Positions 1-64,000 of a stretch of DNA of 64,000 nucleotides are shown one piece after another. Source of the DNA: Laburnicola sp. R22_1 (taxonomy: Eukaryota; Ascomycota; Dothideomycetes; Pleosporales; Didymosphaeriaceae). Each line of letters starts with the position of its first letter. Within the stretch, counting starts at the first letter, position 1. The notes beneath the pieces were generated by a model. That model saw nothing but the letters and a program-made list of their open reading frames with translations. It had not been told where the DNA came from and searched no databases. The position numbers were made by a program, and so were the translations under genes. The stretch is taken from positions 1,364,001-1,428,000 of the forward strand of contig JACONQ010000002.1 in NCBI GenBank assembly GCA_014281115.1. Direction: 5' to 3'.

Positions 1-593
1 TTTTAAACTGGTCGCGAGCTCATAGGAAATCTTTGTAAATAACCAACGGCTTGCGCAAAACGTAGCGATATTTTGAACGAGGAAACTCATTGTTTGCGTT
101 CATTCACTGAATACTACATTAAAAATGAATGTGAAGCTGAAATGAGAAGCTCGGCGCTTTTCTTCGGTTGTAATCGAAGTCGGCATCGATGATGCCAAGG
201 AAGGTAAAATCTTTCAGCTAGCCTCTGCTTCACTGCACGGTGGGTGCATGGGCCAGAAAATACTTTCGGACTCATTGCAACAGGAGACTGTTGAATAATT
301 CTAGAAAATACAATGGCACTGAGAGATAAAGACTCTCGTCAGTATCAACAATATCTTCCTCATCGCGTCCTTCATCATGAGATCTTGTTGAAGCCGACTC
401 AGAAGCTTCTGAAAGCGGTACCAGTATCCTTCAGCTTTGCGGCTGAATCTTCGAACACATCATGCCTTACCAGCTGTCAGAGACCGACCCGATAAACCAT
501 GTCTGATCCCAGTTGATCAACTTGGCATGGCATTGGCAACTTCTCGTGAAATTGTGGTCACGCCGTCCAAATATACCTGCCCACTGCATCAGG
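1..593. other. Balanced DNA without a recognisable gene
   Basis: Base composition is ordinary and not RIP-like. A 60-codon plus-strand frame at 313-495 has no recognisable family feature and I do not call it a gene. The stretch probably holds 5' flank of the gene starting at 836. Confidence 0.5.
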
Positions 594-657
594 AGCAGGG
601 AGGTCTCAGCTGAAGGGGTACCGTCAGCAGCAGGGAGGTCTCACCTGAACGGGTACC
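594..657. repeat. 35-bp-period imperfect tandem duplication upstream of the secreted-protein gene
   Basis: Two 29-bp copies (594-622 and 629-657) start with AGCAGGGAGGTCTCA/AGCAGGGAGGTCTCA and end in GGGTACC. They differ at a few positions. They lie about 180-240 bp before the start codon at 836, so they may sit in that gene's promoter; this role is inference. Confidence 0.7.
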
Positions 658-835
658 ATTACCATATTAATCTGAGATAGTACAGTGACTCCGAAGATAA
701 ATAGTGACAAATTCCCCCCAACATAAATCCATCACTCCAACACTTCACCAAAGGCACTCGAAGCTCCAGCATTTTACCAAGTGCCACCAATCCAGCACCT
801 TCGCCTCATCAGCATCACTTCATCCTTACTCCAAA

Positions 836-1328
836 ATGCATTTCACTCGTACTGCCTTTCTGAGCCTTCTGGCCGCTACCACTTTCGCCATGCCGGCACC
901 CGAGGCGCACGCTGAGGCCGAAGCCAACGAGCTGGAAGCCCGTGGGACCCCCTACCTCCGCTTCTACAACAAGATCAACTTCAAGCAGCCGCTCTGCAAC
1001 TACGAGTTCAACCATCCCGCCTCTCAGGATGGTAGCTGCAGTATGTAACAAGGCATTTCTCGCAGCGAATAACATCTGAATCCCTTCTAGTCAAAACTCC
1101 CAATTGTGCTAGGAACACGGCGAACTCTGTCAGACTCAAGAACGGAGTGAAGAGCTGCTCTTTCTTCCGGTAAGTAGTGCTGAACTGGTGAATTTGGCGA
1201 TATGGCGGGTTGGCTAATGGTATCGCAGTCAGTCTGATTGCGAGGGTGTATCAACCAATCTGAATAAGGACGGCAATCTGCGCATTTTGCTCCGTGATCA
1301 CGTTGGCAGCTTCAGGTGCGACCTTTAG
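836..1328 (+). CDS. Small secreted cysteine-rich protein (effector-like), 3 exons
   Basis: Proposed exons are 836-1040, 1091-1169 and 1229-1328, giving 127 residues. Introns are 50 nt (GTATGT..CTAG) and 59 nt (GTAAGT..GCAG, with GCTAAT as a likely branch site), and the frame is kept through both. I chose the ATG at 836 rather than the in-frame ATG at 704 because it opens a typical signal peptide: basic residue, hydrophobic run, then A-M-P-A-P near residue 18. An acidic, Ala-rich stretch follows, ending LEAR, a possible Kex2-like processing site. The mature part has six cysteines, enough for three disulfides. No known domain was recognised. It lies about 1.8 kb from a RIP-decayed isochore, a common setting for host-interaction proteins in plant-associated fungi. 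Seen: exons, signal peptide, cysteines. Inferred: effector-type role. Confidence 0.75.
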
Positions 1329-1329
1329 A

Positions 1330-1960
1330 GCTTGGACCCTAGCCGAAAATTACTGGCAGTATTGAAGTAGACTGGGGCGAGCGTTTGCCCAAGAGATCTA
1401 GAGGAGGGGTGATTTGTTTATGGGTGTGACATGGCTTGATTGGAGGAGAATAGGATCTTGTAGTAGGGTTCTTCTTGGGGTTGACTTTTTTTTCTAGTCA
1501 TTTGTTAACAGTTCTTCGTATCTTAGTATAGCTTATAGCCTGCTAAGATTTATCTTTAACGCTTCGAGATTTATCTCCCACATTTTAAGATTCTTCCCCG
1601 TCTGTGCCTAGGCTTTTTCCCGTTTTGGGTACTTCTTACTATGGCAGGTGGCCTCACCTGTACTGAGATAGTGGCACTGTCGATTAAGACTAGCGTTGTT
1701 TACTGCGAGCATCAAAGGGTGTGGCAGGAGCGGGTCGGCCATCTACTAGCTTGACGTGGCGAATTTGCCACACTTTGCTTTCATTACCGTTTACGTAAGC
1801 ATAGTTATCAGTGTTCTGTCTCTCTTGCTGCCTTATTACTACTATTATGTAATATGTTTCGAGCTATACATGTCTTCATTTAGAAGCACTAATTGCTCAC
1901 TATCGATATCTTCCCTTTATGACGACTTGGCACCTCTTGCTACCAGCACCTTCACAACCG
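1330..1960. other. 3' flank and intergenic DNA
   Basis: T-rich 3' flank of the secreted-protein gene followed by balanced intergenic DNA. The 70-codon frame at 1756-1968 has low-complexity content and no support as a gene. Confidence 0.5.
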
Positions 1961-1964
1961 CCTC

Positions 1965-2084
1965 TTAGCGTCTAGATGAAGCCGCCTGGGGTGCGTTGCC
2001 GTACTCTCCACCCTGCGCGTTGGGGTCGGCGCCCGCGTCGAGCAGCATCTTCTTCACCACCTGCTCGCGGCCTTCACTTGAAGC
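1965..2084 (-). pseudogene. Ankyrin-repeat fragment
   Basis: Read on the minus strand, about 37 codons between two stops encode a near-perfect fungal ankyrin repeat. It has the features EGREQVV, the core DAGADPNAQGG, then EYGNA and QAAS. This form is typical of the long ankyrin arrays of fungal NLR-like and ankyrin proteins. There is no start codon, and the frame is closed by TAA at 1965-1967 and TGA at 2085-2087. It is GC-rich compared with its flanks. It is best read as a scrap of a larger ankyrin gene carried here by rearrangement. Confidence 0.7.
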
Positions 2085-2281
2085 TCAACGAAAGCACATC
2101 AACATGTACAAATATTCCATTGTTAATGAATCTATGAGCTAACCTAATTATGCAAATAAATGACTTCCCAGAAACAAAATGCCAAACAAAAGTCCAAATG
2201 TTAAACACCGCACACTGCATACGAAGTCCCACGTACCCGCCCAAAATCATCCAATTACTCGCAGCCCTCTATTCACATTAG

Positions 2282-2599
2282 TTATTCGGGAAAGGGCGTG
2301 CAATTGACCTCATAGCGGTACAAGAAGACTGAATTGCCCGGGTTATCAGCCAGGAACACTCCAGTGACCAGGAAGACAAAATCCTTGGTGGGATTCTGGG
2401 CGATGAGTGTAATCCTTGCATTTTCTGAAGCCCCTTTACCCGCACTCCTGATAAAGTTGCAGAAGATGCCCTTATTAACGTCCAAAAGAGTGGCCTCGGT
2501 TGCCACGACGCCCTCGAAGCCAGAGTCGAAGATGGCGCTTTGAGGGGTTTGAGCAGGGTGTCTAAGGAGGGCCAGTGTAGCAGAGAAAGCACCCTTCAT
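2282..2599 (-). CDS. Hypothetical protein, 105 residues
   Basis: A single open frame from ATG at 2599 to TAA at 2282. The sequence upstream of the ATG (on the minus strand) is CT-rich and A-rich, as in many fungal 5' UTRs. The first dozen residues (MKGAFSATLALL) resemble the beginning of a signal peptide but then turn polar, so secretion is doubtful unless an intron was missed. The rest is a mixed globular-looking protein with two cysteines and beta-type hydrophobic patterns (DFVFLVTGVF, SVFLYRYEV). No family recognised. A repeat-A retroposon sits about 140 bp upstream of its start. Confidence 0.45.
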   Translation of the reverse strand: MKGAFSATLALLRHPAQTPQSAIFDSGFEGVVATEATLLDVNKGIFCNFIRSAGKGASENARITLIAQNPTKDFVFLVTGVFLADNPGNSVFLYRYEVNCTPFPE

Positions 2600-2738
2600 T
2601 CTAATGTTATTTGATATTAGAAAAGCCTGGGGACGGCAAGAAAGCGAATAGATGGAGATGACGCGAATGGTGGAGTTGGTTTGTTAAGAAAGCGTAAAAG
2701 AACTGACCTGAGATAGAAAAGAAATGAAGGAGTTTGAT

Positions 2739-2804
2739 TTTTCAGCACACCTACAGCTTTCCCTTACAGCGTTGTACTAAAAGGTCTGCGATGTTTCTCT
2801 CCTA
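2739..2804 (+). repeat. Repeat A, 66-bp 5'-truncated copy with 13-bp target-site duplication
   Basis: The insert is flanked by perfect copies of GAAGGAGTTTGAT (2726-2738 and 2805-2817). It begins inside the family sequence and ends in the constant 3' end TTTCTCTCCTA. The copy is not AT-drifted, unlike copies in the isochore. It lies in the upstream region of the gene 2282-2599. Confidence 0.85.
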
Positions 2805-3558
2805 GAAGGAGTTTGATGAGGATGGGAGTAATAGCTGGGTAATTAAACGATAGTCTTACTCTTATACTCTGGTAGCTAGCCGTGCATTCTCACGAAGAGT
2901 AGGTGTGTTTAATTAATTAACCTTGCGTTGACTGTTCGATTTCTATCTTTGACGAGCTGATTGGCGGCTTCGAGAGAAATTTGCCACTTGTGGGCCCGCT
3001 TAGTTAGGCTTCACTTTGTCAACCGCATTGGAGTTAGTAGCATCCTCCATATCTGTAGGACACGCCCACCCACGACACTCTAGGGTTAAGATGCTCGAAA
3101 CTTTAAGCTAGTTGCCTTTCTGTGTGCCTACATTATTTTTATGCGAGTGGCATAAGTTAGTATCTAAGCTAGGCTGGCTATTTTTAATAACAACTGTAAT
3201 TTCTACACAATATTAGAAATAGTGTATAAGAGTCACTATTATAATCGCACCTAGACACTTACCTTAATTAATATTTTTAGAAGAAGCTGGCTAATTTAAG
3301 CTCTTGTCCGCTATGTCTTTTTAAAAGATTTGCTTAAACTCTTCTCTTTTACTTTTATTCTAGGACGCAAAATCGTTATAACTACTAATATTACTATCTC
3401 CTCTACCTTCGCTACTACTAATCTCGCTATTGTCTTCTCTATGTTTATATTAGTTATCCTAGAACACTAGAATAAGCATAGTATAGCTTTATTAGCTATA
3501 GAGATACCTACCTAAGTATATTAAATTAATAACTTTAATATTATCTAATATAGGTATA

Positions 3559-3702
3559 GTTTATTTTTTTGCGACTAAGGGGTTTCTAATAAAAATATTA
3601 CAATAATAGTAGTTATCCCTCCTACTATTATTAATACAGAAAAGCGTTTCAAGATAGTATTAATAAAAAGGGATTAGCGCGTTTGCCTAAGCTCGCTAAG
3701 CG
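3559..3702 (-). repeat. Repeat D, 144-bp 5'-truncated copy with 12-bp target-site duplication
   Basis: Flanked by AATATAGGTATA at 3547-3558 and 3703-3714. On the minus strand it ends in CCCTTAGTCGC followed by an A-rich tail, like the ends of the long D copies near 30.76 kb and 39.15 kb. Confidence 0.8.
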
Positions 3703-4486
3703 AATATAGGTATAAGATCCTCTTTGTTCTTTAGTTAAGTATTAAGTTTTAGACTGTTTTTGCTTATGTGTGTGTTTTTCTTTGGCTATTCTTACTAAAA
3801 AGAAGACTATTTTTACTTAATAGAGACTTTAAGAAATTATAATAATAGGTTTACTTAGGCTTTAAAAATCCACTATACTATATAATTTAAAGAGAATCTT
3901 ATATATAAGATATACTAAAAGTATTAAAGAATAATACTATTACTACTATTATAGCTTACAGGCGTACTAGTACTATAAGATAAAAAAACGCAGAGGTTTA
4001 AATAGGCAAAAATATTATACTTAATATCTCTCTTATAATATAAATTCTACTTTACTTAATTTACTAAATTTTTTAGTATATCTACTACTTTTTCTTATAG
4101 TATTTTTTTGTGAACAAAGCTACATTTCGTAACTATACTATAGTAAAAAGAAAATCTAGCTATAACCTATTTTTCTATATACTAGCTCTGTGAAATAGAT
4201 ACTATATAAATACACGTGACTAAGTTAATAACGCGCTTATTATGCGGTACTCCGCAAGATCATTGCGTACACAGACAGGGTTAACTTAACTACGGTTTAG
4301 AACTATTATTAAGTAGTGACTTATCTCGCTTATATAGGCAGCGATAAGGTTAGAGTAGTCTTATAGTATTATACTATATACTAAGAGTATATAAAGTCTT
4401 CTTAATTATAATATAAATCCTTTAGAAGAGCCCTCTTAAATAATATTTAGTGCCTATTAGGTAGTAGTCTATATAAGACTATGCTT

Positions 4487-4584
4487 TAGAAAGAGAAACA
4501 TTGCAGACCTTTTAGTGTACGGTATAATACTATAAGAAAAAGCTATGGGTGTGCTAAAAACGCATTAAAAAAGGTAAAGTAGTG
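4487..4584 (-). repeat. Repeat A, 98-bp copy with 14-bp target-site duplication
   Basis: Flanked by ATAAGACTATGCTT at 4473-4486 and 4585-4598. The constant end (TAGAAAGAGAAAC read on plus) is at the left, so the copy is on the minus strand. C-to-T type differences from the 26.2-kb copy fit RIP or age. Confidence 0.85.
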
Positions 4585-4712
4585 ATAAGACTATGCTTAA
4601 AACTACGCACTCTTACTAGTAATATATTAGGCTAGAGTTAAATTAGCTTTATACTATATACCTAAATATATATTAGAAAATATATAGTAAAGTAACATAG
4701 AATAGAATAAGA

Positions 4713-4840
4713 GGTTTTTTTGTAATTACCTTTTTACACTCTTTTTAATTACTAAGTAGGGGGAGACTCTACTTTTTTATATTATTTAAGATAAAAGCCT
4801 TTAACATACTACTCCAAGATAGATTTAATTAACGCTACAC
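4713..4840 (+). repeat. Repeat B copy
   Basis: Contains the family landmarks AATTACC, CTCTTTTTAATTACTAAG, a decayed AGCAGAGGGCTCTGCT palindrome, TTTAAGATAAAAGCCTTT and the terminal AACGC(C)ACA. Boundaries approximate. Confidence 0.7.
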
Positions 4841-5171
4841 ACATAATAAGAGGAAATTAAATATATTAGGTACTAGTAATAAATAAAATAAATTACTATA
4901 AAGTGAAGGCCTCCTATAGGCAATATTATATACTAAATTATTTTATTATTTATAAACAAAGCTATATCTCGTAACTATACTATAGTAAAAAAATCTAGCT
5001 ATAATCTATTTTTCTATATACTAGCTCTGTAAGATACTATGTAAATATACGTAACTAAGTTAATATAGTAAAGTAACAAAAAAACTAATTTTTCTTAACT
5101 TTTTTAAAGCTTATAACTTTTTATTTAACTAATTATTAAAATTTTAATTTTATATATATTATACAGAAATT

Positions 5172-5297
5172 GTTTTTTATAATTACCTTTTTTACGCTCA
5201 TTTCGATTACTAAGCAGAGGGCTCTGCTTTTTTATCATATTATTTAAAATGAAAGTCTTTATTATACTACTCCTAGGTAGTTAATTTAATGCCACAT
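5172..5297 (+). repeat. Repeat B copy
   Basis: Same landmarks as the other copies, with the palindrome GCAGAGGGCTCTGC intact. Ends near TTTAATGCCACATA. Boundaries approximate. Confidence 0.75.
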
Positions 5298-5616
5298 AGA
5301 GAAAATATATTAGTCTTAGGTAATCTATTAAATTTTGCTTAGTAATCGTAAACTAGAGATATAGAGAAACTTAAACGTAGAAGTTTTAAAACCTCTATAA
5401 CTTTATTTAGACGTATAAAAAGATTACTTTTTATATATATAAATGTCCTAGCTTTAACGAAAATTTTAATTATAGATATTATACAGTAATATAATAGTTT
5501 ATTATTTGTATCTTGTTATAAATAACCTCTTAGATTACTCTACGTTACGTCGTATTACTATACACACGCTCCTTTTATCTCTTTTATTATCTATTCTTTT
5601 AAAGAACTTAGTTTGC

Positions 5617-5729
<113 letters not shown>

Positions 5730-5893
5730 TAATATATCTATATAGTATTATAAGGAGTAAGTAGGTAGAAGTACTATTATATATACTTCTTATTCTCTTT
5801 AATAGTTACTAGCTATATATAGTAATATATAATAAAATTATAGTTAGATTTAAAGTCTTTTTTTAGTAGGTAAAAGTTTTAGAGCTTTACTAT

Positions 5894-6075
5894 TAAAGAT
5901 CTTCGTCGTGTTAAGATTCTAACTAAGATCGAATTTGTACCATACATAGAGAGGAGTAAAATAGAAGGCACTAAAACCTAGCACCTAGCACATAGTAGTA
6001 GTAACAAAATATACACAAAATAACGATAATTTCGTCGTTGACGTTTTACACAGTAGCATTGTCGACGACAGTTAA
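5894..6075 (-). repeat. Repeat C, 182-bp 5'-truncated copy with 15-bp target-site duplication
   Basis: Flanked by TTAGAGCTTTACTAT at 5879-5893 and 6076-6090. The constant 3' end (AAAGATCTTTAATA on the C strand) is at the left. It keeps more CG steps than its neighbours. Confidence 0.85.
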
Positions 6076-6114
6076 TTAGAGCTTTACTATATATATTATA
6101 TACGCTAAATTATT

Positions 6115-6216
6115 TTCTTCTCTATAGTTAATTTATAATATTACGTAATCTTAGGCCAGCCATTTAACTAACCACTGTGTTACGTAATTAATAATTTCTT
6201 TAATAATATTTTTCGT

Positions 6217-6268
<52 letters not shown>

Positions 6269-6470
6269 CTAGATAGTAGACTATTTATTAACTACTATTA
6301 ATAATACTATTATACAGAACACTAATAACAAAATTATTATTAGTTTTTGTATATTTTGTTACTACTACTATGTGCTAGGTACTAGGTTATAGTACCTTCT
6401 ATTTTATTTCTCTTCGTGTATAGTACGAACTTAACCTTAGTTAGAATCTTTTTATAATAAAGATCTTTAA
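6115..6470 (+). repeat. Repeat C, 356-bp copy with internal (AAT)n
   Basis: Flanked by TACGCTAAATTATT (6101-6114) and TACGCTAAACTATT (6471-6484), one C/T difference. It joins the 5' part of C (TGTTACGTAATTAATAATTT) to the 3' part (from GATAGTAGACTATTTATTAA) across an (AAT)n run, so it has lost the middle. Confidence 0.75.
6218..6267. repeat. (AAT)n microsatellite inside repeat C
   Basis: About 16 units. Shorter AAT runs stand at the same place in the C copies at 22.4 kb and 51.05 kb. Confidence 0.9.
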
Positions 6471-7870
6471 TACGCTAAACTATTATAAAATAACTATTAA
6501 TATAGTAGCTATAGGCTAACTTTCTTAAGTTAGATAATCTAAAGATTAGTTTATACTTAGTGTAAAGCTAGTAGGCCTTTTATATACTATATACCCATTT
6601 TTTTAAATATGGTTTTTAGCGTCTTAACATATTATAGTATTACTACTTTATTAATTTATATACTTTTAGGTTGTATAGGTATAAAAGTAAGGCGCGTTAA
6701 CTTCTAAAGTAATTCTAATATAGTAGTAAAAAAGAAAGTAGAGAATATAATAAGTAAGTATTACTAGATATTTAAACCTATAGTGTAAACTTATAGAGAG
6801 TTATAGTAGTAATAAGTATTACTATCTAATAAGTAAGTTAATATATTATATATACTTATAGTATAGTTAGCTTACTAAATGCCTTTTTAATATTTTTTTA
6901 GTTTATGATTAAAGTAGATTAAGATAGAAAGATTATTATGTACTACTATATATAGCACCTAATTCTAATTAAGAACTAACCTTAAATACCTTAATAACGC
7001 AATAATAGATTAAACTTACTTGCACCCCCTAATACCTATAAGCTCTTAGTCCTAATATAAGGTTTACTTATAGCGTATATAGTATATCTAGCTTATTACT
7101 ACTACTACTATTAGTTATCTACGCTCGCACCACTATATAGTGTACTTGCTTAGATAAGCTAACTTAATAGTAATAATAACTAAAAGAATCTTATAAATCT
7201 ATGCAACGCTCTTACTATATTAGAGCTTATTAATAAAGACCTTATTATTTTCTTATGTCCACTACTAGAAGATTCTAGTACTAACAAGGAGTAATTGCGT
7301 TTACTAGAGTAGAAATATAGTCTTTTTAGTTTTTAAGAACTAGATAAGCTACTAATCTAGCTAGTATATAAGGATCGCCTTCTAAATAGTTAGGTATACT
7401 AGTCTCCTATAAATAATTCTTTTATAGATAGAATAGAACTCTAGTGTTAGTATTACCTTAATAGTAGTAGCGTAAATCTTTAGTGTATACTTTTAGTAAT
7501 AGTAAGTACTTCTTTAGAAATATTATTAATACCTAAATAGATAGTAAGGCATTAGTATAGAGAGATAGTAGGAATTTTATTAAAGACAACCTTAATATAG
7601 TTATAGAGCAATAGTGTATTTAGTATATATTACTATTATCCTACTACTTATAAGAAATAGTACGTATCTATTAATATATTAAGTTATATTATTTGTAATA
7701 ATCTAGATAGTAGTTTATAACTTAGAATAGTAGAGGAAGAATAAATAACTATAGTATTGCTATACTAAAGTTTTATCCCTCTTCTGAAGTTCTAAGTAGC
7801 CTCTTTATAAAAATTTTGCCTATAGAAGCCTTACTCTAAGATTACTAAGCTTGTCTAGTAGTTTAAACGC

Positions 7871-7998
7871 GCTTTTTATAATTGCCTTTTTATGCTCTTT
7901 TTAATTACTAAGTAGAGGACTCTGCTTTTTTATTATATTATTTAAGATAAAAGCCTTTCTTATCCTATCCCTAGGTAGATAAATTAACGCTATATATA
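7871..7998 (+). repeat. Repeat B copy, with 5' head
   Basis: Preceded by the decayed head AGTTTAAACGCGC that also precedes copies near 12.47, 40.56, 53.65 and 55.28 kb, then the usual B landmarks. Boundaries approximate. Confidence 0.7.
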
Positions 7999-8689
7999 CT
8001 TATAGAATATAAGTATAAAGTAGTTTCTAATATATATATAGGTATAGTATATTTAACTAATATAATTAATATTATATAACTTATTATATAACTAATAACT
8101 AAGAATTATATACGCTTTACTATAGCTAACTAATATCTCTTATAGTAAAAATAGCTAAAAGGAAAATATAGATATATATAAAATATACTATACTTTTTAA
8201 GTTACTAGTAAAGTAGCTAAAAAGAACAGGCAAGTTAACTAGGTAGTTAACCTACTTAAAGGTTAAGTTAGCCTAGAATTTTTATATTCTTAAAATTAAG
8301 TTATTTATTATAAAGTCTACACTGGTAGAATATATAAATTTCTTATTCTTAATTATTTTAGAGCTAATAAGTTTAGCTAACTCTTTTATAGTTAAAAATA
8401 ATAATAATAGCGCCTTTTTCTTATTACCTTACTGTAATCTTTACCTTTTTAATCTTAATCTTTACCTTTTTAATCTTAATCTTTTCTCTCTTAAAGTTAT
8501 AGTTAATAAGCTTTTATTTTTATTTTTTATAGTAGTAAATAGATAAACACTTTATTTTTAATTATAGATTTTATATTATATACGTATAAGTAACTATATA
8601 TTATATTATTAACTATCTCTAGTGTAAGGGACTAATTTGTACGTACTAATAAATAGTCTCTAGCCTAATCTATTTTACTACTTTATCTT

Positions 8690-8775
8690 TTTTTCATATG
8701 TTTTTAGCACACCTATAGCTTTTCCTTATAGTGTTATACTATATACTAAAAGGTCTGCGATATTTTTCTTCCTAA
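8690..8775 (+). repeat. Repeat A copy, decayed
   Basis: Matches the family from the TTTAGCACACCTATAG region to TTCTTCCTA with many C-to-T type changes. It runs into a partial B copy (about 8,775-8,850). No clear target-site duplication. Confidence 0.65.
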
Positions 8776-8971
8776 TATTACTTTTTTATATATTATTTAA
8801 AATAAAAGCCTTTATTATTCTACTTTTAAGTAGTTAATTTGACTATATATATATTAATAGTAAAAGTATATAATAAATATTTTATATTAGCTAAACTAGC
8901 TTCAGAAAAAACTATTACATTAGCTACCAAAGTTAAATTTTAGTTAAGTTTTAGCATTAGAAAGAGAGCTA

Positions 8972-10822
8972 ACGTGTTTACAAGCGAGCCGCGCGTACAA
9001 GTGAGCCGCGCGCCCCACCAACTTTCTACAACGCGTCTCATACAAACTACAATGGCTCAACTATTGTCTGCTCAATTGCGCTATAAAGAAGCAAATATCT
9101 ACCTAGCTCTTTTAGCTATTAATTCCAGTCAAATACGAAGTATAAAACGCGCTGCCGCAACGTTTTGCGTCCCTGAAACAACACTTCGCGGCCGACGCGC
9201 AGGAATCGCTGCGCGACGCGACTCTGAGCCCAAATCAAAGAAGCTTACCAAGCTTGAAGAGGAGGTGATTGTTGAGCATATACTTGACCTAGATTCGCGA
9301 GGCTTTGCGCCCACTCTAGGTGCTGTACGAGATATGGCAAATAAGCTGCTCACTAAGCGCAGCGCAGGCCACGTTGGCCAGCAGTGGCCTAGGAACTTTG
9401 TCAAGCGAACAGACAGCCTCACAACGCGATTTAATCGACCCTACAATCGACAGCGAGCCCTCTGCGAGGACCCAACGGTTATACAGGCCTGGTTTGAGCT
9501 AGTAGCACGTATAAAGGCCACCTACGGTATCTGCGACAAGGATACCTTCAACTTCAACGAGACTGGCTTTCTAATGGGTAAAATATCCTCCCAGCTAGTC
9601 GTTACTGGCTTAGAGAGGCGTGGCCAGCCAAAAGCGATCCAGCCAGGCAATCGTGAGTGGGTGACGGCGATCCACGGAATCAACGCTACTGGGTGGGCAA
9701 TCCCGCCCTTTATCATCTTCGCTGGCCAGTACCACCTCTCTGCCTGGTACGAGGGCGACGATATACCAGGTGACTGGGCTATTGGTCTTAGCGACAATAG
9801 CTGGACTACGAACGAGCTTGGTGTTGCCTGGCTACGGCATTTTATTAAGCATACAGTAGAGCGTAGAGTGGGCGCGCGTTAGCTACTGATACTTAACGGC
9901 CATAAGAGTCACAACTCGCTCGAATTCCAGGAGATCTGCAAGGAGAATAAGATCTACACTCTCTGTATGCCGCCACATTCGTCACACCTTCTGCAGCCGC
10001 CTGACGTTGGCTGTTTCTCGCCGTTGAAGCGGGCGTACGGGCGCCAGGTCGAGGGCCTGATACGCGACCACATCAACCATATCACCAAGCTTGAGTTCCT
10101 ACCAGCCTTCCGCGCCGCCTACGACCAGTCAATTATAAAGGAGAATATCTGCGCAAGCTTTCGAGGCGCTGGGCTAGTCCCACACGATCCAGAGGCGGTG
10201 ATATTAAAGCTTGATGTGAAGCTTCGTACGCCGTCGCCAGCAGCCCTACCAGAGGCCCTATGGGAGTCTGCAACACTAAGCAACGCGCGCGAGCTAGGCG
10301 CTCAGTCAACTCTAGTTCGTGAGCGGATCCAAAGGCATCAAGGATCCTCTCCTACATCAGTTATCCAGTCGCTTGATCGGCTTACAAGAGGGGCTAAGAG
10401 AATGGCGCATTCGATAGTGCTTATGCGCGATAAGATAGCTAGTCTACAGAGGGCAAATAAGGCAGCCACAACGCGTAAACAGCGCAAAAAGAAGCGGATC
10501 TAGAAGCGAGGCACCCTATTAAAGGCAGAGGGAGAGGATATTATTGCTCAGAAGGCTATTGAGCAGCAACTAGAGGGAGAAACGCGGTATAGCCAGGCGC
10601 GGTCAGGTGCGAGCCGGCAGGCTTCAGCGCGCTGCACGCGCTGCAGGGAGCCTGGGCACAACTCACGTACGTGCAAGAAAGCTTCTATAGATACTGCTTG
10701 ATTTAGGATAGCTATTATATTAATAGAATTTTGATGCGTTGTTGATATACAGCCTGCAAAAGGCTGAGAGACTTGGTGGGGCGCGCGGCTCACTTGTACG
10801 CGCGGCTCGCTTGTAAACACGT
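8972..10822 (+). mobile_element. E1: pogo/Fot-like DNA transposon, 1,851 bp
   Basis: Complete element with about 50-bp TIRs starting ACGTGTTTACAAG at the left and ending CTTGTAAACACGT at the right. It is flanked by the target TA (8970-8971 and 10823-10824). Each TIR has a 7-nt tip (ACGTGTT), then two 17-bp units TACAAGCGAGCCGCGCG and TACAAGTGAGCCGCGCG, then CCCCACCAA. It has one transposase frame. Balanced base composition in an AT-rich region and only two stops indicate a late arrival with light RIP. Confidence 0.95.
9052..10701 (+). pseudogene. E1 transposase (DDE, pogo/Fot-like), two in-frame stops
   Basis: One frame of 549 codons from ATG 9052 to TGA 10699-10701. It is broken only by TAG at 9880-9882 and 10501-10503, both explained by CAG-to-TAG. 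Order: N-terminal helix-turn-helix (about 15-50), second CENP-B/Tc5-type helix-turn-helix (about 60-130), DDE core, basic region, and a C-terminal CCHC knuckle CTRCREPGHNSRTC. The catalytic sites have DD35D spacing. Position 169 is N in FNFNETGF where family members have D, 282 is N in LILNGHKSH, and 318 is D in LQPPDVG. The two D-to-N changes are GAC-to-AAC, as RIP on the other strand would give. The copy cannot be active even without the stops. Confidence 0.92.
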
Positions 10823-10824
10823 TA

Positions 10825-11463
10825 AGTAATTTCTCCATTCGCCGTAGCTTTCCCAGCCGAATCGGAAGCATACCCTTACGCCACTCGATTTCTCTATTGT
10901 GAAGTGGGTTGCGAACAGCACTGTAAGCCACCGCACTGACAAATCAGAGACGCGCACCAGCAACCTGGTGGCTAAGAGGACCTACGATGTGGTAAGTGAG
11001 AGATAAGCTCTCGGATACGAGGCAACAGTGATCTATATGCCGTGGCTGGAGCACTAGACCCGTGGCGCTGGGTCGCATTGGCCGATTGGGGCTCCACAAA
11101 CATGTGACATGCAAACCTTCGAAGGTATGCGCAGAGTTTTAATATACGCCACAAGCCACGTTCCAACAGTATGATCTAACCCGGGAGTCCGTACCGAGGA
11201 TCGTTTATGAACCTATGAACCTATACGGGAACGTGCCCACGTTGGTTTTCTTTAGATTGCAGGTGCATGGCGCAACAAGGTTGTGCTCGACTAAACTGGC
11301 CACTACTGTAGGCAGTAGGCCGCTTGCAATAGTTGCCTGTCCAAAGACCCAGCTACAGCAGTCAGATATCGTTCTGCGCTTAATGTCTCAGCTAGCGCAT
11401 ACGAGTTTCACAGTATTAGGACAAGGGCCTCTAAGATCTGTAATTAATTCTCAGCGATCGATC
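10825..11463. other. Balanced island without a clear gene
   Basis: Ordinary base composition between E1 and AT-rich repeats. Short frames on both strands (for example 10,972-11,166 minus and 11,215-11,466 plus) show no domain and I do not call genes. It is probably a remnant of unduplicated host DNA that RIP did not touch. Confidence 0.5.
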
Positions 11464-11659
11464 TAGTTTTTAGCTAAGGTGTGCTATTTTTTAATAGGGC
11501 TGCTTTTATAGCCAACCTCTACTCTTTTAATAATAGTTATATATATAGTAATACTATAAGCTTTACTAATTACTTTTAATTTTTTTAAAAATATTTTAAA
11601 TAATATTTTTATAATTATGTTTAGAGTAATAATAAGTACTAAATTACTAGCCTTTATTA

Positions 11660-11905
11660 TACTATTTTTTAATCCTTTTTATTAATATCTTAAAACCCTT
11701 TTTTGTGTATATAATAGTAGAAGGAATAACTATTATTATTATAATATTGTTATTAGAAAAACCTCCTATCTTACTACTTTACCTTTTTTAATGCGTTTTT
11801 AGTATACCTATAGCTTTTTCTTACAGCGTTATACTATATACTAAAAGGTCTGCAATATTTCTCTTTCTAATTAGAAACCTCTTAGTTATAAAAAAATCAT
11901 ACTAT
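11660..11905 (+). repeat. Repeat D end interrupted by repeat A
   Basis: The D sequence runs up to TTATTAGAAA, is split by the A copy at 11760-11869, and resumes ATTAGAAACCTCTTAGT followed by an A-rich stretch. The A insertion is therefore younger than this D copy. Confidence 0.8.
11760..11869 (+). repeat. Repeat A, 110-bp copy with 8-bp target-site duplication, inside repeat D
   Basis: ATTAGAAA flanks it at 11752-11759 and 11870-11877. Near full length, ending TTTCTCTTTCTA. Confidence 0.8.
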
Positions 11906-11924
11906 TTTTTATATATGTGTATTA

Positions 11925-12780
11925 TTAATTAACTACTTAGGAGTAGAATAATAAAGACTTTTATCTTAAAAATTATAATAAAGAAAGCAAAGCCTCTTAT
12001 TTAGTAATTAAAAGGAGCGTAAAAATAATTTTTTATATATTTTTAGTTATTACTTAGGTAAAATAAGTATATAGTATTAATTATAATTACCTTTTTATAC
12101 TATTTTTAATTACTAAGTAAAAGATTCTATTTTTTTAATATTTTTTAAAATAAAAGCCTTTAAATTTTTATTTTTAGATAGTTAATTAATACTATATAGT
12201 GGTATTTTAATCTATTTAGAAATAGAATAATAAAGACTCTTATTTTAAATAATAATAAAAATAAAGTCTTCTACTTAGTAAATAAAAAGAAAATAAATAT
12301 AATGTGACGTTACATTAACTATCTAGAGGTAGCACGACAAAGGCTTTTATCTTAAATAACATAATAAAAAAAGCAGAGCCTCTTGCTTAGTAATTAAAAA
12401 GAGCGTAAAAAAGGTAGTAATTATAAAAAAAGCGCGTTCGAACTACTAAGCGATCTTGGCGATCTTGGCGCGCAAAATAAATATAATACTACTTTATTTA
12501 GTAGTCATAATAGCTATAAATATACTTTTTTATAATTACCTTTTATACTCTTTTTATTTACTTAGTACAGAGCTTTACTTTTTTATCATATTTTTAAAAT
12601 AAAAGTCTTTATTATTCTACTTCTAGATAGTTAATTTAATAATATATAGCTATATATATATTAAATTAACTACCTAGAGATAAAATAATAAAGGCTTTTA
12701 TCTTAAAAATATAATAAAAAAGTAGAGCCCTCTACTTAGTAATTAAAAAGAGTGTAAATATATAAATTATAAAAAAGTGA
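11925..12780. repeat. Cluster of six repeat B copies
   Basis: Approximate copies: 11,925-12,035 (minus), 12,065-12,195 (plus), 12,200-12,300 (minus), 12,304-12,475 (minus, with the GCGCG head), 12,527-12,650 (plus), 12,656-12,780 (minus). Each has the TAATTACTAAG and AAGATAAAAG landmarks in the stated orientation. Neighbours in opposite orientation would form hairpins. Confidence 0.75.
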
Positions 12781-12910
12781 TATATAGCTATAAATAATTT
12801 TTATAGAATAGTATTAGTAGTTATTATTATAGTTAGTATTAGTAATATGAGTAATATAAAATAGACTTTATAAACTAGCTAGTGCTATACTATAAGTAAT
12901 AGTATATATA

Positions 12911-13028
12911 GTTTAATTTTTTTGTAACTAAGAGGTTTCTAATAAAAATATTATAATAATAGTAGTTATTTCTTCTACTATTATAGATATAGAAAAGTAT
13001 TTTAACATAGTGTTAATAAAAAGGAGTT
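12911..13028 (-). repeat. Repeat D, 118-bp 5'-truncated copy with 12-bp target-site duplication
   Basis: ATAGTATATATA flanks it at 12899-12910 and 13029-13040. On the minus strand it ends CTCTTAGTTAC followed by an A-rich tail. Confidence 0.75.
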
Positions 13029-13629
13029 ATAGTATATATATATAATTTAGTAAAATAGCTATTTATATTTATAATAAAAATATAAAATAAATATTATATA
13101 CTAACTAAATTACCTATGTAAAAAGCTATTAAATTAACTACTAAAGTAATATTTTAGTTAAGTTTTAAACTTAAGAAAAGAGCCAAGCAATTTAACACCC
13201 GGGGCAAACCTTGCAGGAGACTGGATAGCTTCTCCGGTGCACAAAAATGTGCTCTCATTCGTTCCTCCGGGGAATGGATCACTGACGCGCACGACTCCCC
13301 CATTTGCGCATGCTGACTAGTCCTTATTAGGAAATGCTGGGACAATCTGTTTGAGCGGCCGTCGATTCCCGTCTCGTCAAGCTCCGTCCAGGCCTCAAGC
13401 TTCCGCGTCGACACCCGTTCAATGTTGCCGTAAAAACTCGCCCAAGAAACCACCACCAAAGAAATGGCTGGCCCGGATCCCAGATCCAGAAGACTCGTGA
13501 TTGTGACACACAACTTTAAGGTTCGAATCCGGCAGGATAGCTCGAAGGGTGGGTACTTCACCAGCGTGGAGACACCGTTAACGTCAGTCGTTGGATTTCA
13601 CACGCTGCCTGTCATTTTCCGTTGCATGA

Positions 13630-14850
13630 ATGTCGGCCAACGACACCCAAAGCTCTGGCAGTGCGGACCTGCCTCACGATAGCCGGGGGCCAGCCCTTCT
13701 CGCAGTGTTTTGGTCTTCGGTGGGCGTTCCTGCTATTTTCTTGGCCCTTCGCGTGTATTGCAAGAAAAAGAAGAAGTGTGCGTTGTGGTGGGATGACTAC
13801 ATTGCATTAGCCTCATGGGTAAGTCAGTTACTGTCTGAAGATGTAGCCAGGAAAAGCTAACCAGCCCAGCTGTCCCTGGCCATCTTTACCTGCATCGAGA
13901 CTTATATAGTTGTCGAACTCCAGTACGGAGCTCGCGACTGGGACATTCTTCCTGGAAACCTCGCACGCGCAGCGAAGGTAGCAGCGGGCGCGTTTCCGTT
14001 CATCATCCTGGCCATCATGGGTAGTAAAACCTCTTTCGCCCTTACTCTATTACGAATCGCAGTCGGATGGAAGAGATGGCTGGTGTGGGGTTTAATCGTC
14101 ACAACCAATGTCTTCCTTGGGTTCACTATCATCATCTACTACATACAGTGCACCCCTGTGCAAGCCTTATGGGATATTGCAGTGGAGGGGAAATGCTGGG
14201 ACCGGAACATCGCAATGATTTATCACATTTTTTCATCAGGTAAGCTTCCTTTCCCGCGTGCAGTGTGAATTTGGATGTTCGCTAAGACTATACTAGCCTG
14301 GGCCTCGCTGGTCGACCTTGCTTTGGTGTTCGTGGCATGGAAGATCATTTTGGGTTTGCGGCTGTTAGGAAGGGAGAAATGGGGTGTCGCCATAGCCATG
14401 AGTATGGGCATCTTGTAAGTGCGCCCTTGGAAGTCTGTCGGGGTGATCAAGCTGACTTGATTAGTGCTTCTGCCGCGTCCACAATAAAAACGGCTCAACT
14501 TCATCTGTTGGCTTCGCTAAGCACCTGTGAGTTCTCATCTACATAGCATCACCAATCTTCTTGATTTGTGGCTAACTGGATTGCTAGACGACGCTGTTCC
14601 TGTCTTTTACTGGGGTCCTCTCGAGATCGCCACCACACTGATCGCCGCTTCCATTCCGGCCCTTCGCCTCTTGATTAAAGATATCCGCAGACCCGCTCAA
14701 CAAGATCAGGAAGCTAACGGGGCAACAAACGCGATAACGCAATCTCAAGATAGCACGGAGTTTCTTTATATAACCAGGCTGAGGAGTCATAACCCTCTCA
14801 TTCCTGCGGTCACTGAGATAGAGACCACAACCAACGGGTCAAATGTCTAG
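13630..14850 (+). CDS. PTH11-like / fungal rhodopsin-domain seven-helix membrane protein
   Basis: Proposed exons 13630-13818, 13870-14239, 14297-14414, 14465-14526 and 14588-14850 give 333 residues. All four introns are 50-61 nt, GTAAGT/GTAAGC/GTGAGT to AG, and three have a GCTAA(C/G)-type branch site. Family marks: helix 1 after RGPALL, WWDDY at residues 53-57, a QYGARDWD-type loop, later helices around FIILAIMGSKTSFALTLLRI and IIIYYIQCTPVQALWD, and helix 7 in YWGPLEIATTLIAASIPALR. It then has a polar cytosolic tail. There is no N-terminal CFEM domain. Members of this family are plasma-membrane proteins; Pth11 in Magnaporthe senses surfaces, but the ligand of this one is unknown. It points tail-to-tail at a decayed relative at 15125-16501. 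Confidence 0.85.
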
Positions 14851-15124
14851 AGAGATTGTGGCAAGGAAAAGTGCATAGGAGTATATGTAACGGTCATGCT
14901 GAAGTAGTCTAATAAGCTGACCGCTTGGTCGTTGAAGCTAGGCAGATCCAATAGGCATTTTCACGAGGTGTTTCGGACATTCATTCATTCGTATCCGTTT
15001 ATAGTCAATCCAAACTTTTACAGATTATGAGACTTAACATCACAAACCACGGTACCTTGGTTAGGAAGAACCTCACTCTAAATACAAGTCATTGTTAAAT
15101 TTCTAACGTGTCGACTTAGTTATC
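14851..15124. other. Convergent intergenic spacer
   Basis: About 275 bp between two tail-to-tail membrane-protein genes. It presumably holds both 3' UTRs; no feature stands out. Confidence 0.6.
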
Positions 15125-16501
15125 TCACTGGTGGCGAGTCTGTGAGGTTCCCGTGGTATCGACCACTGTCTCCCGGCGCACATGTATTCCAGTTAGGTCT
15201 TGCTCTTCCCCTCTACCTGAAGGCCCCCAGGCATTTGGGTCGCACGAAATAATGGTATGAACACCTGCTGGAACCTCTCTGAGGTCGTCATGCATATAAT
15301 CATCCAGCTGACCATTCTCGGAATCTGCCAGTTGATGTGTCGAGCTAGAGTCGTCGGCTTTCCTTCCCTCCTCTGTTTTGGTAATCGTGGTCAATCTGAT
15401 GGCATTGCTTGGCCGACTAATACGCTGGCCGGTGCTAGCAGAGCTGGGGAACAAATCGGGAGTTATGCGGTGAATGACTGGTCGTAGCAACGGACAACAG
15501 CCTAGAGGAAATGCGTCAGCGAATGCCTTTGGCATAATAAACTTGAATAGTGATTTTATTACCAGAGACAACGGCAACGTTGACTTCGACCGCGCCCCAG
15601 GTGGTGAACAGGGCGTAGTCGTATGGCAATTGCGACGCATCGGCCGGCCAATGGATCAGCATATACAGCACGATGCATGAGGCGGTGCAGACACTGTGGT
15701 CGGAATTAGTGTCTGTCATACGACGATGAATCGGAGAATCTCACATGGTACCGAGCAGAAAGAAACCAGCAACGGCGAGTTTTTGTCGGAAGCGCAAGCG
15801 GAGCTTGAACACCGGCACCATAGGAAGAACCAGAATGGCGATATCCAACAAAAATGGGTAGTGACAGTGCTAAGAAAGAACTTGTCGATGTCGAGATTGC
15901 AGGCCGCATTCGTGATAGTTTTATCCCAGATTGCACGTGTAGGAACGCAACGGAAGGTCAGCAGAAAAGTCCGTAAGATCCACCATATTGCCGAAGATGC
16001 CAACAGCACAAGATGGGGATCCGAATGATTGAACGCTTGAATAGTCGCCAGTAGAACGATAAGATAGATATCTTCGAAGAAGCCAGCGAAGAGGCATAGC
16101 AATGCGAATGGAGGAAATCGAGCAGCCTAAGGTGGTACAGTATATTCTCTCGAGCAGCTACGTCGAGAGAATCGGGCATGAGCTTTCCAAGATACCAGTG
16201 CCGAGCCCCTACAAGGTTATTGTTAACGATCCAGACGTGATCTGGCAAGGTTCGTCATGGAGTCATTTACATTCCATCAAGATGGCGCAGTAGCCGGTCG
16301 CAAAGATCTGTCATATCAGCATACAGCCTTAACTAAGAGGAAGGGAGAGCACCTTACAAAAGCTGAGACAGAAAAGTAATCATCGAACCACCAGTTAATC
16401 CGTGTTATTCGTCGTGCAGTCACTCGCATAATCAGCGTTACTAGGGCCGCAAACCAAGTTACACCAATACCGACGAAAACGTTGATCTGGAGCCCAGCCA
16501 T
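15125..16501 (-). pseudogene. PTH11-like membrane protein with single-base frame changes
   Basis: On the minus strand, exons 16501-16358, 16307-16271, 16208-15563 and 15501-15125 have good introns (50, 62, 61 nt). Family marks: helix 1 in VTWFAALVTLIMRV, WWFDDYFSV, YCAILMEWARHW across two introns, SILSFYWRLF, FRCVPTRAIWD, YDYALFTTWGAVEVNVAVVSG and CCPLLRPVIHRI, then a polar tail. The third exon changes frame at least three times: after IRIPI near 16,010, in a T-run near 15,850, and near 15,715-15,770. Each is repaired by one added base, two of them in short homopolymers. No RIP-type stop is needed to explain it. Either the gene is dead by small deletions, or the assembly has indel errors here. 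Confidence 0.75.
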
Positions 16502-16902
16502 AGTATGAGGTTGCTAAGAGTGGGAAGTGAAACACTTCTAACAAGAGTCAAAGAACTGTATGGAACTTGACGTGGACGATTTGTTTCTAGGCGCGAACTT
16601 TGCCCTCTTTATATGCCAGGCAGCGTGTTGTTAAGTCATGGCTGTCAGATCGCATCTCCTCTAGGTCAAAATACAGCCACATCGTTGGACATCTGGACCT
16701 GGTAACTAACGAACGTGGTTGACAGAGGAAGTGCGCCTCAAGCCACTAGGTCGCAAAACCGTGCCATGTGTGGTGCGATGTTCAGCCATTCGTGTCCGTG
16801 CCCCAAATAAAATAGCCAATGTGTCCGTACACCGTACGGGCAAGGGCACCTAAGGGTGTTGAAGTTTCAATATTGCCGCATAATAGTATTATATAGGGAT
16901 TA
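16502..16902. other. Upstream region of the PTH11-like pseudogene and edge of a decayed repeat
   Basis: Balanced DNA up to about 16,790, then the sequence GTGTTGAAGTTTCAATATTGCC, which belongs to a repeat also present near 50,765 and 57,400. E2 is inserted in that repeat. Confidence 0.6.
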
Positions 16903-17332
16903 ACGTACTTTGCACTCGAGTCGATCATTCCATCGAGTCGATCACTTTGCCAAGACCCCACCAAGTTCTGTACTATTCACGATAGTACAGAGTCAACACG
17001 AACTATTTTCAATAGTCCAAATAGGCCAATCTATTCAGAATCTACTTCTACAGGCTGCCTACAGGTTGTTTTGTTATGCGCAGGCTTGTCGCAGTGTCCA
17101 CAGCGCTGTTAAGCAGATTCGCCTCTATCAGCGCGCACCCTCTTCTTCGCCTTTTGCCCATCACTACGCGCCCCAAACTCCTTTAGAGTGGCCAGCCGCT
17201 GGCCCTCTTCAGCTATAAGGACTCCTTCACGCTGTACTCGCTTTCTTTTATGCGATTTACGTCGCGTGGCGGCCTTATTAGTAGCTTAAAGTTCAGCGTT
17301 ACGTTTAGTTATCAACACCAAAGAATGCCCTA

Positions 17333-19444
17333 ACGTGTCTGTGCGCGTGCCGAGCCACTTCGCGTGACGAGCTACCCAACACCATATCAGCTTATGCAAA
17401 AATGAAGCTATAGAGCCACCCACAATTAATATTATTACAGGATTTTCTAGAGAGGCACTAAATAGATCCTTGCAATTAATTTGCACTATTTATATCTATC
17501 TGGAAGCTTAACATTACGGCCGCGACGTGTAGAGATGGTTAGGGTAGCAGATGCGCCCTCTAAGGACTCCTTAACATCTAAAGCATTAATAACACGTTTC
17601 TAATATTTTCTACTCTATAGAGATGGCTAAGAGGCCTTCCTCTTACCCTTTTTAGATAACTGTAGAGCTTTTTTTACGTCGCGGGCAGACTTCTGGGCAG
17701 CGCGCTAAGCTGCCTTTTTAGCTCTCTCCTTCTCTCTTGCCTCCTTCGCTGCCTCTCGCGCAGCACGCTTTTCCTGCTAGATTTTCTCCTTGTATAGTCT
17801 AGCTACCTTCTTTAGCTCTGCTGTCTCTGCTTTTTAAAGCTGCTGCTCCTTATCCTCCTACTCCTTAATAGATTAACGGACACGTGCCTCTCTTACCTTC
17901 CTAGGTAACCAGAACACTGACCCACTGTGATACTACTTACGCTGTTAGAAATCTAGAGCTTTGCCCTTCTTCTTACGCTTCTGCTTTATAGATAGTGCCT
18001 CCCTAAGCCTATTAATATCGTGGTGGAGTAGCTCATTTTAAACAGATAGATAGTGGAGCGATTAACAAAGCTTCTGCGTATCCTTACTACTCTGATCCTT
18101 AACTGCAGAGCGTACGAGCCTATCCACCTTTCTCTAATCATAATCGCTCAGTAGGGATGAGGAGCTTTCTCTTAATTCTTGAGATCTAGTGAATCTATCG
18201 AGGATTGGATCAGGATCAGGTGGTGATATGCCTGTTGCTCTAAAAGAGCTAAGGATTGTTAATTCCTTAAAGGAGGCCTGCCATGCCTTCCAGAATAGTG
18301 GAAAGAACTTGCTCTTCTTAATAGAAACTAGGCCTTGGCCTGCGTTAAGGTATTTCGAGAGCTTAGCTAAGTAGGTAGTTAATAGAGGCTTGAACATTGT
18401 AACGTTAAGTGGCTGAAGCGTATAAGTTAAATAAGGAGGTAGGATAGCAAGTAGAATCCTATGCTTATCACAGTAGTCGATAAAATCCATTATAATGTGG
18501 GATCTATAGCCGTCTAGGATTAGAAGCTAATATGCTTGTTAAGTCTTCTCTTTTATACAGCAATCGAATATCTGTTTAAGCCAGGCAAGACCAATATTAT
18601 TATTCGTCTAGCTAGAGGGTAATAAGGTGATAAAGACTTTATATTCTTCTGCCGTAATATCTTCTATCTAGGCTAATTAGATGCCTTTGTTAGCAGCCTT
18701 ATAGATTAGGCTAGAAGGCAGAGCAGATCTATTAGCGCATATACATGCTAGAAGCGTGATCCACGCGCGGTTTCTATCCTAGAGTAATGCCCTAACCTCC
18801 TTCTTCTCCCACATTCGTCAGCTAAATATTCTCTTTAATCTGCTAACAACACTAATTATAAAGCCTTTCTCATCCATATTGTAGGTATAACAAGGATCTA
18901 TTTAATATTAATTAATCTTGTTATGTAGGAGCTGAAAGTAGAGGCGATATTTATCTTCTAAATTAGCTTTGTGGCGATTGCTGTCCATACCAACTATCTA
19001 TTGCGAGATAAGATAAATGCTGTGTTAGTTAATAAAGCGGGTAACCCAGCTCTCGCTAACTGCCTTCTTGGCTACTATAGAGGCGAAATTTCGTACTATC
19101 TCCCTAGTAGGTGGTATATGTCTCTCTGTGAGTCCTTTAATATATTTTACAAGCTCCTGCTCTTGCTATGGGTTAAGTTTCTGCTAGTTAATATTCTTGG
19201 CTTTATTTGATGCCTAAACGCACTTATGTCTTCGGGATAACGTAGTTCGATCTACACCGTAGGTGGCAGCAATATTTCTGTTCGAAAATAATTCCCCTAG
19301 ATTTAAAGATTTAATAGCTGCAATCGTATCCTTAATTGCCCCCATACTAGTGGAGTTATAACGCGTCAAATTCAGGCGATTATTTAGTGTTTTGGTGTTG
19401 GGTGGCTTGGCACGCGAAGTGGCTCGACACGCGCACAGACACGT
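17333..19444 (-). mobile_element. E2n: pogo-like transposon, 2,112 bp, nested in E2
   Basis: TIRs of about 50 bp start ACGTGTCTGTGCGCGTG at the left and end CACGCGCACAGACACGT at the right. The duplicated TA is at 17331-17332 and 19445-19446. Its 17-bp TIR units are TGTGCGCGTGCCGAGCC (17340-17356) and ACTTCGCGTGACGAGCT (17357-17373). It is a different family from E2, larger, with a transposase lacking the zinc knuckle. Confidence 0.93.
17486..19345 (-). pseudogene. E2n transposase (DDE, pogo-like), 619 codons with RIP-type stops
   Basis: One frame from ATG (complement of 19343-19345) to TAG (17486-17488), with scattered TAG/TGA codons. The N-terminus has a helix-turn-helix (NIAATYGVDRTTLSRRH). 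The catalytic core keeps D158 in YNMDEKGF and D278 in LLILDGYRSH; the third site, 314, is N in LQPLNV, with DD35D spacing. The longest clean stretch is 18134-18490. The C-terminal third is a long charged, Ala/Lys/Glu-rich region likely to form a coiled coil (KEKIxQEKRAAREAAKE), then a basic tail (TRRGRNVKLPDRYK). A start codon further upstream, within the E2 flank, would make a false fusion and was not used. Confidence 0.88.
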
Positions 19445-21070
19445 TATTAGCTTAGCGCCTTTAACGAGCTTTTCCACCGCCTTAACCATATAAGTTAGGG
19501 AACTATCTACATACCTTTAAATCCTCTACTTAACCAGCGTCGATTGCGACCCAAGTTCTATACTATTTCGCGGAGTTTGCGACTCCTATGTACTATCGCG
19601 AATAGTACAAAGTGGAGGCGTACGCAGGCGGATATTAAGCTGCGATATCACAACTTCTGGGTTGTGGGACACTAGGCCAGCACCTTAAAAGCCACCTTTA
19701 ATATTACTTTTAGTAATTAAAGCCTTAAAAGCAGCAATAAAGCAAGATAGAAACTTAATTTTAGTGATGTGCGTAATGTGGTTACGTATTAGATTCTTAG
19801 CTTAGCGCCTATACGCCTTCTTTAACGGCGTAAAACAACTCACATTAAGTGGCTATAAGAGATGCAATAAATGTAAAGGCATATAGAGAGTAATAATATT
19901 ACTCTTTTTGTAGTAATTCTAGAATTTAAGCGAGTTATAACTTTCGTGGCTATTAATAATAAGTAAATATACTTTACTAGTAGTACGCCTCTTTATATAC
20001 TTATTAAAGTGCTTTAGCCATTATAGACTAAGCTTATTTATTATCTAGCCGTTCTTAGAGACTATAATAACCTAATTATAAGGTAGATTCTTCTCCTTAT
20101 ACTAGGCAAAGAGGTAGTGCTTACTTCTAAAGATAATAAAGGATGAAATCTACTACCCTATTACGTTAATGTCTTAAATAACTATTATCCACTTCCTATT
20201 ACCCTACTACACCTACTTTAGCTATTCTTAATACTTAGAGTCTATAACTACTACTCTAGGTAATATTATACCTATTATAAAGCCAGACTCGTTAAAATTA
20301 TAGGTATTCTTATTTAGAATACTATACTTAGTCTTTATATTCTCCACAAGCTAGAACTAGCCTTATATTACCTTAGGATCCTTCTAGAGAGCTTTCTTAT
20401 AGTCGTACTTTTAATTAAACTTAACTTAAAGCTTTGGCTAGCGCTTAACAAAGTTATAAGGCTACTTCTAGCTAACTAGCTTATAGTAGCGTACAGCTAG
20501 TAAAGAATCGGCCATATCTTTTATAGCATTAAGCTGGGGTAGAAATTCTCGCGCGTTTAGATCGAGTATATGCTACATAATTACCTACTCCTCTCTTATA
20601 GTAAGTCTTAATTTATTAGGTATACAGTTGCGTCTAAATATCTTTCTAGTGCGTTAGTTACTAAGTGTACTTTAAGAGACGTTATAGAGGGCTGTAGCGC
20701 ATCACTAAGAAAGTGTCGCGTCTCATTTAATAGCCTAGATTGTAAGCTATATACGCGCTTCTTTTCACGCTAGTAGTTTATTATATAGTTAAGGCATCGC
20801 GTTATACTATTACTAATAGTACGTTTTAGTAGAGTCTTGGCAAAGTAATTAACTCGATAGAATAATCGACTCGAGTGCAAAGTACGTTATATAATACCTA
20901 TACACTATAGCTTATACGCGATGGAATTTTCTTTTTTTTATTTATACCCTTTTTAAATATAAGTAATTAATACTAAAATTAGTTTTATTATACTCTATTC
21001 TTTATATATAAGGGAATAGTAGATTATATCTTTATAAAGTTAGTAAGTAAATATTATTATTATATAAAAT

Positions 21071-21180
21071 TTTACGCTCTTTTTAATTACTAATCAGAGG
21101 GCTCTGCTTATTTTATTATGTTAGTTAAGATAAAAGCCTTTATTGTCCTATCTCTAGATAGATTATTTAATGCCACACAC
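21071..21180 (+). repeat. Repeat B, 110-bp copy with 12-bp target-site duplication
   Basis: ATTATATAAAAT flanks it at 21059-21070 and 21181-21192. It starts inside the family at TTTACGCTC and ends AATGCCACACAC. Confidence 0.8.
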
Positions 21181-21429
21181 ATTATATAAAATATATAAAA
21201 ATCTATTCTTATTTATAAAAATAGTAGATTAACTCTTTTATTAAGTTAGTAAGTAGATATTACTACTATATAAGATTTAAGAGAAAATAGAGTACTAAGT
21301 ATATTACTAGTAACTATATAAATATCTAGTTTAATAATACTAATTAGAGGGGCGTATTATAGTGGGTACGAGCGTAAGACTGTCTAAGTATAGTAGAAGT
21401 CTAGATAGTAAATCTACGCCGTGGTAGGG

Positions 21430-21520
21430 AACCATAAGCGAGGATTTTAGTCTAGAAATAAGTGAAAACTTAGACTCCTTAGCGAGTTTGAATCTCGTTC
21501 TCTTTCCCTCTAGGTTTTAA
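21430..21520 (+). other. Structured, pol III-promoter-like segment
   Basis: TAGTCTAGAAA (21449-21459) matches the A-box consensus at 10 of 11 positions. GTTTGAATC (21486-21494) matches the B box at 8 of 9. The B-box segment can form a T-arm-like hairpin (GCGAG, loop TTTGAAT, CTCGT). TTTT follows at 21515-21518. I could not fold a convincing tRNA acceptor stem, so this is not called a tRNA. Confidence 0.3.
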
Positions 21521-22134
21521 ACACTAAAAACTAACCTTTATAGATAAGAAGAAAAGTAGCCTAAATAAGCTAGTATCTCTAATAATTAAGAAATCTCTAA
21601 CTATTTAAGCTAGTCTTAACTAAGTTATTAGATTAAACTTATAGGATAGAAAAGCTATTATTAGTAAGTACCTCTAATAATTAAGAAATCTCTAACTAGT
21701 TATTAATTAGTCTTAATAAGTTATTAAGATTTAAACTTATAGGACAAGAAAGTTAATTAAGGCATATTACTATCTTCTAATTTAGGAAAAACTTTATTAG
21801 AAATTTTAATTCACGCTTTAGATAGATAACAGACCACTAGTGTTAGTTTTTCCTTAACTCCCTTTAAAAAGTGCTTTTTTCACTAGGAGAAAGTGCCCCT
21901 TATCCACTTATACAATTTGCCTGTGGCTATATTTACTTTACAGAAATTTAGAAGCAATAAAAACGTTATTAATAATAATACTAAACTTTAATAAAGTGTA
22001 ACATTTTATATAACTAATCTAGTAAGTAAACTAGGTATATAATAACTACTACTACTACTATATATAAAGCTCTTACTATCTTTACTACTTTATAAGATAA
22101 TAGTAATATATCTAAATATACTAGATTATATATA

Positions 22135-22260
22135 GCGTTAATTTATCTACCTAGGGGTAGAATAACAAAGGCTTTTATCTTAAATAATATAATAAAACAA
22201 GCAGAGGCCTCTGCTTAGTAATTAAAAAGAGCGTATAATAGGTAATTAAAAAAAGCGATA
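22135..22260 (-). repeat. Repeat B copy
   Basis: Minus-strand copy with GCAGAGGCCTCTGC palindrome and the AACGC..ATATA end at the left. Boundaries approximate. Confidence 0.7.
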
Positions 22261-22367
22261 CTAGATTATATAATTAGTATATTAAAGTAATAAGAATATT
22301 AGAGAAAATACTATATAAAGAAATAAGACCTATATATTAAAAAGATAAAATTAATATAGTAAATAAT

Positions 22368-23594
22368 CTAACTAACTATTTAACCAACCATCGTGTTACG
22401 TAATCGATAATTTCTTTAATAATATTTTTTACTATAATAATAATAACAACAATTATAATAGTAACTAACCTAACTATTTTATCTAACTCTCTTTCTATAG
22501 TAAATCTCCCTTGTAACTAGCGAGCTATATACTACTATCTAGAACCTCGCCGCTGCTACCTATCTCTCCTATACTTCTGTTATAGCTACTTACCCTTACT
22601 CTTATTACTTAGTTGCGGTCCTCCACCTTAACAGCATTCTAAATAATTGCTACTATATTTATAACCTTCTTACGCTATAGCTGCGCTTTTAAACTTTTAT
22701 AGTCTCTAAGGAACCGCCGCTTATTATCTAGCAGCCGCCCTATATCTTTACTCTGCTAGTCCTTATCTTTAAGCTTCTTTAGTAACGTCTTTACTTTGTC
22801 CTATTGTTGTAGTATAAACGCCTAACCTAACCCTCTATTTAGATACTAAAGGAGTGCTTTATACTCTAGAATCTAAAGTTATAAGACTAGCTAATAGGGC
22901 CTAAATAGCTAGGGCTAGGTATTATTAAAAATATTAAGATTAAGAGGCCCCTTTAATAACTCTGCTTACTATATACGATTGCTAAATCTCTAGGAATTAT
23001 TCTTAACTTTGCCTAGCTAATCCTCTATATACTCTTAGAACTCTACTATAGCTATACTGCTTTATATAGAAGAAGTAGTATAGTTAGACTACTAGAATAT
23101 TATCGCGTTGCTAGATATAATAGATAAAAAGCTAAATTTAAAAGATAGTAGTAGTAGTTATATATTAAAGATAAAGATTTAGTGTACTAGACATTACTAA
23201 TATTATAAGAGGTAGACTTTATACGCTATATATATAGTAAACTATAGTTACGCTACTACTAAATTGTAAACGTAATAACTAAACTATAGTTAAGTGTCCT
23301 ATTACCTATACTACTCCTGCGGTTATAACTTTACAGTCTACTATAGCTCTCTAATAGTCTACTAGTTAAGAAATAATATATAACTTAGTTATACTAGATG
23401 GTAGACTATTTATTAACTACTATTAACAATACTACTATAAAGAAAGTTAACAAAAAATTATTATTATTTTGTGTATATTTTATTACTACTACTATGTGCT
23501 AGATACTAGGTTTTAGTGCCTTCTATTTTACTCCTCTATATATATAGTGTAGACTTAATCTTAGTTAGAATCTCTATATAATAAAGATATTTAA
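22368..23594 (+). repeat. Repeat C, 1,227-bp near-full copy with 11-bp target-site duplication
   Basis: TAGTAAATAAT flanks it at 22357-22367 and 23595-23605. The 5' part contains GTTACGTAATCGATAATTTC and an AAT run, and the 3' end is AAAGATATTTAA. All frames are closed, and no coding motif is recognisable after decay. Confidence 0.85.
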
Positions 23595-24344
23595 TAGTAA
23601 ATAATTCTTTTTAGTTAGAAATATAACTATATATAGTATATACTATTACTAAGTATTATATATTATACTAAAAAGAATAGCTTTTTTAGAATTATTCTAG
23701 AAAGACTTTAAAAAATAGAAAGAATACTATTTTTTAGAGTTAGGCTATATATATAAAAGAGAGCTTATTATAGTTTTAAAAAAAAGATATTACGCTAAAA
23801 GTAAATACTAGAGCTATAAGTGCTAGTAAACTATATAAAGTAGCCTAAAGTAATATAGATACTACTTATATAATACTACCTTTACTAGCTTACTTAACAC
23901 TCTATATATAAATATTAAGGCTAACTCTAAAGATACTAAAGCTAACTAAGCTATTACACACACCTAAGTAAAGTAAGCTATTACTATTATAAGCCTTTAT
24001 ATAACTATATATTTCTATAGATATTTTAAGAAAACCCTTATATAAATACTAAGAAAAATTTTATTTATATAAAAAACTAAATAAACTACTACTTTTTATA
24101 TATAGTATTAAATTACTATTTTATCTACTTATTTATAATTATTAAACACTATATAGAATAAAGCTACTACTAGTTAAATATAAATTATAGGCACTATACT
24201 AATCTATATTACTTAAGTCTATACTATAATCTAACCTATATAAGCTTCTACCTAAGTATAACTTACCTCCTTAAAGAGTTTTAGCTAATAAGATAATCTA
24301 ATTCTTAAAGGTATAGAATAAAAATAGTAACTATATAGAAGCTT

Positions 24345-24472
24345 TCATTTTTTTATAATTTACCTTTTCACGCTCTTTTTTAATTACTAAGCAGAAGGCT
24401 CTGCTTTTTTTATTATGTTATTTAAGATAAAAGCCATTGTCGTGCTACCCTTAGGTAGTTAATATAACGCTA
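24345..24472 (+). repeat. Repeat B copy
   Basis: Plus-strand copy with CACGCTC, TAATTACTAAGCAGAAGGC and the TAACGCTATATA end. It abuts a truncated C copy. Boundaries approximate. Confidence 0.7.
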
Positions 24473-24479
24473 TATAACT

Positions 24480-24995
24480 TTAAATCCTAGAGTGCAATGC
24501 ACTCCTTTAGTATCTAGATAAAGGATTAGGTTAGGCATTTATACTATAATAATAGAATAAAGTAAAAGTATTACTAAAAAAGCTTAAAGATTAGAACTAG
24601 CAAAGTAAAAGTATAGGGCGGCTACTAAATAATAAGTAGTAGTTCCTTAGGAACTATAAAAGTTTAAAAGCGCAGCTATAGCATAAGAAGCTTATTAAGG
24701 TAGTAGTAATTATCTAAGACGCAGTTAATGTAGGAGACTAAGAGTAATAAAGATAAGGATAAGTAATAGTAGTAGTAGTAGGAGTATAGAGAAGATAGAC
24801 AGTAATAGTAAGGTCTTAGGGGGTGGTATATAGCTTACTAGTTACGAGAGGAAATCTACTATAAGAGAGTAATAAAATAGTTAAGTCAGTTACTATTATA
24901 ATTGTTCTTATTATTATTGCTATAAAAAATATTATTAAAGAAATTATTAATTATGTAACACAGTGGTTAGTTAAACAGCCAGCTAGACATCCCTA
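24480..24995 (-). repeat. Repeat C, 5' half
   Basis: Minus-strand copy corresponding to the first ~500 bp of C (complement of GGTTAGTTAAACAGCC at its start). The 3' half is missing where the B copy and other repeats begin. Confidence 0.65.
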
Positions 24996-26237
24996 TATAG
25001 AAAGAATTTAGAAGATACTTACTAATACTAGCTATAAAGCTAATACTACTATACTAAATAAAATCTAGAAGTTTTACTACTACTACTAATTGCATAAGCA
25101 AGTCCTATATTACTTTAAGTTTACTATTAAGAATAACACCGACTTTAACTATAAGATTATTATTAATATTACACATAATAGAACTAAGAACGCACTATAT
25201 ATTATAGATATAAATATATTATTTTAAGCTATAATCTTCTTAAAATTAATGTCTATATAAGATACATAGAAAGTCCTCTATAGATACTAGATTAATATTT
25301 ACTAAGGTCTATCTAACTACAGTGAGGTGACAAAAACAATAATCTTTTTATACCTTTTTTAAAATGTAATAACTTACCTATTTAGTAATAAAAAAATTAT
25401 AGGATTTTTATATATGATAGAGAAAGTTAGTAACTTTAATAAAGTATACTTACATAATGCTAACTAATTAACGTTAAAAGGTTTTTTAGCCTTAGACATA
25501 AAGAATTTTTAAGATCTCTTTAGAAATGTAAATAACTTTTTTATTACGGTCTTAAATTTGTTTATAGAATAGTATAGTTTAGGTATATAAAACATCTATA
25601 TATATATATATAAATTTTAAGTATAGGTTATGTCCTAAAACTATTATTTATTTTAGATTATTTACTTTCTCTATTTTTAGCTATAGTATTATAATATAAC
25701 AATCTAATTAATTCTAGATAATATTATCTTATAGCTAGAAGCCGGATCTTAATTTTAAGATTAAGAAAAGTACCATATTAGATGTATTTTTAATAAACTT
25801 TTAATTTTTAATTTTTAATTTAGTTTAAGGCCCTATAACTTTTATATTACGTAATCCTATAACTTATAATTTTAATTTAAGATTACTTTTTTAATACCCT
25901 AGCTATAAAAATGTTTATAGTATAATAGCTATAGTTTCTATATATTTATTAATTAAAATCTCTTTTTTTACCTTTTACTTAGGATTCTCACATTATTAAA
26001 TAAAAGAAATTATAAACTAGTCAATATTAAATTACTAGTACTTAATATACCACCCCCTAGCTTCTATAATAGCCTTATAACGATTAGGTATAGAGAATAT
26101 ACAATTATCTATATCCTTTTGTGAAATTAATTCCCATTCCTCTTTAATAGCCTTTTAAAAAGTATTATAACTTTCTTGGCTAGCCCCTACCCCTAGACTA
26201 CCTATATTATGCTTAGAAAGTCTATATTTTAATAAAC

Positions 26238-26352
26238 CTGTCTGTCTCCGAGCTGCTTTACCTTTTTCAATGCGTTTTCAGCATACCCACAGCTTTCCCT
26301 TACAGCGTTGTACCGTATACCAAAAGGTCTGCGATGTTTCTCTTCCTAATAA
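26238..26352 (+). repeat. Repeat A, 115-bp reference copy with 10-bp target-site duplication
   Basis: TTTAATAAAC flanks it at 26228-26237 and 26353-26362. It starts CTGTCTGTCTCCGAGCTGC and ends TTTCTCTTCCTAATAA. It is the most GC-balanced and complete copy, so probably the closest to the source sequence. It interrupts the Tc1 transposase frame. Confidence 0.9.
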
Positions 26353-26498
26353 TTTAATAAACTCCAAACGTTTTCAATAGGATTTAAATCTGGACTATAT
26401 GGGGGGGTTAGGAAAAAGATTAATTTTATTTTTTTTAAACCACTCTAAAACGTTATCCGTTTTATAAGTAGGGGCGTTATCTTGTTAAAAATGTCAGT

Positions 26499-26609
26499 CT
26501 ATTAATTAATTAATATTAGAAATAATATAATAATAATTAAAGAAAAGTAAAAAAAAAAAAAAAAAGAAAAAAAAGAAAAAAAAACAAATTATAATAAATA
26601 AAAACTAAC
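26499..26609 (-). other. Probable intron in the Tc1-like transposase
   Basis: On the minus strand the segment starts GTTAGT, is extremely T-rich (the plus strand has a long A-run at 26,545-26,582) and ends AATAG. Coding similarity resumes immediately with the QDNAP block. An alternative is a small insertion. Confidence 0.5.
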
Positions 26610-26842
26610 CAGGTTTATAATACTTTTTAACTATAGGGACTAATATCTTTTTAATATAGTCCCTATTAGTATATTTAGGCCTTTCGTCGGAATTGTAAGA
26701 TAGGGGGAGTCTTTTATAAAATATAATTCAGATCTCCCCCTATCCAAATTGAGCCCCATACTTGAATTGTTATATCGCGGCCTATAAATAATAAATTAAT
26801 ATGAGTAAAATTATAATTCAATAGTATAATATATGCTCAATA

Positions 26843-26985
26843 ATTCTATAATTTAAAATTTAAAGTTCACCAGTTAGTTTTCTAGTAATTAGGCAGTGTT
26901 AAAGATAACTTTTAAAAGTCTAAATTTAACACTTCCTAATTACTAGATAACTAACTAGTAAATTTTAAACTTTAAATTATAGAAT
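26843..26985. mobile_element. Hairpin MITE inside the Tc1-like element
   Basis: Two arms of about 65 bp are near-perfect inverse complements. The left begins TAATTCTATAATTTAAA, the right ends with AATTATAGAATTA, and the loop is about 17-20 nt. TA flanks both sides (26841-26842, 26986-26987). TA target and long arms fit a non-autonomous Tc1/mariner-type MITE. Confidence 0.85.
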
Positions 26986-29009
26986 TATAAGGATAAAAGT
27001 GTAGTCTTCTTTAATGCAATAAATATAAAAAAACTTACTATTTGAGCGGGTATTATCCTGTTTTTGAAATCCACCATTTTGATTTCTTTTTGTTCTAGAG
27101 TATTCTAGTCTAGCTTCATAGCCTCTTTGAGTAGCACATTGGTCTGGAAATATAATTAATTCTAGAATGTAATTCTCTAGAATTTTTTTATCCATCTCTT
27201 TAGTAAATAATAGCCTATTTCTAGCTCTTTCTTTATTTAAAATAGCCATTTTCTTAGAAATTGTTATTTTATAATCCTCCTCTTTTAAAAATCTTTATAG
27301 AGTTTTTTTATAGCCCCTACATTATTCTCTACTATTAATCTTTTATTAACCTTTTTAGGGCTTTTAATTAAATCTCTATTAATAACTCTTTTTCTCTTTT
27401 TAATATTTTCTTTAGTCGTCCTTTTTTAATAGGGTTTTATAAATTAGAATTATTATTTTGTGCCTTTAAACATTGTATAGTATTATAAATACTTGTAGTA
27501 GGTTTATTTAATGTAGTAGAAATGGTAGAAATAGAGCAATTAGCTTTTAAAAGAAGATTAACGTCATATTTAAGCTAGGAGAGATTTGGATCCATTATTG
27601 CTAAGACGAGGAAATAGGTGTTTAAGGGTTTTTTTAAAAAGTTCTTTTTCTAAATTTAAATTAGTAATTAATTATATAATACTATAGTCTTAGCATTAAT
27701 ACTATTTTTAGAATATTAAAAATTTACTTAATTAGATAAAATATAAGTTCGAATTGTATCTTACGTAATCTACACTACTCCTATTTAGGCTTAGCTTAAT
27801 ACTAATATTACTAAGTATAACTAAAAATTAAAAAATAAGTAATTTTCTAGTAGTTTAATTAGACTTTTCTTAAATAAATTTTTATAAAAATATTGCTTAC
27901 TAAGCAAACATAGAATTTAAAATAGAAAATAGAGAACTTTTTATTTTAAATGTTTAAAAAGTAATAGTATAGCTTTAATATAAGTAGAGTTATAACAATT
28001 TTAAAAAGTAATATAATTATAACCTTTTAGTCTAAAATTAGAGAAAAAAACAATCTTATATAAAAAAATTAAAGAAGTAACCTATAGTAAAAAGCTAACA
28101 TAGTACTAACATAGCCTGTAGGTTCTCTATATATAAAAATTATAGAATTCTATACGTCTAAAAAAGTTATAGGGGTTTTACAATAGAGATTTAAAAATCT
28201 CTATTTTCAAGTCTATATATATACCCAGTTTATAATTACTAAGCAGAATCTTTATTAATTATCTAAAACTAGGTAATTCTGTCTCTAATATATTAAATAT
28301 TGAAATTTTAATAATTATCTAAAAAAGTTATAAGCTTTTAAAAAGAGTAAAAAAATTTTTTTACCCCACTATATATTATATATAACCTAAGTATAAACTT
28401 TGTATTAAATAAGTTTAGAAACTACGTTAGAATTATTAATATAACCTATAGGTAGATACCTATAAAAGTATATTAGGTAATAGGAAAGGTTAAGTATTTA
28501 TACGTACCTCTTTATAAAGTCTTTAATATTCTTAAAGCTAAACTAAAGAACTATATAAGTAAAAAGAATAATTACGAAATAGCTATTAAAGCTATTAATA
28601 ATACTATAGGCTTAGATAGCCTTATACCTATACTACTAGTCTTTAGCGCATATCCTAGAATTAGTATAGACTCTTTTTATTATGTAATATTATTGTATGT
28701 ATAAATACTATATAAAAGGCAATAAAAATACTATAAAAGAAAAAGAATAAGACTAATATTAATTATGCGCTAAATACCTATAATAGTCTATTAGCTACGT
28801 ATAAAGTCTATAAACTCCTACTTAGATCTAAAGTTATAGTTTAGAGAGAGAAAGGTAAATAGATAGGCCTATATAAAATTAAGAGTATTAAGAATAGAAA
28901 TATAATCTTTAATCTAGAAAATAGTTTAGTAAAGTTTTACTATACGCAAGTTAAGCTATACTATTATAAAAAGATTACACTTTCCTACTATTATATAAAG
29001 TAGGGTCGC

Positions 29010-29087
29010 TACCTTCTATTTTACTCCTCTCTGTATATAGTGCGGACTCAACCTTAGTTAGAATCTCCACACAACAAAGATCTTTAA
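29010..29087 (+). repeat. Repeat C, 78-bp 5'-truncated copy with 14-bp target-site duplication
   Basis: TAAAGTAGGGTCGC flanks it at 28996-29009 and 29088-29101. Only the last 78 bp of C are present, ending CACAACAAAGATCTTTAA. It is hardly RIP-changed. Confidence 0.9.
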
Positions 29088-29107
29088 TAAAGTAGGGTCG
29101 CATTATC

Positions 29108-30764
29108 TATTTAGTATTAATTACCCTTTTTAACCCTATTTTTTTAATTTAAGCCTGCGTAGGTTGGGATAGAAAGGCTATTCTAGTATAGCGCCTAAAA
29201 ATATAGTCTACTCCTAGTCTCTACTAACGTAATAATAGTTTATAATAATAGTTTATAAACTACATACTTACCCTACTACTTATAAGCGCTCTAATACCTA
29301 CTAAATTTACTTAAAGTATGTATAGCAAACTAACTCTTACTTTATTATTATTATTAGTAGTAATTACGCTATATTTGCGCGCTACTATATAGTACACTTA
29401 TATAATACACTTACTATCTAATACTATAACTATAAGAATCTAGCGTATTTATGCAACATTTTTTTTTCTAGCAACTTATTAATAAACACCTTTATCTTTT
29501 CTTTTCTCTTGCCCTTAATCTTACCCTCTATTACTACCTTCTTAACTAGTAACAATATAAGGAACTATAGTAGAAACTCTATACATCTATTACTGTGCCT
29601 ATAGTTACTAATCTATTGCTAGCCTAAATAGTACACTAGGACTACCTTATATAAGGTAAAGTATATCTACTTTCTATTTACTAGAAAGTAGTTATCGCGT
29701 TGCTAAATATAATAGATAAAGAGATAAAGATTTAGTGTACTAGGCATTACTAATATTATAAGAGGTAGACTTTATACACTATGCGTATAGTAAACTATAG
29801 TGACGCTACTACTAGATTATAAGCATAATAACTAAACTATAGTTAAGTGTTCTATTACTTATACTGCTCTTACGGTTGTAACTCTGCAGTCTACTATAGC
29901 TCTCTAATAGTCTACTAGTTAAGAGATAATATATAACTTAGTTATACTAAATAGTAGACTATTTATTAACTACTATTGCTAATACTACTATACAGAAAGT
30001 TAAGAATAAAATTATTATTATTTTATATATATTGTGTTACTACTACTATATACTAGATACTAGATTTTAGTACCTTCTATTTTACTTCTCTCTGTCTATA
30101 GTACGAACTTAACCTTAGTTAGAATCTCCACATAATAAAGATCTTTATTACCTACTTTCTATTAATAATCTTATAAATAAAGCAATACTCTAGTGTAGAT
30201 CTAGTTACTTTAAGTAGATAGATTATTAGAGTGTACTTTTAAGTAGCATTAATAGCGGTATTAGTATTAGCACTAAGGCTTAGAAAAATAGTAGAAAATA
30301 AGGTAATAGTAAAAGTCTTCTTAAGATTAACTTTAATATAAAAATAAAGCGTTAGTATCCCTATAGTATATATAAGCTTCTACTTCGCATATATTTTATA
30401 AGTAGCACAAACCTACTAATATAACTATTACTTCTAGCAATCTTTAGAGATAATAATAGAGGAAGATAATAGTTACAGTATTGTACTAATTATAGCGCTA
30501 GCGCTATCTTATACCTTTCTTTTTCCTACTCTAAACTATAGTATAGTAATATAGCTTTATTATATTTTATATATAGATTTTTTTACTTAAAGTGCGTGCG
30601 CTAAGTCTACTAAGCTTGCTTAGCTCGCTTATAACACGCTAACTCCTTTTTATTAACACTTTAAAATGCTTTTCTGTGTATATAATAGTAAGAGGGATAA
30701 CTACTATTATTATAATATTTTTATTAGAAATCCCTTAGTCGCAAAAAAAAACTATATAAAGTAG
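29108..30764 (+). repeat. Repeat D, long copy with poly(A) end, interrupted by repeat C
   Basis: Parallels 37,862-39,150 along its whole length and ends CCCTTAGTCGCAAAAAAAAA. The C copy 29679-30151 interrupts it. All frames are closed and no reverse transcriptase motif is recognisable, so assignment as a LINE-type family rests on the A-tail, the 5'-truncated relatives and their duplications. Confidence 0.7.
29679..30151 (+). repeat. Repeat C, 473-bp 5'-truncated copy with 12-bp target-site duplication
   Basis: CTACTTTCTATT flanks it at 29667-29678 and 30152-30163. It is inserted in the long D copy, and the uninterrupted counterpart stands near 38,430-38,445. Confidence 0.8.
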
Positions 30765-33089
30765 ATAGTATTACCCCTATATAAAGAGATCCTTTAGAAA
30801 AGAGAAAGAGAGGCCACCTAAGGAAGGATACTATATTCTTTACCTAGAAGTAGATAAGTATAAGGGCGGTACATAACCTTATAGGGCAAACCTCTTAGAG
30901 ATAGCTAGTATAGTTATAAGAGATAACTAAATTAAGACTATACTAAAATAGGGGATAAGGAAGAAATCTAAGAGGCCCTTACTTATATAGTAGGCAGCGT
31001 AGGGCATAGGCCTATACTAACTACGCGCTAACACTAACTAAGAAAAGCGCCTTCTATAAGGTAAAAGGCACTATTAGGGTGTAAAAGAAAAAATAATAGT
31101 AAATAACTAGTAGGGAGATAGATATAAACTATTATATAACTCCCCTTTTAAGGCCTAAAAATAGAAAGAAAAGTATATAAAAATAGAGTGTTTTAGTAGA
31201 TTTTTAATATAACTAGTACTATTTTAGGGCTAAAGAGGGCTAGAATAGAGATAATAGACCTTTATAGTCCTAGTAGTAGTCTTAGTTTTTAATTTAGGTG
31301 CTATTTAGTAGAGATATTAAAGAAAGTAGTTAGGAATAAACTAGTAATAGATTAGAAACTATATTTTCGTATTTAGTATTTTACTAATAAAGTATATTTT
31401 TAGCTCTAATACTATATAAAAGTATAGTTAGCTAAAATCTCTCTAATTAGTTTATTGCGCGCTAGCGTAATTATATTATATAAGATTTTTTAGTACTATA
31501 GAAAAGCGTTTTAAAAAAATATTAACCTAACTATATAGTTTTTAATTAGGGCAGAGCAGCTTCTAAAGCTATAGGGGCTGCTAGTAGTAGTAGGGACGTC
31601 TAGGGGTAAAAGGGCTATTAGGGGGTAAAAGTACTAAAAGGTAATAGGTATCTAGTTATGTGCACAAGCCTAAGAGCATATAGGTATTAAAAAGTAATAG
31701 GTACCTAGCTAAGCACGCCTAATACAGCGCTTTAACCCTATCTTTATAGAGGTATTATTTTTAAGAATAGACTCTAGAAAGGTATCTTAGAAGATAGCGT
31801 CTAGCTAAATAGGTAACTATTTTAGTAGATTAGCTTACTTGGGGTACTTTTAATAGTAAGCCTTAATTAGTAGAGGAGAGTTAACAAAGTTATTAGTAAA
31901 ATAATAAGTTAAATTAGGGTTATACTCTTTTTATACTGCCTAGTACTTTAATATTCTATAGTCTACTTTACTATTAAGGATATAAGAAACTAGCTACTTA
32001 GAAACTCTATCTATCTTAATAGGTAGTTCTAGAGATTATAATTAACTTAGTAAAGAATTATTTAAATTCCTTTAAAGCCTATTAGTATAGAATACTAGGT
32101 AAACTCTTATATAATATAGAAGTTTATGTATAAAAGATTAGCCTTTCTTATTTATAATTAGGTATAGTCCTTTTATTTAATAATCTAACTTAACTAATAG
32201 GTATTTAGTAATAGATTTCTTTAGGATAACAAAGATCTAGTCTCTAATATTAAAATTAATAGCTTATTTGTGTTTATTAGCCTACTCTAATTATATTTCT
32301 TAAGTAGTAGATATATTAGCGTAGGTAGTATTATAAATAAATTTATAGACTTTAGTATAGACCTTAACTTATACCTTAGCCTTTTCTAAAGTAATATTAT
32401 TTAGAGATTTAGTAACTAGTTAAGTACACTTATACTAGTCCTAGTAAAAGTATAGCTAATACTTAGACTTAATTTTAAAAGACGAAACTCTAGTACTATT
32501 ATAGGATAGTACTACTTAGGTCTAGTCTATACTAGGCAGCAAATCTAACTAGTTATCTTAATAAAAGTTAATAAATAGACATGGATGCTAGTTAAGGTAC
32601 TAATTTATAATTTTAGTTTAGCTATTAGTTTATAAATACTATGCTATATAAAGAAGTTACTTAATATCTATAAGCTTATATAAAGCAGCTAAGAAAGCAA
32701 AAATAAACTAGGGGCTATAGTTAGAGATAATTAATTAAGGGGGCTAAAGACTCTAAATATATACTAATAGTAGAGATTAGCGGCTTATTTAGTAGTAACT
32801 ATCTTATAGTAGGGTATAAAAAAGGTACGCTTAGATAGGTAGTAACAAAATACTATTATATTATTATACCCTTTGTTATTATTAGGGAATAATTTAAAAA
32901 TAATTAAGACATCTTGCTAGACATTTTAGGAATAGGAAATAGATATAATAAGCCTAGCTTTTTATCTAGTAGGGGCTTACTCTACTAGCAGTCTTTGCAA
33001 ATAGAGATATACTTATTAATATTAGTATTTATACCCTTTTAGTAATATAACAAGTATAAAAGCTAGAGTTTTTTGTATATATGTGTTGT

Positions 33090-33186
33090 TAAAATATCCA
33101 TCTAGAGGTAGAACGACAAAGACTTTTATCCTAAATAACATAACAAAAAAGGTAGAGTCCTCTGCTTAGTAATTAAAAAGAGCGTG
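33090..33186 (-). repeat. Repeat B copy
   Basis: Minus-strand copy (GTAGAACGACAAAGACTTTTATCC..) ending inside the family at AAAAAGAGCGTGAG. Boundaries approximate. Confidence 0.7.
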
Positions 33187-33406
33187 AGTTTTTATAGACC
33201 TAAATAAATAGTAATCTAATAAGCATATATTATATAAATTGGATACATCTAAAGAAACTCTATAGAGAAAACTACTAGATAGTCTTTATAGAGAAGTAAT
33301 CTAGAAAGGGTAAGAGCAAAACCTAGTAATCCTAAATAGGCTACTTTTTAGAGCGATTTAAGCACTTTATATATCTAATTAGTATATAGTAGGCAATTAA
33401 TAAGTA

Positions 33407-33790
33407 GGCTAGTAAATAGGTTCGAGGTATCCAGATTAGGTATAGGGTTAGGTTAGAGTCGTATGGACCATAGGTATAGGTTAGGTTAGGTCGCACAGAC
33501 CTTAGGTTAGGTTAGGTTAATTACGTAAGACCCTAAACCTAACTTAACCTAATCCAACCTATTTACGTAAGACTCTGGTCTAATGATATAAGATCCTAGC
33601 TTAATTTAACTTAGTTTAATATTATTTAAATTATAATTTTAATTAATTATAATAGCTATTTATTATAGACTAAATAGGTATCCTAGTATTAGATTAGAGT
33701 TAGAGTCTTATACAAGTAGGGTTAGGTTAAGATTAGGGTCTTACGTAATCTAACCCAACTCTAATCTAACCTATATCTATTTGCCAACCT
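33407..33790. mobile_element. 384-bp TTAGG-rich inverted-repeat element with 11-bp duplication
   Basis: ATTAATAAGTA flanks it at 33396-33406 and 33791-33801. Ends are imperfect TIRs (GGCTAGTAAATAGGTT against AGGTTGGCAAATAGAT). The interior is rich in GGTTAGGTTAGG and its complement, arranged as an imperfect palindrome around several TTACGTAA sites. An 11-bp duplication with TIRs fits a non-autonomous Mutator-like element. Confidence 0.65.
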
Positions 33791-34197
33791 ATTAATAAGT
33801 ATATAAGAATAGGCTCCTTTAGACCTTATATTAACTTTTCTTTTCTTCTACTTTACAATTATAACAGCTATAAGGGCTGCTTTAGCGGTATCTAGTAGTT
33901 ATAAAAGAGAAAACTAGGTTTAAGCCTTTTAATTCTTTTTTTTATATAACTTTAGCTTGTTTTATTTTCTAGATAGCACATTAGCTATAATATTTATAGT
34001 GCCTAGTTAGTACGTAATTTAATAATTGTATTTAGATAGCTTCTTAGACTAATAGGCTTACTATAAAGAGAGCTTATATTTAGTGCTAAAGTATTTAAGA
34101 GCCTAATAATTAGTAATAATATTAAAGGGCTTAGTAGTTTAGAGGCTAATTAGTTATACTTTCTATTCTAAAAGGCCCTATATAACTACTAACATTT

Positions 34198-34325
34198 CCT
34201 TATTATAAATATTACATCTTTTTACGCTTTTTTAATTACTAAGCAGGGGCTCTGCTTTTTTTGTTATGTTATTTGAGATAAAAGTCTTTGTCGTTCTACC
34301 TATAGGTAGATAATTTAACAACACA
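34198..34325 (+). repeat. Repeat B copy
   Basis: Plus-strand copy with CTAAGCAGGGGCTCTGC and end TTTAACAACACATA. Boundaries approximate. Confidence 0.75.
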
Positions 34326-37300
34326 TAATTATTATAATTTAACTTAGTAGGCTTTAATAATTTAGAGTACTATGCGACTAGACGCTAGGTACTATTAGAT
34401 TATAGTTAACTAAAAGAGCCTATATTAACGCTATTACTAAGATTGGTTTCTATATAGATAATTTAAAATAGGAAGTATTAAAAGCCTAGAATATTACTAG
34501 CTATAAGTTGCTTTGCAGCTTTAAAAATAGCGCGTGTTTAGTTTTTAAAAGTGTAAAAGGCACTATTTTTAAGAAGCTTAATTAAAGGACAAACAACCTA
34601 CCTATAGTAAAGAAGAAAAAAGTAGTAGTAGTTATAAAAGCCTAAAAAGCTCTATAATACCTTAAGTATTATAGGCTCTTTCTATTTCTAAACTATAGTA
34701 GTCTTTATAGGGTCCTTATAGATTTCTTTAGTGCTAATAATATATCTTAAGAACCTAGTTTCTATTATAGCAAATTTACATTTCTTAAAATTAGCTTAGA
34801 AATTAGTATTCCTTAAGCAGAGTAGAATCTTATAAACATATTCTTTATATTTTAAAGAATCCTTAAAAAGATAAACATATTATTAATATATATAGTATAA
34901 AAACTATCTAGATAATTGCCTAGGATGCTATTAATAAACTATTAAAAGGTAGTAGGACTATTATAGAGACTAAAGAGTAAGATCTCATACTTATAATTTC
35001 TATACTAGGTTTAAAAAGTAGTTAGCGCTTTAGTCTTTAGGGTAAGCTAGATTTAGTAGAATACTTAGCAAATATTAAGCTTAGTAAAGAGTCTTACTCT
35101 AGAGAGGTGTATAAATATCTCCTTAATAAGTAGAATTGCTATAATATCCTTTTTAATAATAATATTAAGCTAGTAGCAATAAACGTAAAAGCGCTAACCT
35201 TTACTTAATTGTTTAGTAAATAATACTAGCAAAGTAAAGCTAGCGTTACTAGGGACAATAGTTTTTTTTTGCGACTAAGGGATTTCTACTATAGGCTTTA
35301 AGAAGTTTAAGGTGCTTTAAAAATATATTATATAAAGGTAAGATAGTACGTGTAAATAGGTCTTTAATAAGGTTAGTATATTAATTAATGCCGTTTTAAT
35401 AAGGCAGAAGGGTGTTAGAATCTAATTGTAAAAGATAGGCGGGCTCTACTCTAGTATATCCTTACTAAGGCTATATATCTTACTCTTATAAAGTTCTTAA
35501 TAAGTTTAGCTAGCTTATAAGGGCTAGTATAACTAATAATTATATTAGACTTATAGCTACTATTTAAAGCAAAGGCTATAGCGCTTACTATATTAATATT
35601 AAAGCTAGTAGTGTATAATTATTCCTATATTAGATTCTAAATAAGTTCTAGAAGGTTAGCTAGATCCTATAGGTCTAGTAGGTCTACTAAATACAATTTA
35701 TTATTTATCTTCTATAAGTTCTCCTTTTATATTAGTAATTTAGTAGGGTAGAATAGAGTTAACCTAGATTATTCTAGCTAGAGTAGTTTTAATTAAATAG
35801 TTAATTTCTATAAGAGCTATCTAATCTACAGATTAGCTTCTTTAGTAGGATTATAGTCTCTAGGTCTAGGGCTAGAGGTATTACTTAGATTCTACTGTAC
35901 AATTCCTAGGGGCTAGTTTTACTAGTGACTTCTTTAGGTAGTAGAAATAGGGTAACTAATAGGCACTTTATTGTCTAATAGTTCTTTATCTAAAAAAAGT
36001 AGCTTTTTAGCCTCTATACCACTATCTTTATTAAAGGTGTCTGTATAGCTTAGTTTTTAGTAAGCCTTTAAGTACATTCTAATAACTAAGATAGTAAAGC
36101 TAGAAAGCTAGATAGAGATTTTCTTAAAGACACTCTAGTTAGCTTTTAATAAGCAAGTCTTTTAGTAGGTATAGTCCTACTTTTTAAGTAGGCTATTTTA
36201 TTAGGTGGCGTTATCCTAATAGGAAGAGTTAGGTAAAGAGAAAGTCTATAGTAGAATAAAGTTGCTAGTAAAGGTTAGATTCTTATTATCTTTTTAATAA
36301 AGGTAGCGGTCCTAAGCGTTAACTAAGTAGTTAGCTTACTTAAAAAACTTCCTACTAATAATAAAATTATAGTCCCCTATTTTATAGAAAGTAAACTATA
36401 TAATAATACTATATTTATTAATATTAAGCTAGGCTATAAAGTAAATATTTATTTTCGCACTTCTCTTCCCTACAAAGTTTTTAAGGGAGATTAGTATCTT
36501 TAGGTAAAGAAGTTTAGCTTTAAGTTATTTTTATACTATCTCTATATATTTTAAAGTAATAAGGTTTTAAGCGCTAACACTAGTGTCTATTAAGACTTAT
36601 AACCTAAAAGCTAATCTTTAGAATATAATTTGCACTAGTATAGCTAGCTAGGGGCCTCTAAATAGTTTAAGAACCTTTACTATCTTGCCGCCTATAGGCA
36701 GCGATTTTAGTTTAGTATTTGCGTTTTTTAATTAAAATTATAGTTTATTTAGATTAATTAGTTTAGTAGCCTTTATATAAGCTAGTAGATTAGAGTAGTC
36801 TAGTAGCTTATAATTAAAGTCTTATTATCTAATAAATTACTTACCTCTAAATTAGAGTAGTAGGTAATACTAAGTTTATTTAAATTAAGATTATTTACTA
36901 CCTATATATTTGCTTATATAGCTATCTTCTAGAAATAGTTATAGTAGCTTAAGTGTTTATTCTTTATCTTACTATACTAAGAATAAGTATTATACTTAAT
37001 ATACTATATTCTATTATAATTATAAAGGAGTAAGAAAAGAATAGTAAGTCTAAAGCAAGGTGCTTATTTTTTAGTTACTATATGTAAGGGCTTTAATCTA
37101 GAGGATAATACTTTATAAGGGGTCTGTGTACGCGCCTAAAATAAGTTTATTATATTATTATTTTAGAGAGTGCAGCTAGCTGCGGCTATCTAGCGTTTAA
37201 TTTCTAACTAGTTATTATTAGAATCTTTTATCTCTCTCTAGAGTATTACCTTAAGACTCCTAGTTAACTTAAGTTATAATTCGTTCTTTTAGGTCTTTAT

Positions 37301-37861
37301 ATCTAGTTTACCCTTCCTAGCTAGACTTTTAAAAGCCTATAGGAATATCTAGGGGTCTATTCTATTAAAAAAAGCCTATAAAACTTTTTATATGCCTATT
37401 AAAAAGTAAAATATTATAATAAGTCTTCTCTAGAAATTCAAAAAAGTAAATTAGGTCTATAATCTTTTTAAGGACCTAATTTGTTTAACACTAATTTTGC
37501 GCAGCCTCTTAAGGCACGCCTCTAAGGTAGCTAAGTATAGCTTTTATAAAAATATCTTAATTTTTTGTATAATTATTATCTTAGTAGTAGTCTATATTAA
37601 TTTAGATCTTATTATGCATATATTCTAGCTAATCTTTAATACTAGTGCTAGATTAACCTTTTCTATAATACTTATTAATATTAGGTAGCTTTATAGAGCG
37701 TTCTAGCTTAGATATACTAGAAGGGATAATAAAAGCGTGTCTACCTTAGGGTATATCTATTTAATAACTATTAGCAAGCTTAGTTTATATATATCTAAAG
37801 ACTAGGAAGTAGTAAAGAGTTTTATCTAGTTGCAAAGTAGGTACTATAAGCTAGAGTTAGT

Positions 37862-39150
37862 TGCATTATTTATTTAGTGTTAATTACTCTTTTTAACTCC
37901 ATTTTTTTAATTTAAGCCTGCGTAGGTTAGGATAGAAAGGCCACTCTAGTACAGCACCTAAAAATATAGTCTACTCCTAGTCGCCGCTAATATAATAATA
38001 GTTTATAAGAATAGTTTATAAACTACGCACTTGCCTAATATCTATAAGCACTCTAACACCTATTAAAATTACTTAAAGCATGCATAGAAAACTAGTAGAC
38101 TCTTACTCTATTATTACTATTAGCGGCAATTGCGCTATATTCGCGCGCTGCTATATAGCATACTTATATAACGCACTTACTATCTATTACTATAACTATA
38201 AGAATATAATATATCTACGCAACGCTCTCCTTCCCTAGCAACTTATTAACAAATATCTTCTTTTTTTCTCTTAATTCTATCTTCTATTGCTACCTTTCTA
38301 ACTAGTAGTAATATAAAGAACTGTAGTAGGAACTCTATATACTCCTTGCGCCTTAAGTTACTAATCTATTACTAGCCTAACTAGTATAATAGGACTGCCT
38401 TATATAGGCTAAGGTATACCTTCTTCTACTTTAACCTATTAATAATCTTCTAAATAGAGTAGTACTCTAGTATAGATTTAGCAACTTTAAGCAGACAGAT
38501 TATTAGAGCGTACTTTTAGGCAGTATTAGTATTAGTATTAGTATTAGTATTAGTATTAGTATTAGTATTAGTATTAGTATTAGTATTAGTATTAGTATTA
38601 GTATTAGTATTAGTATTAGTATTAGTATTAGTATTAGTATTAGTATTAGTATTAGTATTAGTATTAGCACTAGGGTCTAAGAAGATAGTAAAAACTAGAG
38701 CGATAGAGATAGTAGTAGAAGTCTCTTTAAAGTTAACTTTAATATAGAGATAGAGTGTTAGTATACCTATAGTATATAAGCTTCTATCTAGTATGTATTT
38801 TATAACTAGTATAAACCTACCATTATAATAATTATTACTTCTAGTAATCTTTAGAGATAATAGTAGAGGAAGATAATAGTTATAGTGTTGTACTAGTTAC
38901 AGCGCCAGCGCTGTCTTATACCTCTTCTCCCTACTCTAAACTATAGTATAGTAATATAGCCTTACCTATAGTTTTGTATATAGATTTTTTTTAGTTAAAG
39001 TAAGCGCGCTAAGCACGCTTCGTAAGCTTATACTGCGCTATCCCTTTTTATTAACACTTTAAAATACTGTTCTATGTGTATAATAGTAGGAGGGATAACT
39101 GCTATTATTATTATCTTTTTATTAGAAATCCCTTAGTCGCAAAAAAAAAA
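37862..39150 (+). repeat. Repeat D, long copy with poly(A) end and (TTAGTA)n expansion
   Basis: Parallels 29,108-30,764 without the C insertion. Ends CCCTTAGTCGCAAAAAAAAAA. Frames closed. Confidence 0.75.
38523..38666. repeat. (TTAGTA)n microsatellite, about 24 units
   Basis: Perfect hexanucleotide run inside the D copy. The paralogous position near 30,255 has only two or three units. Confidence 0.97.
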
Positions 39151-39156
39151 ACTATA

Positions 39157-39550
39157 ATAGATAAAGAGCTAGATTTACAAAATAGTAGTAGTAGTTATTT
39201 ATTAAAAATAAAGATTTAGTAGAGTAGGCGTTACTAATATTATAAAAGACTTATATACTATACATATAGCAAACTATAGTTATAACTCCATGTACTACTA
39301 TAGCTCTCTAATAGTTTACGAGTTAAGAGATAATATATAACCTAGTTATACTAGATAGTAGACTATTTATTAACTACTATTAATTATACTACTATACAAA
39401 ATATTAATAATAAAATTATTATTATTTTGTATAAATTTTGTTACTACCACTATATATTAGGTACTAGATTATAGTGCCTTCTATTTTACTTCTCTCTATA
39501 TATAGTACGGACTTAACCTTGGTTAGAATTTCTACACAATAAAGATCTTT
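39157..39550 (+). repeat. Repeat C, 5'-truncated copy
   Basis: 3' part of C ending CACAATAAAGATCTTTAATA. It sits directly after the poly(A) end of the long D copy. Target-site duplication uncertain (AAACTAT shared). Confidence 0.65.
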
Positions 39551-40525
39551 AATAAACTATTATTAGTAGAGTGTATACAAATATCCTCTACTATATTATT
39601 TATTACAAAATTATTATTATATTAAGAGGTCTTAGAAAATACTCTAGGGGCTAGAGTGGTCTTCTAAATAGACTAGTAGCGACTAGCTATAGTATAGGTA
39701 GTAGTGAGGTTAAGCAAAGTAGAGTTATAGAAAGAGTGTAGTAAATTGACCTTAGGTAGCAAATTTTATATAGCGTGCGAGCTAGCGTATAATCTAAGCT
39801 AAAAAAAGATTAAGTAAAAGCTAAAGTATAAGATAAAGTATATAAAACTTTAACCTCTATATTACTTCTATAGTCTAACTCTAATTCCCCTAGCTCTATA
39901 CCTTGTACCCTTATTATAATAGCGCTAAAAGATAGTTATTAGTTAAGTTAGCTCTATAGGGTATAGCATAGTAGTTACTATTTATTAATTATTATTAATT
40001 ATTTATTTTTAGAATATTTAGACTTTTAGGGTAGCCTTTCTTAGTAAAGCTTAGCGTAGTATAATAACTATTTAGTATAACTAGTAACTAATAAAGTTTC
40101 TATCTTTACACGTTAAGTAGAGAAGGGACTTAAAAGTAGCTAATTTTAATAGACCTTAGGGTAGTAAAACATAAACTTCCTAGCGCTAGAAATCCTTCTT
40201 AGTAACTAATAAAGTTCCTACTCTTATATAATAAGTGGAGAAAGAACTTAGAAGTAGTTTCTTTTAATAAACCTTAGGGTAGTAAAATATAAACTCTCTA
40301 GCGCTAGGAATAGGTGCTATTTATTAGAGATATTAAGAAAAGTAGTAAAGGATAAATTAGTACTAGGTTAGAAACTATATTTTAGTGTTTAGAATTTTAC
40401 TAATAGAGCGTATTTTTAGCTCTAATACTATATAAAAACACAATTAGCTAAAAGTTTTCTAGTTAGTTTATCGTGCACTAGTGTAATTATATTATATAAG
40501 GTTTCTTAGTACTATAGAAAAGATG

Positions 40526-40690
40526 CGCGCCAAGACCGCCAAGCTCGCTTAGCAGTTCGAACGCGTTTTTTTAATTATCTTTTTAACGCTCTTTTTAATT
40601 ACTAAACAGAGGGCTCTGCTTTTTTTGTTATCTTATTTGAGATGAAAGCCTTTGTTATGCTACCCCTAGATAGTTAATTTAACGCCACAT
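40526..40690 (+). repeat. Repeat B, long copy with GCGCG head
   Basis: Head GCGCGCCAAGACCGCCAAG, then GCTTAGCAGTTCGAACGCG, a T-run and the full B body ending TTTAACGCCACATA. It splits a repeat block that is continuous near 31,480-31,520. Confidence 0.8.
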
Positions 40691-43589
40691 AGAAAAGCGT
40701 TTTAAAAAAAGTATTAATATAACTATATAGTTTTTAATTAGGGTAGAGTAGCTTCTAAAGCTATAGAGGCTGCTAGTAGTAGTAAAGATATTTAGAAGTA
40801 AAAGTAGAGGTGCTAAAAGTTATAGGTGCCTTACGTATATATAATAGCTAAAGAGTTACTAAATTAGTAGTAAGCTAGCTAAGAAGGAAATAGCTAAAAG
40901 TAAGGGCACTAAAGACGATAGATACCTATGCGCAGTTAGCTAGCTAGAAAGCTGCTTAACTAGTAGTAAACTAGGCTACTTATTTTAGTAGCTTAGAGTG
41001 CTCCTAAGAGTAGAATAAATTAGGGAACTAGTAAATTAGAGTAAGGGCTAATAGTTAGTAGGCAGCTTCTAATTGTTAGCATTCTAGAAAATTTTATTAG
41101 GCAGTTTACTATTAGATATATTGCCTAAATATTCTTTTTATATAAAGTTAAACTTAGGGTTAATTAAGTTAGTAAATTTAGAATTGTTATTAGAAAGGTT
41201 ATTATAATAGGTAAGCTTTTTATCTTCTAATCTACTACTATAATAGGCGACGTTATTATCTTCTAGGCTATTAATATAATAAGTAATACTAAGTTTATAA
41301 AGATTATTCTTATTAAGTGCCTCTTTTTTAGTATAATTGCTATAGTCTTTACTAGGTTAAGCGTCTTCTAGCTTATTTAGCTATTTTAGCAATAGCTAGG
41401 AAAGAGTAGTAGAAAGTAGTTAGCTAAAGTAATTAGGCTTAGGCTTTACTTTAAAGTCTCTATTATTAGAAAAAGTAGTTAGGGTTACCTAATATGCGCT
41501 AATTTTAGGACTCGTAGAAGATAATAGTATGTTGTGTTTTTTCCTTTAGCTATTTTCACTATAAGGGACGTTAGCCGGCTATAGTAAGCGTGTACGCTTA
41601 GTTATTAGTTACGTAATAAGTTACGTAATATTAATTATATTAGTTAGGTATATTATACCTATGCATATATTAGTAACTACTTTATACTTATGTACTATAA
41701 GTATATAAAATGCGTTACTATAGGCAGAACTATTAACTATTAACTAGCTCCCCGCAAGCCTATATAATAGGTTAAAATACTTCTTAGTAATGCTACTTGC
41801 TTACTTTATTCTCTACCTCCTCCTACTACTACTATATTAAACGTAATACTATAGCTAAACTAAGTAATATAACTTGTCCTTATATCTAGAGTACTTATTA
41901 AAGTGTATATACAAGTTAATAAAGCTATAATCCTATTATATACTAAACGGCTAAAAGATATATTTAAAAAAATAGGTATATAGCATCTAAGAGGCCTACT
42001 AGACCTATGCTAGGTGTAAATAGATCTCTAAATTATCTAGCTTAAGAAGGTTAGCTTATAGCTACTATATAAGTAATTATATAATAGTCTAGCGTATATA
42101 GTATATATAGTAGAGCTGTAAGACCTTTGCCTACTAAAGAAGCATCTTTAGAATAACTGTAACTATAATTTTGTCACCTATACATAGTTAACTACTATTA
42201 AAGAGAATAATAATAAGAACTACACATACTAGTACCTCTACCTACTTATAATTTATAACACTATGCAGATATGTCTCTACTAGTAGGCTAATAATAATAA
42301 GACTATAATAAAAATAATATAAAATAGGTCCTTTAAAAGAATAAGCAACTAAAAAGAATAAAAGGACGTGCGTATAATAACCGCAACGCAGAGTAACCTA
42401 AAGGCTCTTGCTGTTGTCTACAAAGAGATATAAATAATAAACTATTGTATTACTATACAATATCTATATTAAAATTTCTATTAGAGAAGATAATAGTATA
42501 AAGTTATTAGATTTAGAGGCTAACTACTAGTAAGTTTAAGGCAGAAGTAGAGTTATAATAAAGACGTTTAACTATAATCTATTAATAAGTTAAACTAGCA
42601 GATAGCTAGGCAATATTAATAGTTTAATAATTAGTTGCCTAGCTAAAAACTTAATAAGTAATAGATAAGGGCTAGGGTAGTTATAATAAAGAGAGTAGGT
42701 TCCTATAACTAGTGCTACCCTAGTTTAAATATAAGTTTAACTAAAGTTTAAAGTAGTAAAAAATTAGGGTAGAGTGTATAAGGCTATTTAGTAAGGTAGA
42801 GTAGTAGAAAATTAGGATAGACTAAATAAAACTACTTAGTAAGGTTAGCGCTAGGGCAACTTAGTAGCTAGGTTTTCTAAGTATTAGAGTAGTTTATTAG
42901 GAGCGTCTATTATATAAGTAGTAAGAAATAATAAAGAAAAATACTTAAAAGATTAATAGTTAGGCTTAGTTAAATACCTAGATTTAGTAGGTCTAGGTAT
43001 CTTATAAGTGCGAGCTAGTGCGCTTAGTAAGTAAGATAGAACGCTTTATAGAGAGGGTAATAGTATTACTTATATAAATCTTTTATAAATAGCGCTATAG
43101 CGCCTCTAGAGCCTAATAATAATTCTCTTTACTTAGTGCCTTTAGCCCTTATAGTGTAATGCTAGTTAGGTATTATAGGCAAAATAGTCTTTAGAGGTAA
43201 CATAGTTGTTATTTATTATTATTTAATATTATTTAGGAATATTTAAGGTAGCCTCTTAATAGACTAGAAAAATCTTTTTAATAAATTTAAGTATAATGTA
43301 TTAAACTAGAGTATAAAGTCTTATAAGAGTAACTAATATAACTTCCTACTACTTACACTATAACTGGTAGCTAGTAGACTTAGAATTCTAGTCTCTCTAA
43401 ATAGGCCTTAGTAGTATCTTAATTCTACTAGTATAAAGTAGTACTACTACTTTTGCAACTTAGAGTAATCTTTTTTAATAGACTATAGTAGCGCAACCTA
43501 TTAAACTAGTCTCTTATAGTGGTAACTAACTAGGAGTAGTCTCTTTTAATAGATCTTAGTATAGTATAATAGCTACCTAGCACTAAAGT

Positions 43590-44093
43590 AACTAATAAAC
43601 TAATATACCCTTACTAACTTGTAGTAGAGTAGATAGAAAAGTGTAGAAGTAGCTTCTTTTAATAGACTTTAGTATAGTATAATAATTATCTAGTAAACTA
43701 GTAACTAATAAACTAATACACTCTTACCTACTTATAATAAGTAGAGGAGTTATAATAGCAGTCTTATAAGCCTTAGTATAGTAAAATAACTATCTAGTAT
43801 AACTAGTAACTAATAAACTAATACACTCTTACCTACTTATAATAAGTAGAGGAGTTATAATAGCAGTCTTATAAGCCTTAGTATAGTATAATAACTATCT
43901 AGTATAACTAGTAACTAATAAACTAATACACTCTTACTTACTTATAGTAGGCAGAGAAGTTATAATAGTAGCCTTATAGACCTTAGCATAGTGTAATAAC
44001 TATCTAGTATAACTAGTAACTAATAAACTAATATACCTTTACATACTTATAGTAGGCAGAGAAGTTATACTAGTAGTTTTATAAACTTTAGTA
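43590..44093. repeat. 105-bp tandem repeat array, about five copies
   Basis: The landmark ACTAATA(C/T)AC/ACC recurs at 43712, 43817, 43922 and 44027 (period exactly 105), with a looser copy at 43599. Array sequence continues after the B insertion at 44,233. Confidence 0.85.
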
Positions 44094-44099
44094 TAGTAT

Positions 44100-44232
44100 G
44101 TGTGGCGTTAAATTAACTACCTAGGAGTAGCACAACAAAGGCTTTCATCTTAAATAACATAAAAAAAAAAAGTAGAGCCCCCTGCTTAGTAATTAAAAAG
44201 AGCGTAAAAATAGTAATTACAAAAAAAAGGTG
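44100..44232 (-). repeat. Repeat B, 133-bp copy inside the 105-bp array
   Basis: TAGTAT flanks it (44094-44099 and 44233-44238). The uninterrupted array sequence gives the empty site. Constant end GTGGCGT at the left. Confidence 0.8.
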
Positions 44233-45255
44233 TAGTATAATAACTACCTAGTATAACTAGTAACTAATAAAGTAAAACTTCTACTTATTTAATCGCCTAT
44301 AGGTAGTATTTTAAGAGAGAAATAGATATTATATTACTATCTATAGCTAAATAAAAAGGTTAGTTTTAGAGTAATATAAGGGTAGTACACAGCCTTATAG
44401 GGCTAACCTATTAGGAATAGCTAGAATAGTTAAAAGAGCTAGTTAAATTAATACTATTCTAAGATAGTAGATAAGAAAGTAATGTAGAGGACCCTTTCTT
44501 ATATAGAAGGCAGTGTAGGGCATAGGCCTACGCTAACTACTACGCTAATACTAACTAGAAAAGACGCCTTTAGGAAGGTAAAAGGTGCAAATAAGAGGAA
44601 ATAGGGTGTATAAAAAAGGTAATAGGGCGTGCTTAGTAGGAAGGCTAGTAAGTTCTATTATATCTAGAAACTATAAATAAGAAACGTCTTATAATTAATA
44701 TTATATTACTCGGTAAATTATATAAGCACTATAAGATTTTTAAAATTAAATAGATTAATAAAATAATAACACTACTAATACCTATATAAAAAAGGCCCTA
44801 AACTAGGCTCTAGAGTTCTTAATTTTTAGTAATACCTTAATAATTACTATTAAAGTATTAGTAAATCACCTTAAGCCTATCTACGCAAGCGCTTTCTAGC
44901 CTTTGCATAGCACTATTTCTTTATTATTTACTTATTCTTTTATATAATATATTAATTTAATTCTTTCCATATGCATATATTACTTAAAAATACGCTTTTT
45001 CCCTATCTAATTATTTATATAGAAAGAGAACATATATAGCACATCTTTATTTAGAGAGGAGTTTATATTTTAGTACTTATAGATAATATCTAGAAATATC
45101 TACCCTACTCTCTAGTCCTATTCTATATAATAATTGCATCTAGCACTATAGTTTTACTATACGCAAGAACTATATAATTCTATTTAGAAGTTTACTACTA
45201 TATAGTACTTAGTAAAGAGTCTAAGAATAAAGGTACTACTATAGTAATAAGTGTA

Positions 45256-46579
45256 CAGTGCCAAGCCAAAAGTCTGTTCCCCCAACACGCTAACGCGTGT
45301 ACACCAACACCAACACCCTATTTTCAACACTACATTACTCCACCAATATGAGCTCTTTTGGTGTAGAAATTTCAGGAAATCGTCGCCGCAATACCGAATT
45401 ATCTGTCCAGCAACGGGATTTAATTATCGCGAAGTGTGAGGCGGGCGCGTTATTGCGGGAGTTGGCTAAGGAGTTTAACTATACGCGTTGCTGCATCAAC
45501 AAAACACTTTAGAGATATAGAGAATAACACCACAATCAATTGCGGCCTTAATTAGGGTGTCCCTAGGCGCTTAATACACATAACAAGCGTGTACTCTATT
45601 AAGAGGCACGAAAAAACCCAAGGATTGAATACCTAGCCCTCCTCTGCGAGGCCTCCCTACGCCTTATCTCTTAAACAACTGCATATCGCGCATTAAAGGC
45701 AGAGAGCCTAACCAACTTCCAGGCAGCGCGGAAGCCTAAGATTACTTGCGCGGTGGCCTAGGAGAGGCGTTAATTCGAACAGGAATATCGCAATTGGGAT
45801 TGGCGCAGACAGCCCTTCTAGTTCTTAGATAAGTGCTCTATTCAAAGACGCTCTGGCGGCACATCTACATAGGTTTTTCGCCTCCCACACGAGAAATGGA
45901 GATATAAGATAATTGAGGAGACAGTTATATCAAGATCTCGCGCGGCAATAGTGTGGGCGAGTATCTGGCTTAATTGGAGAGGGCGGGTTCGGCGGAGTCC
46001 CTTAGTAATCATGCCCAGGGACCCAGCAGCTTGTCGCAAAGGATACAGCGCATAAAGTTATATTGAAGCTCTACGCGAAGGACTCCTCTATAATTATTAC
46101 GTAGGAGATATCTATATGCATAACAACGCGCCCATCCACAGGGCGCGATAGTCGCTTAATTTTTTAGCGGAACACGGCATACAACCAATTAAGTGGCCGC
46201 GTTATTCCCCCAACATTAACCCCATCAAACATCTCTAGTAGTCCCTTAAGAGAGAGCTCTATAAGCGTTACCCTAATATAGGCGACCTTAGCGACGGCGA
46301 TAAGGACTTTGAGACCTTCTGCGCGGCGTTGAAAGATTGCTGGCGTAGGATCCCTGATTTGCTGATTCGCAAGCTTATACTTAGTATGCCGCGCCGCCTA
46401 CTTGCTCTCTAGCGTGCGCGCAGGTATTAAACAAAATATTAATTAAATAATTATCTCTATATTAATTATCAACTCTCCGGGAGCGATATTGGGGGTGCCG
46501 GAGCGCTCTGCGCGACGGGGTGGTGATGATGGCGGACCTCGCTTACCCCTGTGGGGAACAGACTTTTGGCTTAGTACTG
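45256..46579 (+). mobile_element. Tc1-like transposon, 1,324 bp
   Basis: TIRs of about 27 bp: CAGTGCCAAGCCAAAAGTC at the left and GACTTTTGGCTTAGTACTG at the right. TA flanks at 45254-45255 and 46580-46581. The left TA is the last two bases of the 13-bp target-site duplication of the adjacent C copy, so Tc1 jumped into that junction. Confidence 0.93.
45348..46430 (+). pseudogene. Tc1-like transposase, unshifted frame with many RIP-type stops
   Basis: Starts MSSFGVEISGNRRRNTELS and stays in one frame to TAA at 46428-46430 (360 codons, near the usual length). There are about fifteen stops, mostly TAG from CAG/TGG-type codons. It opens with a helix-turn-helix (LLRELAKEFNYTRCCINKTL). The first catalytic D is kept in LDKCSIQ (codon 45828). 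The second is N (codon 46122, in MHNNAPIHR), and the E is K (codon 46227, NPIKHL), with the DD34E spacing exact. Both changes are G-to-A. The C-terminal block SMPRRLLAL is typical of Tc1. Confidence 0.92.
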
Positions 46580-46925
46580 TATTAAACATCTTTGTCGTGT
46601 GGAGATTCTAACCAAGGTTGAGTCCGCACTATACATAGAGAGAAGTAAAATAGAAGGTACTAAAACCTAGTACCTAGTATATAGTGGTAGTAATAAAATA
46701 TATATAAATAATAATAATTTTATTATTAAATTTCTTTATAGTAGCATTATTAATAGTAGTTAATAGATAGTCTACTATCTAGTATAACTAAGTTATATAT
46801 TATCTCTTAACTATTAGACTATTAAAGAGCTATAGTAGACTGCGAAGTTATAACTGCAAAAGTAGTGTAGGCAATAGGACGCTTAACTATAGTTTAGTTA
46901 TTGCGTTTATAATCTAGTAACTATA

Positions 46926-48796
46926 ACGTACTTTGCACTCGAGTCGGACACTCCATCGAGTCGGACACTTTGCCAAGACCCCACTAAAACGTACTATCAG
47001 CAATAGTATAACGCGATGCCTTAACCACACAACAAACCACTGGCGTTAAAAGAAGCGCGTATACAGCTTGCGATCCAGGCTATTGAACGAGACGCGACAC
47101 TCTCTTAGCGACGCGCTGTAGCTATCTACAACGTCTCTTAAAGTACACTTAGCGACTAACGCGCTGGAAAGACGTTTAGACGCAACTGCGCACCTAACAA
47201 AATAAGACTTACTATAAGAGAGGAGCAGGCGATTGTGGAGCATATACTTAACCTAGACACGCGAGGATTTCTGCCTCGGCTCGATGCTATAAAAGATATG
47301 GCTGATTCTTTACTAGCTACACGCCACTACAAGCTAGTTGGCCAGAGGTGGCCTTATGACTTTGTTAAGCGCTAGCTAGAGCTTAAAGTCAAGTTCAATC
47401 GAAAGTACGACTACAAGAGAGCTCTTTAGGAGGATCCTGAGGTGATATAAGACTGGTTCCAGCTTGTGGAGAACATAAAGGCCAAACATAGTATCCTGGA
47501 CAAGGACACCTACAATTTTGATGAAGCAGGCTTCATAATAGGCATGATATTGACTAGAGCAGTAGTCACAGGCTCTAAGCGTCAAGGACGGCTAAAGCAG
47601 GTGCAGTAGGGCAATAGGGAGTGGACAATAGTCATCCAAGGCATCAACGCGATGGGTTAGTGGATCCCACCCTTCATTATCTTCGGGGGCAAGCACCACC
47701 TCTCCGCCTGGTATAAGGAGAAGGATCTACCTCATAATTGGGTTATTGCAGTCTCTGAGAACGGCTGGACAACAAATGAGCTTGGTCTGCAATGGCTAAA
47801 GCACTTTAATAAGCATACAAAGAGGCGTACTACTAGTGGAGCACGTTTGCTCATTATTAATGGCTACAAAAGTCACAACTCGCTCAAATTCCAGGATTAC
47901 TGCAAAAAGAGCAATATTGTTACTCTCTGTATGCCCTCGCATTCGTCGCACCTCTTGCAGCCACTTAATGTGGGCTGTTTCGCGCCTTTAAAAAAGGCGT
48001 ATGGGCGCCAAGCTGAGGATTTGATGCGCAACCACATCACGCACATCACTAAAATCGAGTTCCTGCCTTGCTTTATTGCTGCTTTCAAGGCTTTGTTTAC
48101 TGAAAGTAATATCAAAGGAGGCTTTCGAGGTGCTGGCCTAGTGCCCCACAACCTAGAAGCTGTGATATCGCAGCTTGACGTCCGCCTGCGTACGCCTCCA
48201 CTTTGTACTATTCGCGATAGTACATAGGAGTCGCAAACTCCGCGAAATAGTACAGAACTTGGGTCGCAATCGACGCTGGTTAAGCAGAGGATTCAAAGGC
48301 ATGTGGATAGTTCCCCAACTTATATGGTTGAGGCGGTGGAAAAGCTCGTCAAAGGCGCCAAGCTAATGGGGCATTCTTTAGTGTTGATAACCAAACGCAA
48401 CGCCGAACTTCAAGCTGCCAATGAGGCCGCCACACGACGTAAATCATATAAAAGAAAGCGATTGCAGCAAGAAGGAGTCCTTATAGTTGAAGAGGGCCAG
48501 CGACTGGCTACTCTAAAGGACTTTGGGGTGCGTAATGATGGCAAGAAGGCAAAGAAGAGGGTGCGCACTGATGGAGGCGAATCCGCTCAACAGCGCTGTG
48601 GACGCTGCGGCAAGCCTGGGCACAATAAAAAAACCTGTAGGCAGCTTATAGAAGTAGATTCTGAATAGTTTAGCCTATTTAGACTATTGAAAATAGTTCA
48701 TGTTGACTCTATACTATCGTGAATAGTACAGAACTTGGTGGGGTCTTGGCAAAGTGTCTGACTCGATGGAGTGTCCGACTCGAGTGCAAAGTACGT
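46926..48796 (+). mobile_element. E3: pogo/Fot-like transposon, 1,871 bp, same family as E2
   Basis: 59-bp TIRs differ at one base: ACGTACTTTGCACTCGAG at the left and CTCGAGTGCAAAGTACGT at the right, with TA at 46924-46925 and 48797-48798. 17-bp units: TTGCACTCGAGTCGGAC (46933-46949) and ACTCCATCGAGTCGGAC (46950-46966). It is balanced in composition and inserted in repeat C, whose empty sites exist elsewhere (for example near 51,890). Confidence 0.95.
47016..48668 (+). pseudogene. E3 transposase (DDE, pogo/Fot-like) with CCHC knuckle
   Basis: One frame of 550 codons from ATG 47016 to TAG 48666-48668, with about ten stops, mostly TAG. Two N-terminal helix-turn-helix regions, then D169 (YNFDEAGF), N282 where D is expected (LIINGYKSH) and N318 where D is expected (LQPLNVG), with DD35D spacing. 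The last 120 codons are open and end in the zinc knuckle CGRCGKPGHNKKTC. It is alignable residue for residue with E1 and E5 at the catalytic positions. Confidence 0.92.
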
Positions 48797-49731
48797 TAGC
48801 TTAACTATAGTTTGCTATATATATAGCGTATAAAGTCTACCTATTCTTATAATATTAGCAACGCCTAGTATACTAAATCTTTATCTTTAACGCATAATTA
48901 CTACTACTATTTTTTAAATCTAGCTCTTTATCTATTATATCTAGCAACGCAATAATATTCTAATAGCCTAACTACACTACTTCTTCTATATAGAGTAGTA
49001 TAGCTATAGTAAAGTTCTAAGACTTTATAGAGAATTAGCTAGGCAAAGTTAAGAATTATTCCTAGAGATTTAGTAATCTTATATAGTAAGTAGGGTTATT
49101 AGAGAGACCTCTTAATTTTAATATTTTTAATAATATATAGTCCTAGCTATTTAGACCTTAATAGCTAGTTCTATAACTTTAAATTTTAAAGTGTAAAGCA
49201 CTCCTTTAGTACTTAAATAGAGAGTTAGGTTAGATATTTATACTATAATAATAAGATAAAGTAGAGGTATTACTAAAGAAGCTTAAAGATAAGATCTAGC
49301 AAAGTAAAAGTATAGGGTAGTTACTAGATAATAAGTAGTAGTTCTTTAGGAACTATAAGAGTTTAAAAGCGCAGCTATAGCATAAGAAGCTTATAGAGGT
49401 AGTAGTAATTATTTAAGGTGCTATTAATATAAGGGACTATAACTAAGTAATAAAGGTAAGAGTAAGTAGTAGAAGTAGAAGCATAGGGAAGATAGGCAGC
49501 AATAAGATTCTAGGGGAGTAGAATACAGCTCGCTAGTTGCAAGGAGAGATCTACTATAAGAGAGAGTTAATAAAATAGTTAGGTTAGTTACTATTATAAT
49601 TATTATTATTATTATAGTAAAAAATATTACTAAAGAAAGTATTAATTATATAACATAGTAGTTATTTAAATAGCTAGTCTGGAATTACGTAATATTACAA
49701 ATTAACCTTAGGGGAGAAAGTAATAAGTGTA

Positions 49732-50946
49732 TATAGTGCCCCTAAGGATACTACACAACTAAATAAAGAGCGTGCGAAAGTAGCCTTTACACTAAATAAG
49801 CTTAGTAGGCTATAGATATAAGTCTATACTAGCTCTAAGAATAATATTAATAGTATATAAAGGCAGATATATAATATATAACTTCTTAGCCTATTTTTTA
49901 TAATTAGTATTTTTATAAAAGCAAAGAATAAAGGAACTTATATTAATAAAGATGCCTTAGATAAATATATAGTTTGCTTAGAAACTAGTTAGAAGTGTAA
50001 TATATATTTTTCTATCTAAACGAGCTACTAGATTAGTATTAAAGCTAAAGAGGCCTAGCTTGTTAAGACCTACTAGTATAAGCGCTATTGACTATACTAA
50101 GTTAGCATTATATAAAAATAAAATATTATATAATAAAAATATAGTTTAGCACTATAAAAAATAGAGGATTAGCTTAATAAAAAGAGAAAAGAGCTAGAGA
50201 GAAGAGATATATATAGAGAGATATTTAAAGTAGAGGATAAGAAAAAAGAATAAAAGGAGAAATGCCTATCTTATATATCTCTCCCTTCTATTTAGAGCCT
50301 TAATTTCTACCCCTTATTAGCGTTAATATTCTTCTTATCTAACGTTGCATAGTTATCTAATATTACTATCTAAATAAATAAAATAAATAGGTCTATCTAT
50401 TATATAAGGAATAAACTAAGTAAAAAGGCTTTATATAGATAATATATCGCTGCTATAATTATATTATTAACTATATAATCTTACCTTTAACTACTATTAG
50501 CTAAATAGCTACTCTACTATTAATAAGCCTAATTGCGCCTCTAACAAATAGCAGCAAAGTATAATAAATAGTTACTTAATAGAATCTATTTACTAACTAG
50601 CATATACTAGGAAGATTAAAGAATATATAAATAAAGAAATAATATATAGATAGGGTAAGTACTAGTAAGTAGATAGTTTATATAAAGAAAGAAAGAACTA
50701 CTAATAGTGACCTTTAAAATAAAAAGTTACTAGTATCTATACACTATATAGGTAAGGGTACCTAAAAGTATTAAGGTTTTAATATTGCCGCATAATAATA
50801 TTATATAGAGATTATATAATACCTATACGCCGCAGCCTATATGCTATAGGATCTTCTTCTTTCTATCTACACCCATTCTAGATATAAGTAATTAATACTA
50901 AAGTTATTTTATTATATTATTTTCTTTTCTTATACAATTATCCTAT
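49732..50946. other. RIP-like AT-rich segment 6
   Basis: Decayed repeat paralogous to about 56,100-57,600. It keeps the empty sites for the solo LTR (near 49,985) and for E2 (near 50,813). No open frame. Confidence 0.75.
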
Positions 50947-52248
50947 CTTTGCCCTAGGGTTAATTCGTGATATTACGTAATCCCAGGCTAGCTGTTTAAC
51001 TGACCACTATGTTACATAATTAATAATTTCTTTAATATTATTTTTTGCTATAATAATAATAATAATAACTAAAATAGCAACTAACCTAACTATTTTATTA
51101 ACTCTCTTCTATAGTAGATCTTCTCTTACAACTAGCAAGCTATATACTACTCCCTAGGACCTTGTCACTACTACTTATCTTCTCTATGCTTTTACTACTT
51201 ATCTTCTCTATGCTTTTACTACTATCGCTTATCTTTATCTTTATCTTTATTGCTTATAGTCCGCCGCCTTAATAGTACCGTAAATAATTGCTACTACTTT
51301 AATAAGCTTCTTATGCTACTATTACACCTCTAGCTCTATATATATTTTTAAAAAATATTTCTTTTTATTATTTTACTTATAATTCTTATTGTGAAGCTTC
51401 TAGAATATAGCCTTAGTATTATACTATTATTGTATTATAAAGGCTATATCCCCTTTACTACTATTTAGGTACTAAAGAAGTGTTTTATACTTTAGAATTT
51501 AAAGGTATAAGGTGTAGTGTAGTAGCCTTAGAGCATTACTAGAGGGGTATAGGTACTTAAAAATAAGATCTAAAGACCCCTCTAATAATGCTTTTAGTCT
51601 TATAAGATTAATAAATCTCTAGAAATTATCCTTAACTTTCTCTAGCTTGTTGTCTATATCCTAGCTAAATTTAATAATAGTTATATCGCTATAAGTTATA
51701 GTATTAGAGCTAGAATTAGATGCAATAATAGGTTAAAACTAGAAAGTTATTACATTACTATATATAATAGATAAAAAGCTAGATTTAAAAGATAGTAGTA
51801 GTAATTATACGTTAAAGATAAAGATTTAGTACACTAGGTATTACTAATATTATAAGAGGCAGACTTTATATACTATATATAGATTAAACTATAGTTATAC
51901 TATAGCTACTAGATTGTAAGCGCAATAACTAAACTATAGTTAAGTATCTTATTGCCTACACTACTTCTATAGTTGCAACTCTGCAGTTTACTATAGCTTT
52001 TTAATAGTCTACTCGTTAAGAAATAATATATAACTTAGTTATGCTAGATAGTAGACTATTTAGTAACTACTATTATTAATACTATTATGCAGAATGTTAA
52101 TAATAAAATTATTATTATTTTGTATATATTTTATTACTACTACTATATACTAGGTACTAGATTATAGTGCCTCCTATTTTACTCCTCTCTATATATAGTG
52201 CAGACTTAACCTTGGTTAGAATCTTTACACAACGAAGATCTTTAATAT
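50947..52248 (+). repeat. Repeat C, 1,302-bp longest copy with 11-bp target-site duplication
   Basis: AATTATCCTAT flanks it at 50936-50946 and 52249-52259. Starts CTTTGCCCTAGGGTTAATTC and ends AACGAAGATCTTTAATAT. Best available outline of full-length C. Confidence 0.87.
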
Positions 52249-52846
52249 AATTATCCTATACACTCTCCACACTTGCTAGTATAGAGTATTAGATGTTAAT
52301 ATCTATATAGCTAGCTATATAGTACCCATTTAACAAAATTAATAATAGTAAGTATAGTTTTATCTTTATACTATTAGATCTTTATGACGCAAAGCTATTT
52401 AACTTTACTAATAGCTTATTTACTAATATTAAGAACTTAAGATTATAGCTAAGATTCCTAATTACTTTATATAATACGTATTATATAGGTAATAGTAGTA
52501 ATTTTAAAATTCTAGTAAATATTATATAGTAAAATTTAACTAAGTATAAAAGAGTAACTAGAACTATTCTTACTAGTAAGCTATATAGTATAGTAGAAGG
52601 CTTTAATAATATTATTATTATTAGTATAACTCTTTAGAAGATTATATACACACTTAGTCTATTACTAATTTCTATAGTTATTTATATAAACTTAGAGTCT
52701 TTCTATAACTACTTTATATAACTAGGAGCGATAAATAAGAAGTGTTTTTTAATTAATATTATATTACTCTATATATTATATAAGCACTATAGAATCTCTA
52801 AGATTAAATAAATTAATAGAAAAAATAACTCTATTAATACTTATAT

Positions 52847-52963
52847 GGTTTGTTTTCTTTGCGACTAAGGGGTTTCTAATAAAAATATTACAATAATAGC
52901 AGATATTCCTCCTACTATTATATACACAAAAAAGCATTTTAAGGTGTTAATAAAAAGAGTTAG
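52847..52963 (-). repeat. Repeat D, 117-bp 5'-truncated copy with 12-bp target-site duplication
   Basis: TAATACTTATAT flanks it at 52835-52846 and 52964-52975. The constant CTTAGTCGC end and A-rich tail are at the left. Confidence 0.8.
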
Positions 52964-53135
52964 TAATACTTATATAAAGAAGGTCCTAAACTAGACTCTA
53001 AAGTTCTTAAGCCTTACTAACACTTTAATAATTACTATTAAAATATTAATAAAATGCCTTTAGCCTATATATATAAGTTCTATCTAGCCTTTATATAAAA
53101 CTATTCTCTTATTTTTTATTTATTCTTTTATATAT

Positions 53136-53245
53136 GGCGTTAAATTAACTACCTGGGGGTAGCATAACAAAGGCTTTTATCTTGAATAATATAATAAAAA
53201 AAGCAGAGCCCTCTGCTTAGTAATCACAAAAAAGTGTAAAAAGGT
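53136..53245 (-). repeat. Repeat B copy (unit 1 of the 402-bp duplication)
   Basis: Starts GGCGTTAAATTAACTACC, palindrome GCAGAGCCCTCTGC. Boundaries approximate. Confidence 0.75.
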
Positions 53246-53537
53246 AGTTATGATTTTTTTTTGCGACTAAGAGGTTTCTAATAAAAATATTACAATAATA
53301 GCAAATATTCCTCCTACTGTTGTATATACAGAGAAGCGTTTTAAGGTGTTAATAAAAAGGGTTAGTAATACTTATATAAAGAAGGTCCTAAACTAGACTC
53401 TAAAGTTCTTAAGTCTTACTAATACTTTAATAATTACTATTAAAATATTAATAAATTGCCTTTAGCCTATATATATAAGTTCTACCTAGCCTTTATATAA
53501 AACTATTCTCTTATTTTTTAATTATTCTTTTATATAT

Positions 53538-53650
53538 GGCGTTAAATTAACTATCTGGGGGTAGCATAACAAAGGCTTTTATCTTAAATAATATTACAAA
53601 AAAAGCAGAGCCCCCTGCTTAGTAATTAAGAAAAGTGTAAAAAGGTAGTT
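53538..53650 (-). repeat. Repeat B copy (unit 2 of the 402-bp duplication)
   Basis: As unit 1, then running into the head TGCGCGTTTAAGCTGC. Boundaries approximate. Confidence 0.75.
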
Positions 53651-54668
53651 ATAAAAATGCGCGTTTAAGCTGCTAAGCAAGCTTAGTAGTCTTAGCGTAG
53701 GGCTGCTCCTATAAGCAAAACTTTTACAAAGAGGCTACTTAGAATTTTAGGAAATAAAACTTAGGCGCAGCTACGCTATAAGCTATCTCCTTTACTATCC
53801 TAATTATTGTAAATAATAGATATTAATATATTAATAAGTATATTATGCTTTGCTTATAAGTAAGATAAGAATAATATATACTAAATATACGTTTATTACT
53901 CTATTACTATATTAAGGTTATTTTTAATAAATCTTCTACTATCTCTTTATATCCTATTATTTACTTAGTTAATAGTAGCCCTACTAATACTAAAGTACTT
54001 ATTAACGCTAAAAAGTATACGCTAGAGTTTTATATAACTATTACCTAAATAATAATTATACTAGAGTTCTATTATATAATAAGATACTTATCTAGCGTAA
54101 AAAGAAATAGGTATACTTAACTCTTTATAAGGCCATCCTTATTTATTAGTTAGGTTAGCAGCTAGTCTAGTTTGCTAAAAATAGAATAATTATATTTCTA
54201 CACTAGTAGACGCAATAACTCCTTATTATTAATAGAATTATTTAGTAGGGGACGCAAAAGAAGAATAATAAGATGTTTATTAATAAGCTATAAAGTAGTA
54301 AGAGTTTTATATAGAACTATAAAATTCTTCTAACTATTATTAGTACTATTAAGTTTGCTTATCTAGTGCGCGAGCGTAAATAACTAATAATAGTAGTAGC
54401 GACAAGCTAGGTGTACTATATACACTATAAGTAAGTTTTGTATAGATTAGAAGCTTATAGAGTGTAGAGTACAAGTAAGTTTAAAACTATTATTACGTTA
54501 GCATATTTAAGATTAGTATTTAATTAGAATTAGATGCTATACATAGTACATAATAATCTTCTATCTTAATCTACTTTAACCTTAAACTAAAATAAAAGTT
54601 TAAAAAAGATAGTTAGTAAGGCGACGTTTCTTTTATAAAATATATTTATTTAATTATTCTACACGTAT

Positions 54669-54754
54669 GTGGCGTTATATTAACTATCTAGGAGTAGCAC
54701 GATAAAGGCTTTCATCTTAAATAACATGACAAACAAAGCAGAGCCCCTGCTTAG
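54669..54754 (-). repeat. Repeat B, 86-bp 5'-truncated copy with 14-bp target-site duplication
   Basis: TATTCTACACGTAT flanks it at 54655-54668 and 54755-54768. On its own strand it starts at CTAAGCAGGGGC and ends AACGCCAC, which fixes AACGCCAC as the constant 3' end of the family. Confidence 0.88.
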
Positions 54755-55145
54755 TATTCTACACGTATATATTACTTAAAAATACGCTTTTTTCTATTTA
54801 TTATTTATATAGAAACATAAGAGATATAGCATATATTTACTTAAAAAGGTTTTTATTTTAGTACCTATAAATAATATCTAGAAATATCTACTCTACTTTC
54901 TAGCCCTATTTTATATAATAATTGCATTTAGCACTATAGTTCTACTATATATAAAAACTATATAGTTCTATTAAGAAATGTACTAAAATATAATACTTAA
55001 TAAAAAGCCTAAGACTATTATTACTACTATAGTAGTAGGTATATAAAGTGCTTTTAATAATACTATATAACTAAAGAAACAGTATATAAAAGTAGCTCTT
55101 ATATTAAATAACCTTAATAGTCTATAGATATAAGTCTATACTAAC

Positions 55146-55290
55146 TATGTGTATGGCGTTACTTTATCTACCTAGGGGTAGGACAATAAAGGCTTTTATC
55201 TTAAATAACATAACAAAAAAATTAGAGCCCTCTACTTAGTAATTAAAAAAAGGTGTAAAAAGGTAATAAAAAAAGCGCGTTTAAACTACT
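55146..55290 (-). repeat. Repeat B copy with head
   Basis: Starts TGGCGTTACTTTATC, ends in the head region AGCGCGTTTAAACTAC. Boundaries approximate. Confidence 0.72.
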
Positions 55291-56456
55291 AAGCAAGCTT
55301 AGTAGTCTTAGCGCGAGACTACTCTTATAAGTAAATTTTTTATAAAGAGGCCACTTAGAACTTTAGAAGAGATAAGACTTTAGCGCAGCTATGCTATAAG
55401 CTATTTCTTCTCTACTATTCTAAGTTATAGACTACTATTCTAAGTTGTAAACCGCTATTTAGATTATTATAAATAATATAAGTTAATATATTAATAGGTA
55501 TATTTCTTATAAGTAGTAGGATAAGGGTAATATATACTAGATACACTATTACTCTATTACTATATTAAGGTTATCCTTAATAAATCTCCTACTATTTCTT
55601 TATATCCTACTATCTACTTAGTTAATAGCAGCCCTACTAATACTAAGGTACTTACTAATACTAAAAAGTACACACTAGAGTTTTATATACCTATTACTTA
55701 AATAATAATTACGCTAGAGTTTTACTCTATTTATAAAATACTTGTCTAGTGTAAGAAGAGATAGGTATACTTAACGATTTATAAGGCTATTCTTATCTAC
55801 TAGTTAGGTTAGTAGCTAGACTAGTTTGCTAAGAATAGAATAATTATATTCCTATACTAGTAGACGCTATTACTTCTTATTAGTAATAGAATTATTTAGT
55901 AGGGGATATAAGAGGATAATAAGGTATTTGGTAATAAGCTATAAGGTAGTAAGAGTATTATATAGATCTATAAGATCCTTCTAGCTATTATTATTACTAT
56001 TAAGTTAGCTTATCTAAGTAAGTACGTCGCGTAGCGGCGCAAGCGAGAATAACTAATAATAGTAGTAGTAATAAGCTAGGTAGGCTGTATATAGTGTAAG
56101 TGAACCTTATATTAGAACTAGAAGCTTATAGGTATTAAGGGGTGCAAGTAAGTTTAAACTATTATCGCATTACTAGATATATAAGGTTAGTCTTTAATTA
56201 GAATTAGGTACTATATATAGTAGTATATAATAATCTTTTATCTTATTCTACTTTAACCTTAAACTAAAAGAACAGGTTAAAAAGATATTTAGTAAGCCAA
56301 CCTTACTAACTATAAAATAATATTAATATTATATAAGACAGATACGTAATACGCAACTTTTCTAGCTATTTTTTTGTAGTTAGTATCTATATAAAAGTAA
56401 AGAATAGAGAAACTTATATTAATAAAAATATTCTAAATAAATATATAGTTTGCCTA

Positions 56457-56653
56457 TGTTAGGGATTCCTAAGGTGCGGCGCACTCGGCGGAAGGTTCCG
56501 CCGAGTCCCGGAACCTTACCCGATTAGGCATTAGCGCCTCGGCTACGTGTGGGTATATAAGGCAGCTGTTAACAGTCTTTATACGCCACCTCGATATCTT
56601 AGTAAAATCAACTTCTTAATTTCAACCTTTAATGCCTTGAGTGATCCCTTACA
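56457..56653 (+). mobile_element. Solo LTR, 197 bp, with 5-bp target-site duplication
   Basis: Begins TGTTAGGGAT and ends ATCCCTTACA (TG..CA with short inverted ends). GCCTA stands on both sides (56452-56456, 56654-56658). The paralogous empty site near 49,985 reads TTTGCTTAGAAACTAG. It contains a perfect palindrome CTCGGCGGAA-GG-TTCCGCCGAG and a TATATAAGG box. Its GC-rich sequence in an AT-rich host means it escaped RIP, either by being short or by being recent. The family's internal region is absent from the window. Confidence 0.93.
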
Positions 56654-56658
56654 GCCTA

Positions 56659-57660
56659 AAAACTAGTTAAGAAGATAATATTTTTTAAAAAGACTATATA
56701 GTAATAGTATAGCTAAAAAAGCTAAGTTAATTAATAACTAGTATAAGCGCTATTATTTACACTAAATTAGCATTATAAAAAAATAAGATATTATATAATA
56801 AGAGATATAGTTTAGCACTATATCTAATAAAGGATTAGCTTAATAATAAAAAAGCTAAAAAGAAGAAATATATATAAAGAGATATTTTAAGTAGAGAATA
56901 AAAAAAGAATAAAAAAGAAAAAGCTAGCTGTATATATCTCTTCTCTTTATTTAAAGCTTTAATTTCTATTCCTTACTAGTATTTATCCTCTTCTTCTTAT
57001 ATTATTACCTAAATATATAAAATAAATAGGTCTATTTATTATATAAGAAATAAACTAAGTAAAAGAGCTCTATATAAATAATATATTATTACTATAATCT
57101 TATTATTACCTATATAATTTTATCCTTAACTACTATTAGCTAAATAGCTACTTTATTATTAATAAATCTAATTACGCCTCTAATAAATAGTAGTAAAGTA
57201 TAATAAATAATTACTTAATAAAATCTTTTTACTAACTAGAGTAAACTAGTAAAATTAAAGAATATATAGATAAGAAATAAATAAATAAATAGGGTAAATA
57301 TTAGTAAGTAGATAGTTTATATAAAGAAAGAAAGAACTACTAATAGTAACTTTAAAATAAAAAGTTACTAGTATCTATATACTATATAGGTAAGGGCACT
57401 TAAAAGTAATAAGGTTTTAATATTACTATATAATAGTATTATATAGGGATTATATAATACTTATACACTATAGCCTATACATTATAAGATCTTCTTCTTT
57501 CTATTTATACCTTTTCTAAATATAAGTAATTAATACTAAAGTTAGTTTTATTATATTATTTCTTTTTTATACGCTTATTTATATACCCTCTACACTTACT
57601 AATATAGATCTAGTAGATATCGCTCTCTGTATAGCTAGCTGTAGAGTACCTATTCAACAC
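56659..57660. other. RIP-like AT-rich segment 8
   Basis: Continuation of the decayed repeat that holds the solo LTR, paralogous to 49,990-50,940. It keeps an empty E2-type site near 57,437. No open frame. Confidence 0.75.
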
Positions 57661-58035
57661 AATGCGGTTTATGTGGAGTGCCACCCTCAAAGATAAGGTT
57701 CACGCCGTTCTTTTAGCTTTTTAGACCCCCCGCGTTCCAGTCCCCAGGCTCGGAATCCGGATGCGTGCCGGTAGCGCGGTATCAGTGCTTTCGTGGCGTC
57801 AGGGGGTTTTTTCATACAAATTTTGACTGTGCGCACGAAAGCACTGATACCACGCTAGGCACCCGAGCTGGGGGGTTGAGTGTATGTAATACACGCTACG
57901 CATGCGGGCTGAGGGGAGGATTGCATTCGGCCCTTCTCAGAGGCTCCCCGCGATTGGCAATCACTTTCGCTTTTGCGGTGCTTTGCTCCGATCCAATGAG
58001 ACAAAAAGCAACAATCTGTTTTAGAATAATGAATA
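57661..58035. other. GC-balanced island with a long hairpin
   Basis: About 375 bp of non-decayed sequence between AT-rich repeats and E4. It holds the inverted repeat listed next. A 141-codon plus frame (57765-58190) runs across the hairpin into the E4 TIR and is not called a gene. Confidence 0.6.
57742..57875. repeat. Imperfect inverted repeat, about 45-bp arms
   Basis: Core arms GGTATCAGTGCTTTCGTG and CACGAAAGCACTGATACC are perfect complements separated by about 40 nt. They are extended outward by GCG, TGCC/GGCA and CCCCAGGCTCGG/CCCGAGCTGGGG. It may be a MITE remnant or an end of an unknown element; no target-site duplication found. Confidence 0.8.
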
Positions 58036-58037
58036 AG

Positions 58038-59827
58038 CTAGCGCGTATAGTTCCTGCGCACATAGGGTTCCTGCGCACCTCACCAAAACGCGACACCTGC
58101 ACAAAACACGTCAGATTTCTCCACAACGCTCTGCAACAATGGATACTCGTGAGACTGCTATATCGCGAGCTCTTTCTGATCTCTCTATAGGTATTTTTTC
58201 TAGCCGAAGGGCTGCAGCTAAGGCGTACAGGGTCCCTGAGTCTACACTACGCAACCGTCTTAATGGCGCAACGAATAGTGCGCTCAGCCATTAGCATTAG
58301 CAGCGGCTGACTCCTCTACAAGAGGACTTCCTAGTAGACTGGATCCTCGAAGAAGACGCACGCGCCTGCCCTCCCTCACACGCTCGCGCTTGAGAAATAG
58401 CCAATCGAATCCTACGTATGAACGGCGATAGTCAGCCTATTAGTAAACTCTGGCTCTCACACTTTATTAAGCGACAGCCACGCGTCGCCTCAGTTATCGG
58501 TAGAAAGCTCGAGGCTTAGAGAGCTGATGCAGCGACTCTAGAGCAGTTGCGCGCGTTCCTAGAGCGCTATGAGCAGACTCGACAGCGGCTTAACATACAG
58601 GCGGAGAATACATACAATATAGATGAGACTGGCGTTGCTCTAGGAGTATGTACAAACACTAGAGTACTCTCTAGTAGTCAGAAAAAGAAGGCTTACATTC
58701 GGTCTCTAGAGAATCGCGAGTGGGTCTCTATAATTGAGTGTGTGTTGGCGATAGGGCGGAAACTACGCTGCGCGGTTATCTTCAAAGGCCAGAGCCTACA
58801 AACTACCTGGTTCCCATCGTCCTACGTACCTAGCTGGCTGTATACAACCTCAGAGAACGGATAGACATCGAAAGCAATAGGTGTTGAGTGGCTGCAGCGC
58901 ATATTTATACCTGAGACGGCTGTAGGTGATAGCTAGTACCGCCTCCTTATCCTCGACGGCCACGGCAGCCACATTGATATAGAGTTCCTATGGCTCTGTA
59001 AACAGCATCGAAGAGAGCTCCTATACCTACCTGCGCATACCTCGCACGTCCTACAGCCTCTAGATCTCGCCCCTTTCTCCGTTATCAAGTCTAGTTACCG
59101 ACGCCAGATCCAGGAGCTTGCATCGCTTGACGACGCCGCACCTATTAAGAAGGAGCGCTTTATTGCCTGCTATTATTAAGCTAGGGAGGAAGGCTTCACA
59201 GAGCGTGTGATTCGAGCTGGCTGGCAGGCTGCTGGTATCTGCCCATTCAACATCAATCACGTGCTCAGCTCGTCGCAAGTCTCCCAGAGGCCTACTACGC
59301 CTACGCATTAGCAGCAGCCTCAGCAACAGCCTTAGAGCTTCCTCTCGACCCCTTAAGGCCCTCGCGATCTCTATATAGCGCAGCGCGACGTCTAGAGCGT
59401 CGAGAATCTAGGTCGTAGGACCCGGCTACTCCTACAGAAAGCAGGTAAGGCTCTAGCAGCTGCAAATGCTAGAGCTGCAGGGCTAGAATTAGAGAAAAGA
59501 CGCCTTGAGTATCATCTACAGACTACTAGCTCTCAGCGTCCTCGAAAGCGCGTTCAAATAGACCCAAATCGACGCTTTGCAGAGGTAGAGACTATCGTAG
59601 AGGCTATACGCGCAGCTGAGGCTGCAGGAGCTCAGCAGCAAAGATCTACTACAGTAAGCGCTTCAGAGACAGCTACTATAGTTACAGCAGCTGCAGCGCT
59701 TGAATCTATGTGTACACAATGGCAATTATAAGAGCGTTGTGGAGAAATCTGACGTGTTTTGTGTAGGTGACGCGTTTTGGTGAGGTGCGCAGGAACCCTA
59801 TGTGCGCAGGAACTATATGCGCTAGCT
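58038..59827 (+). mobile_element. E4: pogo-like transposon, 1,790 bp, TIRs near 97 bp
   Basis: Left TIR starts AGCTAGCGCGTATAGTTCC and the right ends GGAACTATATGCGCTAGCT. The arms match over about 97 bp with few differences. TA is at 58036-58037 and 59828-59829; the right TA is also the left TA of E5. 17-bp units: GCGTATAGTTCCTGCGC (58045-58061) and ACATAGGGTTCCTGCGC (58062-58078). Confidence 0.93.
58139..59731 (+). pseudogene. E4 transposase (DDE, pogo-like), stops only
   Basis: One frame of 530 codons from ATG 58139 to TAA 59729-59731, with about a dozen TAG/TGA stops, as expected from CAG and CGA. It starts with a helix-turn-helix (RRAAAKAYRVPESTLRNRL). All three catalytic D are kept: D162 in YNIDETG, D273 in LLILDGHGSH and D309 in LQPLDLAPF, with DD35D spacing. 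The C-terminal part is Ala/Gln/Glu-rich with likely coiled coil and has no zinc knuckle, unlike E1, E3 and E5. Of the copies here, this one has the least damage to its catalytic core. Confidence 0.92.
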
Positions 59828-59909
59828 TAACATATTCTATCAGTAGCCCGGACAGATCAGTCCGCCGGACAGTTTTTGCCAAGACCACAACACTTCACTA
59901 TAAATCATA

Positions 59910-61604
59910 ATGTCTCAACAACACGACGCGTTATCATCTAATTAAGAAGGCAGAATTAAGCTTGCCCTTTACGCCTATTAGAATAAGCAAATTTCAAGCC
60001 TGCGACGCGCTGCTACAGCATATAATATCCTAAAGTCTACACTAAGCGATCGAATCAACGGAATCACCGCCCAAGCAGATACACGATCAGGCATGGCAAA
60101 GCTCACCGCGACTGAAGAGCAGACGCTCATACAGTATATCCTCAACCTAGATTCGCGAGGATTTGCACCCCGGCTAGGTGAGGTGGAAGATATGGCCAAC
60201 AAACTGCTGGCTGCGCGGCACAGAGACCCTATAGGACAATACTGGGCTCAGCGCTTTGTAAAGCGCGTACCTGAGCTTAAAATGGCTTTTAATCGAGCGA
60301 AGGACCAATAGAGGATACAACAGGAAGATCTAGAGGTTATAAACGCGTGGTTTCAGCTAGTGGAGGACACAAAAGCCAAGTATGGAGTGCAGGATAAAGA
60401 CATCCATAACTTCGATAAGACAGGCTTTTAGATAGGAGTTATTAGCTCAATAAAGGTTGTAACTGGTTTAGAAAGACGTTCTTAACCTACGCTTGTTCAG
60501 CCAGGCAACCGCGAGTGGGTTATAGTGATTCAGAGTATTTGCGCTGCTAGGTATGCTACCCTGCCCTTTATTATCTATAAAGGGCGAGTCCACATCTCAG
60601 CGTAGTATGAGGAGACCAGTATCCCCCGCGATTGGAAGCTCTCAGTCTCTAAGACTGGCTAGACTAACAACGAGCTTGGAGTTGCGTGGTTAAAGCACTT
60701 TAACGCGTATATAAGGCCGCGCATGGTGGGGTTATAGAGGTTACTTATTCTGGACGGCCATAAGAGCCACTACTCCCAGGATTTCAAGGATTATTGCCTG
60801 GAACAGAAGATCCTAACACTCTGTATGCCAGCGCACTTATCTTATATCCTCCAGCCGCTTAATGTGGTCTGTTTCGCGCCACTAAAGCTGAAGTACTCCC
60901 AGCGCGTGCGGGACTTGGCGCGCCGACGCGTCTTTTATATCAACAAAGAGGGCTTCCTACTGGCCTTTTGCGACGCGTTTTTTAATGTGTTTACACTAGA
61001 AAACTGCAAGAAAGCCTTTAAGGCCTCTGGGCTTGTTCCTTTAGATGCGTTAGTAGTAGTAGATCGCCTTGATGTGCGTATTCACACTCCACCTCAGGGT
61101 ACCCCACCGGATACACCATGGCAAGCCAGGACCCCAACCAATACCCTTGAGTTTAGATCCTAGTCAAAGCTCGTACGCGACTCTTTTATTCGGTCTCCAC
61201 CCGATGCTAAATCAAGCTACTCACAGCTCATAAAAGGTGCTGAACTTATACTCTACCATAGTGTACTTTAAGAGACCCGCATTAAGGAACTTGAGGAGCA
61301 AATTAAGGTTCTAATAAAGCGAAAAACGCGTAAAAGAAAGCGCATTCAGAAAGGTAGGACGCTAGGCTTTGCTTAGGGAGCAGATTTGGGAGTAGAAAGC
61401 CCTTCTATTGGGGTGAAGTTGTCGAAAAGGGCGCGAGGTAGTGGTGAGGGAGAGGCAGGTCCCTCAACACAACGCCGCTGTGGGAGGTGCGGAGAGCCTG
61501 GGCACAACGCAAGGACCTGTCAGATAGATAAAGAGATAGAGGAGGAGTCAGATGTTACCCTTAGCGGCTTATTTTCAGATAGTGTTGATAGTAAATCAGA
61601 GTGA
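59910..61604 (+). pseudogene. E5 transposase (DDE, pogo/Fot-like) with CCHC knuckle
   Basis: One frame of 564 codons from ATG 59910 to TGA 61602-61604, with about a dozen stops. It aligns with E1 and E3: D169 kept (HNFDKTGF, neighbouring E now K), D282 kept (LLILDGHKSH), N318 where D is expected (LQPLNV). Open stretches are 60093-60311 and 60825-61163. The C-terminus has a basic region (KRKTRKRKR), the zinc knuckle CGRCGEPGHNARTC and an acidic Ser-rich tail. E1, E3 and E5 are thus three branches of one zinc-knuckle group with different TIRs. Confidence 0.92.
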
Positions 61605-61832
61605 TTTTATTATAGGTTACTATAAGGCCAAAAATGACGGGTTAACTTCATCTTGCAATAGTACGCACTCAGTGACTGAAAATTAGATAAAGTACTACTT
61701 AAGATATAGTATGCTTCACTGCGAATCATAATAAGTATACTATATATTGCCTACGTATAGTATGGTAGATAATATATCGTATATTATAGGGAGTCTTGTT
61801 GTAAGTTCGTACTGCCAAGAAAGACTCCTTAG
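61605..61832. other. E5 3' non-coding region
   Basis: No frame or recognisable motif; moderately AT-rich. Confidence 0.5.
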
Positions 61833-61861
61833 CTTTGCGCGGCTGCAGCAGCCGCGCAAAG
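61833..61861. repeat. 29-bp perfect palindrome in the E5 3' region
   Basis: Arms CTTTGCGCGGCTGC and GCAGCCGCGCAAAG around a single A. GC-rich hairpin in otherwise AT-rich surroundings; could act as a transcript end or a binding site (inference). Confidence 0.9.
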
Positions 61862-62045
61862 AGGCTGCACGACGTAAAAAGTAGATTAAATAGTAACTTG
61901 GTATATTGTAAGTTATAGTAGGTTATTATGAGTCACTATGAAGTAACGTTGGTGGTGTTCTATAATGAGTTATGAGGGACCTCGAAGTTGCCAAGAAAAA
62001 CTGTCCGGCGGGCTGATCTGTCCGGGCTACTGATAGAATATGTTA

Positions 62046-62446
62046 GAGCACATAAAGAAGAGCGTTTTGTTTAGACTCTTCTCGTATGGGCGTTCCTTTT
62101 TTAAAGACTAGAAATCTTTGAGAATCTCAATAATTCATAATATTCTGTAAAACATTAACAAATCCTACCTCAAGACTAGATAATAGTTCGAAGGTGACGA
62201 GTACGCCTTGAGCTGCTCTTAATGAAAGGTTATCAGGAAAATACGGTATCAGGTACACTAGTGGCAATTTGAAATAAGAGACATCGCAATATGATAGTGA
62301 ACGTCTAAAGTGCTGGAAAACAAGCAGTACCAAGATTCTGAGTCATGTCTTGAGTTTAGTTGATGGAAAAAAGGAAAAGGGCCTTATGCGACCTTTAAGG
62401 AGAGTTCAGTGCATTTCCTTTCAATAATAGTCTTTACCTTCCCGTA
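62046..62446. other. Balanced intergenic DNA
   Basis: Flank between E5 and the minus-strand coding region. A 68-codon minus frame (62127-62333) has no support as a gene. Confidence 0.5.
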
Positions 62447-63810
62447 TTAAGGAAGAATTTGCTGCCCTGATGCAGACCTGTGACGTAATATCCACTCACC
62501 AAAGGTGCATTGAAATGCACATCGAGTCCATTCGACAATATCTTCCGATTCGATTCGATACCGGCGGGCTGCAACCCGGTCGTGCTCATCTATCAACTCA
62601 CCGTAGTAGTTGTCATAGACGCTAGCAAGGGCATGATACTGGGCGTCTTCGAACCTTTCAACCAAGGTTGGGAAGTCATGAATTGTAATCATCTGCATTC
62701 GGAGGAGGCGATCTTTGCCCCACAATGAATATACCAAGGTTCAGGAAAATCTCTTGGTAGATCCCATTAGAGACACCAACCTCGCTCATCAGCTCCTGGA
62801 GATACTCCCATCCGTAATTGAATGAAGAGTCCCTAGGTCGGGTTACGCAGTGAGATGTTGAGGTATCCACGATACTGAGCGGCTGGTCTTGAGATGTCGT
62901 CAATGGATATACGTGTGCGTCGAAGGGCCCGTGAATAGACAATAAAGAAGCCATGTCGTTGCGGGTCAGAGAGCGATAAATAGAGGAGAACCTCAAATAC
63001 CGCCACGGGAAATAGCACTGAAAATACGAGGATTATCCAGAAAGATACTTCTGGGACCTATATCTGGCATCGAAGAGGTCGTATAACGCGGATTGACGAG
63101 TGCTGCTTAAGTTCTCTAGAAACCCCTTGACTGTGCCGATCTGCTCGACTTGCCAAGGCTGCAGCATGTTCACGAATGACGACTCGCAACCCCCTAAGCG
63201 TCTATGCTTGATATATGTCTTCAACAGCAGGAAGGCGCTCGCAATGCGCGCGTACTCTGTTGATGAAAGTTCTATAGTGGAATGATTCGCATTCGCATCT
63301 GAGACAACCTCCATAGCTTCTAGTACGCTCTGAGCATACAGTTTGACGATCCCATCTATGTCTTTCATGATATCGGCCAACTTGTACAATATCGCTAGAG
63401 GGTCCGTCCAGTTTAGGATCCAAGAATTGAGAGCCAAGAAGTTCTGAGTAGAGATTGCTTGCCCGATCCATTCAATGTCGCGCTGCGCATCGAGATACCG
63501 GCCTGGAATGGTATCGAGAATCCGGGAAAGCCAAAGAAGGTTCCCGACGGGTCGTGGAAGCTCTCGAACCATGGCAGGAAGGCATGTTTGCGGGTACCAG
63601 AGGAAGATGTCTCTGATGTGGGGGCTCAGATTGAAGAGGTAACAGACGGAAACAAGGTTGCACTTACAGAGAATGAGCCTGTCACATGGTAAGCGGGTGT
63701 TCGGGACGATTGGTTGGGCTGTATCTGGACATTTGAAGCTCTGGAGCGAGCTTTTGAAATGGAAAGGCGGACTTCATTTCGCGTAGATGATTCTGAGAAG
63801 TCTTACCCAT
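62447..63810 (-). CDS. Uncharacterised protein(s); gene model unresolved
   Basis: Minus-strand coding signal in at least two blocks. Block 1 (63033-63572) encodes 179 residues from MVRELPRP through an alpha-helical, acidic stretch to YRSQKYLSG. Coding may extend upstream: a start at about 63,810 (MGKTSQNHLRE) could join through a weak GTGACA..ATCAG intron. Block 2 (62447-62737) encodes 96 residues (VYSLWGKDRLL, IHDFPTLVERFEDAQYHALAS, EWTRCAFQCTFGEW) with a natural stop. Between them, two frames compete. One holds a strong membrane helix (SFWIILVFSVLFPVAVFEVLLYL); the other holds NYGWEYLQELMSEVGVSNG. Junctions need either unseen introns or one-base frame changes. It could be one gene, two genes, or a decayed gene. 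No family recognised. Confidence 0.4.
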
Positions 63811-64000
63811 TATCTCGGGTTGTGGAAGGAAGATTTACAGTGTTGAAGGGCGACTGCTGCCTATCCATTCCAAGTCATCACGTGTGATCCATTTAACGCA
63901 CTAGACCAATAGGGGTCTAGCAGACATCTGGACTCTACCTGATCCTACTCACATGAATTCTATCATACCTAGGTATTATCTGTCCAGATGTAGAATACTG
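63811..64000. other. Window edge, no feature
   Basis: Balanced DNA, probably the 5' flank of the minus-strand coding region. Confidence 0.4.

What the first reader, a model, noticed from the sequence alone, without database searches (positions are those of the whole stretch)
8972..62043. Five unrelated pogo/Fot TIR families share one hidden plan: 7-nt tip plus two 17-bp units
Each TIR was read from its outermost base. E1: ACGTGTT, then TACAAGCGAGCCGCGCG and TACAAGTGAGCCGCGCG. E2/E3: ACGTACT, then TTGCACTCGAGTCGGAC and ACTCCATCGAGTCGGAC. E2n: ACGTGTC, then TGTGCGCGTGCCGAGCC and ACTTCGCGTGACGAGCT. E4: AGCTAGC, then GCGTATAGTTCCTGCGC and ACATAGGGTTCCTGCGC. E5: ACATATT, then CTATCAGTAGCCCGGAC and AGATCAGTCCGCCGGAC. 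Unit sequences differ entirely between families, but the units match within each TIR, mostly in their inner 10-13 bases. The register (8-24, 25-41) is the same in all five. The transposases have paired N-terminal helix-turn-helix domains of the CENP-B kind, and the CENP-B box is itself 17 bp. Inference: each TIR binds two transposase molecules side by side, and sequence specificity changes while geometry is held. I recall internal repeats being described in Fot1-type ends, but not this common register.
Basis: partly seen in the sequence, partly recalled or inferred. Interest (0 to 1): 0.88.

Follow-up and report, generated by a model that had tools for sequence, protein, structure and literature searches.

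The report
Transposon ends follow a recognition code
In this fungal genome most examined ends of Fot/pogo-type transposons carry two 17-base repeats, and key letters of each repeat track amino acids in one helix of the element's own transposase, which likely reads each repeat with that helix, so that related transposons would gain separate end recognition by swapping a few residues.

Summary
In detail: the named TIRs carry two 17-bp direct repeats after a 6-7-nt tip. In 34 two-unit families of the same genome, offset 17 is the best self-match in 32 (pooled match 0.60, other offsets 0.19-0.33). The repeats are not new: 17-bp direct repeats in fungal Fot/pogo TIRs, and their suggested binding by the HTH/CENPB domains, are in print (PMC2836289).

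What looks new is a recognition code. The last seven bases of both units switch together between related families, and they track residues of the first (psq-type) HTH recognition helix. Residue x2 goes with TIR base 20: Arg/Lys G 17 of 17, Asp/Gly C 13 of 13, Ser/Thr/Asn/Met T 5 of 5, Ala mixed. Predicted from other clades it is right in 28 of 28 scorable families. Residues x1 (base 23) and x3 (base 22) are looser. Sliding the register gives a signal only at 0 and +17. Each unit is therefore most likely one CENP-B-like DNA-binding-domain site, psq HTH inward. Contact and stoichiometry are untested, and all families come from one genome.

The parts
8972..10822 (+). E1 element, TA on each side
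8978..8994 (+). E1 left end, unit 1 (aligned on the core)
8995..9011 (+). E1 left end, unit 2
10800..10816 (-). E1 right end, unit 1
10783..10799 (-). E1 right end, unit 2
9172..9195 (+). E1 transposase, psq recognition helix PETTLRGR (x1 E, x3 R, x2 G)
16903..20887 (+). E2 element, interrupted by E2n; 1871 bp without it, like E3
16910..16926 (+). E2 left end, unit 1
16927..16943 (+). E2 left end, unit 2
17333..19444 (-). E2n element nested in E2 (damaged transposase on the minus strand, X7-like ends)
17340..17356 (+). E2n, unit 1 of the end at 17333
17357..17373 (+). E2n, unit 2 of the end at 17333
19229..19252 (-). E2n psq recognition helix DRTTLSRR (x1 R, x3 S, x2 R)
46926..48796 (+). E3 element
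46933..46949 (+). E3 left end, unit 1
46950..46966 (+). E3 left end, unit 2
48773..48789 (-). E3 right end, unit 1
48756..48772 (-). E3 right end, unit 2
58036..59827 (+). E4 element
58043..58059 (+). E4 left end, unit 1
58060..58076 (+). E4 left end, unit 2
59804..59820 (-). E4 right end, unit 1
59787..59803 (-). E4 right end, unit 2
58235..58258 (+). E4 psq recognition helix PESTLRNR (x1 E, x3 R, x2 N)
59830..62043 (+). E5 element
59837..59853 (+). E5 left end, unit 1
59854..59870 (+). E5 left end, unit 2
62020..62036 (-). E5 right end, unit 1
62003..62019 (-). E5 right end, unit 2
60030..60053 (+). E5 psq recognition helix LKSTLSDR (x1 K, x3 S, x2 D)

Best explanation
Each 17-bp unit is most likely the complete binding site of one transposase DNA-binding domain, whose first (psq-type) HTH is predicted to read the inner seven bases and whose second (Tc5-type) HTH would read the outer part, so that a usual end would hold two transposases in tandem. 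Shown by sequence: two units in a fixed register at most ends read; the inner seven bases switch together in both units between related families while some outer positions keep their unit-1/unit-2 difference; these bases follow residues of the psq recognition helix [VI]-x0-x1-[ST]-T-L-x3-x2-R, x2 with base 20 (and 37), x1 with base 23 (and 40), x3 with base 22. Arg or Lys at x2 goes with G and Asp with C; Arg at x1 goes with C on this strand, that is G on the other. Inferred: that this is direct contact; that the Tc5 HTH reads the outer part (both are nearly constant among E1 families and among E4a-f); two transposases per end and four per synapse; and that switching pays because it escapes cross-mobilisation by relatives.
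For: Offset 17 best in 32 of 34 two-unit families. Core positions 11-17 agree between units in 221 of 231 cells, against 144 +/- 7.8 with unit 2 permuted within clades (0 of 10000). Within-clade permutation reaches the association in 0 of 2000 trials for x2-base 20, 0 for x1-base 23 and 1 for x3-base 22 (77 pairs tested). In a scan of 4571 domain-column by base pairs, x2-20 ranks 1st, x1-23 3rd, x2-37 4th and x1-40 7th. Register scan: summed excess information 1.90 at 0 and 1.48 at +17, at most 0.36 at the other 26 shifts. Leave-one-clade-out, x2 to base 20 right in 28 of 28 scorable families, majority-base baseline 6 of 28. Base 20 needs at least 12 changes on a tree of the domain without the helix. 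Predictions noted beforehand: base 20 right in 6 of 6 flank families and 3 of 3 later families. The AlphaFold model has x1, x3 and x2 at residues 34, 38 and 39 of recognition helix 34-42.
Against: No binding was measured. All families are from one genome. x1 fails for E3 (Arg with A), E5d (Glu with C) and the Gln and Lys families; leave-one-clade-out it is 23 of 28 against a baseline of 19, and within the E5 clade x1-23 shows no signal. x3 is loose (19 of 33, baseline 9) and is not among the top 30 pairs of the unbiased scan. Within single clades x2-20 is only moderate (E4 223, E1 138, E5 346 of 5000 permutations). Some Tc5 columns with few variants rank between the psq pairs. Outer positions 1-10 also agree between units more than permuted (212 of 330 against 168), so the switch is not confined to the core. 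Six ends have one unit. CENP-B is no clean test: its helix PPSTLST on the last seven bases of its box fits x1 and x3 but not x2, and another window of the box fits equally well.
Confidence: 0.78

Rival explanations
1. The units resemble each other only because tandem repeats are homogenised by slippage or gene conversion; no protein reads them alike.
For: Unit number varies by whole 17-bp steps within families E1f, E3, E4e, E4h and E5b, so slippage or unequal exchange does occur.
Against: In E4a-d and E4w unit positions 1, 6 and 7 differ between the units in every family while five different cores appear; whole-unit homogenisation would erase that. It does not explain the link to helix residues.
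Confidence: 0.06
2. The residue-to-base link is an accident of shared descent: helix and end are inherited together without contact.
For: The families are related and clades were drawn by me; some residue and base types occur in one clade only.
Against: Permutation was within clades; base 20 changes at least 12 times on the tree; the rule learned on other clades is right in 28 of 28; the signal sits at registers 0 and +17 only.
Confidence: 0.05
3. One transposase spans both units, its two HTHs each reading one unit.
For: There are two HTHs and two units; single-unit ends exist and stoichiometry was not measured.
Against: The same psq residues track bases in both units: x2 with 20 and 37, x1 with 23 and 40. 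Two HTHs of different sequence would not be expected to read the same core.
Confidence: 0.08

Closest known systems
Fot/pogo transposons of fungi with 17-bp direct repeats in the TIR: Trem, Aft1, Tan1 (PMC2836289)
   Same: TA target, psq and Tc5/CENPB domains with a DDE domain, TIRs of 42-49 bp built of two 17-bp direct repeats, which were suggested as binding sites (passages)
   Different: No residue-to-base rule, no concerted core switching and no unit-number variation is reported in the passages seen; its figure 2 (comparison with Pot2 and Fot1) was not available
Fot/pogo-type families of Sclerotinia sclerotiorum (PMC4188875)
   Same: HTH_psq, HTH_Tnp_Tc5 and DDE, TA target, ACGT tips (passages)
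CENP-B and the 17-bp CENP-B box (1hlv)
   Same: Only PDB profile hit up to E 0.1 (E 0.0018) and first Foldseek hit (E 8.2e-3, probability 1.00, TM 0.39); a 17-bp site (PMC4585704, passage)
   Different: Host protein and a single site; its box is not a clean match to the code
Other pogo lineage of the same genome (ends CAGTCAACTC)
   Same: DDE_1 and HTH_Tnp_Tc5 hits, TA flanks
   Different: 23-bp TIR; best offset 15 at one end and no clear repeat at the other

Membership tests
Fot/pogo transposons of fungi | DDE_1 transposase domain | tested here: met
   E1 PF03184 E 2.4e-9; 150 scored places in the genome
Fot/pogo transposons of fungi | psq-type and Tc5/CENPB-type HTH at the N-terminus | tested here: met
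   Of four domains scanned, Tc5 over cut-off in 4 and HTH_psq over cut-off in 2 (E4b, E5b); E1 and X1 have no psq hit over cut-off but align with the others there
Fot/pogo transposons of fungi | TA target site on each side of the TIRs | tested here: met
   Five window elements on both sides; other families required or found by TA, so not independent there
Fot/pogo transposons of fungi | TIR with two 17-bp direct repeats | tested here: met
   32 of 34 two-unit families; 139 of 150 ends
Fot/pogo transposons of fungi | Catalytic DDD triad with its spacing | not tested
   Residues of the triad were not mapped
CENP-B-type DNA-binding domain | Two HTHs in one chain, similar to 1hlv | tested here: met
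   Profile E 0.0018; Foldseek first hit but TM 0.39 and no hit at E 0.001 or better
CENP-B-type DNA-binding domain | Binds one 17-bp site | not testable with these tools
   Needs footprint or SELEX
CENP-B-type DNA-binding domain | CENP-B and its box obey the code found here | tested here: inconclusive
   Helix, box; last seven bases fit x1 and x3 but not x2, another window fits equally well

The most novel reading that the evidence does not exclude
Fot/pogo transposases use a compact, transferable recognition code: three helix positions of the psq HTH choose three bases of each 17-bp unit, almost one residue to one base at x2. Lineages have re-aimed themselves at least a dozen times in one genome by changing these residues together with all sites of the element, geometry untouched, and the same code would apply to psq-type HTHs in general, domesticated ones included.
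Probability: 0.5. Interest if true: 0.86.

Novelty: new variant of a known kind. Interest (0 to 1): 0.75.

Why it matters
How a cut-and-paste transposase and its ends change specificity together, when one protein change must meet up to four DNA sites, is an open question. Dozens of related families in one genome give a natural experiment in which residue, base and fixed geometry can all be read. If true, the rule would let one predict from a transposase which ends it can move, which non-autonomous elements belong to it and which relatives can cross-mobilise. The ten full-text searches made here (listings, with passages of seven papers) showed no such code for pogo or psq HTHs; most subscription papers are not held, so an earlier report may exist.

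Tried and rejected
Third unit everywhere: a box like ACCCCACCAA follows unit 2 in many families and resembles the outer half of unit 2 in E4e-i and some X families. It may be a core-less half unit; not tested.

Other pogo lineage as part of the same plan: rejected.

CENP-B box as a clean test of the code: inconclusive (see above).

Tc5 HTH mapped to the outer part by covariation: not resolved; the hits come from columns with few variants.

An independent set from viral contigs: no match. Relatives in the protein database (371 at E 1e-10, best 120 listed, 89 covering the domain) have no linked DNA here. In those 89, x2 is the third most variable of 103 columns next to an invariant Arg, but x1 ranks 44 and x3 32.

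Rows left out of the 37-family code table: E2 and a second E3-like type (L011), both with stops inside the helix; E2n, damaged and X7-like; Y2, damaged, same core and same three residues as Y1; L049 and L118, no recognisable end. For E3 the helix is that of L112; damaged copies L024 and L016 read Gln at x1, and the scan used L024. E1f reads Gln in L101 and L102 but Arg in L103 and was scored as Gln. E4j (L022) has only its unit-2 core. E4k and E6 (one unit) and X4 (step 18) were left out of unit-1/unit-2 counts; E4k and E6 out of the offset count.

The tip of E1e is ambiguous. For many families only one end was read.

Only five of these (base 20 in three, base 23 in two) follow from the rule written before their proteins were read; their cores had been seen earlier. 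Two of the six flank ends scored (the L077 one and the type in L041) had been printed before, not yet joined to a protein. L044 and L046 of that list could not be scored (own end displaced by an insertion).
Full report
Observation. All TIR strings of the finding were found at their places, with TA on each side of the five elements. Offset 17 is the best self-match (offsets 6-30, first 45 bp) at all 11 ends tested and was reached by at most 14 of 5000 shuffles. E2, treated with E3 in the finding, differs from it at 5 of 41 bases and is a complete element, 16903-20887, into which E2n was inserted.

Setting. The window lies in a 63.9-Mb genome of 26 contigs with 2759 candidate DDE_1 places, of which 150 were scored. 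I read 40 regions of 5.6 kb, 40 of about 0.85 kb, 20 of about 0.53 kb and 10 of about 0.3 kb around transposase hits, besides eight loci. This gave 36 families with a readable end and psq helix, plus E4j with one core. I grouped them in five clades named by me: E4 (12 with E4j), X (11), E1 (7), E5 with E3 and E6 (6), Y (1).

Geometry. Of 34 two-unit families, 32 peak at offset 17, X4 at 18 and X9 at 28 with 17 close (0.59 against 0.54). The pooled match is 0.60 at 17 against 0.19-0.33 at other offsets; bases 61-105 of the same elements give 0.25 at 17. Nine of the 34 ends were placed by eye with the repeat in view. Of 150 distinct ends, 139 have two units at 17, three step 18, one step 16, six one unit and one three (five of the 139 counted by eye). 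A further end without its tip (L102) shows three units, the first cut by the edge of the region.

What varies. Unit 1 and unit 2 agree at positions 14-16 in 33 of 33 families, at 12 and 13 in 32, at 17 in 31, at 8-11 in 27-31, at 2-7 in 17-26 and at 1 in 1. Related families share tip, outer half and the box after unit 2 but differ in the core of both units: E1 GCCGCGC, E1b GCCGTCA, E1c GCTGCGA, E1d GCGGCGC, E1f GCGGCCC. Core agreement is 221 of 231 against 144 +/- 7.8 with unit 2 permuted within clades (0 of 10000); outer positions 1-10 also agree more than permuted, 212 of 330 against 168 (0 of 10000). In E4a-d and E4w positions 1, 6 and 7 differ between the units in every family while five cores appear; four of these five families have identical bases 12-17 in both units. 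In 13 complete elements, bases 20, 22 and 23 are the same at all four sites in 11; E2n and Y1 have one deviating site each.

The code. In E1 families and in E4a-f the Tc5 HTH is nearly constant, while the psq recognition helix varies at x1, x3 and x2. Base 20 and x2: Arg G 15 of 15, Lys G 2 of 2, Asp C 9 of 9, Gly C 4 of 4, Thr T 2, Ser, Met and Asn T 1 each, Ala G and T. Base 23 and x1: Arg C 17 of 18, Glu G 6 of 7, Pro G 3 of 3, Leu A 2 of 2, Gln T 2 and C 1, Lys A and T, Thr A, His C. Base 22 and x3: Arg C 13 of 15, Ser purine 12 of 15, others mixed. Permuting bases within clades reaches these associations in 0, 0 and 1 of 2000 trials; the residue after x1 with base 21 (4 of 2000) is a further candidate (77 pairs tested). 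In a scan of 4571 domain-column by base pairs, x2-20 is first, x1-23 third, x2-37 fourth and x1-40 seventh; x3 is not in the top 30, and Tc5 columns with few variants stand between.

Register. When all families are slid together, the summed signal is 1.90 at 0 and 1.48 at +17, and at most 0.36 at the other 26 shifts from -10 to +16. This is a protein-side confirmation of the 17-bp step. The four E1 types with a 6-nt tip were shifted by one base to align with E1e-g. Without these four, x2-20, x3-22 and x1-23 are reached in 0, 1 and 0 of 2000 permutations; with no shift at all, in 0, 17 and 1. Single clades are small and give weaker results: x2-20 in E4 223, E1 138 and E5 346 of 5000; x1-23 in E4 0, E1 153 and E5 5000 of 5000.

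Prediction. The rule for bases 20 and 23 was noted, before the proteins of E4c, E4d and E4f were read; five predictions followed and were right. The full rule was then held against flank families: base 20 right in 6 of 6, base 22 in 4 of 5, base 23 in 4 of 5. Of three new families (L109, L111, L115), bases 20 and 22 were right in 3 of 3 and base 23 in 2 of 3. The same call showed E3 with Arg at x1 and base A, against the rule. Leave-one-clade-out, x2 to base 20 is right in 28 of 28 (baseline 6; nine of 37 have a residue not seen elsewhere), x1 to base 23 in 23 of 28 (baseline 19) and x3 to base 22 in 19 of 33 (baseline 9). The strong claim is x2; x1 and x3 are tendencies.

Fold. The AlphaFold model of the E4b domain (mean pLDDT 78.6, pTM 0.50) puts the recognition helix at 34-42, with x1 at 34, x3 at 38 and x2 at 39. 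The only PDB profile hit up to E 0.1 is CENP-B on its box, 1hlv_A, E 0.0018; it is also the first Foldseek hit, E 8.2e-3, TM 0.39. That Arg and Lys often contact G and Asp C in HTH helices is general knowledge, not from a call. In 89 database homologues x2 is the third most variable of 103 columns, next to an invariant Arg.

Mechanism. The simplest reading is one DNA-binding domain per unit: psq HTH on the inner seven bases, Tc5 HTH outward, catalytic domain towards the tip. Two units then offer two tandem sites per end and four per synapse. Contact, stoichiometry and the place of the second HTH are inferred. One-unit ends, one of them before a long open frame (L112), suggest that one site may suffice in some cases.

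Known or new. PMC2836289 (passages) says that Trem TIRs consist of two 17-bp direct repeats like those of Aft1 and Tan1 and passes on the suggestion that HTH and CENPB domains bind them. PMC4188875 (passages) found no direct repeats in Sclerotinia families. From recall only, Pot2 was described with 16-bp direct repeats. The ten paper searches made listed no residue-to-base code for these proteins.

Noticed in passing
16903-20887 with 17333-19444: E2n is inserted at a TA inside E2; without it E2 is 1871 bp, the length of E3.
   Followed up: yes
L101, L102, L103; L107/L117; L112; L046; L028: The number of 17-bp units per end varies (1, 2, 3) between copies of one family.
   Followed up: partly
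bases 42-51 of many TIRs: A box like ACCCCACCAA directly follows unit 2 in families with different units and resembles the outer half of unit 2 in E4e-i and some X families; perhaps a core-less third half unit.
   Followed up: no
L009-L016, L019, L022, L050: A different pogo lineage (CAGTCAACTC ends, 23-bp TIR) has a repeat at offset 15 at one end only.
   Followed up: partly
L086, L087, L004 and L028:233: Family X4 has step 18 at three ends; one E4c end has step 16.
   Followed up: no
L021, L045, L046, L064, L082, L088: Fot/pogo elements are often nested in or directly beside the ends of others, cutting some units.
   Followed up: no
58036-62043: E4 and E5 lie back to back, only two bases apart (E4 ends 59827, E5 starts 59830).
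   Followed up: no
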